Part shown: positions 1 to 64,000 of the stretch, piece by piece | Layout of the letters: each line of letters opens with the position of its first letter | How positions within the stretch are numbered: the stretch's first letter is position 1 | From: Streptomyces davaonensis JCM 4913 | GTDB taxonomy: Bacteria; Actinomycetota; Actinomycetes; Streptomycetales; Streptomycetaceae | NCBI RefSeq assembly: GCF_000349325.1 | Contig: NC_020504.1 | Coordinates: forward strand, 8,288,326 to 8,352,325 | Reading direction: 5' to 3' | DNA length: 64,000 nt | Made by a program: the position numbers and the translations under genes | Notes under the pieces: generated by a model | Told to the model about the DNA's origin: nothing | What the model saw: the letters and a program-made list of their open reading frames with translations, nothing else | The model's database searches: none

Positions 1-1202
1 CCGACCACCCCGACTTCCTGTGGCGTACCCCCGACCCGAAGCGGTCGTACGACGTGGTGATCGTCGGCGGCGGCGGACACGGCCTCGCCACCGCGCACTA
101 CCTCGCCAGGAACCACGGCATCACCAATGTCGCGGTGCTGGAGAAGGGCTGGCTCGCGGGCGGCAACATGGCCCGCAACACCACGATCATCCGCTCCAAC
201 TACCTGTGGGACGAGAGCGCAGGCATCTACGAGCACGCGCTCAAGCTCTGGGAGGGCCTGGCCGAGGAGCTGGACTACCCGATCCTCTTCTCCCAGCGAG
301 GCGTGCTGAACCTCGCCCACAGCCTCCAGGACGTCCGCGACAGTGTGCGCCGAGTGGAGGCGAACCGCCTCAACGGCGTGGACGCGGAGTGGCTCGACGC
401 GGAGGGCGTGCGCGAGGTCTGCCCGATCGTCAACATCTCCCCGGACGTGCGCTACCCGGTCCTGGGCGCCACGTACCAGCCCCGCGCCGGTATCGCCAAG
501 CACGACTACGTGGCCTGGGGCCTGGCCCGCTCGGCGGACGCGGCGGGCATCGACATCATCCAGAACTGCGAGGTCACGGGCCTGGACGTGGTCGCCGGCC
601 GAGTGACCGGAGTCCGGACGAATCTGGGCCCGATCGCGGCGGGCAAGGTGGCCCTGTGCTCGGCGGGCCACACCTCGGTCCTGGCGGCCATGGCCGGCAT
701 CGAACTCCCCCTCCAGAGCCACCCGTTGCAGGCCCTGGTCTCGGAGCTGCTGGAACCGGTCCACCCGACGGTCGTCATGTCCAACGCGGTCCATGTGTAC
801 GTCAGCCAGGCCCACAAGGGCGAGTTGGTGATGGGCGCCGGCATCGACGCGTACAACTCCTACACCCAGCGCGGCGCCTTCCACATCATCGAGGAGCAGA
901 TGTCGGCGGCCCTGGAGCTGTTCCCGGTCTTCGCCCGCGCCCACGTCCTGCGCACCTGGGGCGGCATCGTCGACGTCAGCCCCGACGCCTCACCGATCAT
1001 CGGCCTCACCCCGGTGGACAACCTCTACCTCAACTGCGGCTGGGGAACGGGCGGTTTCAAGGCCACGCCGGGCGTCGGCTGGGTCTACGCCGACACGATC
1101 GCCAACGACACCCCGCACGCCCTCAACGCTCCCTTCTCGCTCGACCGTTTCACCACCGGCGCGCTCGTCGACGAGCACGGCGCGGCTGCGGTGGCCCACT
1201 AG
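1..1202 (+). CDS. soxB: Sarcosine oxidase beta subunit, 5' end off the window
   Basis: The frame is open from the left edge (codons begin at base 3, reading [12 protein letters not shown]), so the true start lies upstream. Oxidises sarcosine to glycine, formaldehyde and H2O2 as the flavin subunit of the heterotetrameric enzyme. A dinucleotide-binding motif [17 protein letters not shown] follows at once, and the [12 protein letters not shown] segment near base 500 carries the His that binds FMN covalently in this family. The C-terminal [16 protein letters not shown] / [14 protein letters not shown] block is the usual DAO-fold flavin end. It is first in the soxB-DA-G operon; the next gene starts 19 bp downstream. 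The subunit assignment is firm because delta, alpha and gamma follow in the canonical order. Confidence 0.95.
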
Positions 1203-1221
1203 GACGTTCTGGAGCCGATCC

Positions 1222-4200
1222 ATGCTGCTCATCCCCTGCCCGTGGTGCGGGCCCCGCGACGAGGCCGAGTTCCACTACGGCGGCCAGGCACACGTTCCGT
1301 ACCCGGAGGACCCCGCATCCCTCACCGACGAGGACTGGTCCCGCTACCTCTTCTTCCGAGCCAACCCCAAGGGCCCCTTCGCCGAGCGCTGGACCCACAC
1401 AGCAGGCTGCCGCCGCTGGTTCAACGCGCTACGAGACACCTCGACGAACGAGATCCTGACGGTGTACAGGACAGGGGAGGAACGCCCACCGACACCAGAA
1501 CCGAGGCCGGTATTTCCAGCCCGTCCGGCGTTCGAGGACGAGGCCCCTTCAGGGCCGACGGGGGTCCAGGGGGCGGAGCCCCTTCAGGATGGGACGGGTA
1601 GGGGCGGCGGGGGCGAGACTCAGCCGTTCCGCCACGCGACCCGCGGCCGCATCGACCGCGACACCCCCCTCACCTTCACCTTCGACGGCACCGAGTACCA
1701 GGGCTACCGCGGCGACACCCTCGCCTCCGCACTGCTGGCGAACGGCGTCATCCAGACCGGCACCAGCATCAAACTCGGCCGCCCCCGAGGCATCTTCTCC
1801 GCAGGCGTCGAAGAACCCAACGCGGTCATCCAGATCGAGGAACCCTTCCCCGAGCCGATGCTGCCCGCAACGACCGTCGAGCTGTACGACGGCCTCGTGG
1901 CCACCAGCCTCTCCGGCCAGGGCCGCCTCGCCACCACCCCCGACCCCGCCCGCTACGACGCCGCACACGCCCACTGCGACCTGCTGATCGTCGGCGCAGG
2001 CCCCGCCGGCCTCGCCGCGGCGACCGCCGCAGTGAACACCGGCGCCCGAGTCATCCTCGCCGACGACCAGCCACACCCCGGCGGCAGCCTCCTGTCCACG
2101 GCCGAACACCTCGACTGGGTACAGGAGATCACCGCCCGACTGGCCGATGCCCCCGAGGTCCGAGTGCTGCCCCGCACGACCGTCTTCGGCCACTACGACG
2201 ACAACCACCTCCTCGCCGTCGAACGCCGCACCAACCACCTCGGCGCCGCAGCCCCGGAAAACGTCTCCCGCGAACGCGTCTGGCGCATCCGAGCCCGCAG
2301 AGTCGTCCTCGCCACCGGCGCTCACGAACGCTCACTCGCCTTCGCGGACAACGACCGCCCCGGAGTGATGCTGGCCTCCTCGGCCCGCGCCCACGTCAAC
2401 CGGCACGGCGCCCTGCCCGGCCGCCACGCGGTCGTCTTCACGACCAATGACAGTGCCTATGCGGCGGCGCTGGACCTGGCCGGGGCCGGCCTCGCCATCA
2501 CGGCGATCGTCGACACCCGCCCCGCACCGGGGGAGTGGGCCGACCGCGCGAGGGCAGTCGGCATCGAGGTACTGCCCGGCCACGCCGTCACCGCCACGGA
2601 AGGCGACCCACGCCTCTCCACCGTCACCGTCGCCCCGTACGGAGAGTCCGCCGGACGGCGCCAGTTCGCCGCCGACCTGCTGCTGGTCTCCGGCGGCTGG
2701 AACCCGGTGACACACCTGTTCAGCCAGTCCGGCGGCAAGCTCCGCCACGACGAAGCCCTGGGCTCCTTCGTCCCCGACACCTGCCGTCAGCAGGTCGAGG
2801 TCGCGGGCAGTGCGAGCGGCACCCTCGACCTGGCGACGGTCCTGGCACAGGGCGCGGCGGCCGGTGCGCGCGCCGTCGAGGCCGAGGGATACCGGCCCGG
2901 GACGCCGAGCCTCCCGCAGGTACCCGCGCAGCCGCGGCAGACGCCACCCATGCACGTGTACGTCGTCCCGGGCGGCACCGCCAACGCCCCCCGCTTCGTG
3001 GACCTCCAACGCGACGTCACCGTCGCCGACTTGGCCCGCGCGACCGGCGCCGGCCTGCACTCGGTCGAGCACACCAAGCGCTACACCACCGCCGGCACCG
3101 CCAACGACCAGGGCAAGACCTCAGGCGTCCTGGCCGGCGGCGTGGTGGCCGAACTGCTCGGCGTGGACATCTCCGCGCTCGGCACCACCACGTTCCGCCC
3201 GCCGTACACCCCGGTCTCCTTCGCAGCCCTCGCGGGCCGCGACCGAGGCGCGCTGAGCGACCCGGTCCGCACCACGGCCATCCACGAGTGGCATGTCGCG
3301 CACGGCGCCCTCTTCGAGAACGTCGGCCAGTGGAAGCGCCCCTGGTACTACCCGCAGGACGGCGAGGACATGGCAGCCGCGGTGCTGCGCGAGTGCCGGA
3401 CCACCCGAGAGAGCGTCGGCTTCATGGACGCCTCCACCCTCGGCAAGATCGACGTACAGGGTCCGGACGCCGGCATCTTCCTGGACCGGCTCTACACCAA
3501 CATGATGAGCACCCTGAAGGTCGGCATGATCCGCTACGGCGTCATGTGCCGCCCGGACGGCATGGTCTTCGACGACGGCACCGTCATGCGCGTCGCCCAG
3601 GACCGCTTCCTCACCACCACGACGACGGGCAACGCCGCCGCCGTACTGGACTGGATGGAGGAGTGGCTCCAGACCGAGTGGCCCGAGCTGAAGGTCCACT
3701 GCACATCGGTGACCGAGCAGTGGGCGACGGTCGCCCTCGTGGGCCCGAAGTCCCGCGAGGTGCTCGGCTCGCTGGCGCCCGAACTGGCCGTCGCCAACGA
3801 GGACTTCCCCTTCATGGCCTGGCGCGGGACGACCGTCGCCGGCATCGAGGCCCGGGTCTGCCGGATCAGCTTCTCCGGCGAACTCGCCTACGAGATCAAT
3901 GTGTCACCGTGGCACGCCCTCGCCCTCTGGGAGGCCGTGCACGAGGCCGGTGCCCCGTACGGCATCACCCCGTACGGCACGGAGACGATGCACGTCCTGC
4001 GGGCCGAGAAGGGCTACCCGATCATCGGCCAGGACACCGACGGCACGGTCACCCCCCAGGACCTCGGCATGAGTTGGGTGGTGTCGAAGAAGAAGCGGGA
4101 CTTCATCGGCAAGCGGTCCCACGCCCGGGCGGACACCGCCCGCCCCGACCGCAAACACCTGGTCGGCCTCCTCCCCGACGACCCGGGAACCTTCCTCCCG

Positions 4201-4440
4201 GAGGGCACCCACCTGATCGCCGACGGTGTGCCGCTGACACCACCGGTCCCCATGCTCGGCCATGTCACGTCCAGCTACCGCAGCGCGGCGCTCGGCCGCA
4301 CCTTCGCACTCGCCCTGATCAAGGGCGGCCGTGACCGCATCGGCGAGCGGCTGTACGCACCCGTGGGCGACCGGCTGGTTCCAGTCACCGTCGCAAGCCC
4401 CGTCCTCTACGACCCCGAGGGAGCCCGCCGCGATGGCTGA
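1222..4440 (+). CDS. soxDA: Sarcosine oxidase delta-alpha fusion protein
   Basis: One uninterrupted frame of 1,072 residues holds two subunits that are normally separate. Residues 1-86 are the zinc-binding delta subunit, with C6, C9, H59 and C63 in the known ligand positions. Residues about 98-132 are a low-complexity linker encoded by a repeat element. From about residue 133 (QPFRHATRGRIDR) comes the alpha subunit: a Rossmann motif LLIVGAGPAGLAAATAA near residue 253 and a GcvT-like tetrahydrofolate-binding half from about residue 670. Between the GTG at 1462 (inside delta) and the ATG at 1858 (deep inside alpha) there is no in-frame ATG, GTG or TTG, so alpha has no start of its own. It ends 8 bp inside soxG. 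An assembly error cannot be excluded, but the frame is clean throughout. Confidence 0.92.
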   Translation: MLLIPCPWCGPRDEAEFHYGGQAHVPYPEDPASLTDEDWSRYLFFRANPKGPFAERWTHTAGCRRWFNALRDTSTNEILTVYRTGEERPPTPEPRPVFPARPAFEDEAPSGPTGVQGAEPLQDGTGRGGGGETQPFRHATRGRIDRDTPLTFTFDGTEYQGYRGDTLASALLANGVIQTGTSIKLGRPRGIFSAGVEEPNAVIQIEEPFPEPMLPATTVELYDGLVATSLSGQGRLATTPDPARYDAAHAHCDLLIVGAGPAGLAAATAAVNTGARVILADDQPHPGGSLLSTAEHLDWVQEITARLADAPEVRVLPRTTVFGHYDDNHLLAVERRTNHLGAAAPENVSRERVWRIRARRVVLATGAHERSLAFADNDRPGVMLASSARAHVNRHGALPGRHAVVFTTNDSAYAAALDLAGAGLAITAIVDTRPAPGEWADRARAVGIEVLPGHAVTATEGDPRLSTVTVAPYGESAGRRQFAADLLLVSGGWNPVTHLFSQSGGKLRHDEALGSFVPDTCRQQVEVAGSASGTLDLATVLAQGAAAGARAVEAEGYRPGTPSLPQVPAQPRQTPPMHVYVVPGGTANAPRFVDLQRDVTVADLARATGAGLHSVEHTKRYTTAGTANDQGKTSGVLAGGVVAELLGVDISALGTTTFRPPYTPVSFAALAGRDRGALSDPVRTTAIHEWHVAHGALFENVGQWKRPWYYPQDGEDMAAAVLRECRTTRESVGFMDASTLGKIDVQGPDAGIFLDRLYTNMMSTLKVGMIRYGVMCRPDGMVFDDGTVMRVAQDRFLTTTTTGNAAAVLDWMEEWLQTEWPELKVHCTSVTEQWATVALVGPKSREVLGSLAPELAVANEDFPFMAWRGTTVAGIEARVCRISFSGELAYEINVSPWHALALWEAVHEAGAPYGITPYGTETMHVLRAEKGYPIIGQDTDGTVTPQDLGMSWVVSKKKRDFIGKRSHARADTARPDRKHLVGLLPDDPGTFLPEGTHLIADGVPLTPPVPMLGHVTSSYRSAALGRTFALALIKGGRDRIGERLYAPVGDRLVPVTVASPVLYDPEGARRDG
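1512..1617 (+). repeat. Streptomyces-type interspersed GC-rich repeat, translated within soxDA
   Basis: The segment running from the 'ccagcccgtccggcg' motif to 'gggcggcgggggcgag' resembles, from memory, an intergenic repeat found in many copies in Streptomyces chromosomes. It contains the short palindromes GGCCC-CTTCA-GGGCC (1542-1556) and GGGGC-GGA-GCCCC. Here it sits exactly between the delta and alpha domains and is read through as a Gly/Pro/Ala-rich linker. I saw no second copy in this window, so its repeat nature rests on recall. Confidence 0.6.
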
Positions 4441-5053
4441 GACCGCCCCCACTGTCCTTGCCGCCCCTACCGTGCCGCTCCGCAGCCCGCTGTCGCACGT
4501 CGCCGGCCGTCTGGCCGCCGCGACCCGCACCTCCGGGGGCGCGATCCGGCTGGCCGAACTCCCCTTCCTGGCCCAGCTCAACGTGCGCCTCGACGCCAAG
4601 GGGGCGGCGGCGGAGGCCGTCGGTCTTGCGCTGGACCTCCAGCTGCCCCTCCAGCCGAACACCGTCGTCCGCGCGGGGGAGTCGACCGCGCTGTGGCTCG
4701 GCCCGGACGAGTGGCTGCTGGTCGCACCGCCGGGCAGTGAGCGGGACCTGGAGAGCCGGATCAGGGAGGCCGCGGGGACCGAGCCCGTCGCCGTCGTCGA
4801 CGTCTCCGCGCAGCGCACCACACTTCTCGTCTCCGGCCCCCGTGCCCGCGACCTGCTGTCCCACGGCTGCTCGCTGGACCTGCACCCACGCGCGTTCGGC
4901 CCTGGACGCTGCGCCCAGACGACCCTGGGCCGCACCCAGGTCGTCCTGGTCGCCCGGGACGATCCCAGGGCCGGGTTCTGGGTCCTGGTGCGCTCGACCT
5001 TCGCCGGCTATCTGACGGACTGGTTGCTCGACGCGGCGACGGAATACATCTGA
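4433..5053 (+). CDS. soxG: Sarcosine oxidase gamma subunit
   Basis: A 206-residue protein starting at the ATG at 4433, which overlaps the soxDA stop by 8 bp, so translation is probably coupled. It has the SoxG pattern SPLSHVAGRLAAATR near the N-terminus, then LNVRLD, a WLGPDEWLLVAPPG motif and a VVDVSAQRTTLLVSGPRARDLL stretch typical of the GcvT-like fold of the gamma subunit. It completes the alpha-beta-gamma-delta enzyme. The next gene is convergent, with 34 bp between the stops. Confidence 0.93.
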   Translation: MAETAPTVLAAPTVPLRSPLSHVAGRLAAATRTSGGAIRLAELPFLAQLNVRLDAKGAAAEAVGLALDLQLPLQPNTVVRAGESTALWLGPDEWLLVAPPGSERDLESRIREAAGTEPVAVVDVSAQRTTLLVSGPRARDLLSHGCSLDLHPRAFGPGRCAQTTLGRTQVVLVARDDPRAGFWVLVRSTFAGYLTDWLLDAATEYI

Positions 5054-5087
5054 CGGTCGCTGCCGTGCCCACGGACCCCGCGCAGCC

Positions 5088-5885
5088 TCAGCCGAGATAC
5101 CCCATCCGATGGCTGATCTCGTCCGCGCCCCTGATCAGCACGGGTGCGAGTTCCTCCATGCGCTGCTCGGTGAAGCGGTACGTGGGCCCGGAGGCGCTGA
5201 TGGCGGCGATGACCTCGCCGTCGCGGGAGCGGATCGGGGCGGCCATGGCGTGCAGGCCGATCTCCAGTTCCTCCAGCGCCACCGCGTACCCGCGCTCGCG
5301 TGCCTCCGCGAGGTTCTTCTCCAGCTTGCTCCTGGAGGTCAGGGTGTGCGGCGTCAGCTTCCGCGTCCCCGACGCGGCGAGGACGGCGGTCCGCTCCGGC
5401 TCCGGCAGATGGGCCAGCAGGACCTTGCCGCTCGAGGTGGCGTGCACCGGGGTGAGCTGGCCGACCCAGTTGTGGGTGCCGACCGCGCCGGGGCCGCGTA
5501 CCTGGAGGAGGTTGACGGCGTAGTGCTCCTGGAGAACCGCGATGTTGACCGTCTCGCCGATCTCCTCGCTGAGCCGCTCGCACACCGTCCTGCCCTGCTG
5601 GGTGATGTCGAGGCGGCCCGTGACGGCGCCGGCCAGGCGCACGATCCCGAAGCCCAGGCGGTACTTGCCCCGCTCGCCCGTCTGCTCGACCAGGCCGCGC
5701 GCCTCCAGCGCCCCGAGCAGACGGAACGCGGTCGACTTGTGGACGGCGATCTCGACGGCCACCTCGCTGACGCCCGCCTCGCCGCGTCGGGCGAGGATCT
5801 CCAGGACGCTCACGGCGCGGTCGACGGACTGCACCCCGTTCACCGCGGGACCCGCTGTTTCGCTATCTGCGGTGTAGTTGCTCAT
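5088..5885 (-). CDS. IclR-family transcriptional regulator
   Basis: A 265-residue protein with an N-terminal winged helix (VQSVDRAVSVLEILARRGEAGVSEVAVEIAVHKSTAFRLLGALEARGLV, about residues 18-66) and a C-terminal IclR effector domain (HATSSGKVLLAHLPE; GYAVALEELEIGLHAMAAPI). It faces the sox operon tail to tail, so it is a plausible but unproven regulator of sarcosine/betaine catabolism; the effector is unknown. The ATG at 5885 lies inside an inverted repeat, which suggests autoregulation. Confidence 0.9.
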   Translation of the reverse strand: MSNYTADSETAGPAVNGVQSVDRAVSVLEILARRGEAGVSEVAVEIAVHKSTAFRLLGALEARGLVEQTGERGKYRLGFGIVRLAGAVTGRLDITQQGRTVCERLSEEIGETVNIAVLQEHYAVNLLQVRGPGAVGTHNWVGQLTPVHATSSGKVLLAHLPEPERTAVLAASGTRKLTPHTLTSRSKLEKNLAEARERGYAVALEELEIGLHAMAAPIRSRDGEVIAAISASGPTYRFTEQRMEELAPVLIRGADEISHRMGYLG

Positions 5886-5895
5886 AGCGCAACTA
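5875..5895. promoter_or_regulatory. Palindrome over the IclR gene start (candidate operator)
   Basis: TAGTTG (5875-5880) and CAACTA (5890-5895) form a perfect 6-bp inverted repeat with a 9-bp spacer. The spacer contains the IclR start codon (complement of 5883-5885). The A/T content is raised here against a G/C-rich background. Binding by the IclR protein itself is inferred from position only. Confidence 0.4.
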
Positions 5896-6114
5896 TAGGC
5901 AATGGCCGGAAAGTGGCGAGGGGCCGCAGTGACCGGACACGAGGCCGGTTGGACGCTTGACGCCGACTGTCTCTGCGCACCTTAGGGGCTGCCTGTTCGC
6001 CGACGGAAGACCCTGGCGCTCGACGCCTCCGCGGCCGTGTGCTTAGGATGATCGTCGCGGCATCGCGTGTCGGTCACCGACAGGGTGAGGCATGGAGGCG
6101 CCGCGGAGATGCCC

Positions 6115-6564
6115 ATGGAGGCATTCACCTTGTCAGTCGAGTTCAATCACACTGTTGTCCCGTCCCGTGACCGGGAAGAGTCCGCCCGTTTCCTCGCCCG
6201 GATTCTCGGCCTCGAGGTCGGCGAACCCGCAGAGCCCTTCCTGCCCGTCGCCACCGCGAACGGCGTCACGCTGGACTTCGCGACCGTCCCCGGTGACATC
6301 CCGACGCTGCACCTGGCGTTCCTCGTCTCGGAAGCCGAGTTCGACGAGATCCTCGCCCGGCTGGTCGCGGAACAGGTCGCCATCCAGGCCGACCCGCACG
6401 GCAGGCACCCGGGCCGCATCAACCGCAACGACGGCGGCCGGGGCGTGTACTTCCGCGACCCGTCCGGACACGGCCTTGAGGCCCTCACCCGCCCCTACGG
6501 CTCCGACCCGGCCTCGGAGCTGAACGGGGTCACCGAAGAGGTACCCGGCGCGGCCATGCGCTGA
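6115..6564 (+). CDS. VOC (glyoxalase/bleomycin-resistance fold) protein
   Basis: About 149 residues. It has one beta-alpha-beta-beta-beta pair: FNHTVVPSRDREESARFLARILGLEVG at the N-terminus and GRGVYFRDPSGHGLEALTRPYG at the C-terminus, with the His and Glu usually used as metal ligands in the family. The ATG at 6115 is chosen because GCGGAG (6103-6108) lies 6 bases upstream; an ATG at 6109 is possible. The stop is 23 bp before a ring-cleavage dioxygenase gene and the two are probably co-transcribed, so a role in aromatic or reactive-aldehyde metabolism is possible. The substrate is not readable from sequence. Confidence 0.8.
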   Translation: MEAFTLSVEFNHTVVPSRDREESARFLARILGLEVGEPAEPFLPVATANGVTLDFATVPGDIPTLHLAFLVSEAEFDEILARLVAEQVAIQADPHGRHPGRINRNDGGRGVYFRDPSGHGLEALTRPYGSDPASELNGVTEEVPGAAMR

Positions 6565-6587
6565 GCCGTGCTGCGAAGGAGGCGGAG

Positions 6588-7478
6588 ATGAGCGAGCACT
6601 CCAGCGAGCCGTCCGGATTCTTCGAGGCGGAACGGTCCGCGGAGATCGTCGCCGCCTCCTTCGCGGGCGCGCCGGACGAGCGGCTGCGCGAGATCCTCAC
6701 CTCGCTGGTGCGGCACGCCCACGCCTTCGTGAAGGACGTGGGCCTGACCGCGGAGGAGTGGTCCGAGGGCATCCGCTTCCTCACCGGCACCGGCCACAAG
6801 TGCGACGACACCCGGCAGGAGTTCATCCTGCTCTCCGACGTCCTCGGGGTGTCGATGCTGGTGGAGTCGCTGAACAACCCGGCGGACGGCCGGTGCACCG
6901 AGGCGACCGTGGAGGGCCCCTTCCACCTGGTCGACTCGCCCGCGCGAGAGCTGGGCGACACCATCGACGAGACCGGCGGGGGCGGAGAGCCGTGTCTGGT
7001 CACCGGCCGGGTCACCGACACCTTGGGGCAGCCGGTGGCCGGAGCGCGGGTGGATGTGTGGCAGGCCGACGCGGACGGGTTCTACGACGTCCAGCGGCCC
7101 GGCGAGATCCCGGAGCGCAATCTGCGCGGCCTGTTCACCGCCGACGGCGACGGCCGGTTCCGGTTCCGGACCGTCGTGCCGCGCCACTACCCGATCCCCG
7201 CCGACGGCCCCGTCGGCGCGCTGCTGAGGGCGACCGGCCGGCACGCCAACCGGGCCGCCCACATCCACCTCCAGATCTCGGCGCCCGGCGTCCGCACCCT
7301 GACGACCCATCTGTTCGCCGACGATTCCCCCTACTTGGACTCCGACGCGGTCTTCGGCGTCAAGGCGAGCCTGATCCGCCCCTTCGCTCACGTCGACGAC
7401 CCCGAACGCGCCGCCGAGTACGGGCTGCCCAACCCGTTCCGGCACGTGGACTTCCCGGTCACGGTGCGCCGTATGTAG
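6588..7478 (+). CDS. Intradiol ring-cleavage dioxygenase (catechol/hydroxyquinol 1,2-dioxygenase type)
   Basis: A 296-residue cytoplasmic protein. The N-terminal dimerisation domain (LTSLVRHAHAFVKDVGLTAEEW..., residues 38-100) precedes the catalytic beta-sandwich. All four Fe(III) ligands are present: Tyr166 (DGFYDVQ), Tyr201 (RHYPIPADGPVG), His225 and His227 (AAHIHLQIS). Length and spacing match catechol or hydroxyquinol 1,2-dioxygenases, which open the ring to muconate or maleylacetate. A strong GAAGGAGG ribosome site precedes the ATG. No muconate cycloisomerase or maleylacetate reductase is nearby, so the substrate stays open; the hydroxyquinol type is slightly favoured by the DGPVG/LLRATGRH motif. 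Confidence 0.92.
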   Translation: MSEHSSEPSGFFEAERSAEIVAASFAGAPDERLREILTSLVRHAHAFVKDVGLTAEEWSEGIRFLTGTGHKCDDTRQEFILLSDVLGVSMLVESLNNPADGRCTEATVEGPFHLVDSPARELGDTIDETGGGGEPCLVTGRVTDTLGQPVAGARVDVWQADADGFYDVQRPGEIPERNLRGLFTADGDGRFRFRTVVPRHYPIPADGPVGALLRATGRHANRAAHIHLQISAPGVRTLTTHLFADDSPYLDSDAVFGVKASLIRPFAHVDDPERAAEYGLPNPFRHVDFPVTVRRM

Positions 7479-7582
7479 TGTTCATGTCAGATCCACCTCT
7501 CGGCAATCGACGGACGCCCACCCTTCACACGCACCGGACAGGCTGCGAGACGCATCCGATCATGAGCCGAAGGAGTGTTCGC

Positions 7583-8884
7583 GTGCCCGAGCCCCGTACC
7601 CGCCGACCGCACGTCTTCCTGATGACGGCCACACTGGTGGCACTCGCCGTGACGCTGCCCGCCCAGGCCAAGGCGTCCGCCGAACTGCCCGCGCTCACCC
7701 CGAGGTCGGAGACGGCGGCGCTCTACGACGACGAGGCGGGCGGCAACTCCGACGCGGACGACCCGGCGATCTGGCGCAACTCCGCCGACCCCGGCCGCAG
7801 CCTGGTCGTCGCCACGGCCAAGGAGGGCGGCCTGCGCGTCTACGACCTCGACGCGCGCCTCGTCCAGTCCCTGCCCGCGCCGGCCGGACCGACGCCCGAC
7901 GACGCCCCCGGCCGCTTCAACAACGTCGACCTGGTGCAGGGCCTGAAGCTGTCCACCGGCCGCGCCGACCTCGCCGTCACCAGCGACCGCGGCAACGACC
8001 GGCTCCGCTTCTACCGCATCGACCGCGACCGTGCCGGCGGCCCCCTCACCGACGTCACCGACCCGGCCGCGCCGCCCGTCTTCTCCGCCGACCAGGACGA
8101 GATCAACGAGCAGACCACCGCGTACGGCCTGGCCACCTGGACCGACCGCGCCACGGGCCGTTCCTACGCCCTGGTCAGCCGCCGCGAGCGGACCAGCGTC
8201 GCGCTCCTGGAACTGCTCCCCGGCCGGTCCGGCACCGTCGGCTACCGCAAGATCCGCACCATCGACCTGCCCTCCACCTTCCGCCTGCCCGACGGCACCT
8301 CCTGGACCCCGTGCGGGGAACCCGGCGAACTGCCCCAGGTCGAGGGCATGGTGGTGGACGCCGCCAACGGCATCCTCTACGCCGGACAGGAGGACATCGG
8401 CATCTGGCGGATCCGCGCCGACCTCACCGGCACGCCCCGCCTCGTCGACAAGGTCCGCGAGTACGGCGTCCCCGGCACCTACGACGAGGCCACCGAGGAG
8501 TGCACCCCGGGCACGGACCCCGGCTACGGCGGCACCCACATCTCCGCCGACGTCGAGGGCCTCACCCTGATCCACGAGGCCGACGGCGACGGCTACCTCC
8601 TCGCCTCCAGCCAGGGCGACAACACCTTCGCCGCCTACGACCGGGAACTGGCCGACGGCAACGAGTACGAAGGCGGCTTCCGCGTCACGGCCGCCTCCGC
8701 GACCCTCGACGGCTCCGAGGAGTGCGACGGAGCGGCCGCCCTCAACGCCCCGCTCGGCCGCCGCTACCCCGACGGCCTGCTGGTCGTACAGGACGGCGAC
8801 GAGACCCCGCAGTCCGACGACCGCACCGCGACGGGCTTCAAGTTCGTCGACCTCGGGGACGTGATGGAGGCCCTCGACGACTGA
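7583..8884 (+). CDS. Secreted beta-propeller phytase
   Basis: The GTG at 7583 is chosen because GAAGGAG (7569-7574) is well placed; an in-frame ATG at 7562 overlaps that site. The N-terminus (RTRRPHVFLMTATLVALAVTLPAQAKASA) is a signal peptide. The mature part has the calcium-dependent phytase signatures: GNSDADDPAIW, AKEGGLRVYDL, RFNNVDLVQG, AVTSDRGNDRLRFYRI, EGMVVDAANGILYAGQEDIGIWR, ADVEGLTLIHEADGDGYLLASSQGDNTFAAYDR. It would release phosphate from phytate outside the cell, with Asp/Glu side chains binding Ca2+. About 433 residues, usual for the family. It is transcribed alone; a PhoP box could not be identified by eye. Confidence 0.92.
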   Translation: MPEPRTRRPHVFLMTATLVALAVTLPAQAKASAELPALTPRSETAALYDDEAGGNSDADDPAIWRNSADPGRSLVVATAKEGGLRVYDLDARLVQSLPAPAGPTPDDAPGRFNNVDLVQGLKLSTGRADLAVTSDRGNDRLRFYRIDRDRAGGPLTDVTDPAAPPVFSADQDEINEQTTAYGLATWTDRATGRSYALVSRRERTSVALLELLPGRSGTVGYRKIRTIDLPSTFRLPDGTSWTPCGEPGELPQVEGMVVDAANGILYAGQEDIGIWRIRADLTGTPRLVDKVREYGVPGTYDEATEECTPGTDPGYGGTHISADVEGLTLIHEADGDGYLLASSQGDNTFAAYDRELADGNEYEGGFRVTAASATLDGSEECDGAAALNAPLGRRYPDGLLVVQDGDETPQSDDRTATGFKFVDLGDVMEALDD

Positions 8885-8905
8885 CCGGGCGGCCCTTGTG
8901 CCCGG
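8885..8905. terminator. Small hairpin between convergent phytase and AKR genes
   Basis: CCGGGC (8885-8890) pairs with GCCCGG (8900-8905) across a 9-base loop, in the 36 bp between two convergent stop codons. The stem is short with no U-tract, so this is a weak bidirectional terminator call. Confidence 0.3.
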
Positions 8906-8920
8906 ACGGCGGGGAGCGGC

Positions 8921-9997
<1,077 letters not shown>

Positions 9998-10017
9998 TCA
10001 AGCGGAAGGGGGCGCTC

Positions 10018-10932
10018 ATGCTGGACCGGCTCGCCCACGCCATCGAGCGGCACTGCTCGGGGCGGTGGTCCGAGACCGCCGTACCGGGGCTGTCGCTGGT
10101 GGCGCTCGACGAACTCCTCGAACCCATGCAAGTGCGGTACGAGCCGATGATCTGCTTCATCGCCGACGGCGCCAAGCGCACCGCGGCGGGCGAGCGGAGC
10201 TGGCTCACGCCCCGTGGCGAGATGGCCCTGATCACCCTCGACGTGCCGGTGACCGCCGCCTTCGAGAAGGTGCCCTACCGGGCCGCCGTCATGCGCATCG
10301 ACAACCAGGCCCTGGCCGCAGTGCAGATGGAGCTGGCGGAGGCCGGGCCGTCGGCCGCACCGCTGGACCTCGCCGCGGCGGTCACCGCGCCGATGGCACC
10401 GGAACTCGTCGACGCCGTCACCCGGTGGGTCCTGCTGCTCGACTCACCGCAGGACATCGGCCCGCTCGCGGGGCGCATCGAGGCCGAGATCCTCTACCGG
10501 CTGCTGCGCAGCCCCCTCGGGCCCGTGCTGCGGCACTGGTCGCTGGCCGACTCGGCGGCCTCCCGGATCCGCGTGGCGGCCCGCTGGATCTGCGACCACT
10601 ACACCGAACCGCTGAGCATCGACCGGATCGCCGAGGTGGCCCGGATGAGCCCCGCCACCCTGCACCGGCACTTCAAGACGGCCACCGGCATGTCCCCGCT
10701 GAGGTTCCAGAAGCATCTGCGCCTCCAGGAGGCCCGCCGCCTGCTGTTCGCGGGCGACAGCACGGCGGCCCAGGCCGCCCAGGCCGTCGGGTATGTCAGC
10801 GCCACGCAGTTCAACCGCGAGTACCGCCATGCCTACGGCCTGCCGCCCGGCCAGGACGCGGTCCGGCTGCGCGCCCGGCTCGCGCAGGAGCAGGACGTTC
10901 CGGTGCTGCTGGACCGCTCGGCGAAGCCGTGA
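10018..10932 (+). CDS. AraC-family regulator with AraC_N-type effector domain
   Basis: A 304-residue protein from the ATG at 10018, preceded by GGAAGGGGG. The N-terminal half (YEPMICFIADGAKRTAAGERSWLTPRGEMALITLDVPVTAAF) is the cupin-like AraC_N domain found in regulators divergent from oxidoreductases. The C-terminus carries the double helix-turn-helix: LSIDRIAEVARMSPATLHRHFKTATGMSPLRFQK and AAQAVGYVSATQFNREYRHAYGLPP. It probably activates the divergent aldo/keto reductase; the inducer is unknown. Confidence 0.9.
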   Translation: MLDRLAHAIERHCSGRWSETAVPGLSLVALDELLEPMQVRYEPMICFIADGAKRTAAGERSWLTPRGEMALITLDVPVTAAFEKVPYRAAVMRIDNQALAAVQMELAEAGPSAAPLDLAAAVTAPMAPELVDAVTRWVLLLDSPQDIGPLAGRIEAEILYRLLRSPLGPVLRHWSLADSAASRIRVAARWICDHYTEPLSIDRIAEVARMSPATLHRHFKTATGMSPLRFQKHLRLQEARRLLFAGDSTAAQAAQAVGYVSATQFNREYRHAYGLPPGQDAVRLRARLAQEQDVPVLLDRSAKP

Positions 10933-11047
10933 GTCAGCGTGAGTCAGGGGCAGCAGGGGCTACTGCCCGGCCGGGCCCGGCTCGTAGGGTGGGCGGGATC
11001 CGTCCGCGGGTCCCGTCGCTCATCGACCTCTGGAGGTACGGCCCGTC

Positions 11048-11833
11048 ATGTCGGCAGTGTCCGGTCGGTTCGACACCTGGTTCCGCCGCTACGAGCCGGT
11101 GTCGCCCGGCGCCGTGAAGCTCCTCGCGCTGCCGCACGCCGGTGGTTCGGCGCCGTACTTCCTGCCGCTGGCGCGGGCGCTCGCGCCGCGGCTGGACGTG
11201 CTGTGCGTGCAGTATCCGGGGCGTCTCGACCGCCACCGGGAACCCGCCCTCACGGATCTGCGGGAACTCGCGGAGCGGGTGTACCGGGCGCTGGTCGCGG
11301 TTCCGGCGGGACCCGTGGTGCTCTTCGGGCACAGCATGGGCGCCGTACTCGCCTATGAGATCGCCCGTCGGCTGGAGGCGTCCGGTGGGGGCGAGTTGCT
11401 GGGCGTGATCGCCTCCGGGCGGCGCGCGCCGCACCGGTTCCGTGCGGAGACCGTGCATCTGCGGGACGACGACGGCATCGTCGCCGAGATCCGCGAGCTG
11501 AGCGGCACCGACCAGGGCGTCCTGGACGACGAGGACCTGCTGCGCATGGTGCTGCCCGCGCTGCGCGCGGACTACCGGGCCGTGGAGACCTACCGGGAGA
11601 CCGCCGACGTCTCCCCGCTCAAGGCGCCGGTGACCGTGCTGACCGGGGAGAGCGACTCCCGGGTGAGCCCGGACGACGCGCGCGCCTGGGAGGAGCTGAC
11701 GAGCGGCACCTTCCGCTTCCGCTCCTTTCCCGGCGGGCACTTCTATCTCAACGGCCGCCAGGGGGAGGTCACGGCGGCGATCCGGGAGAGCGTCGAGGCC
11801 TTCCGCTCCGCGGCCGCACAGGCATCCCCCTGA
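11048..11833 (+). CDS. Type II (editing) thioesterase, RifR/GrsT-like
   Basis: A 261-residue alpha/beta-hydrolase with the type II thioesterase hallmarks: LPHAGGSAPYFLPLA near the N-terminus, nucleophile Ser96 in GHSMG, Asp203 in GESDSRV and His231 in PGGHFYL. Such enzymes remove stalled or mis-primed acyl groups from polyketide or nonribosomal-peptide carrier proteins. No synthase module is present within 11 kb upstream or 52 kb downstream, so here it stands alone and must act in trans if functional. Start ATG at 11048 follows GGAGGTACGGCCCGTC. Confidence 0.9.
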   Translation: MSAVSGRFDTWFRRYEPVSPGAVKLLALPHAGGSAPYFLPLARALAPRLDVLCVQYPGRLDRHREPALTDLRELAERVYRALVAVPAGPVVLFGHSMGAVLAYEIARRLEASGGGELLGVIASGRRAPHRFRAETVHLRDDDGIVAEIRELSGTDQGVLDDEDLLRMVLPALRADYRAVETYRETADVSPLKAPVTVLTGESDSRVSPDDARAWEELTSGTFRFRSFPGGHFYLNGRQGEVTAAIRESVEAFRSAAAQASP

Positions 11834-11932
11834 TGCTCCTCCGGCGCCTGAGGTCCGACGGTTGGCTCCTTCGTCTCGCGGGCGGCGCGGTGGGCCCCTA
11901 GAGTCGCGACAGGTGGCGATGGAGGAGTGCTC

Positions 11933-12391
11933 ATGTCGGGACAGTTCGAAGCGACGGTCGAGATCGATCGGCCCGTCGAGGCGGTGTTCGAGTACCTCGC
12001 CGACGGGCGTAACGATCCCCAGTTCAGCCCTCGCGTGCTGAGGATCGATCGGGTGCCCGACGGCCCGACGGCGGTGGGCACGGTGTTCCGCAGCACGGTC
12101 AAGGACGCCGGCATGAAGACCGGCAGGGAGTTCCGCATCACCGAGATGCAGGCGCCGGTGCGGATCCGCTGGGCCGAGGTGTCGAAGAACATCGTGATGG
12201 CCCGCGAAGGCGGCTACGACCTGGAGTCGCTGCCCGACGGCCGGACCCGGGTCCGTATCTTCAACGTCCTGGAGGGCCACGGCCTCGGCAAGCTCCTCGT
12301 CGGCCTGGCGCTCACCGCCGCCCGCAAGGACGCCGACGCCTTCGGCGCCCGGATCAAGGCGGCGGCCGAGACGGCCATCCCCGCACCCTGA
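11933..12391 (+). CDS. SRPBCC (polyketide cyclase/START-like) family protein
   Basis: 152 residues. The start at 11933 is set by GGAGGAG (11921-11927), six bases away. The pattern FEATVEIDRPVEAVFEYLADGRNDPQFSPRVLRI at the N-terminus and YDLESLPDGRTRVRIFNVLEGHGLGKLLVGL later fits the SRPBCC hydrophobic-pocket fold. No catalytic residues can be assigned. These proteins bind small lipophilic ligands. It has 28 bp to the convergent deiminase gene and no informative partner. Confidence 0.78.
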   Translation: MSGQFEATVEIDRPVEAVFEYLADGRNDPQFSPRVLRIDRVPDGPTAVGTVFRSTVKDAGMKTGREFRITEMQAPVRIRWAEVSKNIVMAREGGYDLESLPDGRTRVRIFNVLEGHGLGKLLVGLALTAARKDADAFGARIKAAAETAIPAP

Positions 12392-12419
12392 CCCGGGCGG
12401 CCGACGCCGCGCCCCAGAG

Positions 12420-14336
12420 CTACGGCTTCCACCAGGCGCCGGACGCGTCGCGCAGGGTGTTGGTGCCGCAGTGGATCTCGCCCATGCCGAGGTGGTACGT
12501 GTACCAGTCATCGACGTAGGAGACCTTCATGCCGGCGCGCGTGTACGCGGCCGTGACGGCCTCGGTGAAGATGTCCTTGCCGCCGATGACGGGACCCCAC
12601 TGGCGCGGGGCGAGGTAGCGGTCGCGGGAGAGCAGGATGCCGTTGACGGCGCCCGGGACGTAGGCGCTGGTCGAGACGGTGGGAGCCGGTGGCGCGGCGG
12701 AGGGGGCGCGCTCGGCGAGCTGCTGCTGGCCGTACTTCCGGGCGGCCTCCGGGTCGCCGCTGCCGCCGAGTCGGCGCAGCAGCGGCATGCGCGTCGTCTC
12801 CTCGGTGTCGCCGACGATGCCGCGGGTGTAGAGGGCGGGCACCCGGACGATCTCCTCGTCGGTGACGCCGGTCTCCCGCTTGAGGATCTCCAGGTTGGCG
12901 GTGATCTTCTTGGCCGCCATCTCGTTGTCGGACACCAAGTACCGGGAGGCCAGGGCCTCGTCGATGGTCTCCTCGGGGGAGAGAGTGCCGTCGAAGCCGG
13001 GGACGGAGAACATCTTCTTCGCGCCGTGGCCGTCGCGCTGCGCGTCGCGCAGGAGCTGAAGTCCGGCCTGCGGGTCGGCGATACCGATCCGCCAGCCGCG
13101 CGGGGTATCGGCGGGCAGGAACTGCACGAACTCGTCGACGTGCCCGACGTGCAGCCACGAGGTGTCCAGCAGGAGCGGGTCCTGAAGCCCCTGGGACTTC
13201 AGCAGGGTGCGTATCTCCTTCGAGGGGCGCACACCGCTGCCGTCCTTGCGCTCGCCCATGATGTTCCGCCCGGCCGGGAACGAGCGGCCGTTGTGCGTGT
13301 AGGGCGGGATGGTCTCCAGGTTGCCGAAGGAGTTCAGGGTCTCCCAGCCCTGCATGTCCCGGCCCTTGGCCTGGACGACGCCGACGTTCGGGCCGCGCAG
13401 CTTCTCGTACAGCTCGCGGCCCGCCGGGCGGTCCTGGGCGGAGCGCAGCATCACGCGCATCGTCCGCTGCCGTCCGTCCGGACCGGTCATGTTGAGGTAG
13501 GCGGGCTCGACGAAGTCCTGGGCCCAGATGTCGCCGTACTTCTCGAAGGTCGCCGGCGGCTTGGTGATCCCCGCCGCCTTGGCCTCCTTCTCCAGGTTCT
13601 TGACGAACGCGCGCTGCCGCTTGGCCCAGGGCTCGTTGCCGGGGACCTTGGTGACCAGCAGCTGCTGCGTGTTCTGGAGGGCGTGGTGGGTGAGCAGCGG
13701 GGCGGCGCGCAGGGTGACGGTGTCCGAGGCGGTGCCGGACGAGGAGGTCACCCTCAACCGGATCGAGACGCGCCCGTCCCACTTCGCGCTGTCCCGGATC
13801 ACGTCCTTGCCCTCGACCCCGAACTCGACGCCGGCACGCAACTCGGCCCGCTTCAGCCGGGTCTGAGAGGTCACCAGTTTCCAAGCACCGTCCTGCTTGA
13901 CGAAGACCCTGCTCTGCGCGGCCCCCTTGGTGACCTTGACGCTGCCCTTGGCGTCGGACGGCAGGTTCCGCATCGGCACGGAGCGGACCCGGGCCAGGTC
14001 GGCGGCGTCGGCACGCCCGTTGACCTTCTGGTCGGTGGCGTCGTTGCAGCCGACCAACTTGGCGTCGGAGAGCGGGCGTCCGCCCGGACCGGCGGTCGGG
14101 CACCGCTTGCTGTCGTCGTCGATGTTTGGCAGGAAGACCGCTCCACGCCCGACGGACCAGGTGTCCTCACCGGCGGTGTCGGTATCACCGCTCAGGTCAA
14201 CCTGCCCGTCGCGATCGACATCCGCTCTCAGATCCACACTCAGCGGCTCCGCCGCCTGGGCAGCGGCCGGCGGTGCCAGCACCGCTCCCGTCGCGGTAAG
14301 AGCCAGCACCGCCCGAGCGGCGTGTTTCGTACGCAC
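12420..14336 (-). CDS. Secreted protein-arginine deiminase (PAD family)
   Basis: Converts peptidyl-arginine to citrulline with Ca2+. The GTG at 14336 after an AAAGGAC site gives 638 residues with a signal peptide (MRTKHAARAVLALTATGAVLAPPAAAQA). A calcium-loop segment ADVDRDGQVDLSGDTD and TWSVGRGAVFLPNIDDD (about residues 38-75) match the middle domain of animal PADs. The catalytic residues align: Asp274 (DIWAQDFVEP), His399 and Asp401 (LHVGHVDEFVQF), nucleophile Cys623 (GEIHCGTNT). The N-terminal domain of vertebrate PADs is absent. It is transcribed alone, divergent from an ABC exporter. The assignment is firm because all four catalytic residues and their motifs are intact. Confidence 0.93.
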   Translation of the reverse strand: MRTKHAARAVLALTATGAVLAPPAAAQAAEPLSVDLRADVDRDGQVDLSGDTDTAGEDTWSVGRGAVFLPNIDDDSKRCPTAGPGGRPLSDAKLVGCNDATDQKVNGRADAADLARVRSVPMRNLPSDAKGSVKVTKGAAQSRVFVKQDGAWKLVTSQTRLKRAELRAGVEFGVEGKDVIRDSAKWDGRVSIRLRVTSSSGTASDTVTLRAAPLLTHHALQNTQQLLVTKVPGNEPWAKRQRAFVKNLEKEAKAAGITKPPATFEKYGDIWAQDFVEPAYLNMTGPDGRQRTMRVMLRSAQDRPAGRELYEKLRGPNVGVVQAKGRDMQGWETLNSFGNLETIPPYTHNGRSFPAGRNIMGERKDGSGVRPSKEIRTLLKSQGLQDPLLLDTSWLHVGHVDEFVQFLPADTPRGWRIGIADPQAGLQLLRDAQRDGHGAKKMFSVPGFDGTLSPEETIDEALASRYLVSDNEMAAKKITANLEILKRETGVTDEEIVRVPALYTRGIVGDTEETTRMPLLRRLGGSGDPEAARKYGQQQLAERAPSAAPPAPTVSTSAYVPGAVNGILLSRDRYLAPRQWGPVIGGKDIFTEAVTAAYTRAGMKVSYVDDWYTYHLGMGEIHCGTNTLRDASGAWWKP

Positions 14337-14534
14337 ATCGCGTCCTTTCGTTCCGTGCGGTTGTCCCCCGCTGCTGGGGATGAGGTGGAACGGACGCTGT
14401 GCGTTGGCTGTACCGGACGAACTCATCCTCGATGATGACGAATTGAGTGTCCGGTTATCGCCGTTCCGCGTTAATTGCCTGGACTCAAACCTCCCTTGAC
14501 GGGACACTTCCGACTTCCGACCGACGGGAGTGTG

Positions 14535-16409
14535 ATGGGGACAACAGAGACGCGAGGGCCTACGCCGGGTAGGAGCGCGGTCGTACTGGCTCTCCGCCGC
14601 TACGGCCGGGAACTGCTGCGACTACGACGGCTCGCCATCCCCGCGATGCTGTTGCCGGCCCTCGGCAACATCGGCACCCGCTACGTCGCCCCCCTGCTGA
14701 TCGCCAAACTGGCGGCACAAGCAGCCGACGACGGCGGTGTCACCCTCGGCTCGGCACTGCCGTACGTGCTGGGTTTCGGCGTGACGCTGCTGCTCGCCGA
14801 GGTCGTGTGGCGCATCGGGCAGCACTGTCTGAACCGCGTGGACGCCCTCGGCATGGAGCACCTCTACGTGAGCGGGATGGATGAACTCCTGGCCCAGGAC
14901 GCGGCGTTCTTCCACGACAATTTCGCCGGCTCGCTGACCAAACGGGTGCTGAGCTTCGGCAAGCGTTTCGAGGACTTCGTCGACACGGTGACGTACCGGA
15001 TCGTGGGGAGTCTCGTCCCGTTGGCGTTCGGTGCCGTCGTGCTGTGGAGCTACGAACCGATGCTCGTCGCCGGCCTCCTGGTGATGATCGCGCTGACCGT
15101 GGTGGCCGCGACGCCTCTGATCCGCCGTCGGCAGCGGCTCGTCAACGACCGTGAGGCGGCGATGGCCCGGGTCTCCGGCCACGTCGCCGACAGCCTCATG
15201 AACATGGAGACGATCCGCGCGTTCGCAGCCGAGCGGCGGGAGGCCGAAGAACACCGCAGCCGGGTCGCGGACTCCCGGCGCCTGACGCTGAGGTCGTGGG
15301 ACTACGGCAATCTGCGCGTCGACACCCTGGTCGCTCCCATGTCCGTGCTGACCAACGTGCTGGGGCTGCTGGTCGCCATCGCCCTCGGCGGTTCGGGCCA
15401 GGGAGTCGAGGAGATCGTCGTCGCTTTCACCTACTACTCCAACGCCACACAGATCATGTTCGAGTTCAACCAGATCTACCGGCGGCTGGAAAGCTCGATG
15501 ACCGAGGCCGCACAGTTCACGGAGTTGCTGCTGGATCCGCCCACCGTGCTCGACCCGACGAAACCCGACGCGCTCGCACTGCGGGACACGGGCATCCGCT
15601 TCGAGGCGGTGACCTTCGCCCACACGGGTGCGAACCCGATTTTCCAGGGACTCGACCTGGACGTGCCCGCGGGCGCACGGATCGGTCTGGTCGGCAGGTC
15701 CGGCGGCGGCAAGACCACGCTCACCCGGCTCCTGCTGCGGATGTCGGACATTCACGGCGGGCGCATCCTGATCGGTGGTCAGGACATCAGCCGACTGCGC
15801 CAGACCGTTCTGCGCTCACTGTTCGCCTACGTCCCGCAGGAACCCGCCATGTTCCACCGCAGCCTGCGGGACAACATCGCCTTCGCCCGGCCCGGCGCCA
15901 CCGACGCCGAGATCCACGCGGCGGCCGCGGCCGCGCACGTCACGGAGTTCGCCGACCAACTCCCTGACGGCTTCGCCACCCTGGTGGGGGAGCGGGGAGT
16001 CAAACTCTCGGGCGGTCAGCGTCAACGCGTCGCCCTTGCCAGGGCGATCCTGCGCGACGCGCCGATCCTCCTGCTCGACGAGGCGACCAGCGCGCTGGAC
16101 TCGGAGAGCGAACTCCTCGTCCAGGACGCCCTGTGGCGGTTGATGGAGGGACGCACGGCCCTCGTGGTCGCCCACCGCCTGAGCACCGTCGCCGGTATGG
16201 ACGGTCTCGTCGTCCTCGACCGCGGAAGCGTCGTCGAGCAGGGCACGCATGAGCAACTCCTCGCGGTGGAGGGTGCCTACGCGAAGCTGTGGCAGCACCA
16301 GTCGGGCGGCTTCCTCGGCGAGAGCACCGAGCCGACCCTCGGAATCTCCGGAGTCGCGGGACCACCGAGCCAGGATCGGCACTGGCGGGGCAACCTCGCG
16401 GAGCCCTAG
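14535..16409 (+). CDS. ABC transporter, fused permease and ATPase (type I exporter)
   Basis: About 624 residues from the ATG at 14535 (GGGAG just upstream; GTG 14532 is an alternative). Residues 1-320 form a six-helix exporter domain (for example LVPLAFGAVVLWSYEPMLVAGLLVMIALTVVAATPLI). The C-terminal ATPase has Walker A GRSGGGKTT, Q-loop YVPQEPAMFH, signature LSGGQRQR, Walker B ILLLDEATSALD and the H-loop VAHRLS. It would act as a homodimer or with a partner encoded elsewhere. Its stop shares CTAG with the stop of the convergent MFS gene. The substrate is unknown; its divergent pairing with the deiminase may be coincidental. Confidence 0.93.
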   Translation: MGTTETRGPTPGRSAVVLALRRYGRELLRLRRLAIPAMLLPALGNIGTRYVAPLLIAKLAAQAADDGGVTLGSALPYVLGFGVTLLLAEVVWRIGQHCLNRVDALGMEHLYVSGMDELLAQDAAFFHDNFAGSLTKRVLSFGKRFEDFVDTVTYRIVGSLVPLAFGAVVLWSYEPMLVAGLLVMIALTVVAATPLIRRRQRLVNDREAAMARVSGHVADSLMNMETIRAFAAERREAEEHRSRVADSRRLTLRSWDYGNLRVDTLVAPMSVLTNVLGLLVAIALGGSGQGVEEIVVAFTYYSNATQIMFEFNQIYRRLESSMTEAAQFTELLLDPPTVLDPTKPDALALRDTGIRFEAVTFAHTGANPIFQGLDLDVPAGARIGLVGRSGGGKTTLTRLLLRMSDIHGGRILIGGQDISRLRQTVLRSLFAYVPQEPAMFHRSLRDNIAFARPGATDAEIHAAAAAAHVTEFADQLPDGFATLVGERGVKLSGGQRQRVALARAILRDAPILLLDEATSALDSESELLVQDALWRLMEGRTALVVAHRLSTVAGMDGLVVLDRGSVVEQGTHEQLLAVEGAYAKLWQHQSGGFLGESTEPTLGISGVAGPPSQDRHWRGNLAEP

Positions 16410-17692
16410 ACGGCCCGCTCCTGAACAGGATCCGGGGATTGAGGGTGCTCCGGATCATCGGCCCGTGCAGCGGCACGCAGCGCCGCTTCGACCCGGCGGT
16501 TGCTGGTCATGGTCGCGGTGACCGCGGTCATGGTGAGCAGGAGGCCGGCGGCGGCGTAGAGCGGGGTGCGCACGTCGTAGGCGGTGGCCAGCCAGCCGCC
16601 GAGGAAGGCGCCCAACGGGGCGGCGCACATGGCGAGCATGCGGGAGGTGGAGGCGACCCGGCCCATCAGGTGGGCGGGGACGATCGCCTGGCGGAGGGAG
16701 GGGCCGAGCACCATCGTGGCGCCCATACCGGCCCCGCAGACGGCGAGCGCCAGGCCGGCCACGTACCGGTTCGGGGCGGCCGCGAGCCCCAGGACGGCGA
16801 GTCCCTCGACTGCGGCCGTGCAGGTCAGCGCGGTGCCGGTGCCGAGTCGCCGGCCGAGGCGGGAGGCGATGGCCGCGCCGAGCAGACCGCCGGTGGCCTC
16901 CGCCGTGAGGAGCAGGCCGAAGCCGAAGGTGTCGATGCCGAGACGCTCGTGCGCGAAGAGGGCCAGCACGGTCTCCACGGCGAGGAAGGCGATGTTCCCG
17001 ACCGCCGGACGCAGCGCGAGCCCGAGCAGCAACCGGTCCCTGAAGACGTACGAGGCCCCGGCCCGCGCCTGCCGCAGCAGCGACTCGCGGATCTCCGGCA
17101 TGGGCCGGGGCAGGGCGGGAAGCGACCGTACGAGCAGTGCGGACACCGCGAACGAGACCGCGTCGGCGAGCAGCGGGACCGCCCGTCCGAGTGCGAGCAG
17201 GGCACTGCCCGCGGGCGGCCCGGCGAAGCCGGACATGGCGGTCTGGGCTCCGCGCAGGCGGGAGTTGGCGCGCTCCAGGAGCACGGGGTCACGGCCGAGC
17301 AGGTCCGGCAGATAGGCGGTGGCGGCCGTGTCGAAGAAGAGCCCGCCAAGGCCCAGCAGGAAGGCGACAGCCGCGAGCAGCGGGATGCTCAGCACGTCGA
17401 GCGCGGCCGCGGCCGCCGGTATCGCGAGCAGCGCCGCACGCGCCGCGTCCGTGACCCACATGGTGCGCCGGCGGTCCCAGCGGTCCACCAGGGCACCGCC
17501 GAGCACACCGAAGAGCAGCCACGGCAGCGTTCCGGCGGCCGTGACGACGGCGAGCGCCATCGGATCGTGCGTCAGCGTCAACGCGAGCAGCGGCAGCGCG
17601 GCGTGCGACACCCCGTCACCGAGCGAGGACACCGTCTGCGCGGTCCACAGCCGTCCGAACCCGGCCGGCAACTTCCCTATGGCTGAGGTCAC
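16406..17692 (-). CDS. MFS exporter coupled to an ArsR-type regulator
   Basis: 428 residues with about 12 hydrophobic segments. The N-terminal FGRLWTAQTVSSLGDGVSHAALPLLAL and the conserved loop GALVDRWDRRRTMWVTD are typical of MFS drug exporters of the enterobactin/macrolide (MFS_3) type. The GTG start at 17692 overlaps the TGA of the ArsR gene (GTGA), so the two are translated together and the repressor probably controls its own exporter. The 3' end overlaps the ABC exporter gene tail to tail by 4 bp. The substrate cannot be read. Confidence 0.9.
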   Translation of the reverse strand: MTSAIGKLPAGFGRLWTAQTVSSLGDGVSHAALPLLALTLTHDPMALAVVTAAGTLPWLLFGVLGGALVDRWDRRRTMWVTDAARAALLAIPAAAAALDVLSIPLLAAVAFLLGLGGLFFDTAATAYLPDLLGRDPVLLERANSRLRGAQTAMSGFAGPPAGSALLALGRAVPLLADAVSFAVSALLVRSLPALPRPMPEIRESLLRQARAGASYVFRDRLLLGLALRPAVGNIAFLAVETVLALFAHERLGIDTFGFGLLLTAEATGGLLGAAIASRLGRRLGTGTALTCTAAVEGLAVLGLAAAPNRYVAGLALAVCGAGMGATMVLGPSLRQAIVPAHLMGRVASTSRMLAMCAAPLGAFLGGWLATAYDVRTPLYAAAGLLLTMTAVTATMTSNRRVEAALRAAARADDPEHPQSPDPVQERAV

Positions 17693-18228
17693 TTGGCGTC
17701 CCCCTCGGCCCGCGCGCGCGATGCCGGGTGGAACAGGGCGAAGACCAGTGACGCGTCCGGCAGCGACGGATCGGACAGTTCCCGGTACTCGTCCGCCAGA
17801 GCCTCCAGCCGCGCCCCCAACTCGGCGAACTGCTCCTCGGTGAGGCGCAGATGCGCCATCCGCACATGCCGCTCGCCATCCGCCGGCGACGCCTCCAGAT
17901 CCGCCACCGCGTGCCGCATCAGCACATCCGGCCCTCCCTCACCCGGATCGGGCAGCACGATCGCCCGCGCGGCCATGGCGTAGTACCGCTCGGTGACCCC
18001 CCGCACCTTCCGCGTCCGCACCACCTTCACCAGACCCGCCCGTTCCAGCAGCCGCACGTGATAGCTCGAACTCCCCTTCGCAAGGCCCACCCGCTCGGCG
18101 ATCTGCGTGATCGTCGCGGGCTCGAAGCGGAGCACGGCCATGATCCGGTGACGCGTGAGATTGGAAACGGCGCGCAGTTGGTCGTCCGTGGTGACGTGAA
18201 ACGTCTCGGGAAGATCATCGGTAGGCAT
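17689..18228 (-). CDS. ArsR-type winged-helix repressor
   Basis: 179 residues. The DNA-binding domain (residues about 15-80: RAVSNLTRHRIMAVLRFEPATITQIAERVGLAKGSSSYHVRLLERAGLVKVV) is ArsR/helix_turn_helix_5; the C-terminal half is an effector/dimer region without the Cys metal box, so it probably senses an organic compound. The ATG at 18228 gives the family-like N-terminus MPTDDLPETFHVTTDDQL; an upstream TTG at 18264 would run through the operator. No clear ribosome site precedes 18228, so the mRNA may be leaderless. It is first gene of an operon with the MFS exporter. Confidence 0.88.
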   Translation of the reverse strand: MPTDDLPETFHVTTDDQLRAVSNLTRHRIMAVLRFEPATITQIAERVGLAKGSSSYHVRLLERAGLVKVVRTRKVRGVTERYYAMAARAIVLPDPGEGGPDVLMRHAVADLEASPADGERHVRMAHLRLTEEQFAELGARLEALADEYRELSDPSLPDASLVFALFHPASRARAEGDAK

Positions 18229-18575
18229 GTGAGTAATGGTCAACGATTCTTGACCATTGCGCAAGGGGATTCCGCGCGTGCGACCAGGTTCCTGCGCGGT
18301 GCGGAGCGCATCGACGCGCCGATTCTCAACGCATCACCGTGCAGGCCCTGTTGAGCGTCCGGCAGCAAAGCCGAGCCCGGCTCATCTTTCACGCGAATGA
18401 AAGTTGCCGTCCGTCGGTTGCCGTGTTCCCTGACCATCTGCTTCCGCAGTGGACCAGACCACCAGCGAGCCCTGGAGACTCTTTACACCGGCGGAATCTA
18501 CGTGCGTAACTAATGACGCGCGCACGTCAAAATCCAGGATCCTCCCCTCATCTCCCCACATGCCAGGAGAGAGCC
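18229..18575. other. Intergenic region between ArsR gene and GH25 lysozyme gene
   Basis: 347 bp with no credible gene. It holds the ArsR operator at its left end and, nearer the lysozyme gene, a 7-bp inverted repeat ACGTGCG (18500-18506) / CGCACGT (18521-18527), which may be an operator or leader hairpin for the lysozyme gene. CTTTACACCGG (about 18481) is a possible promoter element; no -10/-35 pair could be fixed. Confidence 0.5.
18235..18258. promoter_or_regulatory. Perfect 9-bp inverted repeat, candidate ArsR operator
   Basis: AATGGTCAA (18235-18243) and TTGACCATT (18250-18258) are exact inverted repeats around the 6-bp spacer CGATTC, 6 bp upstream of the ArsR-type start codon. Size, symmetry and location match ArsR-family operators. 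On the minus strand TTGACC could also serve as a -35 hexamer, so repressor and RNA polymerase would compete. Confidence 0.65.
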
Positions 18576-19460
18576 ATGTTCTCGCTCAGACGTTCCGCGA
18601 CACTCCTCCGCAGACGCTCCGTCACGGCACTCATCGTGCTCGGCGCCGCCCTCGCGCTGACCGTCACCACCGCCCCGGGCGCCTCCGCCGCCCCCGACCC
18701 CACCAAGGGCCGCCCGCAGATCCCGGAGGGCCAGGCCTACATGGGTGCGGGCATCCGTATCCACCAGGGCAACCCCGCCAGTGAGCCCTCGGCGGGCATC
18801 CTGGCCCCGACCGACGGCGTCCAGGGCATCGACGTCTCGCACTGGCAGGGTGCCATCAACTGGACGTCCGTACGCAACGCGGGTATCCAGTTCGCCTGGA
18901 TCAAGGCGACCGAGGGCACCAGCTACAAGGACGACCGGTTCAACACGAACTACACCAACGCCTATTACGCGGGCGTCATCCGGGGCGCGTACCACTTCGC
19001 CCGGCCCAACCTCTCCAGCGGCGCCGTCCAGGCGAACTACTTCGCCTCCAACGGCGGTGCCTGGTCGCGCGACAACCTGACCCTGCCCGGCGTCCTGGAC
19101 ATCGAGCACAACCCCTACGGGGCGAGCTGCTACGGCCTGTCCACGACTCAGATGCGCAGCTGGATCAACGACTTCTACAACACCTACAAGTCACGCACCA
19201 CCCGTGACGTGGTGATCTACACGACCGCGAGCTGGTGGAACACCTGCACCGGCAACTGGACCGGCATGTACTCCAAGAGCCCGCTGTGGGTGGCGCACTG
19301 GACCACCGCGTCGTCCCCGACGATTCCGAGCGGCTTCCCCTACTGGACGGTGTGGCAATACACCAGCACCGGCTCGGTGAGCGGTGTCTCCGGCAACGTG
19401 GACCGGAACAAGTTCAACGGCACCCGCGACCGGCTCGTGGCGCTCGCCAACAACACCTGA
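18576..19460 (+). CDS. Secreted GH25 muramidase (Cellosyl-like lysozyme)
   Basis: 294 residues from the ATG at 18576, which follows AGGAGAG. Signal peptide MFSLRRSATLLRRRSVTALIVLGAALALTVTTAPGASA, then a linker of about 40 residues and one GH25 domain. Catalytic features: Asp86 in GIDVSHWQG, and Asp175/Glu177 in VLDIEHNP; the strand WVAHWTT and IPSGFPYWTVWQYTSTG are also typical. It hydrolyses the beta-1,4 bond of peptidoglycan glycan strands, including O-acetylated ones in the Streptomyces homologue. No cell-wall-binding repeat is attached. The neighbouring gene encodes an amidase, so the pair can attack glycan and peptide link. Confidence 0.93.
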   Translation: MFSLRRSATLLRRRSVTALIVLGAALALTVTTAPGASAAPDPTKGRPQIPEGQAYMGAGIRIHQGNPASEPSAGILAPTDGVQGIDVSHWQGAINWTSVRNAGIQFAWIKATEGTSYKDDRFNTNYTNAYYAGVIRGAYHFARPNLSSGAVQANYFASNGGAWSRDNLTLPGVLDIEHNPYGASCYGLSTTQMRSWINDFYNTYKSRTTRDVVIYTTASWWNTCTGNWTGMYSKSPLWVAHWTTASSPTIPSGFPYWTVWQYTSTGSVSGVSGNVDRNKFNGTRDRLVALANNT

Positions 19461-19590
19461 CGCGCACCGGCTCGTTCACCTTTCGCGACCCCGCTCCCAG
19501 CACGTGATGACGCGGTGGAGCCGTTCCACGTCCTGCGCGGCTCCACCGTGCCCCCCACCTTCCCACCCCCACCTCTTCCGAGGAGTGATC

Positions 19591-20253
19591 GTGAACGCCG
19601 AGAACGCGCTCCGCCGCCGCCTCCTTCTCGCCGCCACGGCCGGCCTCGTCGCCGGCACCGCCCTGCCGGACACCGCCCACTCCGTACCGGCCCAGGGCGC
19701 CGAAGCGCTGGAGCCGGACATCGACTCCACCGCGGCCTGGCGCGCCCGCCCGGCCAGCGGGACGATCAAAACCCTCCAGTACCGGCCGTCCAAGATCGTC
19801 GTGCATCACACGGTGAGCGCCAACACCTCCGACTTCTCCCGAGCCCAGGCGCACGCCCACGCACACTGGGTGCAGGACCTGCACATGGACAAGAACGGCT
19901 GGGTGGACACCGGTTACCACTTCCTGGTCAGCCGGGGCGGCTGGATCACCGAGGGGCGCCACGGCAGCCTGCGCACCCTCACCGGCGGGGCCACCTTCGT
20001 CCAGGGCGCACACACCTCGGGTCAGAACAACCAGGCCATCGGCATCGCCAACGAGGGCTCCTACCACACGGGCGCGGTGCCGCCCACGGCCCAGTGGGAC
20101 GTCCTGGTGCTGCTGTGTGCGTACGTGTGCGCCAAGTACGGCATCCCCGCCGTGCAGATCTACGGTCACAAGGACTTCGGTGACACCCTGTGCCCCGGCG
20201 TCATCCACGACATGCTCCCGCGCCTGCGCGACGAGGTAGCCGACCGCATGTGA
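19591..20253 (+). CDS. Secreted N-acetylmuramoyl-L-alanine amidase (PGRP/Amidase_2)
   Basis: The GTG at 19591 is set by GAGGAG (19580-19584), giving 220 residues. The N-terminus NALRRRLLLAATAGLVAGTALP looks like a Tat signal (RRR-LL). The zinc-amidase motifs are present: KIVVHHTVSAN, GYHFLVSRGGWITEGR, GIANEGSY and YGHKDFGDTLCPG, with the two His and Cys as expected zinc ligands. It cleaves the MurNAc-L-Ala amide bond. It lies 130 bp after the lysozyme gene in the same direction, so co-regulation is likely. Confidence 0.92.
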   Translation: MNAENALRRRLLLAATAGLVAGTALPDTAHSVPAQGAEALEPDIDSTAAWRARPASGTIKTLQYRPSKIVVHHTVSANTSDFSRAQAHAHAHWVQDLHMDKNGWVDTGYHFLVSRGGWITEGRHGSLRTLTGGATFVQGAHTSGQNNQAIGIANEGSYHTGAVPPTAQWDVLVLLCAYVCAKYGIPAVQIYGHKDFGDTLCPGVIHDMLPRLRDEVADRM

Positions 20254-20306
20254 CGGCGGCCCATCGCAGCTCCGGTGAAGGCGGGTGCGGGGGCGTACAG
20301 GGCCGC

Positions 20307-20346
20307 ATGGCGCCGCATGACACCACTTGGTGCCATGCGGCGCCAT
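20307..20346. terminator. 18-bp near-perfect hairpin after the amidase gene
   Basis: The left arm (20307-20324, starting ATGGCGCCGC) pairs with the right arm (20329-20346, ending GCGGCGCCAT) with one mismatch and a 4-base ACTT loop. It is a strong stem 54 bp after the amidase stop, with no U-tract. Its arms share the TGGCGCC and GGTGCCAT words that recur upstream of the ribbon-helix-helix gene, so it could instead belong to that operator array. Confidence 0.55.
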
Positions 20347-20375
20347 CTCGTGCTTCCGGGAGCGGATGGGTGCGC

Positions 20376-20504
20376 GTGGCGCCACAATGGTGAGGGTCGT
20401 TCTTTTCGCATTTCCGCAGGTCAGGGCGGCTTTCCCACGACTGGAGCCGTGCGGGGTGCCATTGAGGCTTGCGGGTGGCGCCACGATGGTGCCATGATGG
20501 CGTC
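20376..20504. promoter_or_regulatory. Clustered palindromes upstream of the HicB-like gene
   Basis: The 10-bp palindrome GTGGCGCCAC occurs at 20376-20385 and 20475-20484, each followed by A/GATGGTG, so a 17-bp unit is repeated 99 bp apart with one difference. The word GGTGCCAT occurs at about 20329, 20454 and 20489, and CCATGA-TGGCG-TCATGG overlaps the start codon. Such dense symmetric sites in front of a ribbon-helix-helix gene suggest autoregulation. Confidence 0.5.
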
Positions 20505-21023
20505 ATGGACCTCACGCCGTATGTCGACTCCCTCCGCCGCGAACTGGCGGTGGCCGCCGAAGCCGGCGGCGACGAAGCCCGCGAGCTGGCCGAGCGGCTC
20601 ACCGCTCCCCTGGAGTCGGCGACCCGACTGACCATGCTCAACGTGCTCTCCGCCGCGATGGACGAGATCACCCGCGAACTCGCCCCCGGCTCGGTCGACG
20701 TACGGCTGCGCGGGCTCGACCCCGACTTCGTGGTGACACCGCCGCCCACCGACAGCGGCCCCATGGAGACGGCCGCCGTGCCCGTCGAACCGCTCAAGGC
20801 GCAGCCGCCCGCCGATGGCGACGAGGGCGGCACCGCCCGCGTCAACCTTCGCCTGCCGGCCCACCTCAAGGCGCGTGCCGAGGAGGCCGCGAGCCGCGAG
20901 GGGCTGTCGGTCAACGCGTGGCTGGTGCGGGCCGTTTCGGCCGCGGTCGACGGCGGCACCCGACCGCCTGCGACGAACCGGACCAGCTCCGTCGGACAGA
21001 GCTTCACGGGCTGGGTCCGCTAG
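20505..21023 (+). CDS. HicB-like ribbon-helix-helix DNA-binding protein
   Basis: 172 residues. The C-terminal part, about 110-148 (ARVNLRLPAHLKARAEEAASREGLSVNAWLVRAVSAAV), is a CopG/HicB-type ribbon-helix-helix domain. The N-terminal helical part (MDLTPYVDSLRRELAVAAEAG...) recurs in Streptomyces proteins annotated as HicB-family antitoxin. No HicA-type toxin gene is adjacent; instead a DUF4097 gene and an ABC exporter follow. It is therefore more likely a local regulator of this cluster than half of a toxin-antitoxin pair. Start ATG at 20505, with no strong ribosome site because the region is filled by palindromes. Confidence 0.8.
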   Translation: MDLTPYVDSLRRELAVAAEAGGDEARELAERLTAPLESATRLTMLNVLSAAMDEITRELAPGSVDVRLRGLDPDFVVTPPPTDSGPMETAAVPVEPLKAQPPADGDEGGTARVNLRLPAHLKARAEEAASREGLSVNAWLVRAVSAAVDGGTRPPATNRTSSVGQSFTGWVR

Positions 21024-21113
21024 CCGCGCCCGCACCGCCCCAAGAACAGCACTCCACCCACACCGCGTCCCACCAGCGGGGACGACACAAGGACTCATGA
21101 GGACGGGACAGCC

Positions 21114-21956
21114 ATGCCTTCTTTCGACACCCCCGAACCGATTTCGGTTACCGCCTACGTGTACGCCGGTTCCATCCGGTTCACCGCAGGAGACCGCCTC
21201 GACACCGTCGTCGAGGTGCGCCCCCGCGCCCCGAAGAAGGACCTGGACGTACGTGCGGCCGACCAGACCGAGGTCGCCTATGCCGGCGGCCTCCTGACCA
21301 TCGCCACGCCCAAGGCCAATCTGCTCGGGCGCGGCGGCACCGTCGACGTGACGGTGGAACTGCCCACGGGCTCGCACATCGACGTGACCAACGCCGCGAC
21401 CAGTGTGCTCGGCGAGGGCCGGCTCGGCGAGGTCCGCGTGAAGAGTTCGGCGGGTGACGTCCGCCTCGACACCACAGGCCCGCTGAAGCTGACCGCGTCG
21501 CACGGCTCGGTCACCGTGGAGCGGGTCGAGGGCGCGGCCGAGATCACCAGCAGCACCGGCAATGTGCGCGTCGGTCTCGTCGACGGCCCCGCCGTCCTGA
21601 AGAACTCGCACGGCGCCACCACCGTCGGTGCCGTGACCGGCGAGCTGCGGGTGAGCGGCGCCCACGGCGGTATCGACATCGCACGCGCCGAGGCGTCGGT
21701 CACCGGCACGGCGACCCACGGCCACCTGCGCGTCGCCGAAGTCGCCCGCGGCGAAGTCCAGTTGGAGACCTCCAACGGGTCCATCGAGATCGGCATCCGC
21801 GAGGGCACCGCCGCCTGGCTCGACGTCAGCTCCACCCGCGGGCAGGTGCGCAACGCGCTCGCCGCGTCCGAGGCCCCGGAGCAGACCGAGGAGACCGTCA
21901 AGGTCCGCGCCCGGACCAACTGGGGCAACATCGACGTCCTGCGCGCCCACGCCTGA
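21114..21956 (+). CDS. DUF4097-family beta-strand repeat protein
   Basis: 280 residues with no signal peptide or membrane segment. From about residue 70 it has a ladder of short beta strands spaced by 18-22 residues (HIDVTNAATSVLGEG, VRVKSSAGDVRLDTTG, LTASHGSVTVERV, ITSSTGNVRVGLV, LKNSHGATTVGAV, VSGAHGGIDIARA, THGHLRVAEV, ETSNGSIEIGI), the beta-helix pattern of DUF4097. The molecular function of the family is not known to me. It sits between the HicB-like gene and the ABC exporter; this order is, from memory, common in Streptomyces, which suggests one functional unit. Confidence 0.85.
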   Translation: MPSFDTPEPISVTAYVYAGSIRFTAGDRLDTVVEVRPRAPKKDLDVRAADQTEVAYAGGLLTIATPKANLLGRGGTVDVTVELPTGSHIDVTNAATSVLGEGRLGEVRVKSSAGDVRLDTTGPLKLTASHGSVTVERVEGAAEITSSTGNVRVGLVDGPAVLKNSHGATTVGAVTGELRVSGAHGGIDIARAEASVTGTATHGHLRVAEVARGEVQLETSNGSIEIGIREGTAAWLDVSSTRGQVRNALAASEAPEQTEETVKVRARTNWGNIDVLRAHA

Positions 21957-22034
21957 GCGGCGGCCCGCCCGACTCGCCCACTCCTCAGTTCCTTCAGTCG
22001 CTTCAGTCCCTTCAGCCCCGAAAGGGAGAGCTCC

Positions 22035-23036
22035 ATGGGTTCTTCTGTCATGCCCACGTCCAGGCGAGGTGGCTATCCGCAGTCGTCCGCCGCCGTCTCC
22101 GCCGTCGGCCTGCGCAAGTCGTACGGCGACAAGACCGTCCTCGACGGCATCGATCTGCGTATCCCTGCCGGGTCCGTGTTCGCGCTGCTCGGGCCGAACG
22201 GCGCCGGCAAGACCACCGCCGTGAAGATCCTGTCCACGCTCATCAGTGCCGACGGCGGTCAGGCCCAGGTCGCGGGCCACGACGTCGCCACGTCACCGGA
22301 CGGGGTGCGTGCCGCGATCGGCGTCACCGGGCAGTTCTCCGCCGTCGACGGGCTGATCACCGGCGAGGAGAACATGCTCCTCATGGCGGACCTGCACCAC
22401 TTGCCGAAGCGCGAGAGGCGGCGGGTCGCCGCCGAGCTGCTGGAGCGCTTCGACCTCACCGAGGCCGCGCAGCAGCCCGCCTCCACCTACTCCGGCGGCA
22501 TGAAGCGCCGCCTCGACATCGCCATGACGCTGGTCGGCAGCCCGCGGATCATCTTCCTCGACGAGCCCACCACCGGTCTCGACCCGCGCTCCCGGCACAA
22601 CATGTGGCAGATCATCCGCGAGCTCGTCTCCGACGGCGTCACGGTCTTCCTCACCACCCAGTACCTGGAGGAGGCCGACGAACTCGCCGACCGCATCGCT
22701 GTGTTGAACGACGGCAGGATCGCGGCCGAGGGAACCGCCGACGAGCTGAAGCGGATGATCCCCGGTGGCCATGTCCGGCTCCGCTTCACGGACCCGGCCG
22801 CCTACCGGAGCGCCGCCTCCGCTCTGCGCGAGACCACCCGGGACGACGAATCGCTCGCCCTCCAGATCCCCAGCGACGGCAGCCAGCGCGAACTGCGCTC
22901 CCTCCTCGACTGGTTGGACGCGGCCGGGGTGGAGGCGGACGAGCTGACCGTGCACACCCCCGACCTCGACGACGTCTTCTTCGCCCTGACCAGCAGCACC
23001 AACCAGCCGAACTCGTCCAAGGAGGCGGCCCGATGA
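22035..23036 (+). CDS. ABC transporter ATP-binding protein, DrrA type
   Basis: 333 residues, ATG at 22035 after AAAGGGAGAG. It contains Walker A GPNGAGKTT, signature YSGGMKRRLDIA, Walker B IIFLDEPTTGLDPRS and the H-loop TTQYLEEADELADR, followed by the C-terminal extension typical of daunorubicin-resistance DrrA proteins (LDAAGVEADELTVHTPDLDDVFFALT). It would power the permease encoded by the next gene, which it overlaps at ATGA. The substrate is unknown; self-resistance or lipid/drug export is usual for the family. Confidence 0.94.
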   Translation: MGSSVMPTSRRGGYPQSSAAVSAVGLRKSYGDKTVLDGIDLRIPAGSVFALLGPNGAGKTTAVKILSTLISADGGQAQVAGHDVATSPDGVRAAIGVTGQFSAVDGLITGEENMLLMADLHHLPKRERRRVAAELLERFDLTEAAQQPASTYSGGMKRRLDIAMTLVGSPRIIFLDEPTTGLDPRSRHNMWQIIRELVSDGVTVFLTTQYLEEADELADRIAVLNDGRIAAEGTADELKRMIPGGHVRLRFTDPAAYRSAASALRETTRDDESLALQIPSDGSQRELRSLLDWLDAAGVEADELTVHTPDLDDVFFALTSSTNQPNSSKEAAR

Positions 23037-23824
23037 GCTCCCTGTCCCTCGCCGTGCGCGACTCGTCCACAATGCTGCGCCGCAACCTGCTGCACGTGCG
23101 CCGCTACCCGTCGCTCACTTTGAACCTGCTGCTGTCGCCGGTCGTCCTGCTGCTGCTCTTCGTCTACATCTTCGGCGATGTGATGGGCGCCGGCCTCAAC
23201 GGCGGCGGGGCGGACCGCTCCGAGTACCTCTCCTACATCCTCCCGGGGATCCTGCTGCTGACCATCGGCGGCACCACGATCGGGACGGCCGTCTCCGTGG
23301 CCATGGACATGGCCGAGGGCATCATCGCCCGCTTCCGTACGATGGCCGTCCACCGCGGGTCGGTGCTCGTCGGTCACGTCGTCGGCAGCGTGTTGCAGTG
23401 CCTGATGAGCGTGGTCCTCGTGGGAGCCGTCGCCGTGGGCATCGGCTTCCGCTCCACGGATGCCACCGCCCTGGAGTGGGTGCTGGCGGTCGGGTTGCTG
23501 ACTCTCGTCTCCCTGGCGCTCACCTGGATCGCGGTCGGGATGGGTCTGGTCAGCCCGAACCCCGAGGGGGCCAGCAACAACGCGCTGCCGCTGATGGTCC
23601 TGCCGCTCATCTCCAGCGCCTTCGTGCCGGTCGACGCGATGCCGGGCTGGTTCCGGCCGGTCGCCGAGTACCAGCCGTTCACCCCGGCCATCGAGACCCT
23701 GCGCGGGCTGCTCCTCGGAACCGAGATCGGCCACAACGGGTGGCTGGCCGTGGCCTGGTGCGTGGCGCTGGCCGTGCTCGGCTACTTCTGGTCCAAGTCG
23801 CTGTTCAACCGCGAGCCGAAGTAG
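23033..23824 (+). CDS. ABC-2 type permease, DrrB type
   Basis: 263 residues starting at the ATG at 23033 inside the ATPase stop (ATGA), with GGAGGCGG upstream. Six hydrophobic segments can be followed, and the family motif YILPGILLLTIGGTTIGTAVSVAMDMAEGIIARFRTMAV is present, as is PLISSAFVPVDAMPGWFRPVAEYQPFTPAIETLRGLL near the C-terminus. It forms the membrane channel of the DrrAB-like exporter. Confidence 0.93.
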   Translation: MSSLSLAVRDSSTMLRRNLLHVRRYPSLTLNLLLSPVVLLLLFVYIFGDVMGAGLNGGGADRSEYLSYILPGILLLTIGGTTIGTAVSVAMDMAEGIIARFRTMAVHRGSVLVGHVVGSVLQCLMSVVLVGAVAVGIGFRSTDATALEWVLAVGLLTLVSLALTWIAVGMGLVSPNPEGASNNALPLMVLPLISSAFVPVDAMPGWFRPVAEYQPFTPAIETLRGLLLGTEIGHNGWLAVAWCVALAVLGYFWSKSLFNREPK

Positions 23825-23917
23825 CGGGGGAAAGACCGGCAGGCTATGGACGCGTGATGCGGTGGGTGTCATGATCACGCTGTTGTCGGGCGTGGGCCCG
23901 GCACGCGGGGAGGATCC

Positions 23918-24232
23918 ATGGAGCTGTACCTCGCCATTCCTCTTGCCGTGGTCGCGCTGCTCGTCGCCGCCTCCGGCGTTGCGGCGCTCACCCACGGCTG
24001 GGTGCTCCCCATGAATCGGCGTCATGTGCGCGCTCCGCGGATCTACGGCTGGGGTCAGCTCGTGGTGGCCTTCGCGCTGTGCTGGCAGCTGGTCTTCGCG
24101 TTGGTGATCGGCCATTCCGACGCTCGGCCGGTGGGAACGCTGATCGGCAGCGTGATTCTCGTGGCCGGCATTCTCGTCATGATGGTGGGTCAGCTCGCCG
24201 GTGGTGGCCACAAGGCCGGCGGCACACGGTAG
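23918..24232 (+). CDS. Small integral membrane protein, unknown function
   Basis: 104 residues from an ATG preceded by GGGGAGGAT. Three hydrophobic segments (about 3-27, 45-65 and 73-93) separated by a basic loop MNRRHVRAPRIYGWGQ. I do not recognise the family. It stands alone, 93 bp after the exporter, and precedes the NfeD gene by 268 bp. Codon use is normal for the region, so it is probably real. Confidence 0.7.
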   Translation: MELYLAIPLAVVALLVAASGVAALTHGWVLPMNRRHVRAPRIYGWGQLVVAFALCWQLVFALVIGHSDARPVGTLIGSVILVAGILVMMVGQLAGGGHKAGGTR

Positions 24233-24500
24233 GTCCGGGCGGACATCGGCTTCGCAGACCGTCATTGCCGCGTAACGCCGGAACGTTGATGGCGTACTGC
24301 ACGGAAGGCCCCTTGGCGTGCACCGCGATCATCAGGAAGACGGGACAGCGCCGCTGCCCGGGACGCCGCGTCCGGGGCTGACAGCGCGATCTCGGCCCGC
24401 TGGAGCGGCTTCGCCCCGAAGAAACCACGGCTGCCGTCTCTCTTCCGCCCAGGCCCGAGCGGTAGCTTGGTGGACAGGGCCCCTGAAGGAGGGCGATTCG

Positions 24501-24938
24501 ATGCCGTGGTTCGTATGGCTGCTCGCCGCCGCGGCACTGGGTGCCGCAGAGTTCTTCACCCTGACGCTGGTCTTCGGGTTGCTGGCGGGCGCCGCGCTGG
24601 TTGCCGCCGTGGTCGCCGGTGTGGGCGTCGGCCTTCTCGGCCAGCTCGTGGCCCTAGGGGTGGCGGCAGCGGCAGGCCTCCTGATCGCTCGTCCCGTCGC
24701 GATGCGGCACATGGCGGAGCAGCCCCTCACGTACGAGGGCAGTGATGCGCTGATCGGCAAGCGAGCGGAGGTCATGCAAGAGGTCACCGCGACCCGCGGC
24801 CTGATCAAGCTGTCCGGCGAGGAGTGGTCCGCCCGCGCCCTGGACGAAACCCTGGTCATCCCGGTCGGAGCGCTGGTGGATGTCATGGAGATCGAAGGCG
24901 CTACGGCCATCGTCTACCCCCGCTCACTCCTTCCGTGA
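24501..24938 (+). CDS. NfeD-like membrane protein
   Basis: 145 residues, ATG at 24501 behind AAGGAGGG. Residues 1-75 hold three or four membrane helices (MPWFVWLLAAAALGAAEFFTLTLVFGLLAGAAL...). Residues about 80-145 form the soluble OB-fold typical of NfeD (LIGKRAEVMQEVTATRGLIKLSGEEWSARALDE...IPVGALVDVMEIEGATAIVYP). The protease half found in long NfeD proteins is absent. The gene lies 28 bp before an SPFH gene, the usual partner, and the two probably form a membrane microdomain complex. Confidence 0.92.
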   Translation: MPWFVWLLAAAALGAAEFFTLTLVFGLLAGAALVAAVVAGVGVGLLGQLVALGVAAAAGLLIARPVAMRHMAEQPLTYEGSDALIGKRAEVMQEVTATRGLIKLSGEEWSARALDETLVIPVGALVDVMEIEGATAIVYPRSLLP

Positions 24939-24966
24939 TCGGCTGATCATCAGTAGTGGAGGCACT

Positions 24967-26076
24967 GTGGATCCGGTTGTCATCCTCGCCCTGGTGGCGG
25001 TCCTCGTCGTCGTCTTCCTGGTGGCCGCCACTGTGCGGATCGTCCCGCAGGCCCGCCGCTACAACATCGAGCGGTTCGGCCGGTATCACCGCACGCTGCA
25101 ACCCGGCCTGAACCTGGTTCTGCCGGTGGCGGACCGCATCAACACCAAACTCGACGTCCGCGAGCAGGTCTATTCGTCCGACCCCAGGCCGGTGATCACC
25201 GAGGACAACCTCGTGGTGAACATCGACACCGTGCTCTACTACCAGATCACCGACCCGCGAGCGGCGGCCTACGAGGTCGCCGACTATCTCCAGGCGATCG
25301 ATCAGCTGACCGTGACCACGCTGCGGAACGTCATCGGAAGCATGGACCTGGAGGAGACGCTCACCTCGCGTGAGGAGATCAACTCCCGGCTCCGCGCCGT
25401 CCTCGACGAGGCCACCGGCAAGTGGGGCATCAGGGTCAACCGCGTCGAGATCAAGGCCATCGATCCGCCGGCCACCATCAAGGAGGCGATGGAGAAGCAG
25501 ATGCGGGCCGAGCGTGACAAGCGCGCGGCCATCCTGCACGCCGAAGGGGAGCGGCAGGCCAAGATCCTCACCGCGGAAGGTACGAGGCAGAAGGACATCC
25601 TGGAGGCCCAAGGCGCGCAACAGGCCATGATCTTGCGGGCGGACGGCGAGGCAAAGGCGGTGGAGCTGGTCTTCCAGGCCGTCCATCGCAACAACGCCGA
25701 CCCGAAGGTCCTCGCCTACAAGTACCTGGAGACGCTCCCGCACTTGGCGAACAGCGACAACAACACGTTCTGGGTGATTCCGGGGGAGCTGACCGAGGCG
25801 GTTCGGACGGTCACCCGTGCGTTCGGGGATCAGTCGGCGGAGGCTCCTGCCCCGACCGCCCGACCTGAGGAAGCGGCCACCCTCGACGCCGACGACACGT
25901 CGGACGAAGGCCGGACTCCGGAACTCGACGCAGGCTGGACGGTTTCGCTCGACGCCGCCACGGCCGCTGACGAGGCCGGCAAGCAGGCCGCCGCCGCGGT
26001 GAGCGACGCGAAGGCGGAGGCCGAGGCCGCGAAGTCGCCCCAGATGCCGCGAGGGGGGCAGAGATCCGGCGGCTGA
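24967..26076 (+). CDS. SPFH/Band 7 (stomatin-like) protein
   Basis: 369 residues from the GTG at 24967, preceded by AGTGGAGG. An N-terminal membrane anchor (VVILALVAVLVVVFLVAATVRIVP) is followed by the SPFH domain (ARRYNIERFGRYHRTLQPGLNLVLPVADRI...; NVIGSMDLEETLTSREEINSRLRAVLDEATGKWGIRVNRVEIKAIDPP) and a charged coiled-coil stretch (EKQMRAERDKRAAILHAEGERQAKILTAEG). The last 70 residues are Ala/Glu/Asp-rich and probably disordered. It forms oligomeric rings at the membrane with the NfeD protein encoded just upstream. Confidence 0.93.
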   Translation: MDPVVILALVAVLVVVFLVAATVRIVPQARRYNIERFGRYHRTLQPGLNLVLPVADRINTKLDVREQVYSSDPRPVITEDNLVVNIDTVLYYQITDPRAAAYEVADYLQAIDQLTVTTLRNVIGSMDLEETLTSREEINSRLRAVLDEATGKWGIRVNRVEIKAIDPPATIKEAMEKQMRAERDKRAAILHAEGERQAKILTAEGTRQKDILEAQGAQQAMILRADGEAKAVELVFQAVHRNNADPKVLAYKYLETLPHLANSDNNTFWVIPGELTEAVRTVTRAFGDQSAEAPAPTARPEEAATLDADDTSDEGRTPELDAGWTVSLDAATAADEAGKQAAAAVSDAKAEAEAAKSPQMPRGGQRSGG

Positions 26077-26079
26077 GCC

Positions 26080-26730
26080 TCAGTTGGGGCCCGACCAGTC
26101 GAAAGTGATGGTCTTGCTGGACTGGCCGGTGCGGTTCCAGGCGAAGCCGAAGGCGTCGGCCTGGTCGGTGATGGCGCGGCCCCAGGTGGCGAGCTGGCCG
26201 GGGCCGGTCTCGCAGCCGGGGAGGTTGGTCGACTGCACGCGGGCGCCGTCCGGAGTGGTCGGGCCGGTGAGGGCCTCCGCGCGGGCCTCGAGCCGCCCGG
26301 GAACACTGGCCCGCCAAGTGGCCAGGTCCTCGTCGATCTCCACCTCGATGGGCGCGAAGTCCATGCCGCGCACCTCGAAGGCCCCCATGGTCACCAGCTG
26401 CTCGGGCCAGCCCGCCTGCCCGCTGAAGATCATCTGGAGGGCCTGCCGCTGCCCGTCGTCGGCCCGCTCGTCGAAGATGAACGCCGCGTACGCGTCCGAG
26501 TGCTCCGCCCAAACGTTGCCGACGAACGAACCGAGCATCACCATGTTCAGGCCGTCGAGCCGGACGTCGCCGTAGCTGCCCTCGCGTATGTGCCACACCA
26601 GGATGCCTTCGCAGTGGCCGGTGGTCGGCGGCTGGGCGAACGAGAAAAGGCACGGGATGCTGCACTTGCACACGTCGAATCAGTCGCCCGCCAAGCGCCA
26701 GGCAGGCACGGTCGCTGCCGCCTGTGTCAT
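26080..26730 (-). pseudogene. DUF1326 protein gene interrupted by an in-frame TGA at codon 17
   Basis: The natural start is the ATG at 26730, which has GAGGAG upstream and reads MTQAAATVPAWRLAGD; then a TGA (complement of 26680-26682) interrupts the frame before FDVCKCSIPCLFSFAQPP. In homologues as I remember them this position is the Trp of GDWFDVC, and TGG to TGA is one transition. The remaining 197 residues look intact (GHCEGILVWHIREGSYGDVRLDGLNMVMLGSFVGNVW...). Reinitiation at the GTG at 26673 would give a protein lacking only the first 19 residues. DUF1326 has a CxCxxxC cluster and unknown function. Its usual partner, DUF2182, lies divergent next door and is also broken. Selenocysteine read-through is a less likely alternative. 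Confidence 0.75.
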
Positions 26731-26752
26731 CGCTCTCACTCCTCACCCAGCC

Positions 26753-27633
26753 ATGGCCGCGGGTCCCGAGAGCGGAGCGTCCGACCCGGTGATCCGCGTC
26801 GGTCCGGCGGACCGCGCCCGGCGGCCGGAACGGGTCGATTCCCTTCCCTACCTCCATCCTGCGCTCGCGCGTTGCGGCGGGGAGTGCTGTCGCCGGTCCG
26901 GGACCTGGTCGCTCATCGCCCTGATCGCCGCCCTCGCATGGGTGCTCACCGTGGGTGAGGCCCTGGATATGGGGATCGAGCCCGGCAAGATGGGGAGAGC
27001 GCTGCCGCTGTTCCTGGCGCTGTGGCTCACGATGATGGCGGCGATGATGCTGCCCTCCGTCCCCCCGTCGCGTTGACCTGGGCAAAGGGGATCGCCCGCG
27101 AGTCCGGAGGGGCTGTGCGGGCGCTGCGTACCACGGAGTTCATCTCCGGCTACCTGATCGCGTGGACGGCGTTCGGCCTGCTCTTCTACGGCGCGCTGGC
27201 GCTCACCGGTGACCTGGTCGACCGGAACCCGGCTGCCGGGAAGTGGATCGGGGCGGCCGCGTTCGCGCCGGCCGGGCTGTACCAACTGGGGCCGCTCAAG
27301 GACATCTGCCTGCGCCGTTGCCGCAGCCCGATGGCTCAGCTGGTGCGATACGCCTCGTATCGGCCGTGGCTGCGCGACCTGCGGGTGGGGCTGCATCACG
27401 GTGCGTACTGCGTCGGTTGCTGCTGGGCGCTGATGGTCCTGCTGATCCCGCTGGGCGTCATGAACATCGTGGCGATGGCGGCCGTGGCGGCGCTGATCTT
27501 CTTCGAGAAGCTCTGGTACCGGGGCCCGCAGCTGGCCCGGCTGGCCGGTTGCGCCTTCCTCGTGTTGGCCGTGCTGGCGCCGTTCCAGGACTGGTTGCTG
27601 CCGGGCCTGCAGAGCCCGATGACGCCCATGTGA
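26753..27633 (+). pseudogene. DUF2182 membrane protein gene with a frameshift at a C6 run
   Basis: The first part (WSLIALIAALAWVLTVGEALDMG...LWLTMMAAMMLPSV) is in one frame and stops at the TGA at 27074-27076. The rest (PVALTWAKGIARESGG...LGPLKDICLRRCRSPMAQL...GLHHGAYCVGCCWALMVLLIPLGVM...) continues in the -1 frame to 27633. The join is at 27061-27066, six C residues; family members as I recall them read MMLPSVAPVALTWA, so loss of one G from GTCGCCCCC explains it. The run is also a -1 slippery site. The 5' end is uncertain: the ATG at 26753 is in frame but has no ribosome site. DUF2182 proteins are predicted metal-binding membrane proteins. A sequencing error is possible. Confidence 0.7.
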
Positions 27634-27654
27634 TCCGCGTGCCGCTGACGGTTG

Positions 27655-27951
27655 CTAGCGGGTCACGACAGTGTGCACGGGGTAGATCTTCGGCTGCACG
27701 TCAGGAGCCCCGAGCTCGCGCAGGACCGGGATGATGAACTCACCGAACCGTTGGAAGGCCTCGTCCGACTCCCAGACGTCGACGACGAGCCAGCCGTTCG
27801 GTGTGGGGGCGGAGGTGTGCGAGATGAGGCCAGGGACGGGCCAGTCGGCGGAGTTCGTCACGGCGCCACGCCCGCCGGTGACCTTGTCCGCACTCTGCTC
27901 GTACTGGGCCCGAGTCATGCCCGGCACCTCGAAGACTGCAACGATCGCCAT
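27655..27951 (-). CDS. Antibiotic-biosynthesis-monooxygenase-like dimeric alpha/beta barrel protein
   Basis: 98 residues with the single ferredoxin-like domain of this superfamily: MAIVAVFEVPGMTRAQYEQSADKV at the N-terminus, GLISHTSAPTPNGWLVVDVWESDEAFQRFGEFIIPVLRELG in the centre. No cofactor site is visible, as is normal for the group. Such proteins act as small oxygenases or stress proteins; no substrate can be named. It is convergent with the DUF2182 gene (21 bp) and separated from the upstream aldehyde dehydrogenase by a strong terminator. Confidence 0.75.
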   Translation of the reverse strand: MAIVAVFEVPGMTRAQYEQSADKVTGGRGAVTNSADWPVPGLISHTSAPTPNGWLVVDVWESDEAFQRFGEFIIPVLRELGAPDVQPKIYPVHTVVTR

Positions 27952-28137
27952 GGTGACCTCCGGTCAGGTGGAAACGGTCCACCCCAGTCGATCACTGCGG
28001 AAGGCAGAACGCTCGCCGGCCTGATCCGAACGGACGCGGCGTGGACGATCCCGCACTCGCGCTGGCGGGAGGCCAGGCCGTTGCGCCTGAGGGAGGCCAC
28101 GCTGAAGCAGTCGACGGTGAATCCGGCAACGCCCGGT

Positions 28138-28172
28138 GGTTGTCCGGAGGGGAAAGCTCCCTCCGGACAACC
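28138..28172 (-). terminator. Strong rho-independent-like hairpin after the aldehyde dehydrogenase gene
   Basis: A perfect 14-bp stem: GGTTGTCCGGAGGG (28138-28151) pairs with CCCTCCGGACAACC (28159-28172) over a 7-base loop. It begins 11 bp after the dehydrogenase stop codon (minus strand). No U-tract follows, which is common in Streptomyces terminators. Confidence 0.8.
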
Positions 28173-28183
28173 GACTTCGGGCT

Positions 28184-29707
28184 CTAGAAGAACCCGAGCT
28201 TCTTCGGGCTGTATGAAACAAGAAGGTTCTTCGTCTGCTGGTAGTGCTCCAGCATCATCTTGTGCGTCTCGCGGCCGATGCCCGAGCCCTTGTAGCCGCC
28301 GAATGCCGCGTGGGCGGGGTAGGCGTGGTAGCAGTTCGTCCAGACGCGGCCCGCCTGGATCGCGCGGCCCGCGCGGTAGGCGGTGTTGGCGTCGCGGGTC
28401 CACACGCCGGCGCCCAGCCCGTACAGCGTGTCATTGGCGATCTTGATGGCGTCGTCGAAGTCGTCGAACGAGGTCACCGAGACGACCGGCCCGAAGATCT
28501 CCTCCTGGAAGATCCGCATCCGGTTGTTGCCCTCGAAGATGGTCGGCTGGACGTAGTAGCCGCCCTTGAGTTCGCCGTCGTGCTCGATGCGTTCCCCGCC
28601 GGTGAGGACCCGGGCGCCCTCCTGCCGGCCGATGTCGAGGTAGGAAAGGATCTTCTCCAACTGGTCGTTGGAGGCCTGGGCGCCGATCATCGTGTCCGTG
28701 TCGAGCGGATGCCCGGTCTTGATCAGCTCGGTGCGGGCGACCGCCGCCTCCATGAACTCGCTGTAGTGGCCCCGCTGGACGAGCGCCCGCGACGGACAGG
28801 TGCACACCTCGCCCTGGTTCAGCGCGAACATGGTGAAGCCTTCGAGGGCCTTGTCGCGGAAGTCGTCGTCCGTCCGCCAGATGTCCTCGAAGAAGATGTT
28901 CGGGGACTTGCCGCCGAGTTCGAGGGTGACCGGGGTGATGTTCTCCGAGGCGTACTGCATGATCAGACGGCCGGTCGTGGTCTCACCGGTGAACGCCACT
29001 TTCGCCACGCGCGGGCTGGACGCCAGCGGCTTGCCCGCCTCCACGCCGAAGCCGTTCACCACATTGACGACCCCCGGCGGCAGCAGATCGGCGATCAGGC
29101 TCAGCCAGACGTGGATCGAGGCGGGGGTCTGCTCGGCCGGCTTGAGCACCACCGCGTTGCCCGCCGCCAGCGCCGGGGCCAGCTTCCATGTCGCCATCAG
29201 GATGGGGAAGTTCCACGGGATGATCTGCGCGACCACACCCAGTGGCTCATGGAAGTGGTACGCCACCGTGTCGTCGTCGATCTCGCCGAGCGAGCCCTCC
29301 TGGGAGCGGATCGCGCCCGCGAAGTAGCGGAAGTGGTCGATGGCGAGCGGGATGTCGGCCGCCAGCGTCTCCCGCACCGGCTTGCCGTTCTCCCAGCTCT
29401 CGGCGACCGCCAGCTGCTCCAGGTTCGCCTCCATCCGGTCGGCGATCCTCAGCAGGATGTCGGAGCGCTCGGTCACCGACGTACGTCCCCAGGCCGGCGC
29501 GGCCGCGTGCGCCGCGTCCAGGGCCCGTTCCACGTCCTCCGCCGTGCCCCGCGCGATCTCGGTGAACGGCTGACCGTTCACCGGAGAGGGGTTCTCGAAG
29601 TACTGCCCCTTGAGCGGCGGCACGTACTCGCCACCGATGAAGTGGTCATAGCGCGCCTGATAGGAGACGATCGCGCCCTCGGTCCCCGGTGCCGCGTAAC
29701 GGGTCAT
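28184..29707 (-). CDS. NAD-dependent aldehyde dehydrogenase (acetaldehyde dehydrogenase ExaC/AcoD type)
   Basis: 507 residues, ATG at 29707 after AAGGAGG. Family landmarks: [14 protein letters not shown] (Asn166), the NAD loop [10 protein letters not shown], general base Glu264 in ELGGKSPN, nucleophile Cys302 in NQGEVCTC (the Cys-Thr-Cys form seen in acetaldehyde/chloroacetaldehyde dehydrogenases), and [10 protein letters not shown]. It oxidises short aldehydes to acids with NAD+. The gene directly upstream in the same direction encodes a GAF-domain regulator of the AcoR type, which supports a role in ethanol, acetoin or acetaldehyde use. A perfect hairpin terminates transcription. Confidence 0.95.
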
Positions 29708-29828
29708 ACCGGCCAGCCTCCTTGCACCAGCGCTGCCCTCCGTTGGACAGCTCTCGCGGTGAGGCTAGGGACGGGGAGGTTGCAAGGACGTTGCGCCGAG
29801 GGCTCTTCCTACCTGGGGCGATCGCCGA

Positions 29829-31133
29829 TCAGCGGGCCACTCGCCCCGGCGGAGCCGCCAGTTCCGACTCCAGTGCGGCGAGGCGGGAGTGGACCGTGGC
29901 CGTCGGGCGAACGGCGGCCAGGGCGCGCCACACGTCCAGGTCGTCCTCGCCCCACGGCGCGTGGGCCCAGTCCGCCAGCAGGTCCGGGTCCCGGCGGGCG
30001 ATCAGCGCCGTGCGCAGTCCGTCGGCGAGCCGTCGTCTGATCCTGGCCACCGCCGGCGCCTGGGAACCGGGCAGCAGCGGACCGGAGTACGCCGTCGCCG
30101 CCGCGCTCACCGCCCCCGCCGCCAGGCGCCGTTCGACGACCGAGACGTCGGACTCGACCGGCGCGGTGAGCCGGTACGGCCGCGACGCCAGCAGACCGGG
30201 GCCGAGAATCCGCCGCAGCCGGGCGAGTTCGGCGCGCAGGGTCACCGGTGTCACCGACTCGTCCTCGTACAGCGCGCACAGCAGCTCGTCCCCGCTCAGC
30301 CCCTCCGGATGCCGGGCGAGCAGGACGAGGATCTCGCTGTGCCGCCGGCTGAGCCTGATCCGGCGGCCACCGGTGACCAACTGGGCCTCGTCCCGGCCCA
30401 GTGCGGACAGCTGGTGCGTGTCCGCGGCCGGGCTCACCGGGGCGATCAGGGCCAGTTGGGACTCCGCCGCCCGCGCGACCGCCTGCACGAAGCCCAGGCT
30501 GTGCGGATGCGCAAGACCGTCGCCCCCGGTGATGTCCACGGCCCCCAACACCCGCCCGGTGCGCGGATCGTGCACGGGCGCCGCCGCGCAGGTCCACGGC
30601 TGCACGCGCCGGATGAAGTGCTCGGCCGCGAACACCTGCACCGGCCGGTCGACCGCCACCGCCGTACCCGGCGCGTTCGTCCCGACCGCCGTCTCCGACC
30701 AGCGGGCGCCGGGCACGAAGTTCATCCGCATCGCCTGCCGCCGGGTCGTGGCGTGCCCCTCGACCCACAGCAGCCTGCCGTGCTCGTCGCACACCGCGAG
30801 CAGATGCTCCCCGTCCGCCGCGAACGAGCCCATCAGCTCCCGGAACAGGGGCATCACCCGGGCCAGCGGATGCTCCGCGCGGTAGGCGCCGAGGTCACCG
30901 TCCGCGAGCTCCACGCTCGCCGTGCCGTCCGGCCCGACGCCCGCTCTCGCGGAACGCCGCCAGGAGTCGGCCACCACGGCGCGCACCGGCTTCGGCACGG
31001 TGCCCGCCGCGGTGAACGTCTCATGCGCGCGGCGCAGCATGCGTGCGTGTTCGGCAGGGTCGGCCCCCGGCTCCAGGGCCACCCACGAATCCGTCAACTC
31101 GGCCTCCCGGGACGGCGATGCGGCTGGGGACAT
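29829..31133 (-). CDS. GAF-domain regulator with C-terminal winged helix and BTAD-like tail (AcoR-like N-half)
   Basis: About 434 residues from the ATG at 31133, which has GGAG 5 bases upstream; an in-frame GTG at 31160 is possible. The N-terminal part (VPKPVRAVVADSWRRSARAGV) and GAF-like sensor (LLAVCDEHGRLLWVEGHATTRRQAM...WSETAVGTNAPGTAVAVDRPVQVFAAEHF) are those of AcoR-family activators. The sigma-54 AAA+ domain is absent; instead residues about 270-330 form an OmpR/SARP-type winged helix (RRIRLSRRHSEILVLLARHPEGLSGDELLCALY), followed by a helical region. It probably activates the aldehyde dehydrogenase gene 121 bp downstream in response to an aldehyde or alcohol. Confidence 0.85.
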   Translation of the reverse strand: MSPAASPSREAELTDSWVALEPGADPAEHARMLRRAHETFTAAGTVPKPVRAVVADSWRRSARAGVGPDGTASVELADGDLGAYRAEHPLARVMPLFRELMGSFAADGEHLLAVCDEHGRLLWVEGHATTRRQAMRMNFVPGARWSETAVGTNAPGTAVAVDRPVQVFAAEHFIRRVQPWTCAAAPVHDPRTGRVLGAVDITGGDGLAHPHSLGFVQAVARAAESQLALIAPVSPAADTHQLSALGRDEAQLVTGGRRIRLSRRHSEILVLLARHPEGLSGDELLCALYEDESVTPVTLRAELARLRRILGPGLLASRPYRLTAPVESDVSVVERRLAAGAVSAAATAYSGPLLPGSQAPAVARIRRRLADGLRTALIARRDPDLLADWAHAPWGEDDLDVWRALAAVRPTATVHSRLAALESELAAPPGRVAR

Positions 31134-31206
31134 CGTCACTCCGGGTACGCGCGCGGACAACCTTTTCGGCTGTGCTCACTCGAACGACGGGCGCCGGTTG
31201 TCTCGA

Positions 31207-31806
31207 TCAGGCAGCCTTGACGAGTTTGAGGTAGCGTGCCCAGTCCCAGTGCGGCCCGGGGTCGGTGTGGTCGGTGCCCGGCACCTCGTGGTGGCCGATG
31301 ATGTGCCTTCTGTCTCTGGGGATGCCGTGTCTGACGCAGATCGCCGCGGTCAGCGCCGCCGATCGCTCGTACAGGGCGTCGGTGAAACAGTCGGGCCGGT
31401 CCACCCAGCCTTCGTGCTCGATGCCGATACTGCGGGTGTTGTAGTCCCAGTTCCCGGCGTGCCAGGCGACGTCCGACTCCCGGACGCACTGCGCCACATG
31501 TCCGTCGGAGGAGCGGACGAGGTAGTGCGCTGACACCTGCTTCTTCGGGTTCCGGAAGACGGACAGGGCGCCGGAGTAGTCGGTCTGCGTGACATGGACG
31601 ATCACCAGGTCGACGGTGTGCTCCACGGGCCGGCGGGCGGCGGTGAAGTTGGCGGTGTTCGCCTGCCGCCACTCGGCGGTCGGGTGGTCGGGAGCCTGCA
31701 CCTGCGCCCCGGTCCGCGGTCCTGGCAGCAGCCCGTAGGGCACGGCGGCGAGCACGGCGCCCTTCAACAGCCTTCGTCTGCCGGTCTCCGGTCGTGCCTG
31801 TTCCAT
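31207..31806 (-). CDS. Secreted N-acetylmuramoyl-L-alanine amidase (Amidase_2)
   Basis: About 199 residues from the ATG at 31806, chosen because it starts a signal of Tat type (ETGRRRLLKGAVLAAVPYGLLPGP); the ribosome site is weak, so upstream starts remain possible. The amidase domain carries VIVHVTQTDYSGAL, VSAHYLVRSSDGHVAQCV, SIGIEHEGWV and IIGHHEVPGTDHTDPG; the zinc ligands are His, His and Asp. It is a second cell-wall amidase in the window, more phage/AmiD-like than the one at 19.6 kb, which uses Cys. Confidence 0.88.
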   Translation of the reverse strand: MEQARPETGRRRLLKGAVLAAVPYGLLPGPRTGAQVQAPDHPTAEWRQANTANFTAARRPVEHTVDLVIVHVTQTDYSGALSVFRNPKKQVSAHYLVRSSDGHVAQCVRESDVAWHAGNWDYNTRSIGIEHEGWVDRPDCFTDALYERSAALTAAICVRHGIPRDRRHIIGHHEVPGTDHTDPGPHWDWARYLKLVKAA

Positions 31807-31955
31807 GCGGGGGGTTGCCTCTCGGTCGTACGGTTCCCACGCAGGCGCCCGGGTTGCAACTCGCCGCACGGGGTGGCGGTCGGCGGCGATGCATTTCATG
31901 GTGGAAGTGGAGCGCCTGTTGCCGACTTCGCGGGCTGGTTGACCGAGGGGCACCG

Positions 31956-32672
31956 ATGGACCCGTATCTGTTTCCAGTTGTCGTCTTGGCGGTGGCTGTC
32001 GCATTCACCGTATCCGCCTCCGCGGGATTCGGCGGCAGCCTGATTCTCGTTCCCACCCTGGCGCTCGCACTCGGCACCAAGCCCGGGGTGGCACTGGCGG
32101 CGCTGCTGCTCGCCTGCAACAACCTGGTCAAGGTGTTCGCATACCGGAAGACGCTCCCGTACCGGAAGGCGGCCGTCGTCATCGCCTTGGTTGCCGTTGG
32201 CGCTTTCCTGGGGGCCAAATTGCTGGTTTCCGCGCCCGAGCGGGCGGTGACCATTGCCGTCATCATCAGCTTCGCCGCGGCGTTCTTGGTCGAATCCCTG
32301 GATCTCACCCGCTGGCGTCGGGTGAGTTCCCCGGTGATGGCGTTCGGTGCCGGGGCCACCTCCGGATTCAGCGGCACATCCGGCCCCCTCAAGGGACTTG
32401 CCGTGCGCGGGCTCGGCCTGGACCGCCTCCACCTGGTCGGCGCTCTCTCCCTGGCCTCCCTGGTCGGCGACGCCACCAAGACCGCCGTCTGGACGGATGC
32501 CGCACTGCTGACGGGCAGTGATTATCTGGTCGCTCTGGTATGTATGCCGCTGATGTTCTTCGCCACGTTTCTCGGCCGTAGATTCAACCTCAAAATCGGT
32601 GAGCGTGGCTATACCGGACTATTCTGGACCGTGATGGTCGGCTATACGGGCCGTCTGGTAGCGGGCCTGTGA
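31956..32672 (+). CDS. TauE/SafE-family sulfite/organic anion permease
   Basis: 238 residues from the ATG at 31956, behind GAGGGG. Seven or eight hydrophobic segments; the N-terminal repeat has the family feature SASAGFGGSLILVPTLALALGTKPGVALAALLLACNN and the second half GAGATSGFSGTSGPLKGLAVRGLGLDRLHLVGALSLASLVGDATK. Family members export or import sulfite, sulfoacetate and related anions. No sulfur genes are nearby, so the substrate is open. Confidence 0.9.
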   Translation: MDPYLFPVVVLAVAVAFTVSASAGFGGSLILVPTLALALGTKPGVALAALLLACNNLVKVFAYRKTLPYRKAAVVIALVAVGAFLGAKLLVSAPERAVTIAVIISFAAAFLVESLDLTRWRRVSSPVMAFGAGATSGFSGTSGPLKGLAVRGLGLDRLHLVGALSLASLVGDATKTAVWTDAALLTGSDYLVALVCMPLMFFATFLGRRFNLKIGERGYTGLFWTVMVGYTGRLVAGL

Positions 32673-32678
32673 GGGGAT

Positions 32679-32707
32679 ATTGCCCGCTCAATCGTTTACC
32701 GGGCAAT
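32679..32707. terminator. 8-bp hairpin after the TauE-like gene
   Basis: ATTGCCCG (32679-32686) and CGGGCAAT (32700-32707) are exact inverted repeats over a 13-base loop, starting 7 bases after the permease stop. Plausible terminator of moderate strength. Confidence 0.5.
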
Positions 32708-32870
32708 GACTGAAGCGTGAACATGTGGAATGGGCATCGATGATCAACCCGTCGGCAATTATGTGTGTTTGACAAGCCGACACACCTGATGCGCAATGAA
32801 GACGATGGTGTTTTGGGGTCCGGGCCCGCCAGGAGTTGCGGCGGCGAACGCAGGAGCGAGGGGATGACGG

Positions 32871-33110
32871 ATGTCGAACGAAAAGCGCGGTACGGGCCCT
32901 GAGTACAGGGCTCAGGACGCCTCGGTGGCCCATGCCGGACCGGCTAACAAACTGCCCGAGCCGGGCGAGCCGGAACCGCGGGACGAGGCGGCAGGCAGGA
33001 CGCCGACGGCCGAGCAACTCGACCGCCGCGAGGAGAGGTTCACGAGGCCTCGTAAGCCGATGGGCCCCACGCAGGGCCAGGCGCCCGAAACCGTCCCGGA
33101 AGAGCCGTGA
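32871..33110 (+). CDS. Small hydrophilic disordered protein, unknown
   Basis: 79 residues, ATG at 32871 with GAGGGG upstream. It is rich in Pro, Glu, Arg and Gly, with no hydrophobic core (for example EPGEPEPRDEAAGRTPTAEQLDRREERF), so it is probably unfolded. I do not recognise it. It precedes a larger unknown gene by 59 bp and may be co-transcribed with it. The ribosome site and regular codon use support expression. Confidence 0.6.
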   Translation: MSNEKRGTGPEYRAQDASVAHAGPANKLPEPGEPEPRDEAAGRTPTAEQLDRREERFTRPRKPMGPTQGQAPETVPEEP

Positions 33111-33169
33111 CCGAAAGCCCTGCCTGAGCGCGGGCACACCGACACAGCTCGCCAAGGAGCACAGTAGCC

Positions 33170-34390
33170 ATGGCGATTGTCCAACTCATCAAGAACATCG
33201 GCCTCGACGACTCGGTCACCGGTACCCAGACGAGCACCGTCAATGAGCCCACCGTAGCCACAGCCGACAGCGGCATCTTCTACACCTGCAACTGGGCGGC
33301 TGCCAGCAGCGCCAACAACGGCGACGACTGGAAGTTCGTCGACCCGTTCACCACGCTGCCCTCGGCCGCCAACGGGTTTTGCTGCGACCAGATGATCGTC
33401 CACGATCCGAGCCGCGACATCTGGATCTGGATCCTCCAGTACATCGCCGTCCCGGGCGGCAACAACGTCTTCCGGGTCGCCGTGGCTCCGGGCGCGAGTC
33501 CTGACAGCTGGCACTGGTGGGATTTCAGCCCCGTCGAACTCGACTCCTCCTGGACCGACTTGTGGTTCGACTATCCGGATGCGGCGCTCAGCAACAACCA
33601 CCTGTACGTGACGTTCAACGTATTCAACTCCGGCGACAGGTTCCAGCGCGCGGTGGCCTTCAAGCTGCCCCTCGACGCGCTGAGCGCGGGATCGGGCCTG
33701 ACGTACCAGTGGTGGACGACGGTGGAACACGGTTCCCTGCGGCTGACTCAAGGGGCCACGGACAGCATGTTCTTCGCCAGCCACAACGGGGGCAGGATGC
33801 TGCGCGTCCACGGCTGGCCGGACAGCTCCAACACGGTGGGCTCGTTCGACGTCCAGGTCAATCCGTGGAGTTCGGGCCCGTACAGCTCGACGGGGCCCGA
33901 CGGTGCGGAGTGGCTCGGCCGCGTCGACTCCCGGATCACGGGCGGCTGGGTCAGCGGCACGCGCGCGGGATTCCTGTGGACCGCGGCGCCCAGATCCGGT
34001 CGTCCGGTGCCCTACGTCAAGGGCGCGGTCGTGGACGTCACCACCCAACTGCTGGTGGAGGAGCCGGACATCTGGAACGCGGAATCCGCCTTCGCCTACC
34101 CCGCGGCCTGCCCGAACGCGGCAGGAGTCGTCGGCGTCTCGCTGGCCTTCGGCGGCGGCCCGCGGCATCCCGCGCACGTGGTGGGATTCCGCGACGGCGG
34201 TGAATGGCGCCTGTCCATCACCCGCGACAGCACCGACGGACCGGCGGACGGCTCGTGGGGCGACTACGTCAGCTGCCACCGGCACCATCCGAACTCCGGC
34301 GAATGGGTGGCCTCGGGTGTCACCCTTCAGGGCGGCAACGCCCGGCGCAACGTCGAGCCGCAGTACGTGCACTTCGGCATCGGCAGCTGA
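33170..34390 (+). CDS. Unrecognised beta-rich protein (probable propeller), unknown function
   Basis: 406 residues from an ATG behind AAGGAGCACAG. It starts directly with a soluble sequence (MAIVQLIKNIGLDDSVTG) and has no signal peptide. Regularly spaced Trp-rich strands (DIWIWILQYIAVPGG, SWHWWDFSPVEL, DLWFDYPDAALS, NHLYVTFNVFN, SMFFASHNGGRML) suggest a five- to seven-bladed propeller or a related all-beta fold. No Asp-box or catalytic set is convincing. It is transcribed towards the large minus-strand operon at 35.9-57.7 kb, which also contains a propeller-like protein; a link is possible but unsupported. Confidence 0.75.
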   Translation: MAIVQLIKNIGLDDSVTGTQTSTVNEPTVATADSGIFYTCNWAAASSANNGDDWKFVDPFTTLPSAANGFCCDQMIVHDPSRDIWIWILQYIAVPGGNNVFRVAVAPGASPDSWHWWDFSPVELDSSWTDLWFDYPDAALSNNHLYVTFNVFNSGDRFQRAVAFKLPLDALSAGSGLTYQWWTTVEHGSLRLTQGATDSMFFASHNGGRMLRVHGWPDSSNTVGSFDVQVNPWSSGPYSSTGPDGAEWLGRVDSRITGGWVSGTRAGFLWTAAPRSGRPVPYVKGAVVDVTTQLLVEEPDIWNAESAFAYPAACPNAAGVVGVSLAFGGGPRHPAHVVGFRDGGEWRLSITRDSTDGPADGSWGDYVSCHRHHPNSGEWVASGVTLQGGNARRNVEPQYVHFGIGS

Positions 34391-34404
34391 ATCATTCACC
34401 CGCA

Positions 34405-34439
34405 GCCCGGGGCCCGGACCCTTCCGTCCGGCCCCGGGC
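34405..34439. terminator. GC-rich hairpin between convergent genes
   Basis: GCCCGGGGCCCGGA (34405-34418) pairs with TCCGGCCCCGGGC (34427-34439) with a single bulged base and an 8-base loop. It lies in the 63-bp gap between two convergent stops and can serve both. Confidence 0.75.
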
Positions 34440-34453
34440 ATTCGTACGGCCCT

Positions 34454-35686
34454 TCAGCTCCCCAACCTGCGGGCGCTGACGGCCAGCCCGGCCAGCGCCG
34501 GCAGCATCCAGGCCGTCACATAGCCGAAGGCGACGGTCGGTGACACGGCCGTCCAGAGCGCCCCGGCCACCGTGGAGGCGGCGAGGTTTCCGAAGGACTG
34601 GACGGCGGCGAGCATGCCGAACGCGGAACCGCGCAGCGGCTCGGGGGCGAGCGCGGCGACCGCCGCGTGCTGCGCCGTCTCGACCGCCCCGATTCCGGCC
34701 CCGGCCAGGACGAAGGGGACGGCCAGGTACGCGAGGGCGGCAGCGTCGACGGCCAGCAGACCGTAGGACACGGCGAAGCAGGCCACGCCTGCGGCGAGCA
34801 CCAGTACGGGGCCGCGGCGGCCCAGTCGGTCGGCCAGCAGGCCGGCGGGTACGGAGGCCAGCGACGCGGCGATGTTGTACGCGGTGTACAGACCGAGCGC
34901 GAGCGTGGTCGCCGTCGTCGTGCCGTGTTCCGGTTCGAGCAGCTCGGAAGCCCGCAGGATCAGCATGGTCACAGCGACGTTGCCCACCTCGAAGGCCGCC
35001 ACAGCGGCCATCAGGGGTCCGAGGTCACCCCGCAGCACCGGCTTGATGCGGATCCTGAGGGGCATCCTGGTCCGGCGGGTGGGGCGGGGGGTGTGGCGGA
35101 TCGCGTAGACGATGGCGGCGGCGGCCAGCAGACCGGGGATCACGGAAAGGGCGATGGCCCAGGTGACGCCGAGCCAGGCGACCAGTCCGAGGGCCACCAA
35201 CGGGCCGAGGATCGCACCCAGGTTGTCCATCATCCGCTCGAAACCATAGGCGCGTCCGTACGCCCCCGCGGGGACCATGTCGGCGAGCAGGGCGTTACGG
35301 GACGGGACCCGCAGGCCCCTGGCGGTCCAGGCCGCCGCCCTCAGCACACCGACCTGCCACACGGCGGTCGCCCCGGCGGTCGCCGCGCCGAGGACGGCGG
35401 TGGCCGTGTAGCCGCCGACGGCGACCCTGCGACGACGGGACGGATCGTCCGCCAGCGCGCCCCCGCCGAACCTGGCCACACCGGCGAGGCCGTCCGAGAC
35501 CCCTTCGATCACGCCCAGAGCCGCCGCCGGTGCGCCGAGGGAGGTCAGCAGGGAGGGCAGCAGGGCGGTGGGGATCTCGTGGCCGACGTCGGCGAAGAGG
35601 CTGGCGGAGCCGATGCCCTTGACGCCCGGGGTGAGCCAGCGTTTCCCGTCGGGGGCGCTGCCGCCGGGCGGCGCGATATCGCTCAT
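34454..35686 (-). CDS. MFS transporter
   Basis: 410 residues from the ATG at 35686 (MSDIAPPGGSAPDGKRWLTPGVKGIG). About 11-12 membrane segments; the loop GGALADDPSRRRRVAVGGY and its second-half counterpart GLLADRLGRRGPVLVLAAG are the MFS signature between helices 2/3 and 8/9. The segment RGLRVPSRNALLADMVPAGAYGRAYGFERMMDNLGAILGP resembles MFS members related to tetracycline/quinolone exporters. It is downstream of the large operon on the same strand with a 169-bp gap, so it may be transcribed separately. The substrate is unknown. Confidence 0.88.
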   Translation of the reverse strand: MSDIAPPGGSAPDGKRWLTPGVKGIGSASLFADVGHEIPTALLPSLLTSLGAPAAALGVIEGVSDGLAGVARFGGGALADDPSRRRRVAVGGYTATAVLGAATAGATAVWQVGVLRAAAWTARGLRVPSRNALLADMVPAGAYGRAYGFERMMDNLGAILGPLVALGLVAWLGVTWAIALSVIPGLLAAAAIVYAIRHTPRPTRRTRMPLRIRIKPVLRGDLGPLMAAVAAFEVGNVAVTMLILRASELLEPEHGTTTATTLALGLYTAYNIAASLASVPAGLLADRLGRRGPVLVLAAGVACFAVSYGLLAVDAAALAYLAVPFVLAGAGIGAVETAQHAAVAALAPEPLRGSAFGMLAAVQSFGNLAASTVAGALWTAVSPTVAFGYVTAWMLPALAGLAVSARRLGS

Positions 35687-35855
35687 CCCGGCAGTCTGCC
35701 CGGCCGCGGCCGACGCTCCGTGATCTCGCCTTCCGCGACCGCGTGTTCCGGGGTACGCGTCACTCCTGCCGCCGAAGAACCGCATCGCCCGGGGCATCAG
35801 CTCCACCCGCTCCGAACGGACGCCTCCCGGCCCGCCCCGTGCGTCGCCGGGTCCC

Positions 35856-38800
35856 TCAGACGACCTGCACGCTCCGGGCGGCGGCATGCCGGCTGCCCAG
35901 GGCCAAGGCCCGCAGGTCGGCTCCGACCGGCGTCAGCGGGTCCGCCGTCGAGTGCGCGAGAGCGAGCAGCAGCCAGCGCGAACCGGGCGCCGCGGCGCTG
36001 AAGTCCACGTCGAAGCCGACCACGGCCGGAGCCCCGGTGACCACGGAACGCGTGGGACGGCGGACCCCGACCGCGGCGTCGGCCACGGTCCAACCGCCCG
36101 CGAGCGGAAGGCCGCCCGGGAGCGCACCGCCCGCCGCGGGCAGGGCGTCCAGGGCCCCACGCAGGGCCGTGAGCGCGGGCCCGGCGGGAAAGGCCGGCGG
36201 GGCGAGTCCCGCCCAGGCGGCCGGCGCGGCAGGCAGCGGCAGGCGCAGCAGGGTCACCGCGGCCGTCGCGGCCCGCACCTCCTCCCGGCCGCGATGGTGC
36301 AGACAGACGTCCACCCGGTAGGGGCGCCGGAGAGCCGCCGCGCTCGCGGGCGAGGTGGCCTTGGCCGTCGGAGGGCCGACGCGCGGGGTGGGCTGGCCCA
36401 CGACGCGCTCGATGAGATCGTGCTCCGTCGGCTCGGCCGCCGCCCACGGGTCGGTCCAGAAGGCGGCCTGGACCTGGGGATGGTTCCACAGCGCGTTGTC
36501 GACGCGCGTCTGGCCGGGCGCGGGGTCCAGGCCGAGGGTGACGCGCACCCCGCGCAGCCGGGACCGCCACCACGCGGTCCACCGCCCGTCGGGGACGATG
36601 AGCGGGTCGACAGCCCGCAGCGCGGTCTGCAGGCTCCACAGCCAGAACCGGTTGGCGGGGGGCGTCGTCCAGGGCAGCCCCGCCGGGCCCGCCGGAACCG
36701 CTGTCGCCGCGCGCGCCGGGCGCAGCCGGATGTCCGGACTGGCGTGCCAGGGGTACGAGCCCACCGGCGTGCCGTCCGGTGCCGGGGCCGGTGTGCCCGC
36801 CCCGGTGCGGAAGTCCCGGTTGCGCCGATCGCCCCAGTCCAGCGGCCAGTCCCGCTCCGGCCGCGGCAGGTGCCACAGGGGATCGCGCGGGTCGGTCGGC
36901 GTGATCCGGCGGCTGTCGTACGGATGGACGCGCAGGTAGGTCGTGGGGGCGGCGTCGACACCGGGCTCGACCTCCCAGACGCCGCGGGCCTGAAGTGCCG
37001 CCCGCAGCAGGGTCAGTGAGCCGCCCCCCGGCCGCGGCCAGCTTCCGATCACGAGGTCCTGCACGGCGGCCTCGGGCAGCCCGGAGACGTACGGCGTCCA
37101 GACCCAGGTGGGTCCCGGCAGGGTCAGGACGCCGCGCCACACGCCGACCGCCGTGCCCACGTACACGATCGACGGGTTGGCGGGATCCACCACCACCGCG
37201 TAGGCGGGCGCGCGGACACCGTCGGGCGGGAGGGGGACCACGGCGGGCAGCGGCGGCGCCGGAGGCACGAGGGTGCCGAGGCGGCAGGGGTGCCAGGTCG
37301 CGTTGCCGTCGAACCACCACAGGGGCTCAAGGGGATGACTGGTCGCGACGTACAGCGACCCGTGGGGTCCGGCGGCAGGGTCGTGCACCGCGAAGTCGTT
37401 GAGTGCCCCGGCGAACGGCAGGGTGGCCGCGGCCAGTGGCCAGGGAAGGGCCGCCGGGGCCACCACCGGTGGGGCGGGGCGCGTCATGATCGTGGTGAGC
37501 GTCCAGGGGCCGACGAGCGCGGGGTTGCGGTCGAGCCGGTGCACGGCCCCGCGCTGGAGGACGTACAGCCGGTCCTCCCCGCCCCAGCGCAGTGCGTGGA
37601 TTCCGTTCGGCCAGGCGAGTGCCCCCAGGGGCAGCGGGCCCGAGAGTGCGGTGAAGGTGTTGGTCACCGCGTCGTTGGCGTCTCCGGCCCGGGGGTCCAC
37701 CGGCGGCGAGGGCACGCCGGGATCCGCCGGAAGGGTGTCCCACAGGCGCTTCCAGATCGCCCCGCTCTGCCAGGACCGGCCCCAGCGCTCGGAGTACCAG
37801 ACGCGGTTGGTGCCGACGGCGAGCTGGGTGACGCCGTCGGCCCGGCGCAGCACGGCCGGGTTGGAGTAGAAGCGGCTGCGGCTGTTCTCCAGACCGAAGG
37901 CCGCGGCGGCGCCGCGCCGGGAGGGCGTGACCTCCGTGTCGCCGTCCTCGAACCACTCGGAGTTGGCGTACTGGGCCACGAAACGGCCGGGGGTGCCGGG
38001 GTCGAAGGCGACGCCGCCCGCGTCGCCCTGGCCCAGCGCACGGCGCCACACCGATTCTCCGACGCGCAGTTGGGCGCCGTTGTCCTGCACTCCGGCGAGC
38101 ACCGGGCCGTCGCTGAGGGGGTGCAGGGCGAGGAAGCCCACCTCGGTGACGGCCAGGCCGGTGGAGCGGGAGGCGAACGTTCCGGGGGCGCCGGCGGCGG
38201 TGGAGCGGAAGACGCCGCCGTCGCAGCACACCCAGACGTGGGCGGCGCCGCCGACCGTCTGCCAGCGCACCCGGTGCACGTCCGCGTGGACCTCCGCGCC
38301 GATCCAGCGGGCGTCGGCGGCGTCACCCGCGACGTAGTCGGTGACGTAGCCGCCCGGCGGGCCGCCGGCCAGGGTCAGCCTGTAGAGGGAGGCCGACCAC
38401 GACCCGTCGTGCGGGCTCGCGGCGGTCGAACCGCCGACGACGACCCGGCTCGCGTTCGCCGGGTCCACCGCCAGGGCCAGGTCGTAGCCCGACTGGTCGT
38501 TGCCCCCGGGCGGCTGGAAGAGTCCCGCGGGCAGGGGCGCGACCGGGGTGGCGATCGCGTTGTCCACCCGCCACATCACGGGGCCGGAGCCGAGGACGTA
38601 GAGCACATCGGGGAAAGCCGGGTCGGCGGCGAGGCCGAGCCGCCGGTGTGCGCCCAGGCCCGGGAGGGCGACCTGCGCGAACGGCCCGGCGGGGCCCGCG
38701 GTACTGAGCCACAGTCCGTCGAGTCCGGCCACGCCGCTGTTGGCGACGGCCACCCACAGTCGGGCCGGGTGCGCTCCGGTCGCCGGGGTCCAGGCGACAT

Positions 38801-39719
38801 CGCAGACGGAGACGCGGGCGCTGGTGCCGGCCGCGAGGGCCTCCCAGGCGGCTACGGTCACCAGCGACCACGGATCCCCGGCGCCGGCCGCGCTCTTCTC
38901 GTGCAGCCCCCGAGTGGTGGCGGCGACCAGATGGCGGTCGTCGGCCGGGTCGGCGGCCACGGTGTACGCACCGGCGCCCCGCAGACCCGGGTACGCGGGG
39001 ACGCCCCCGGCGGCGAGCCGGGGCTGCGCCTGACGGGTCCACGGGTCGATGAGCGGCGTGGTCCGGGAGGTGTGCACCGGACCACGGGCGAAGAGCACGC
39101 CCACCCCGCCGTAGGCCCCACCGGTGCCCGACTCGACCGGCGTCACGCCCCGTGAGCCGGGCTCGCCGGTGAGCAGCCACACCTCGTCGCCCGCCGGGTC
39201 GCCGCCGGCGTCGAAGCGTACGTACACCGCCCCGCAGGTCAGCGAGTGGGAGGCGGCGGCGAGTTCGGCGCGGGCGGCGACCGAGGCCCAGGCGCCGACC
39301 GCCTCCCAGCGGGCTCCCGCGGTGTCCGTGTACCAGAGCCCGCCCGCGGCGGAGGCCGCGTACGCGCGTTGCCCGTCGGGGCTGATCCGCAGATCCCGTA
39401 CGCGCCCGGCCACGCGGGGGTCGCTGTCGGCCTGGCCGCGCAGGGTGCCCGAGGGGCCGACAGGGAGCCACAGATCGCGGTCGGCGTTCGGGCCGCCGGG
39501 CGGCGGTGCCGCCCGGGCGAACCACTTGCGCAGGCGGCGCAGGAGTGTCTCGCGGGGTTCTTGCATGACGACGGGGACAGAGGGGGCCGTTTCGACGGCG
39601 GTGATGTCGCCGGAGCCGGTGGTGAACGAGCTGTTGTGGCGCCTGCGTTCCTCGGCCCGGCCGCGGCGGGCTCCGCGGCCGCCGCCGGGTCGTGCGGCGG
39701 GCCAGTCGTAACGGCTCAA
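35856..39719 (-). CDS. Large beta-propeller-like protein (Asp-box/BNR character), last gene of the giant-protein operon
   Basis: 1,287 residues. The start is a TTG at 39719 overlapping the TGA of the preceding gene (TTGA), with GGGGAG upstream. The N-terminus is basic (RGARRGRAEERRRHN) and no signal peptide is seen. Residues about 90-930 contain repeated propeller blades: RDLRISPDGQRAYAASAAGGLWYTDTAGARWEAVG, AADPAFPDVLYVLGSG, VWVCCDGGVFRSTAAGAPGTF, RVWYSERWGRSWQSG, IVYVGTAVGVWRG. These resemble sortilin/BNR Asp boxes. The C-terminal 350 residues are of unknown fold. No catalytic residues can be assigned. It probably binds a partner of the same operon. Confidence 0.8.
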   Translation of the reverse strand: MSRYDWPAARPGGGRGARRGRAEERRRHNSSFTTGSGDITAVETAPSVPVVMQEPRETLLRRLRKWFARAAPPPGGPNADRDLWLPVGPSGTLRGQADSDPRVAGRVRDLRISPDGQRAYAASAAGGLWYTDTAGARWEAVGAWASVAARAELAAASHSLTCGAVYVRFDAGGDPAGDEVWLLTGEPGSRGVTPVESGTGGAYGGVGVLFARGPVHTSRTTPLIDPWTRQAQPRLAAGGVPAYPGLRGAGAYTVAADPADDRHLVAATTRGLHEKSAAGAGDPWSLVTVAAWEALAAGTSARVSVCDVAWTPATGAHPARLWVAVANSGVAGLDGLWLSTAGPAGPFAQVALPGLGAHRRLGLAADPAFPDVLYVLGSGPVMWRVDNAIATPVAPLPAGLFQPPGGNDQSGYDLALAVDPANASRVVVGGSTAASPHDGSWSASLYRLTLAGGPPGGYVTDYVAGDAADARWIGAEVHADVHRVRWQTVGGAAHVWVCCDGGVFRSTAAGAPGTFASRSTGLAVTEVGFLALHPLSDGPVLAGVQDNGAQLRVGESVWRRALGQGDAGGVAFDPGTPGRFVAQYANSEWFEDGDTEVTPSRRGAAAAFGLENSRSRFYSNPAVLRRADGVTQLAVGTNRVWYSERWGRSWQSGAIWKRLWDTLPADPGVPSPPVDPRAGDANDAVTNTFTALSGPLPLGALAWPNGIHALRWGGEDRLYVLQRGAVHRLDRNPALVGPWTLTTIMTRPAPPVVAPAALPWPLAAATLPFAGALNDFAVHDPAAGPHGSLYVATSHPLEPLWWFDGNATWHPCRLGTLVPPAPPLPAVVPLPPDGVRAPAYAVVVDPANPSIVYVGTAVGVWRGVLTLPGPTWVWTPYVSGLPEAAVQDLVIGSWPRPGGGSLTLLRAALQARGVWEVEPGVDAAPTTYLRVHPYDSRRITPTDPRDPLWHLPRPERDWPLDWGDRRNRDFRTGAGTPAPAPDGTPVGSYPWHASPDIRLRPARAATAVPAGPAGLPWTTPPANRFWLWSLQTALRAVDPLIVPDGRWTAWWRSRLRGVRVTLGLDPAPGQTRVDNALWNHPQVQAAFWTDPWAAAEPTEHDLIERVVGQPTPRVGPPTAKATSPASAAALRRPYRVDVCLHHRGREEVRAATAAVTLLRLPLPAAPAAWAGLAPPAFPAGPALTALRGALDALPAAGGALPGGLPLAGGWTVADAAVGVRRPTRSVVTGAPAVVGFDVDFSAAAPGSRWLLLALAHSTADPLTPVGADLRALALGSRHAAARSVQVV

Positions 39720-42700
39720 CTCTGCTCCCCGGTGGTGTCGGGCGGGGCGGTGTCGGGTGCGACCCTGATCCAGCCCTCGCGCAGTACGCAGGCGCGCTCC
39801 GGCAGCAGCGCGGCCTGGGTGGCGGCGAGGATCGCGTCGTCGCGCCAGCCCAGCGGGCCCTCACGGGTGGTCAGCCGCTGCCGGTCGCCCAGGGCGGCGA
39901 CGAGGGGCAGCCGGACGTCGCCCGGGTCCAGGAGCACCGGTCCGATCCGTACGGACGGCGAGAGCCGTTCGAGCCCGGGGGCGAACCAGGCCCGCGACAG
40001 CCGTAGCGCGGTGCGCGGCACGACACCCGCGGTGACGTGGACGGCGGAGCCGGGCAGCATGAGCAGGGTGACCAGCCGGGGGACGCCGGGGCGCAGCCGG
40101 ACCACGTCCTCGGCGTGCAGATAGGGGTGACTGATCGGGTCCTTGGCCGGCAGGGCCGGGGTTTCGCTCCAGGTGCCGAGGTGGCCCCGGCCACGACCGG
40201 ACTCCCGGGCCAGGTCGGCGACGACGCGGTCCACGAGATGGACCCGGCCGAAGTCCCCGTCCAGGAAGTAGCCGAGCAGCCCGTCGTCGCTGCGGGTGAT
40301 CTCGCCGAGCCGTACCGGGATGTCGTGGCGGGCCAGGTCCCGGTAGGCCGCTTCCCGGGCGGTGCGTCCGGCCGCGTCGAGTTCGAGCGCGTCGAGGTCG
40401 TCGGCGACGTCGAGGGTCAGGGTCGCGGTCACGACGGCCACGGGGCGTCCGACGATCCCGCCGACCGCGGAACTCCCGGCTCCGGAGACCGGGTCGACGG
40501 TCCACAAGGTCGTGTCGACGGCTCGCAGGAAGGCGGAGAGCGCGGACTCGCGGACCGGTTGCGGGTCGGCGGCGGCGTCCGCCGCGGTGCGGCCCGCGCG
40601 GGCGGTGGCGTCGGCGGCGACCATGCCGGCCGCGAGCCTGCCTAGCACCGCCTGGGCGGGCGGCAGGTCCGCGCCGGGGGGCCGCGGTCCTGGGGGAAGC
40701 GGGCGGCCGGGTGCGGGTTCCCAGGTCACTCCGCCGCCCACCGGTTCGACGAGCAGTTCACCGAGGGGCGTTCCGTCGGCGGAGAACACCTCGACGGATT
40801 CGTCGACGTGATCCGGCAGCAGGAATCCGGCGACCGGATTGACCTGCGCACCCGGGTCGATCTCGTCCACCCGCGCGGGGACCGCGCCGTCGGCCGTGGT
40901 CGCCGCCGACGACACCGGGCGCAGTCGACAGCGGGCGGGCGCGGTCAGCCGCGGCGGTCGGCGCAGGGTCGCCGGGGCCGCGCCCGGTACCTCGAGCCGG
41001 GAGGGCACCACAGCGGTGGCCGGATCGAGATCCAGGGTGCGTCCGAAGGCGTCGACGATTCGGGCCCGGGTCAGCTCGGCCGTACCGGAGGCGAGCAGCC
41101 GGGGCAGGCCCGTCGGGGTGGGGCGCTGGGGATGGCCGGCCGGGTCCCGGGTCCGGACACCGGAGACCGGTAGCCCGAGCAGGGCCGATCGCACCCCGTC
41201 CAGCGCGGCGCCGAGCAGGTCGAGGGAGCCGGCCGCGGACGCCAGCGCGTGCAGGCGGTCTCGGGTGGCCTGGTCGATCTCGCCGATGCCTTGGCGGTCG
41301 CGTTCGTCCTCGTCCGCCACGTACCGGGCGACGGCTCCGGCCAGGATCTCGGCCGGGCCGGTGGTGAGCGGCACTCGGAGCGCGACCGTCGTGGTGTCGT
41401 GGACGGCGGGGCCCTGCGCCGAGGCGGCTGGCTCCAGGTCGACGGGGCCCGGCTGCCAGCCGGTGAGTTCGTCCGGCGGCGCGGCGCTGTCCAGCCGCAC
41501 CTCGCTCTCCAGCCACAGGGGCACCCAGGGCTGTGCCCAGGCGGTGATCGCCACGGGATCGGGTTCGACGCCGTTCAGCAGCGAATGCCTGCGCAGCCGT
41601 TCGGCGACGACGTCGCGGGCGGCCGCGCCGCTGCCCTGGACCGCGTCGACGGGTCGCGGCACCGCGGCCACGGACAGCCCGGATGCGGCGGTGTAGGCGC
41701 CCGCGTCGTCGTAGCGCAGGGCCAGTTCGGCGGCGATACGGGTCAGGACGCCCTTGGGGTCGAGGCCGACCGCCGACGCGGCGCCGACGCGGGCGAGCCA
41801 GTGGCCGAGGTAGGGGGCGAGCAGCAGGGCCTCGGCGGCCAGGGCGACGGCCTCGGGCGGCAGTGCCCCGGAACCCAGGCTCCGCAGCAGGTCGGAGCCG
41901 GCCACCACGCCGTCGTACCCACTGACGATCTGCGTGGGGCGGCGCACGCCCAGCCGGGCGTCTTGGCTGCCCCGCCCGTCCTTGCCGTGCCGCAGGCTGC
42001 GGCCCGCCCCGGCGACGGCGACGACCGGGTCGCTGGGCACGTACCGGCGCGGGGCGGGCCGCTGGACGATCTCCTCTCCCGGGCCGGTGTCCGCCGCCGG
42101 AACCCCGCCTGCCGTGCCGCCGGGGGAGCCAGGCTGTTGGGCCGCGGTCTGCCACCGCTCCTCCTCGGCGAGCAGCCCGCGGACCTTGCGTGTGGCGAAG
42201 GACAGGGTGACCTTGCCGACGATCTTGTCCACGCCCCCCTTCCCGACCGCGCTGGCTGTACGCCTGGTGCGCGGGGGGACGGTCGCCCGGCCGGTGCGGA
42301 CCCGGTCGGTCTCGGCGGGCTCACCGGGGTCGACCGAGGTGAACCCGGCCGCGTGCCGGGCCTGGTCGACCTCGGCGAATCCGTCGGGGCTGCCGAGGCG
42401 GGGCATCAGCCGTGAGGTGAACGCGACGAGCAGCCGCTCCGTGGCGGCCCTGGAGTCGTCGGAAAGACCCATTCCGGTGGCGGCCAGCGCACCGGCGACC
42501 TCGTCCGTGCAGTCGCCGAAGGCAAGCCGGGTGGCGCCGGGGGCGGGCCGTGGATCCGTGCCCGGCGCACCCATGACGGGGACTCCGATCACGGCCCCGT
42601 GCAGCAGAGTCGAGGCCTCGGCGCCGGGATCCCGGCCGGGCCGGATCAGACGGGCGTGTGCGGCGAGGCTCGCCGGAGCCTCGCGTACCGCGTGCCGGGC

Positions 42701-43708
42701 GACGTCGTCCAGGGCGGTGCCCTGAGCCGACGCCCAGCGGCCGGCGTGCCGCAGTCCGACGGTCCCGGCGCGCTTGGCCTTGCCCGTCTCCTTTCCGCTC
42801 TGCCCGCCCGTGCTGTGGCCGGCCCCCGGCAGCAGCCGCCAGGACAGTGCGGTGAGCCGCTCGCCGAGCCCGCCCTCGGTGCGCACCTCGTCGAGCGGAT
42901 CGAGCTCGGGGTCTGACCACCAGCCGACCACCAGATACGTGGCCTTCCCGCCGACCGGCCCGCCCGGGACCGCGCCGCCGAGGGTCGGGTCCGAGAGCAC
43001 GTCATCGAGTGGATCGTGCCAGGCGAACCGGCCGAAGGCGGCGTCGTATCCGCCGGTCCAGGTGAGCGAACCGCCGGCTGCTCCGGTGAGCCCCGCCTTG
43101 GGGACAACGGGCGCCGAGGGCAGCGGCATCGGCGTCCCGGCGGGGTACTGCGGCAGGTCCCAGGCGACCGCCTTCGAGGCGTCGAGCACCCAGCCGCGCA
43201 CCGTCACCGGAGTGGCCGTACCGGTGGCCGCGCCCTCGGCTGCCAGCAGCCGGAGCACCGCCCACCGGTCGGGGAGCGGGGGCAGGCCAAGACCGCCGCC
43301 CGCCGCGTCCGGGCCGGCCGGGGCCGGTGCGGGGGTGCCGGGCTCGCGGGGCGGGCGGGGGTCGCGCAACTGCCCGCGCAGCAGCGTGTCGGGCAGCGCC
43401 CAGTGCAGGTGGACCCCGGCCGGGCGGGGGGTGCCTGGGTCGAAGGGCTGCGGACCGTCGAGCACCTGTGCCGAGGCGGTGGCGCCTGGTGTGAGCGGCC
43501 CTGGCAGCCGTACGGCGGGCTCGCCCCCGTCCGGTACGACCAGCGCCTGGACGTCCACGGGCACCAGCACCCGGGGCTCGCGCAGGAGATCCGGGTCCCA
43601 GGTGCGGACCTCACCGACCCGGAGGTCCGAGCGGACCAGGGCGCTCCAGGAAGCCGTGAACTGCCGTCCGGCGACGGTCCGCGGGTCGTACACCGGCTCG
43701 GGTGCCAT
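39716..43708 (-). CDS. Large protein of unknown function, fifth gene of the giant-protein operon
   Basis: 1,330 residues. The ATG at 43708 (or GTG 43711 just before it) overlaps the upstream TGA and follows GGGGAGG. No signal peptide or membrane helix is visible. Conserved-looking stretches include GVHLHWALPDTLLRG near residue 98, LPPLPDRWAVLRL, GYDAAFGRFAWHDPLDD, ATYLVVGWWSDPELDPLDEV, and a C-terminal LVTLLMLPGSAVHVTAGVVPRTALRLS. I remember similar motifs only from uncharacterised bacterial proteins. Pro, Gly and Val content and short strands suggest an all-beta structural role. It probably forms a complex with its neighbours. Confidence 0.8.
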   Translation of the reverse strand: MAPEPVYDPRTVAGRQFTASWSALVRSDLRVGEVRTWDPDLLREPRVLVPVDVQALVVPDGGEPAVRLPGPLTPGATASAQVLDGPQPFDPGTPRPAGVHLHWALPDTLLRGQLRDPRPPREPGTPAPAPAGPDAAGGGLGLPPLPDRWAVLRLLAAEGAATGTATPVTVRGWVLDASKAVAWDLPQYPAGTPMPLPSAPVVPKAGLTGAAGGSLTWTGGYDAAFGRFAWHDPLDDVLSDPTLGGAVPGGPVGGKATYLVVGWWSDPELDPLDEVRTEGGLGERLTALSWRLLPGAGHSTGGQSGKETGKAKRAGTVGLRHAGRWASAQGTALDDVARHAVREAPASLAAHARLIRPGRDPGAEASTLLHGAVIGVPVMGAPGTDPRPAPGATRLAFGDCTDEVAGALAATGMGLSDDSRAATERLLVAFTSRLMPRLGSPDGFAEVDQARHAAGFTSVDPGEPAETDRVRTGRATVPPRTRRTASAVGKGGVDKIVGKVTLSFATRKVRGLLAEEERWQTAAQQPGSPGGTAGGVPAADTGPGEEIVQRPAPRRYVPSDPVVAVAGAGRSLRHGKDGRGSQDARLGVRRPTQIVSGYDGVVAGSDLLRSLGSGALPPEAVALAAEALLLAPYLGHWLARVGAASAVGLDPKGVLTRIAAELALRYDDAGAYTAASGLSVAAVPRPVDAVQGSGAAARDVVAERLRRHSLLNGVEPDPVAITAWAQPWVPLWLESEVRLDSAAPPDELTGWQPGPVDLEPAASAQGPAVHDTTTVALRVPLTTGPAEILAGAVARYVADEDERDRQGIGEIDQATRDRLHALASAAGSLDLLGAALDGVRSALLGLPVSGVRTRDPAGHPQRPTPTGLPRLLASGTAELTRARIVDAFGRTLDLDPATAVVPSRLEVPGAAPATLRRPPRLTAPARCRLRPVSSAATTADGAVPARVDEIDPGAQVNPVAGFLLPDHVDESVEVFSADGTPLGELLVEPVGGGVTWEPAPGRPLPPGPRPPGADLPPAQAVLGRLAAGMVAADATARAGRTAADAAADPQPVRESALSAFLRAVDTTLWTVDPVSGAGSSAVGGIVGRPVAVVTATLTLDVADDLDALELDAAGRTAREAAYRDLARHDIPVRLGEITRSDDGLLGYFLDGDFGRVHLVDRVVADLARESGRGRGHLGTWSETPALPAKDPISHPYLHAEDVVRLRPGVPRLVTLLMLPGSAVHVTAGVVPRTALRLSRAWFAPGLERLSPSVRIGPVLLDPGDVRLPLVAALGDRQRLTTREGPLGWRDDAILAATQAALLPERACVLREGWIRVAPDTAPPDTTGEQS

Positions 43709-44739
43709 CACTGTCCTCCCCCGAAGTGCTTCTTGAGCAGCGTGTATCCGACCCCGGGGCGGAAGGCGTCGAGGTGGTCGGCGGGCGGGCCGCCGGTCAG
43801 GGTCCGGTCGGCGAAGACCGCGCGGTAGGGGAACTGCACCATCTGTAGGGCGAATTCAGCGGCGTCCAGCGTCGCCCCCAGCTCGGGCGCGGCAGCGGTC
43901 ATCCGCTCGGCGAGCGCCCGCAGGTGCAGCACTCCGGGGGCGCTCTTGCGGAAGGGCACCTCCACGGTCCTGGCCGGGGCGAAGCGGTCCCCGGTCGCCG
44001 GGTCACGCAGGTGCACCTCCGCCCGGACCCGGCCGCCGGACTCGGTCTCGTCGACGCCGAACTGGACACCCGCACGGGGTTCTTCGAGATGGACCACGGC
44101 CGGCAGGCCGTCGAACAGGGCGAGCAGGACGGCCGGGGCGAGCCGCTCCAGGCGCAGCAGTCCGAGTTTGCGCATCGGCCGGTCCTGCGCGTCGCCGACC
44201 TCGTCGTCGTCGACGGGCGGGGCCAGCCGCAGATTGTCCTCCGCATACCCGCGCACATGGATGCCGGGCCAGCCCGAGACCATCCGCGACCGCAGCAGGA
44301 ATCCGGTGACCGGTCCGGCCGGGCCGCTGGGCACCGCCGCTCCCGGCTCGCGGCCGGGGAGCCGGACGAGCCGCTCGGCCTCGTCGACCTCGGTCCGCAC
44401 GGTGCCGTAGAGCTGTTCCAGCGCCGAGCGGTCGGCGCTGGTCACGGTCCCGACCGAGAGGGCACCCTCGACCAGCGCATCCGTCCAGCCGCGGTCCACG
44501 TGGAAGAAGCGGATCGACTCGGGCGGCAGCAGGGTTGCGTCCGCGACGAGGTGGGCGAAGGGCACGGCTTCCAGCAGGCGCAGCCGTGCCAGCCACAGCC
44601 GCAGGTCGCGGGGCACCTTGCGCGGTCCCGGATCCGGTGCGTCGTCCCCGATCTGCTCGACGAGGCCGGTGGCCACCACCGAGACGATGTGCCCGATGAG
44701 GTGGTCCAGGACGAAGGCGGACCGGAGGGCCTTGTTCAC
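43708..44739 (-). CDS. Unknown protein, fourth gene of the giant-protein operon
   Basis: 343 residues. The GTG at 44739 overlaps the TGA of the gene before (GTGA), after GGAGGAAGAAC. The N-terminal 80 residues are helical (LDHLIGHIVSVVATGLVEQIGDD...RDLRLWLARLRLLEAVPFAHLVADATLLP). A motif PESIRFFHVDRGWTDAL is followed by TGFLLRSRMVSGWPGIHVRGYA and LERLAPAVLLALFDGLPAVVHLEEP; I recall this set from uncharacterised bacterial proteins only. No enzyme motif, signal or membrane segment is evident. Confidence 0.78.
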   Translation of the reverse strand: MNKALRSAFVLDHLIGHIVSVVATGLVEQIGDDAPDPGPRKVPRDLRLWLARLRLLEAVPFAHLVADATLLPPESIRFFHVDRGWTDALVEGALSVGTVTSADRSALEQLYGTVRTEVDEAERLVRLPGREPGAAVPSGPAGPVTGFLLRSRMVSGWPGIHVRGYAEDNLRLAPPVDDDEVGDAQDRPMRKLGLLRLERLAPAVLLALFDGLPAVVHLEEPRAGVQFGVDETESGGRVRAEVHLRDPATGDRFAPARTVEVPFRKSAPGVLHLRALAERMTAAAPELGATLDAAEFALQMVQFPYRAVFADRTLTGGPPADHLDAFRPGVGYTLLKKHFGGGQ

Positions 44740-46814
44740 CGTTCTTCCTCCTGAAGGGCTTCGGTGGACGTGCCGAAGCGCGGTAGCTCCTCGGCGTCCG
44801 CGGCGAGGCGCGCGGCCTCGGTCTCCAAGGCGTGGCGCAGGGCGGCGCGGTCGGCCTCGCGGTCGCGGGCGCCCGCCACCTGCGGGGGGAGTACCGCCAG
44901 GGCGTCGGCCACGGCGGGCGCGTCGCGCAGGTCCACGCCGTCGAGTCCGCCGCCGGCACCGGCACCGATGAGCCCGAGGCCGCGCAGTACGACCTCGTCG
45001 CGGCCCGCGTCGAGCAGCCGGCGCAGGTCGTCGCTGTCGGCGGGGTCGGCCAGCGGCCGGGACGGGGCGAGGACGCCCGGGTCGTCGCCGAGGGCGCCGA
45101 GCACCGCGCGCGCTGCTCGGCGGCCCACGGTCGCGGACCGGATGCGCTCGGTACGGTCGTCGGTGAAGGGAGCGGGCCGTTCGGCCTCCGCGCGCAGGTC
45201 GTCCGGGAGGTCGGTGAGGCCCTCCGTGTTCATCCCGGAGCCCCGGGCCGCGCCGTACGCCTCCTGGCGCCACCGGCCGAGTGCGGCGGCGACGCCCGGC
45301 CGGCTCAGGGCGAGCAGTCTGCCGAGTTCGAACGCGGCCGCGTAGCCCAGGTCTTCGCGTCCGTCGGGGGTGACCCGGCGCAACTGGTCGGCGTGGTGGG
45401 CGAGCGGCGGGCGGCCGTCGTCGACCGGGCGGGTGGTGGCGCGTTCGACGGGCGAGGGCGACAGGGGGCCGCGGAACCAGGCCTGGGCGCCGTCGCCGCG
45501 GCGCGTCACCGCGTCCAGCAGGACGTGGCCGGTCTCGGCGACGAGCGGCAGCGGCCGGCCGGCGCCGGGCTCCGGCACCGCGCCCGGCGCGTCGGGTCCG
45601 CCCGCCGGCGCGGGGTCGCCGTCGGGGGTGTCCGGGACTTCCGGATCGGCCGCCATGTGCCCCAGCAGCCGCGAGGTGATCCGCTGCGCCAGATACTGGA
45701 AGTCCCCGCGCTCCTCGCAACGGAACGACCAGTGGGCGAGCACCGGGAAGCGCAGGGTCCGTTGGCCGGCCAGTTCGGCGGCGAAGGTGAAGCCGTCGCC
45801 GAGCGCGGCCTTGGCGTGCACGGTCGGGTCGGCGGATCCGGACGCGTTGTACGTGATGGCGCCGCTGCCGAGGGAGGCCGCCGGTCCGCCCTGAGTGCTC
45901 GCCCAGCCACTGCCCGAGGGCACGGCTTTGCCGGTGGCCGACCGCACGGCGGGCCCGGCCGGATGATCCGCTCCCGTACTCGCCGCGGCTCGCGCGGAAG
46001 GTGCCTGCGTGACCCGGTCGGCGCCGCTGCCCGGCAGCCGCATCGTGGAGACGTCGGCCGCGGGGCGGGGACCGAACTCCTCGGCGGCCAGCACACCCAG
46101 GTCGAGGACGTTCGCGATCCGCCGGTAGTCCGCGCCGAGTCCGGCGGCGGGCACCGGGGGCGGCAGTTCGTTCCACTGTCCTTCGAGGCTGATCAGGCAC
46201 GCGAGATAGCGGATGCCCGGCTGCGGCAGCCGGTTGCCGAGCACCACGGCCATCCAGCCGTCGTCGTCCCCCATGGCCAGCTCGGTGTCCAACAGGTCCA
46301 CCTCGCGAACATGGGTGAGCAGCGCGAGATCCTCACGGGTGGGGAACACCAGGTCGACCACCCGTCGCGGCACCACCAGGCACGAGCCCTTGGGCACGTC
46401 CCGCTCCGCGCCCAGTGCGACACCGGGCGTCACGCACTGCTCGACCGCGACATCGGGCTTGAGCTCGCCCTCCCCCTCCGCGATCAGGACGAGCGCGAGC
46501 CACGGTGTCGGAACCGCCGCCGTCCCCAGGTCGGGCGAGCGCTCCCACGGCAAGGTGCGCCGCCGCAGCACGACTTGGGGGAGCCGTGAGGTGAACGCCC
46601 CGCGCGCGCCCGCCGGGGGGAAGGTGCCGAGCACCTGGTCGGGCGGGAGCGCGTAGCGAGGTGCGACCACGTCCACGGTCACCGGCAGCGGTTCGACCGG
46701 GCCGGGGAGCCCGGCGACCTCACCGGACAGGGTGTACCGGCCGGCGGGGAGCGGTGGTTCGGCGAACGGATACAGCGTGAACGTGCCCGGCGGCGGGAGC
46801 GAGGGCATCGGCAT
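44736..46814 (-). CDS. Unknown protein, third gene of the giant-protein operon
   Basis: 692 residues from the ATG at 46814, overlapping the preceding TGA (ATGA). It begins with a beta-rich N-terminal segment (FTLYPFAEPPLPAGRYTLSGEVAGLPG), then FTSRLPQVVLRRRTLPWERSPD, DLALLTHVREVDLLDTELAMGDDDGWMAVVLGNRLPQPGIRYLACLISLEGQ, and a central FPVLAHWSFRCEERGDFQYLAQRITSRLLGHM. The C-terminal 200 residues are helical and charged. A Ser/Ala-rich linker separates the two halves at about residues 265-325. No known domain recognised; cytoplasmic by composition. Confidence 0.78.
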   Translation of the reverse strand: MPMPSLPPPGTFTLYPFAEPPLPAGRYTLSGEVAGLPGPVEPLPVTVDVVAPRYALPPDQVLGTFPPAGARGAFTSRLPQVVLRRRTLPWERSPDLGTAAVPTPWLALVLIAEGEGELKPDVAVEQCVTPGVALGAERDVPKGSCLVVPRRVVDLVFPTREDLALLTHVREVDLLDTELAMGDDDGWMAVVLGNRLPQPGIRYLACLISLEGQWNELPPPVPAAGLGADYRRIANVLDLGVLAAEEFGPRPAADVSTMRLPGSGADRVTQAPSARAAASTGADHPAGPAVRSATGKAVPSGSGWASTQGGPAASLGSGAITYNASGSADPTVHAKAALGDGFTFAAELAGQRTLRFPVLAHWSFRCEERGDFQYLAQRITSRLLGHMAADPEVPDTPDGDPAPAGGPDAPGAVPEPGAGRPLPLVAETGHVLLDAVTRRGDGAQAWFRGPLSPSPVERATTRPVDDGRPPLAHHADQLRRVTPDGREDLGYAAAFELGRLLALSRPGVAAALGRWRQEAYGAARGSGMNTEGLTDLPDDLRAEAERPAPFTDDRTERIRSATVGRRAARAVLGALGDDPGVLAPSRPLADPADSDDLRRLLDAGRDEVVLRGLGLIGAGAGGGLDGVDLRDAPAVADALAVLPPQVAGARDREADRAALRHALETEAARLAADAEELPRFGTSTEALQEEER

Positions 46815-48184
46815 CAGCCTTCCTTCCAGACCACTTCGGCCAGGTCCGCACCGGGTTCGCACGGCGCGGGCACGAGGGCCTCCACGCCGAGCCGGGAAAC
46901 CGCGTCGCACAGGGCCGTGACCGGATCGGCGGCCAGGGCCTCCCGGTCGCCGTGATCCCGGTCCGGTGTCGCGGGTACGGCGGCGAAGACCGCGTACAGC
47001 CGGCGTGCGGCTCCGGTGGTGACGGTCACGGCGGTCCCGGCCCGGGCACCGGTGAGCCGGAACACCAGCACGGCCCTGGGCCCGTCGGAGACGAGCACCG
47101 GAGGCTCGGGCGATCCGTCGCGGCCGACGGGCCGCTCGGCGCCTTCCACCCCCAGCGCCACATCGTCACCGGCGCCTCCCTCCAGGGCCACGGCCACCGC
47201 CGCGGGCGGCTGCGCGAACGTGGTCGTCACCGCGCTCCGGCCGCCCACCAGTTCTTCCGGCAGCGCCCACCCGGAACGCAGCGGGGCCACACCGCGCTCC
47301 GGGACCCGACCCACGGCATCCACCACCGCACCGGCCGCCACCAGCACCCCGTCGGTCGCCGACGGCAGCGGCACCGAGGTGACCCACCCGGCGATCCGGT
47401 CCTCCTCCTCGCGGTCGTCCTGGCGGTCGGGCAGACCGATCAGGACGGCGCCCCGCGTGGCCGGCGGCAGGCGCAGGGTGTCCGCGGGTTCCGCGGCGCC
47501 GAGCACGACGTCGGCCGTCACCGCGCCGGCCGGGCCGAGCACGAGGACCCGGGCCCGGCCGGAACGCACCACCAGCGCGGGGCGCCGCAGCGCGTCGGAG
47601 TCCCGCGCCGCGTCGGGCAGTTCGAGCACGACGACCTCACCCGCGGCGATCGTGGCGCCGGGCGAGTCGCCCTGCCCGGCCAGCTCCGCGGCGAACGCCT
47701 CCAGCCTGCGGGTGCCCGCAGGGTCGCCGGTGCGGCCCGCCAGGATCCCGGCGCCCGCCGCCGGAGTGACGGTCAGGGGCGGTGCGAGGGCCGCGAGCAC
47801 AGTGGTGTCGGCGGCCCGGGCCGCGGCCGGCAGCCGCAGCAGCTTCGCCGGTACGGCGGCCGAAAGACCGGAGTCGAGGTCCGCGGTCGAAGGCGGCCCG
47901 GAGACGACCGCGTTCAGCCCCTCCAGCAGGCGCGGCGAGACGGACGTACCGGCAGGCAGGGTCCCGCCTCCCTCCCCGGTCCGGGCGCGCACCGAGCCAC
48001 CGGCCCGTGCCTCGGGGGCGCTCAGCAGGGCACGGACGACCGGAGGGCGTGGCGCGACGGGTGCGGGGACGGGCGGCGGGGCGGTATCGGGGGCGGCGAC
48101 CTCGCGCGGCGCTCCGCCGAGACCCTCGCCGAGGGAGCCGAGCAGGGGGGGCCGCGGCGCGGTCCGCGCGCCAGGCGGCGACAT
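46814..48184 (-). CDS. C-terminal continuation of the giant protein, separated by a frameshift
   Basis: This frame gives 456 residues if started at the ATG at 48184, but that ATG has no ribosome site and its first 13 codons look like an off-frame shadow (MSPPGARTAPRPP). Good coding character starts at LLGSLGEGLGG, exactly after a run of seven G (plus strand 48145-48151) at which the giant gene's frame degenerates. With six G instead of seven, the two frames join as ...AAPLLGSLGEGLGG.... The product is Pro/Ala-rich at first, then all-beta (VVVLELPDAARDSDALRRPALVVRSGRARVLVLGPAGAVTADVV...). It should be read as the last 445 residues of the large protein; its own function is unknown. Confidence 0.7.
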   Translation of the reverse strand: MSPPGARTAPRPPLLGSLGEGLGGAPREVAAPDTAPPPVPAPVAPRPPVVRALLSAPEARAGGSVRARTGEGGGTLPAGTSVSPRLLEGLNAVVSGPPSTADLDSGLSAAVPAKLLRLPAAARAADTTVLAALAPPLTVTPAAGAGILAGRTGDPAGTRRLEAFAAELAGQGDSPGATIAAGEVVVLELPDAARDSDALRRPALVVRSGRARVLVLGPAGAVTADVVLGAAEPADTLRLPPATRGAVLIGLPDRQDDREEEDRIAGWVTSVPLPSATDGVLVAAGAVVDAVGRVPERGVAPLRSGWALPEELVGGRSAVTTTFAQPPAAVAVALEGGAGDDVALGVEGAERPVGRDGSPEPPVLVSDGPRAVLVFRLTGARAGTAVTVTTGAARRLYAVFAAVPATPDRDHGDREALAADPVTALCDAVSRLGVEALVPAPCEPGADLAEVVWKEG

Positions 48185-51100
48185 CGGCGGGGCTGCGCCG
48201 CCCGCGGTCGGCGAGCAGGCCGGCCGCGGCGTCCAGCCGGGCCTGTGGCCCCGCGGCGACAGGCTTGAGGGCGGCGAGGTCGGCCACCTCGCGGAGCACC
48301 TGGAGGCGCCGGTCGTCGTCCTCGACGATCAGCGGATTGAGTCGTCGCGGTCCCGTCTCGACCTGCCGGTACTCGATGGCCGGGCCGCCCGCGGGAACCT
48401 GCGCGAAAGCGCGCAGCAGCACGCGGTCGGTGGCGCTGACCACCTCGCCCTCCGGAACGGTGGGGCGGGAGAGGTCCTGGGCCGCGCCCCAGGCGCCGAC
48501 GGGGAAGGCGCCGAGCCGCTGCGCGGTGGCGGTCAGCCGCCCGATCCGGTCGACAGCGCCCGTCGGCGGACCGACCAGACGCAGCGTCAGGGCCGGATCG
48601 GCGGGGCCGGGCAGGGCCATCGGGGCCACCGACACCACACGGTCCGCGGGCAGGTCCCGGGCGGGGCCGCCGGCCACCAGGCGGCGCAGCGGCACGGTGC
48701 TCGTCACCGTCAGCTCGAACTCGGCGACGACCCGGAAGGGCCGGTCCACCGTGCCGTCCGGGCTCTTGGCGCCCGCGCTGCCGGAGGACCCCGCGGGGGG
48801 CACCGCTCCGGCACCGGGCACCACCGCGAGCACGCGGGCCACTCCCGGCGCGGCCTGCTCCAGGTACTTGGCGACGAAATCGTCCCAGGCCAGCGGGCGG
48901 GGACGGTCGTTGGATTCGCCGATCTCCAGGGTGAGTCCCACCGGCCCGACCTCGAAGCGGGCGACCGCGCGGAACGGCGGCCCGGTCACCTCGACCTTGG
49001 CCGAGAGGTGGACCGAGATGGTCACCTCGCAGAACCACAGGTCGATGGTGACCCCGGCGTCGATGGAGGCGTACACGGTGACGCTCAGCCAGAACGGATC
49101 GAAGAAGACGATGCCGTCCGCGCCGAACACGGCGTGCGCCCAGCCCGGTCCGAGCTCGGCCGACACCTCGACCCGGGTGCCGGCCATCACCGCCTCGGAC
49201 GTCAGGGCGAAGTACGCCTCACCGGTCACCGAGACGGAGTCGCCGAGGCGCCAGGCCAGCCCCAGGCGCGGCACCACCGGGTAGCCGTCACGGTGGAAGT
49301 CCGGGTGGTAGCCGCCCATGGTGACGACGAACTGGCCGCGGTTCGGGCCGGACAGCCAGGAGGCGAAGGCGAAGCCTCCGGTGAGCCGCACGTCCTCGGA
49401 CAGCAGCCAGGAGTTGTCGGTCAGCTGGGCCTGGACCAGGATCACGCCCTCGCGCGTGGAGAACCGCGCCACGAGTGCCATCTCGACATGGACGAGCGCG
49501 GCCTGCGGGCGGGGCAGCGCCATCCGGGCGAGTCCGAGCAGGCTCAGCTCGATCCCGTTCCCGACCTGAAGGGCGACGACGGCGACGCCGTCCACGAGGG
49601 CGAACGACGTGAAGGAGAGTCCGGCGGCGAACCAGAACGTGCCCCGCTCGGGGGCGAAGTAGGAGCGGGCGTGGGCGAGTTCCTCGAACGGTTCGCCCGC
49701 ACGGGCCGACGGGTCCAGCGCCTTGATCAGCGGGAAGCTGTCGAAGGCGGAGAGATCGGCGGGCAGCGACAGTGACCGGTTGATGCCGAAGCCGCCGCCG
49801 ATGCCCGTGACGAAGAAGGCCGGGGGACCGCCGATGGGCCCGTTCACCGCGCCGAACAGGAACAGCGACGCGTAACGGTCGTCCTCCGGGCCGACCAGCC
49901 CGTAGCCGCCGTAGACGGAGAGCCCGTACACCGCCATCCGGGCCGTCAGCATGCCCAGGTACTCCACACCGCCCTCGGAGGGCGTGAAGCGGCGGAGCCC
50001 CCCGGCGAGCGTGACCCCGCCCACGTCGGCCGCGACCGCGAAACCGGCCAGGTCGACACGCCAGTTGGCGGGGGTGAACGGTGAACCCCCGCCTGCCGCC
50101 AGGTAGGTGAGGGAGAGGTCGTCGACCGCGGCGGACAGACCGAGCAGGCTCACCCGGCCGTCGATCAGGACGCCGATGCTCTCGATGCCGGTGGACCCCC
50201 CGACCACGGCCAGCCCGACCTGCTCCAGGTAGACGGGCCCGTACTGGCGTTGCACGGTGAGCCACCAGGGCCCCGAGCCCGGCCCGGCGGTCAGGCTGAG
50301 GAGCAACGGCCCGCCCTGGTGGCGCTGTACGGACACGGCGGGACTGAACCGCGGTGCGGGCGCGGCGTCGTCGGTGCCCGCCTGGGACATCAGCCCCTGG
50401 GCGACGGGGTTGTCGCCGCCGGTGGCGCCCGCCAGCGGCACGCCGAGCCCGGCGAGTTCCAGGCGTACGCCACCGGCGAGGGAGACGGACGATCCCTGCG
50501 GTGCGATCGCGGCGAACAGGTGGAGGCCGATGTCGGCGATGGTCACGCCGGCGTCCAGCAGCGGCCCGCCGGAACGGGCGAGGCGCACGCCGAGACCGCC
50601 GACGGTGAGCCCGGGCCGTGGCTCGGGGTCGCCGACGGCGGGCAGGGCCAGGACCTCGACGGTGAGTCCCGCGGGCACCGGGCCGCCGGGCGCGGCGATC
50701 CAGTGGGCGTCGTTCTCCAGGCTGACGACAAGGTCGGCATCGGGGTTGAGTTCCCAACGGCCGTCGACGGCGAGGGACAGACCCAGCACCCGGGTGGTGC
50801 CGTCGAGGCGCTCGTGGGCGCGCAGGGTGAGCCGGCCGTCGATGGGCAGCGCCGCGCCGGGGGCCGCGGCGAGATGCCCGGCGAGGGCGCCCAGGCGCGC
50901 CAGCAGGCGCGGCGGGTCGGCGAGTTCCCCGGCCAGCGCGGGGTCCAGCCGAGTGGCGTCCCCGGCTTGGAAGAGGACGCCGTCGAGCACGGCGTCCACC
51001 TGAGTGCCCAGTACGGGCCGGGACAGCGCGGCCTGCACGGCGGGTACGGCCAGCACGACACCGCCGGCGAGGTCGAGCAGCGCCCCGACGGCGACCCGCG

Positions 51101-54100
51101 CCACATCTGCGGGCGCGACCGACTCCGGGAGCTCGCCGGGACCGGTCGCCACCAGCCGGAAGGCGCCCGCGTCCAGGTCCCAACGGGCCACCAGCCGCTG
51201 GTCGGTGCCGACGCCGAGTCCGGTCTCGACCAGTCGTCCGGTACTGGACGCGGATCCGGTGCGGACGCGAGCGAAGGGCGTCAGGGTGAGAATTCCGGCG
51301 CTCAGCGGTGCCGGGCCGAGCTCCAGGTCGAACAGGGCGAGTCCGGTGGCGTCCACGGCGGCCTCGGCGGTCAGCCGCTCGACGCCGGGAAGACCGGTCA
51401 GCGTCACGGCCGCCTCCACAGCGGCGGTGCCCGGGCGCCAACGCAGGGTCAGCGGGCCCACGTCCAGGACGAGAGCACCACCGGACACGCCCACCGCACG
51501 GGACGGCAGCGCGCCGAGGAGCGGAGTGACCGCCTCGCCGATCAGGGTGAGGCCGTCGGCAGCGAGGGCGGCCCCGCGGGCGGCGAGCGCGGCGGCCGGG
51601 TCGGTGCCGAAGGCGGACAGCGCGGCGGCGTCGAACCGGGGTGGGCTGCCGACGCGCAGACCGAGCGCGTCTCCGATCCGGGTGACGAACCGTCCCGCGG
51701 CCTCGGCGGCGGAGGCGGGGGCCGCGGCGGGGTCCTGCGCCGCGAGCGCGTCGAGCAGGGCGGGCAGCGCGGCGACGGCACCGGCGGTCGCGGCGTCCAC
51801 CAGGCCTCCCAGCCCGGGTCCGTGGGGCAGCAGCGCGATGTCGGGGCGGCCCTCGGGGGAGAGAGTGAGCGTGACTCCGACGGCGTCACCGGCGCCGCCG
51901 GCTTCCGGGCCGACCCGTAGCCGTAGCGCACCGACGCCGCTCAGCCCGAGGGCGATCCGTACGTCCGGCAGCGGCGCGGCGTCGGCCGGATCCGCGACGG
52001 CGAGGGACAGGCCCGCACCGCCGGTCAGCCGCAGCGTCGGCCCGCCGGGCGACGCGGTGAAGGCGCTCGCGTCCAGGTCGAGGGAGACGCCGACCCGGCC
52101 GTTCGCGCCACTGCTCGTGAGCCGTACGCCGTCCGCGAGTTGCACGGTGCCCCGTGGGGCTCCGGTCCCGCCGAACAGTCGGCCCACGGCGTCGATCAGC
52201 GCCGGAACGGCCAGGCCCGGGCCGCCGGGCAACGCGCGCAGCCAGCCCGCCGGGTCGGCCAGCAGGTCGTGCACCGGGCCCAGGGCACGCGCGAGTCCCG
52301 CGACGGGGCCCGCCGGGGCCGCCGGAGCGGGGGCGAGCAGCCCCAAGGCATCGAGCAGGGCGTCCACCGCTTCGGCGCCGGTCGCGGAGAGCGAGGCCAA
52401 GGACTCGCGGGCCGCCTCCAGGACCGCCCCGAGGGCCAGTCCGGGCAGCACCTCGCCGATCGCGTCGAGCAGTTGCGGGGCCGTGGGCGCGGGCCACAGG
52501 GGCGTGGTGCGTACCGCGGGCCCGGCCGCGCCGGGCAGGCGCCGGTGGAGCGCGGCGGTGAGCCCGGCGGCGTCACCCCGGATCACCAGGGCGGTGCCGG
52601 GTGATGTGGCGGAGGTGTCCGGGTCGGCGCCGATCCGCAGCGTGCCGCCGATGCCTGCCGGCCCGGCCGCGACGCCCACGGCCCAGGGCAGCCCCGTAGT
52701 GCCCTTCGCCGTGACGGACAGTGCGGGGGTCCGTAGGTCGAGGCGGGCCGCGAACTCCCCTGCCGTGCCGAACCGCAGGTCGACGGTGCTGCCGGCATCT
52801 GCGCGGGGATCCGAGGCGAGCGTCCGGAGCGCGGCGGCGAGCCGGTCGCGGCGTGCCGGGTCGGTGCGGGCGGCGGACACCACGGAGGCGGGGTCCAGCA
52901 GCAGCCGCTCCAGCGTGACGGCGTCGGCCCCGCCCTGCGGCCCCAAAACTCCCAGGGAGGTCAGCGCCTCGCGCAGGGCGGCCATCGGCGGGTGGGCGCC
53001 GGATTCGGCGGTGATCCGGGCCGCGATCTCCGCGATCAGCGCGCGGACTTCGGGGAGCAGCGGGGTGGCCGCGCCCTCGGCTGTGTGGGTCGCGCCCGGC
53101 TCGACCAGCCAGCGGTCGCGGGTGATCCCGAAGGCGTGTGCCTCGTGGAGGACCAGCCGGATGTGCGCCACGGTCGGGGCGAGAGGGGTGGTCCAGGAGC
53201 GTACGGGCAGCAGGACTTCGCAGGTCAGTCGTCGGCAGGCCAGGGTCCGGGCCCCGCCCGAGGCGCGGCCCGGGTCAGGACCGCCGACCAGCCACCCGTG
53301 CGCGGCGCCGAGTTCCAGCCGGACACGTACGGCGGGGCCGGTGGGGGGTGCGGCGGTGCCCGTGTCGTCGCGCGCGACCGCGGCGAGTTCGAATCCGGCG
53401 TGCACGGCGGCGGTGAGTCCACCGGGGCCCACGGGCAGGTCCAGCGGCAGCGACAGCCCGGCGTACAGCGGGCCCGCGGTCCCCGGCAGGCCGGCGCTCT
53501 CCCGGTCGCGGGCCCGGGCCCGGGCCGCGAGGGAGGCGGCCACCACCGAGGTGAGCGCGCGGCGCAGCGCGGGGGCGGACAGAGCTCCGACGACCGCGTG
53601 CACGGACACTCCGGCAGGTGCGCTCAGCCCCTCCGGCGGACGCAGATCCGCCAACGGGTCCTGATACGCCTCCCGGTCGAGCAGCGCGGCGACCGCCGCG
53701 CGGGCCAGCGCCAGGTCGGCGTCGTCGTCCTCGCCGGAGTCGGTGGCCGTGTCCGCGGGGTCGGCGACGGCAGCGTCGGCGGTCCGCAGCAGCGCGGCGA
53801 ACAGACGCAGCGCCTCACCTGCGGGCACGGCGTCCAGTGTGTCGAGGGCCACCGGTGACCAGGGAGTGCCGACGGTCACCACGGCCCGCACCCCGGTGAG
53901 CCCCGCCACCGCTCGCAGGGCCGCGTGACCGGCGCCGCCGTGCGCCACGACGACCACGTCGGTGCCGGGTCCGGTGAGTGGGTCGAGCACCCGGCGCAGG
54001 CGACCGGCCTGCGCCGCCACCCCGTCGTCCGGGCCGCCGGCTCCGGTGGCCGTACGGCAGGCCGCCCGGGTGCCGAGAGCCACGGCCCACAGCGGCTGCG

Positions 54101-57029
54101 GGGCGGCCCCGGCGGGTGGTCCGGCGAAGGCCTCCGGGGGCAGCGCGGGGGCGGTGAGGTCGATGACGCGCTCGGAGGGCAGACCGGCGATGGCCGGCCC
54201 GGTCAGGACGTCGGGTGCGCCACCCCGGTCCCGGCCGCCGATCGCTACGAGGACGACTGTCCCTGGGGCGCCCCCGAGGTGCTCCTGCCACAGCTGGTCC
54301 AGCACCTCGCCCAGCTCCGGTCCGGCCAGCGGTGTCCCGTGCGGGAGGTCGGCGGGCCGGTGGACGGTCACTCCGGTCGGGGCGGCACCGTCGGGAAGGG
54401 CCACCAGACCGTCGGTCCCGCACCACCGGTCCATCAGGTCCTCGGCGCCGGCCACCAGGTCGCCGCGGGCGGCGAGCAGATCGGCGAGCAGGTCGTCGAG
54501 CTCGGTCTCCCGGGCGAGTTCGGCGATCAGCTCGGCCGTGCCGAGCCCGTCATCGCCGGGCAGCCAGGCCCGTAGCGCGGGTGTCACCAGGCTCGGCGGC
54601 TCGATCACCGCCTTGCCCAGGCTGACGGAGAGCGCAGGGAGTTGCCGCGCCGGGTCCGGCGTCCCGAGGGCGCGTACCAGCGGGACCAGCCAGGGCCGGG
54701 ACTCGATCCCTCGACCGCTCGGCGCGCCGTGCGCGAGGGCCTCGGCGAGGAGGACGAGCAGCGGCCGGAGCGTCTCCTCGTCCCTGACCAGTGCGGTGGC
54801 GAAGGCACCCAGAGCGGCGGCGGGATCGGCGACGAGGTCCGCGAGCGGCAGCAGGCCGTTCCCGTGGGCGGAGCCGGTCGGCACGGGCGTCCCCGGTGCC
54901 CAACCGAGCAGTACGGCGAGCAGGGCGGGCCAGGCCTCGCCGGTGCGGGCCGCTGTCTGCTCGGCGAGTACGCCGACGATCCGCTCCGCCGCCGCCCACC
55001 CGGCCGCGTCGAGGTCGAGCCGGCCGGCCGCATCGAGGGCGAACTGCGGGATCCGCACCTCCTGTCCGTCGGGCAGGAGCAGACGGGCTCCGGCGAGCAC
55101 CGGCAGGACGCGAGCCCTCGACTCCGGCGACCAGGTGAGTTCGGCGCCCAGCACCGGGGCGGTCACGACCAGACCCCCGGTGCCCCAGCGCAGCGGTGCC
55201 CCACCCGGACCGGACAGGCCGAGGGAGAGCCGCAGCCCCGGCAGGAAGGCGGCGGCCGCGTCGTCGAGGGAGAACGTCACGACGGAGGCGAGAAGACCCA
55301 GGGCCGCGTCGGCGCCGCTCCCGCCGACGTCGTTGACGCGCACGGCCGCCTCGATACCCAAGGTGAGCCGCGCAGCGTCGGCGGTGACGAGGACGGCGAC
55401 GCCGGGTGCCAGCGGAACCCGCCACGGTGCGGCGTCCGTTCCACTGCCGGTGACGGCGTCGGTGCGGACCCGGGCATCGGCGAGTGCGTCGCGGGCGGCC
55501 TCGAGGACGGTCGGCACATCGGCCGCGTGGGTGGCGAGGAGCCCGCGCCACCGCTGCCGCACGGCGCCGACAGGATCGCGCAGCAGCTCTGCCGCGTCCA
55601 CGAGGGGGACGCCGGCGGCGGAGGCCGGGGCGGAGAGTCCGATCAGCACGGACACCGCGTCCCCCGCCGCGCCCAGCCCGGTCAGCAGTGCGGCGGCGGC
55701 ATCGCGGACGGCCTGGCCCGCCACGGCGGCGATCGCGTCGGGGGTGGAGAGGTCGAGGCGGTCGTAGTGGGTGGTGCCGATGTCGGCGTTCTCGGCCTCG
55801 ACGACGAGGACGGGACGGCGCCCGGCGTCGAGCGCGACGCCGACCCGCAGCGCTCCGACGGCGATCCGCATGCCGTTCGGCCCGGTGACGGGCGGCAGCA
55901 CTCCGGCAGGCGGGGCCAGCTGTCCGGTCAGCGCCAGCCGTGGCAGGGCCACGGCGGTTCCGCTGCCCAGGTCGAGGGTGAGGAGATCGCAGGAGAGGGA
56001 GAGCCGGGTGTCGGGTCCGCCGGCCACGCCCGCGGACAGCCGCGGCACGACCACGGGCCGGCCGGAGGGGCCGGGGCCGACCAGGACGTCGAGGCGCACG
56101 GCCGTACCGGCCACGGTCAGCTCCACGCCGGCGCCGCCGGTTCCCGGGACCACCGTGCCGCCGAGCAGTTCGGCCAGTCCCGCGGCCCACGCGGCCTGGG
56201 CCGGTCCGGTGACGGCCTCGGCGAACCAGTCGGCCAGCGCGGCCGGTCCCGCTGTGGCCAGCCGGGCGACGGGGAAGTCGGGAACGGGGCCGGTGGTGAG
56301 GCCGAGCACGGTCGCGAGTCCGCGCAGCGGCGAACCGGCGGGCAGCGTGGCGACTTGGGCCCTCACCAGCCCCAGGACCAGTTCCAGCAGGGCGTCGTCG
56401 AGGTCGTCGAGGTTGTCGACGTCGACGACGAGGTCGCGTGGCGCCCCGGCGCCGGGCAGGCGCAGTCCGCCGAGTGCGAGCCGTACGGAGGCCGGTTCGC
56501 CGGCGCTTGTCGGCACCCGGGCGGCGAGTACGGCCGAGGTCAGCTCGACGCCTCCGGGCGCGGTGCCACCGGGCAGCCCCACGCGCAGCGAGATCTCGAC
56601 CGGCGCGTCGGCGCTGCCGATCAGGACCGGGTCGGCGACCGGGGCGGTGCCGGCGGCGAGGAAGAGGGGTGCGTGGGCCTCGATCCGGCAGTCGACGCCC
56701 CCGGAGGACACCCCTACCCGGACACCGGCGCCGACCCGTACCGCTGCGCCGTCCCGGGTCTCCTGGAGCGTGGCGAAGAGCTGGAAGGTGCCGTCCTCCA
56801 CGTCGACCAGCGGCAGCCAGGCGCGACCGCCGTCGTCGGTCGTAGCGTCGGGCCCGCCGAGCAGTTCGTCGACGAACTCGACGAGGGCCCCGCGCTGCAC
56901 GGGGTTGGCCAGCAGCCGGGAGAGATGGCGGCCGGGATCGGCGAACCAGGACGGCTCCGGCTGTCCGTCGGCGCGGAGCAGTCCGAGGGCCTTGGCGAGG
57001 ACGGCGAGGTCGCCGAGATCGAGACTCAT
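47637..57029 (-). CDS. Giant protein of about 3,400 residues (DUF6603-like region), frame breaks at 48145-48151
   Basis: The ATG at 57029 overlaps the upstream TGA (ATGA). Genuine coding extends to about codon 2,959, where a G7 run shifts the frame; the Arg-rich remainder to 47637 is not credible. No signal peptide. Residues 1-900 are alpha/beta-rich units ending in helices such as AVAGQAVRDAAAALLTGLG. Residues about 925-1060 resemble an alpha/beta hydrolase, with AHGGAG (1029-1034) where GHSxGG is expected and then VTVGTPW, so the nucleophile Ser is missing. Residues about 2,370-2,650 (FFVTGIGGGFGINRSLSLP, FWFAAGLSFTSFALVDGVAVVALQVGNGIELSLLG) recall DUF6603 proteins. It is the main component of the six-gene operon; function unknown. 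Confidence 0.78.
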   Translation of the reverse strand: MSLDLGDLAVLAKALGLLRADGQPEPSWFADPGRHLSRLLANPVQRGALVEFVDELLGGPDATTDDGGRAWLPLVDVEDGTFQLFATLQETRDGAAVRVGAGVRVGVSSGGVDCRIEAHAPLFLAAGTAPVADPVLIGSADAPVEISLRVGLPGGTAPGGVELTSAVLAARVPTSAGEPASVRLALGGLRLPGAGAPRDLVVDVDNLDDLDDALLELVLGLVRAQVATLPAGSPLRGLATVLGLTTGPVPDFPVARLATAGPAALADWFAEAVTGPAQAAWAAGLAELLGGTVVPGTGGAGVELTVAGTAVRLDVLVGPGPSGRPVVVPRLSAGVAGGPDTRLSLSCDLLTLDLGSGTAVALPRLALTGQLAPPAGVLPPVTGPNGMRIAVGALRVGVALDAGRRPVLVVEAENADIGTTHYDRLDLSTPDAIAAVAGQAVRDAAAALLTGLGAAGDAVSVLIGLSAPASAAGVPLVDAAELLRDPVGAVRQRWRGLLATHAADVPTVLEAARDALADARVRTDAVTGSGTDAAPWRVPLAPGVAVLVTADAARLTLGIEAAVRVNDVGGSGADAALGLLASVVTFSLDDAAAAFLPGLRLSLGLSGPGGAPLRWGTGGLVVTAPVLGAELTWSPESRARVLPVLAGARLLLPDGQEVRIPQFALDAAGRLDLDAAGWAAAERIVGVLAEQTAARTGEAWPALLAVLLGWAPGTPVPTGSAHGNGLLPLADLVADPAAALGAFATALVRDEETLRPLLVLLAEALAHGAPSGRGIESRPWLVPLVRALGTPDPARQLPALSVSLGKAVIEPPSLVTPALRAWLPGDDGLGTAELIAELARETELDDLLADLLAARGDLVAGAEDLMDRWCGTDGLVALPDGAAPTGVTVHRPADLPHGTPLAGPELGEVLDQLWQEHLGGAPGTVVLVAIGGRDRGGAPDVLTGPAIAGLPSERVIDLTAPALPPEAFAGPPAGAAPQPLWAVALGTRAACRTATGAGGPDDGVAAQAGRLRRVLDPLTGPGTDVVVVAHGGAGHAALRAVAGLTGVRAVVTVGTPWSPVALDTLDAVPAGEALRLFAALLRTADAAVADPADTATDSGEDDDADLALARAAVAALLDREAYQDPLADLRPPEGLSAPAGVSVHAVVGALSAPALRRALTSVVAASLAARARARDRESAGLPGTAGPLYAGLSLPLDLPVGPGGLTAAVHAGFELAAVARDDTGTAAPPTGPAVRVRLELGAAHGWLVGGPDPGRASGGARTLACRRLTCEVLLPVRSWTTPLAPTVAHIRLVLHEAHAFGITRDRWLVEPGATHTAEGAATPLLPEVRALIAEIAARITAESGAHPPMAALREALTSLGVLGPQGGADAVTLERLLLDPASVVSAARTDPARRDRLAAALRTLASDPRADAGSTVDLRFGTAGEFAARLDLRTPALSVTAKGTTGLPWAVGVAAGPAGIGGTLRIGADPDTSATSPGTALVIRGDAAGLTAALHRRLPGAAGPAVRTTPLWPAPTAPQLLDAIGEVLPGLALGAVLEAARESLASLSATGAEAVDALLDALGLLAPAPAAPAGPVAGLARALGPVHDLLADPAGWLRALPGGPGLAVPALIDAVGRLFGGTGAPRGTVQLADGVRLTSSGANGRVGVSLDLDASAFTASPGGPTLRLTGGAGLSLAVADPADAAPLPDVRIALGLSGVGALRLRVGPEAGGAGDAVGVTLTLSPEGRPDIALLPHGPGLGGLVDAATAGAVAALPALLDALAAQDPAAAPASAAEAAGRFVTRIGDALGLRVGSPPRFDAAALSAFGTDPAAALAARGAALAADGLTLIGEAVTPLLGALPSRAVGVSGGALVLDVGPLTLRWRPGTAAVEAAVTLTGLPGVERLTAEAAVDATGLALFDLELGPAPLSAGILTLTPFARVRTGSASSTGRLVETGLGVGTDQRLVARWDLDAGAFRLVATGPGELPESVAPADVARVAVGALLDLAGGVVLAVPAVQAALSRPVLGTQVDAVLDGVLFQAGDATRLDPALAGELADPPRLLARLGALAGHLAAAPGAALPIDGRLTLRAHERLDGTTRVLGLSLAVDGRWELNPDADLVVSLENDAHWIAAPGGPVPAGLTVEVLALPAVGDPEPRPGLTVGGLGVRLARSGGPLLDAGVTIADIGLHLFAAIAPQGSSVSLAGGVRLELAGLGVPLAGATGGDNPVAQGLMSQAGTDDAAPAPRFSPAVSVQRHQGGPLLLSLTAGPGSGPWWLTVQRQYGPVYLEQVGLAVVGGSTGIESIGVLIDGRVSLLGLSAAVDDLSLTYLAAGGGSPFTPANWRVDLAGFAVAADVGGVTLAGGLRRFTPSEGGVEYLGMLTARMAVYGLSVYGGYGLVGPEDDRYASLFLFGAVNGPIGGPPAFFVTGIGGGFGINRSLSLPADLSAFDSFPLIKALDPSARAGEPFEELAHARSYFAPERGTFWFAAGLSFTSFALVDGVAVVALQVGNGIELSLLGLARMALPRPQAALVHVEMALVARFSTREGVILVQAQLTDNSWLLSEDVRLTGGFAFASWLSGPNRGQFVVTMGGYHPDFHRDGYPVVPRLGLAWRLGDSVSVTGEAYFALTSEAVMAGTRVEVSAELGPGWAHAVFGADGIVFFDPFWLSVTVYASIDAGVTIDLWFCEVTISVHLSAKVEVTGPPFRAVARFEVGPVGLTLEIGESNDRPRPLAWDDFVAKYLEQAAPGVARVLAVVPGAGAVPPAGSSGSAGAKSPDGTVDRPFRVVAEFELTVTSTVPLRRLVAGGPARDLPADRVVSVAPMALPGPADPALTLRLVGPPTGAVDRIGRLTATAQRLGAFPVGAWGAAQDLSRPTVPEGEVVSATDRVLLRAFAQVPAGGPAIEYRQVETGPRRLNPLIVEDDDRRLQVLREVADLAALKPVAAGPQARLDAAAGLLADRGRRSPADVAAWRADRAAAPPARLPRRGSRRSAARGRRPRYRPAARPRTRRATPSGRPCPAERPRGTGRWLGARPDRGGRRDPACRYVRLAAPAGGAERGRLRAAFDRGPRLRSFGRRTGEAAAAAGRGPGRRHHCARGPRTAPDRHSGGGRRDPGGPHRRPCGHPQAGGVRRGAGRAGRLARRHDRRG

Positions 57030-57742
57030 GGGCGGACCGGGCCGGGCGCCGGGGCGAAGGCGACCTGCCCTTGCCGGACCCGGTCCACCGGGTGGCGCGC
57101 CTGAGCCTGCACCGACAGGCCCTCCCGGTCGGCGGTCAGCGCGGCCGGGACGAGGGCGGTCCCGTCGGTGTCCCGGCCGGTGGCGGCGGCCAGAGCGCCG
57201 ACGGTGTCCAGCACGGCCCGCCACGCGAGCGCCGCCAGCGCGTCGCCCCAGCGGCGGATCACCACGGCAGGCCCGCGCGGTTCGGAGGTCGCGGCGAGCA
57301 GACCCGTGGGCCGCCGCGCCGAGCCGACCACGAACTCCACCTCGACAACGGCCCGCCCGTGCGGGACCTGATCGCAGCGCACCGGCACCAGGACGGTGAC
57401 CAGACCGGTGGCGAACCGCGTGGCGACGGAGCCGACTTCGACGAGCAGGGCATCGGCGCCCTCGCGCCACAGCACGGCGTGCGGCAGCTCCTCCGGTTCC
57501 GGCGTCGGACGCCCGTCCGCGCGAAGGACCGCGGCCTGTCGCGCGGCAAGGTTGATCAGCGTGGCGGCCCGCTTCGGGTCCGTGAGAACGGGCTCGGCCG
57601 TTTCCCCCGGCCGCAGCGGATCGTCGGGCAACAGCCCGGGGCACCGACTCCGCACGAGCTTCAGCAACCGCGCACAGGCCTCGTCCAGCGGGGCCGCCGG
57701 CTCGTCGGCATGATGGCGGGACTCGGGTGTCCGCTCAGCCAT
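57026..57742 (-). CDS. Unknown protein, first gene of the giant-protein operon
   Basis: 238 residues from the ATG at 57742 (MAERTPESRHHADEPAAPLDEACARLLKLVRSRCPGLLPDDPL); a TTG three codons upstream is possible. The core alternates helix and strand (LINLAARQAAVLRADG, LLVEVGSVATRFATGLVTVLVPVRCDQ, GRAVVEVEFVVGS, AVVIRRWGDALAALAWRAVLDTVGALAAA). No domain recognised, no signal or membrane segment. Its stop overlaps the giant gene's start. The 146 bp upstream are A/T-richer than average and should contain the operon promoter, which I could not define. Confidence 0.75.
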   Translation of the reverse strand: MAERTPESRHHADEPAAPLDEACARLLKLVRSRCPGLLPDDPLRPGETAEPVLTDPKRAATLINLAARQAAVLRADGRPTPEPEELPHAVLWREGADALLVEVGSVATRFATGLVTVLVPVRCDQVPHGRAVVEVEFVVGSARRPTGLLAATSEPRGPAVVIRRWGDALAALAWRAVLDTVGALAAATGRDTDGTALVPAALTADREGLSVQAQARHPVDRVRQGQVAFAPAPGPVRP

Positions 57743-57888
57743 GCCGCTCAAGGTACGGATACCGCGACTGCCCTGAAAGGGGACACGCAGAGGAAAATGG
57801 CCGGATGGTGTGAGTCAGGAAAGGCTATGTGAAAGCTGGTCAGAAGTGTAAAGATCAGCCTTTGTTCGCAGAACTGGGCATGGAGTGC

Positions 57889-59097
57889 TCAGCCTCTCCC
57901 GGCCACCCCGGCCGGATCGTCCAGCACACCCCGCACCACCCAGTGCGCGGCCCCCAGCAGCGGCCCCTCGGGACCGAGCCCCGACACGGACACCGGACAC
58001 GCCGCACCGGCCGTACGCCCCGCCAACTCGGCCTCCAAGGAAGGCAACAACCAAGGCGCGAGCCCCGCCAGCGCGCCGCCGAGGACCACGCTCTCCGGGT
58101 CCAGCAGATTGACCGCTCCGGTCAGCGCGACTCCGAGTGCGGCGCCGGCGTCGTGCAGAGCGCCGCGTACCGACGCGTCCCCCGCAGTCGCGCGTCCCGC
58201 GAGCAGGCCGACGCGGTCCTCGCCCGGCTCAAGACCCGCCGCCCTGAGCACCGCCTCCTCACCGGCGTACTGCTCCAGACAGCCGCGTCCCCCGCACGGG
58301 CACGCGGGCCCCTCCGGGCGGACCGGCACATGTCCCAGTTCGCCGGCGAATCCCCGGGTCCCGCGCAGCAGTTGGCCGTCCACGACGACGGCCGCGCCGA
58401 TGCCGATCTCCGCCGACACATGCAGGAAGTCGCGTGGTGTGCCCTCGCCGAGCCAGAGTTCGGCGAGGGCGCCGAAGTTCGCCTCGTTGTCCACGGTGAG
58501 CGGGAAGTCGCCGGGCAGCAGTGCCCCGAGGTCGATGTCGTGCCATTCGAGGTTGGGCGCGCGGACGACGGTACGGCCGTCACGCGCGACCAGACCGGGC
58601 ACGGCCACCGCGAGCCCCGCGGGCCGCAGTCCCTCGGCCGCCGCCTCCGCGACAACGCGGTGCACCAGTTCGGTCAGTTCACGGATCACCGGTTCGGCCG
58701 AACGCCCCCGGTTCGCGCCGTGTCGCACGGCCCGCGCGCGTATCGCCCCGCGCAGATCGACCGCGCACACCGCGAGGTGGTCGACACCGATCTCCGCGCC
58801 GATCCCGGCCGGGCCGTGCGCGCTCACGGCGAGCGCGGAGCCCGGCCTGCCCACCCGGCCGGGCCGCTCCGGGCCGAGTTCCTCGATCAGGCCCGAGCGG
58901 ATCAGCTCGTCCACGAGGGTCGAGACCGCGGCACGCGTCAGGCCGATCCGGGAGGCGACGGCTGCACGGGAGAGGGGGCCCTCCGCGCTGACGGTGTGCA
59001 TCACCCGGGCCAGATTGCGGCGGCGCATGCCCTGCTGGGTGTCGGGCAGCGCGCGTCCGGGACCGGCCGGGTGGGGCTCGTGCAGCGGTGCGGTCAT
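57889..59097 (-). CDS. xylR: ROK-family repressor of the xylose genes
   Basis: 402 residues. A MarR-like winged helix (MRRRNLARVMHTVSAEGPLSRAAVASRIGLTRAAVSTLVDELIRSGLI, about residues 24-71) precedes a ROK sugar-kinase-like domain with the zinc motif CPCGGRGC (Cys266, Cys268, Cys273) and VDNEANFGALAE. It lies 46 bp downstream of xylB on the same strand and is probably co-transcribed with it; by analogy with XylR it would repress xylA and xylB until xylose binds. The symbol is inferred from context. The ATG at 59097 has GGAGG very close, so the real start may be slightly different. Confidence 0.88.
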   Translation of the reverse strand: MTAPLHEPHPAGPGRALPDTQQGMRRRNLARVMHTVSAEGPLSRAAVASRIGLTRAAVSTLVDELIRSGLIEELGPERPGRVGRPGSALAVSAHGPAGIGAEIGVDHLAVCAVDLRGAIRARAVRHGANRGRSAEPVIRELTELVHRVVAEAAAEGLRPAGLAVAVPGLVARDGRTVVRAPNLEWHDIDLGALLPGDFPLTVDNEANFGALAELWLGEGTPRDFLHVSAEIGIGAAVVVDGQLLRGTRGFAGELGHVPVRPEGPACPCGGRGCLEQYAGEEAVLRAAGLEPGEDRVGLLAGRATAGDASVRGALHDAGAALGVALTGAVNLLDPESVVLGGALAGLAPWLLPSLEAELAGRTAGAACPVSVSGLGPEGPLLGAAHWVVRGVLDDPAGVAGRG

Positions 59098-59143
59098 GCC
59101 TCCGTCAGTCCTCGTTCGGTGAGCGTACGGTCGCCGTGTCCCG

Positions 59144-60589
59144 TCACCGGTCCTGCGACCCCCGCTCCAGCAGCGGGGCCGCGTCGGAGAGTACCCCGGC
59201 GATCCGGGCGAGGGTCGCCTCGTCCCGCTCCACGGCGTCCAGCACCGGGCCCGCCGCGGTGTTCCAGCGGCGGGCGACCGCGGCCGGATCCTCGCCGGTC
59301 AGCAGGCCCGCAGCCTGCGCCGCCGCGCCGAGCGCCACCAGTTCCTTGGCCTCGGGCACCTGCACGGGACGGCCCGACAGCCTGCGTACGGTCTGCTGCC
59401 AGGCCGTGCCGCGCGCGCCGCCGCCGATCAGCAGCAGCGGGGCCGAGCGGTCCGCGTCCGCGTCGAGGACCAGGTCCAGCGCGCCCAGCAGGGAGTGCAC
59501 GGCACCGTCGTAGGCGGCCTGGAGGAGCTGACCTGCGGTCGTGTCGTGACGCAGACCCAGCAGCAGCCCGGAGGCGTTCGGCAGGTTCGGGGTGCGCTCG
59601 CCGTCCAGGTACGGCAGCAGCGTGACGTCGGCGGTCGGCTCCACCGCCTCGCGGTCGAGGCCCAGCAGTGCCGCCACCCGGTCGACGGCGAGCGTGCAGT
59701 TCAGGGTGCAGGCCAGCGGCAGCCAGTCGCCGTGCGCGTCGGCGAACCCCGCGACCGTGCCGGACGGGTCGGCCGGGCGGTGCCTGGACACGGCGTACAC
59801 CGTCCCGGAGGTGCCGAGGCTGAGCACCGGGGTGCCGGGGCGCAGGCCGAGGCCGAGCGCGGCGGCGGCGTTGTCGCCGGTGCCGGGGGCGACCAGGGTG
59901 CCCTTGGAGAACGGCAGGCCGTGGTGCTCGCGCACGGTGCCGGCCACCTCGCCGGGGCGCACCACGCGCGGGAGCAGCGCGGGGTCGAGGCCGACATGCG
60001 CGAGGGTCTCCTCGTCGTACGACTCCGTCCCGGACGCCCACCAGCCGGTGCCGGAGGCGTCGCCGCGGTCGGTGGTGCCCTGGCCGGTGAGGCGCTCGGT
60101 GAGGTAGTCGTGCGGGAGCCGGACCGCCTTGGTCGCGCGGACGGCGTCCGGCTCGTGCTCGGCCAGCCAGGCCCATTTCGTCACCGTGAAGGAGGCGCCG
60201 GGGACGCTTCCGGTGCGCTCCGCCCAGCCCTTCGGGCCGCCCAGCTCCTCGATCAGGCGCCGGGCCTGGGGCGCGGAGCGGACGTCGTTCCAGAGCATCG
60301 CCGGGCGGACCGGTTCGCCCCGTTCGTCCAGCGTGACCAGGCCGTGCTGCTGGCCGCCGATCGACACGGCGGCGGCCTCGTGAGCGGCGTCGCCGCACTG
60401 GCGCAGGGCCTCGCACAGGGCGTTCCACCACTGGCGCGGGTCGGACTCGCGGCCCGCCCCGGAGGAGACCGTGTGCGGGGCCTGGCCGCTCGCGACGACC
60501 TGCCCGGTGGACGCGTCGACGACGAGGGCCTTGGTGGACTGGGTGGACGTGTCCACGCCGACGACGAGCGGTCCTTCGGCTGCTGACAT
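59144..60589 (-). CDS. xylB: Xylulokinase
   Basis: 481 residues from the ATG at 60589 (MSAAEGPLVVGVDTSTQSTKALVVD) behind GGAGAG. FGGY kinase features: the phosphate-1 loop GVDTSTQSTK, SIGGQQHGLVTLDE with the substrate-binding Gln-His, MLWNDVRS, the catalytic Asp in APGTGDNAAAALG, and the adenosine motif LLIGGGARGTAWQQ. It phosphorylates D-xylulose made by the divergent xylA product, feeding the pentose phosphate pathway. The leader contains tandem octamer repeats. Confidence 0.95.
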   Translation of the reverse strand: MSAAEGPLVVGVDTSTQSTKALVVDASTGQVVASGQAPHTVSSGAGRESDPRQWWNALCEALRQCGDAAHEAAAVSIGGQQHGLVTLDERGEPVRPAMLWNDVRSAPQARRLIEELGGPKGWAERTGSVPGASFTVTKWAWLAEHEPDAVRATKAVRLPHDYLTERLTGQGTTDRGDASGTGWWASGTESYDEETLAHVGLDPALLPRVVRPGEVAGTVREHHGLPFSKGTLVAPGTGDNAAAALGLGLRPGTPVLSLGTSGTVYAVSRHRPADPSGTVAGFADAHGDWLPLACTLNCTLAVDRVAALLGLDREAVEPTADVTLLPYLDGERTPNLPNASGLLLGLRHDTTAGQLLQAAYDGAVHSLLGALDLVLDADADRSAPLLLIGGGARGTAWQQTVRRLSGRPVQVPEAKELVALGAAAQAAGLLTGEDPAAVARRWNTAAGPVLDAVERDEATLARIAGVLSDAAPLLERGSQDR

Positions 60590-60604
60590 CGGGGCTCTCC
60601 TCTT

Positions 60605-60654
60605 GTGCGGCTGTGCGGCTGTGCGGCTCGTGTTGTGCGGCTGTGCGGCTCGTG
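60605..60654. repeat. Tandem GTGCGGCT octamers in the xylB leader
   Basis: GTGCGGCT occurs three times without gap (60605-60628) and twice more (60635-60650) after CGTGTT. Seen as a larger unit, a 20-bp sequence ending CTCGTG is repeated at 60613-60632 and 60635-60654. It lies 15 bp upstream of the xylB start and would be transcribed in its 5' leader. Confidence 0.75.
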
Positions 60655-60696
60655 CCCTGTCGGGGGCAACTGTTCTCTTCCCAGAGATGCCCCGGC

Positions 60697-61934
<1,238 letters not shown>

Positions 61935-62137
61935 GCGGTCACGCGCGCGTACGGCGCCGCGCGTGGGGTGTCGCCTTGAGGGTGCGTCCCGCGTGGGGCG
62001 CCGTTTTCGCGTGAAGGTGCCGCGCGGGGCGCCGCGGCTCGTGGAATGCACCGGAATCGTGCGGTCCATGGCATGGGCCGGTACCAACTTCCGCGAGTGG
62101 GTCGCGTGTTCACCGCCTGGAGGTGACGCTGGGCGGT

Positions 62138-62608
62138 ATGGCCATCCCGCCCGTACCGCCCCAGCCGCCCGGTCCGCCGGGTGGCACGCCGCCCCCGGGC
62201 GGCTACGGACCGCCGACCGACGGCTTCGGGCCGCCGCCCTACGACGGATCGTCCTCCTACGACGGGCCGCCGCCCGATGGCCCGAGGCGGCGGCGCGGCC
62301 CGCTCCTCGCCCTGCTCGCGGTGATCGTCGCGGGCGCGGCCGTCGCCCTGGTGGTGCTGCTGGGTTCGGGGAGCGACGACTCACCGGGGGACAAGTCGCC
62401 CGCCGAGAGCAGCGCGAGCCCGTCGCCGCGGCCGTCCCTCAGCCTTCCCTCCGAGCTGCCCAGCAGACTGCCGAGCGAGCTGCCCAGCGAACTGCCCAGC
62501 GACATCGAATCGCTGCTGCCGTCCGGGCTGCCCAGCGAGCTGCCCAGCGACCTGCCCAGTGAGATCGAGTCGCTGCTGCCGGACCTCGACGAGGTGGATC
62601 TGCCCTGA
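62138..62608 (+). CDS. Proline-rich single-pass membrane protein with LPSE-repeat tail
   Basis: 156 residues from the ATG at 62138; a GTG at 62123 is an alternative. A Pro/Gly-rich cytoplasmic region (IPPVPPQPPGPPGGTPPPGG...) and RRRR stop anchor precede one membrane helix (PLLALLAVIVAGAAVALVVLLG, about residues 56-77). The outside part is a Ser/Pro-rich stalk followed by repeated LPSE/LPSD units and two IESLLP elements. Unrecognised; the repeat may vary in number between strains. Convergent with the phytase-like gene. Confidence 0.75.
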   Translation: MAIPPVPPQPPGPPGGTPPPGGYGPPTDGFGPPPYDGSSSYDGPPPDGPRRRRGPLLALLAVIVAGAAVALVVLLGSGSDDSPGDKSPAESSASPSPRPSLSLPSELPSRLPSELPSELPSDIESLLPSGLPSELPSDLPSEIESLLPDLDEVDLP

Positions 62609-62615
62609 GCCGACG

Positions 62616-62654
62616 CACGCGTGCGTGGCCGCTGTGCACGGCCACGCACGCGTG
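62616..62654. terminator. 15-bp perfect hairpin between convergent genes
   Basis: CACGCGTGCGTGGCC (62616-62630) pairs exactly with GGCCACGCACGCGTG (62640-62654) over a 9-base loop, in the 61-bp space between two convergent stops. Strong bidirectional terminator. Confidence 0.85.
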
Positions 62655-62669
62655 GATGTCCGTCAGCCG

Positions 62670-64000
62670 TCAGATGCCGCGTGGCAGACGGATGTAGGTC
62701 ACCGTCGTCTCGATGCCGCTGTCGACCAGTCGGCCCTGCGCGTCGAACGCGCCCGTCCCGTCGGTCATACCGAAGTCGTTGTCGTTGATCAGGGCCAGCG
62801 TGTCGTGGTTCACGAGCGCGACGCCCTCGATCTTGCCGGGCACCCCGTCGACGGTGCCGAGGTCGACGACCAGCTTCTTGGCGAGGACGGGCACGCCCGC
62901 GGCGGCCGGATCGTCGAGCTGCTCCAGCGACGGGGACGTCGTGTCGTCGTCCCAGGCGTCACCGAGGATGTTCGCGTCCTTGTCCAGCCGCACCAGGTGC
63001 AGCCGGGCGGCCTTGTCGGTGCGCTCCTGCACCAGCAGACGGTTGCCGCCGACGGCGACCAGCGAGGAGATCTTGAGCTCGGAGGTGTCGTCCTCGCTCG
63101 GGTCCACCACGTTCACCGCGTCGAAGCGGTAGGCGTACTCGGCGGTGACCGCCTTCTTCTTCGGAGAGAAGCGCAGCAGACGGGTCGTGCGCGAGGCCTC
63201 CCCGGCATCCCCGTCCGGCAGCGAGAGCGGGCTCTGCACGGCCATCACCAGGTCACCGCAGGGCAGTTGGGCGAGCCCCTCGAAACCGCGGTTGGTCTTG
63301 CGGTGCAGCAAGACCGAGGGCAGGGCCTCGACCACCGGGTAGTCGGCACCGGTGAGGTTCAGCCCTTCGGGCACGTACCGCGTGAGCACCTTCCCGCGCG
63401 CGGAGACGTGCACGAGCGAGGGCCCGTACTCGTCCACCAGCCAGAAGCTGCCGTCCTTGGCCCGCACTATGCCCTCGGTGTCCAGACCGTTGGGGTTGTA
63501 CGACCCCGGGGTGCTCGCGTCGTAGTTGTACGGCGCCTCGTCGCGGCTCGCCTGGTTGGGCAGCCCGGTGACGGGCTTGCCGGAGGATGTGGTGATCGGA
63601 ATCGCCTCGATCACCCGCACGGTGTCCCCGGAGACGCGGATCTTGACGATCGCCGGGTCGAAGCCGGGCACCGGGAAGGTGCGGCGCTTCTTGCCGTCGA
63701 CCTTGATCTGGCCGTTGGGGCCGCGGTCGGTGACGGTCCAGTACTCGCCCTTGCGGCCGGTCGGGTAGATGTCGCTGCCGATGCCGCCCAGGTCGACACC
63801 CCGGTCGTCGGCCACCGTGCCGGGCAGCAGCGCGTTGCTGAACGTGGCCAGGGGTATGTCGCCGAGGGTGGCGGTGCCGATGACGTGGGCGTCGTCGGAC
63901 GGGGTGCCCGCGGCGGGGCCGGTGGCCGCGAGGAGGGCCAGGACGGCGAGGGGTACGCCCGCCGCGACGGAACGGTGGACGCGGCGCCGGCCAGTGGCGT
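62670..64000 (-). CDS. Secreted phytase-like (esterase-like activity of phytase) protein, 5' end off the window
   Basis: The frame stays open to the right edge. The last bases read TGRRRVHRSVAAGVPLAVLALLAATGPAAG, a signal peptide, so the start should be within a few codons of the edge; the GTG at 63815 would remove it and is wrong. The mature protein has GVDLGGIGSDIYPTGRKGEYWTVTDRGPNG, NPNGLDTEGIVRAKDGSFWLVDEYGPSLVHVS, NRGFEGLAQLPCGDLVMAVQSPL and KIEGVALVNHDTLALINDNDFGM, the PF13449-type propeller. It is distinct from the true phytase at 7.6 kb. The actual substrate of this family is poorly defined. Confidence 0.88.
   Translation of the reverse strand, partial: ATGRRRVHRSVAAGVPLAVLALLAATGPAAGTPSDDAHVIGTATLGDIPLATFSNALLPGTVADDRGVDLGGIGSDIYPTGRKGEYWTVTDRGPNGQIKVDGKKRRTFPVPGFDPAIVKIRVSGDTVRVIEAIPITTSSGKPVTGLPNQASRDEAPYNYDASTPGSYNPNGLDTEGIVRAKDGSFWLVDEYGPSLVHVSARGKVLTRYVPEGLNLTGADYPVVEALPSVLLHRKTNRGFEGLAQLPCGDLVMAVQSPLSLPDGDAGEASRTTRLLRFSPKKKAVTAEYAYRFDAVNVVDPSEDDTSELKISSLVAVGGNRLLVQERTDKAARLHLVRLDKDANILGDAWDDDTTSPSLEQLDDPAAAGVPVLAKKLVVDLGTVDGVPGKIEGVALVNHDTLALINDNDFGMTDGTGAFDAQGRLVDSGIETTVTYIRLPRGI

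Follow-up and report, generated by a model that had tools for sequence, protein, structure and literature searches.

A block of six overlapping genes, A to F, is, as judged from sequence comparison, a real and conserved multi-gene system for giant proteins, which the searches made did not match to any known machine. The joint travel of genes A to E as a block and the presence of proteases in the last position in relatives suggest a shared, seemingly undescribed protein machine. Our leading reading, to which we give a little less than an even chance, is an operon that moves horizontally and encodes a single multi-protein assembly, in which A to E would form a scaffold and the last position a swappable hydrolase or binding end. 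More than 7,000 residues without known function are encoded by the coupled genes, which are conserved among relatives and have moved from one lineage to another. We found no published description of such a system among the titles and abstract openings of the open-licence literature, and no paper there under the name or accession of the sole named family represented, DUF6603 (PF20248). If the products form one assembly, it would be a large bacterial structure of a new kind, its enzyme parts exchangeable; as the core comprises only four genes and is present in genera of soil and water that can be cultured (Variovorax, Pseudoxanthomonas, Arthrobacter, Aliiroseovarius), the proposal is directly testable.

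Organization of the locus

The window is the whole 64-kb stretch of DNA that was analysed, and all positions refer to it unless another locus is named. The block occupies its minus strand from 57742 to 35856 (Table 1). An earlier note, made from the letters of the sequence, had described six coupled genes here, and their coordinates, strand, order and sizes are all borne out by our analysis. Adjacent genes overlap at all five junctions (A/B, ATGA; B/C, TGATG; C/D, GTGA; D/E, GTGATG; E/F, TTGA), the D/E overlap offering either GTG or ATG as the start of E, and codon-position base composition agrees with the assigned frames of A to F.

Table 1. Features of the block in window coordinates
Feature	Position	Strand	Description
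Gene A	57026..57742	-	238 aa; small partner, without named family
Gene B, first frame	48151..57029	-	~2,960 aa of ~3,400 aa; N-terminal repeats; DUF6603 at aa 2259-2731
Gene B, frame break	48145..48151	-	Seven consecutive C on the minus strand
Gene B, second frame	46814..48151	-	C-terminal ~445 aa
Gene C	44736..46814	-	692 aa; corresponds to the N-terminal part of fused C-D in reduced loci (hhalign)
Gene D	43708..44739	-	343 aa; corresponds to the C-terminal part of fused C-D (hhalign)
Gene E	39716..43711	-	1,330 aa; 40-67% identity to 119 other listed relatives, most near full length
Gene F	35856..39719	-	1,287 aa; propeller-like as judged from relatives; at the variable place; window copy without hydrolase module

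The size given earlier for B stands, but B is not a single open gene in this sequence. The frame that opens at 57029 runs into the wrong frame after about 48150, and the homologous C-terminal part lies in a separate open reading frame (48184-46814); correspondingly, positions 6-2810 of the B profile map to the first open reading frame and positions 2804-3197 to the second, and codon-position base composition shifts near the break. Since the site is the sole G/C run of at least seven bases within the window, a sequencing or assembly slip is the likely cause, judging from the sequence. The upstream stretches of 14 of 15 relatives cross the corresponding site in a single frame, the remaining one (L073) stopping short of it, and in another locus (L074) B is split at a different place, near profile position 1745.

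A simple hydropathy scan agrees with the earlier claim that the proteins bear neither signal peptides nor membrane helices, none being clear in the six window proteins, where the highest 19-residue mean (2.05) lies inside B. In some relatives, however, the 19-residue mean of B, D, E or F slightly exceeds 2.0, and one B sequence in 15 begins with a hydrophobic stretch, so that describing these proteins as soluble is uncertain.

Conservation of the block and its reduced form

A profile built from 27 E homologues identified 23 loci in named genomes, among them Burkholderiales, Pseudoxanthomonas, Aliiroseovarius, Arthrobacter, a Holophagaceae MAG and a Gemmatimonadota MAG. In 18 of these loci the four genes from B to E follow one another in order; the other five (L024, L026, L027, L029, L032) are cut off by a contig edge within E or immediately upstream of it and so cannot reveal the order. 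Three further divergent blocks (G738, G1146, G1533) each hold the same four genes in order. Flanking genes outside the block, compared by eye, vary between genomes, and B-C-D-E is the smallest recurring core. Gene A lies directly before B in all 15 E-holding genomes searched (505 homologues found, 120 listed), and the order A-B-C-D-E is the same in Actinomycetota, Pseudomonadota and Acidobacteriota. The A homologue of G1146 is the one relative seen with a strong N-terminal membrane-helix-like stretch. For E, 342 homologues were found among 7,993 candidates scored; the first of the 120 matches listed is the window's own protein, and most of the rest cover at least 97% of the query. Comparison of relatives indicates that purifying selection acts on C, D and E, with dN/dS between 0.04 and 0.36 in 12 of 12 gene-pairs.

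Within the window's own family, a D-like match was present in 14 of 120 other genomes. The 20-kb neighbourhoods of nine of them, and of one genome of the same class, were analysed, and eight of the ten contain a reduced form consisting of B, a fused C-D and E, with DUF6603 open reading frames of 940-1,810 residues. Profile comparison with hhalign relates its parts to those of the window: C to the N-terminal part of the fusion (E 3.8e-44), D to its C-terminal part (E 1.5e-43) and the window-type E to that of the reduced loci (E 2.9e-87). The fused gene is split in two open reading frames in L085, L091 is without E and L095 is degraded; the DUF6603 protein of L089 was detected both by BLAST and by the core profile. 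Proteins of mixed kinds are encoded near the genes of three reduced loci (L090:13825-16122, L091:196-4055, L092:4867-6681): a LamG protein, a peptidase whose M91-like match narrowly misses the cut-off, and metallo-beta-lactamase-like proteins, of which one passes the cut-off and one does not. The window's own genome carries a second DUF6603 locus (L096, C1:321000-340900) encoding a DUF6603 protein of about 960 residues, beside which lie unannotated proteins of at least 1,187 and of 533 residues with no Pfam match and no clear hhalign relation to E.

The earlier note had proposed genes occurring independently in other genomes as a test of the coupled system, and the outcome is divided. DUF6603 is present in 12 of 396 genomes in a sample of the phylum, nine of which show no D, and the domain is thus not confined to the block, whereas B-C-D-E stand together in 18 of the 23 loci named above.

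Family and predicted fold of the gene products

Searches of Pfam and NCBIfam gave nothing above cut-off in the six genes except DUF6603 in B, which scores 394.1 bits against a Pfam cut-off of 27 (E 1.1e-117). The B core (aa 2100-2907) was modelled from an alignment of 24 sequences with pLDDT 76 and pTM 0.58, and is predicted to consist of dozens of strands, many of them 10-18 residues long, linked by short turns. The best Foldseek match is the outer-membrane protein SlpA (2.4e-5), with ApoB100 second and FimD and LptD also among the matches; with TM-scores of about 0.1-0.25 and VIA rmsd of about 11-15 A, the fold is barrel-like at best. The two faces of the predicted strands differ by 2.54 hydropathy units, compared with 1.14 after shuffling (sd 0.15), the strands being those of the model itself. 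Because these strands have one greasy face, the model fits a B protein that contacts lipid or some other hydrophobic surface, which one being left unspecified. The first ~2,000 residues of B contain repeats spaced at about 220-240 residues (the best pairs reach hhalign probabilities of 96 and 87).

The model of a naturally fused C-D protein (L090; 26 rows, pLDDT 74, pTM 0.51) is mixed alpha/beta with sandwich-like parts, and Foldseek, at a threshold of 0.001, matched it to nothing in PDB or BFVD. The beta-rich composition attributed to these proteins in the earlier note agrees with the model of the B core and does not extend to this C-D relative.

Variable position after gene E

Twenty loci could be read beyond E, comprising 18 of the 23 E-profile loci, G783 and the window. 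F follows E in 17 of them and a second type of gene, G, in 11, and no locus lacks both. No F match was found in the reduced loci, in G738 or G1533, or in three of the 20 readable loci. Constraint on F differs between the two pairs compared (dN/dS 0.065 and 0.65), being weak in the latter.

Modules resembling hydrolases occur in some F proteins of relatives. F has a serine-hydrolase-like end in four of the 20 loci and an internal astacin domain in two (best E 1.6e-44). The serine-hydrolase-like end spans 360 residues and contains SxxK and YxN motifs, present as SLLK and YVN in all four copies; three F members out of 15 match Pfam Beta-lactamase2, at best with E 1.7e-4 and, where scores are shown, under the cut-off, and a search with one copy of this end gave no PDB match. 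Asp-box-like motifs number one to three in each of the 14 other aligned F members, against a shuffled mean below 0.5, and BNR_6 matches one of 15 members weakly. The window F has no Asp-box-like motif, no Pfam match and no enzyme module, and an NCBIfam glycosylhydrolase match to it lies far below cut-off. In the variant block of G1146 (L136:5383-6159 and L137:3539-6676), in which A has the helix-like start, the gene after E encodes a Sortilin-Vps10/BNR protein above cut-off with ASH-like repeats (3.5e-16).

G, which is absent from the window, where only F follows E, resembles the M12A astacin myroilysin (5e-56 over 201 residues for one G member), and the single member scanned against Pfam, that of L017, scores 28.6 bits for Astacin against a cut-off of 22.5. 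The zinc site HExxHxxGxxH and an N-terminal Cys are both present in G at 11 of 11 distinct loci, the Cys being the only one of the protein in two of them. Myroilysin has a cysteine switch, according to PMC9848320, and we infer by analogy that the Cys of G may act as a switch of the same type.

Some reduced loci have unannotated proteins after E (L105:13650-15047, L089:4332-4835, L095:13673-14476), which are alike at their start when compared by eye (Y-S/T-L ... P) and are possibly a further family for this position.

Distribution, transfer and insertion site

The block is rare. In counts that include the centre genome each time and for which few candidates per genome were scored, the D profile matched four of 396 genomes in the phylum (including a weak match in G157, 2.4e-4), three of 399 in the order of Variovorax, and two of 297 and two of 289 in two further groups. 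A FastTree phylogeny of E places Arthrobacter among Burkholderiales with support 0.993, and the Holophagaceae MAG, which could be mis-binned, beside Variovorax with support 1.0; both placements, together with the shorter site in sister genomes described below, speak for horizontal transfer of the block.

In the window, the block lies directly behind a xyl locus (57889-61934) made up of a ROK regulator, a xylulokinase and a xylose isomerase. The insertion site was compared in 14 of 60 other genomes, chosen for a close ROK gene. The distance from the xylR-like ROK gene to a DhaR-like gene is 0.5-4.0 kb in 11 of these 14 sister genomes, which do not have the block at this site, compared with 26.7 kb here; the other three have no DhaR-like neighbour within 17 kb. 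On the right side, homology starts no more than about 15 bases from the ROK gene stop. The G+C content of the block is 0.767, against 0.704 for window positions 1-32500, and at third positions it is alike in the block (0.904) and in four flank genes (0.911). The earlier interpretation of the locus is upheld in part: a conserved multi-gene system of giant proteins is supported, while fixed stoichiometry and a particle released by lysis would be hypothetical features of it. The earlier note had passed over the frame break in B, the hydrolase modules of relatives and the insertion behind the xylR-like regulator.

Proposed model and alternative explanations

Under our leading reading of one scaffold with an exchangeable end, the giant protein B, with its two-faced strands, would serve as the framework and would bind or enter a lipid or other hydrophobic surface, with A positioning it, C, D and E completing the scaffold and F acting as the recognition or working end. 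The assembly of such a complex, its location, release and target are what we infer from the genes. Because no export signal is visible in the window proteins and the G Cys resembles the myroilysin switch, the complex would probably be built in the cytoplasm with latent enzymes and act across a membrane or once the cell has lysed. The scattered distribution and the possible latency of the proteases make it likelier that its use would be in conflict with other organisms or in digesting them. The window copy would bear a recognition end only; since it lacks an enzyme module and its B is broken, it may be non-functional in the form sequenced. A bolder version, which we consider more doubtful, is a new class of mega-assembly in which the A-E scaffold surrounds a ~3,400-residue lipid-active beta protein, the end cassette is reloaded with latent hydrolases or binding modules, and the whole is passed between phyla and used against other organisms or to digest them.

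The same strands may serve a peaceful purpose. B could wrap lipid, a storage granule or hydrophobic cargo, in the manner of the ApoB100 beta belt or a bridge-like groove, the other proteins organising the surface and the hydrolases processing the cargo, with no attack on cells. The second place of ApoB100 in the Foldseek search, the strongly two-faced strands, the repeats along the first part of B and the membrane-helix-like start of A in one relative all speak for such a carrier, but the TM-scores of the B core are low, and a rare, scattered distribution and proteases after E would be unusual for housekeeping storage; we regard this explanation as unlikely. Pore-forming delivery, in which the DUF6603 core would close into a large candidate barrel, insert in a target membrane and pass F or G, could draw on the dominance of barrel proteins among the fold matches and on the protease, perhaps under a cysteine switch, that 11 of 20 loci encode. 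It seems to us improbable, as no known toxin family was matched, the core model is barrel-like at best and the window copy is without a cargo enzyme.

The block may instead be a neutral island of decaying or passenger genes in this genome, the frame break in B marking its loss; that 11 of the 14 sister genomes lack the block here would suit such a history. We hold this to be quite improbable, since there is a single break, situated where a sequencing slip is likely, genes A, C, D, E and F are open, and relatives are under constraint. Finally, a contractile injection system, Tc-like complex or secretion system could have diverged beyond recognition by sequence, and large cytoplasmic assemblies do exist in Streptomyces, as PMC10066040 and PMC12237407 report. 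A clear match to a known machine, which the earlier note had named as grounds for refuting its own reading, was nevertheless found neither by sequence nor, for the parts modelled (B core and C-D), by fold. The only machine name to appear was type II secretion protein K, in the last part of B, at a chance-like E of 0.02, below cut-off. PADLOC anti-phage defence models gave no match up to E 1, PHROGs gave few matches, all at E 0.077 or worse and none informative, and E had no match in phage records. Searches up to E 1 returned no sheath, tube, baseplate or ATPase family of contractile injection systems (Pfam, NCBIfam and PHROGs, seven pieces), no RHS repeats or Tc families, and no gas vesicle protein families (Pfam and NCBIfam for the latter two). 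DUF6603 being the one family above cut-off, we consider a divergent known machine very improbable indeed.

Comparison with known systems

The large cytoplasmic assembly that we propose would share its general nature with the cytoplasmic contractile injection systems of Streptomyces, as these appear in the reports cited above, but the families that define them are not among these genes. With the DUF6603 family B shares its domain, which in the phylum sample occurs mostly in genomes without a D match. In the B core model, the resemblance to outer-membrane beta-barrels and ApoB100 is at the level of fold only and consists of numerous long strands that are mostly greasy on one face; B differs in its low TM-scores, in having no sequence relation in PDB and in the absence from the window copy, by hydropathy scan, of the export signal of outer-membrane barrels, a hydrophobic start being found in the one B sequence of 15 mentioned above. 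The two-faced strands and repeats of B might suit a bridge-like lipid transfer protein with a repeating beta-groove, a shape that is not seen in the model. At the variable position, the window F differs from Sortilin/Vps10 and BNR propellers in its sequence motifs, but the Asp-box-like motifs of the F proteins of relatives and the G1146 protein in the same place recall them. The G proteins of relatives, in turn, differ from myroilysin in having no signal peptide by eye and a PPC-like end that falls below cut-off, but are like it in sequence, in zinc motif and in the conserved N-terminal Cys.
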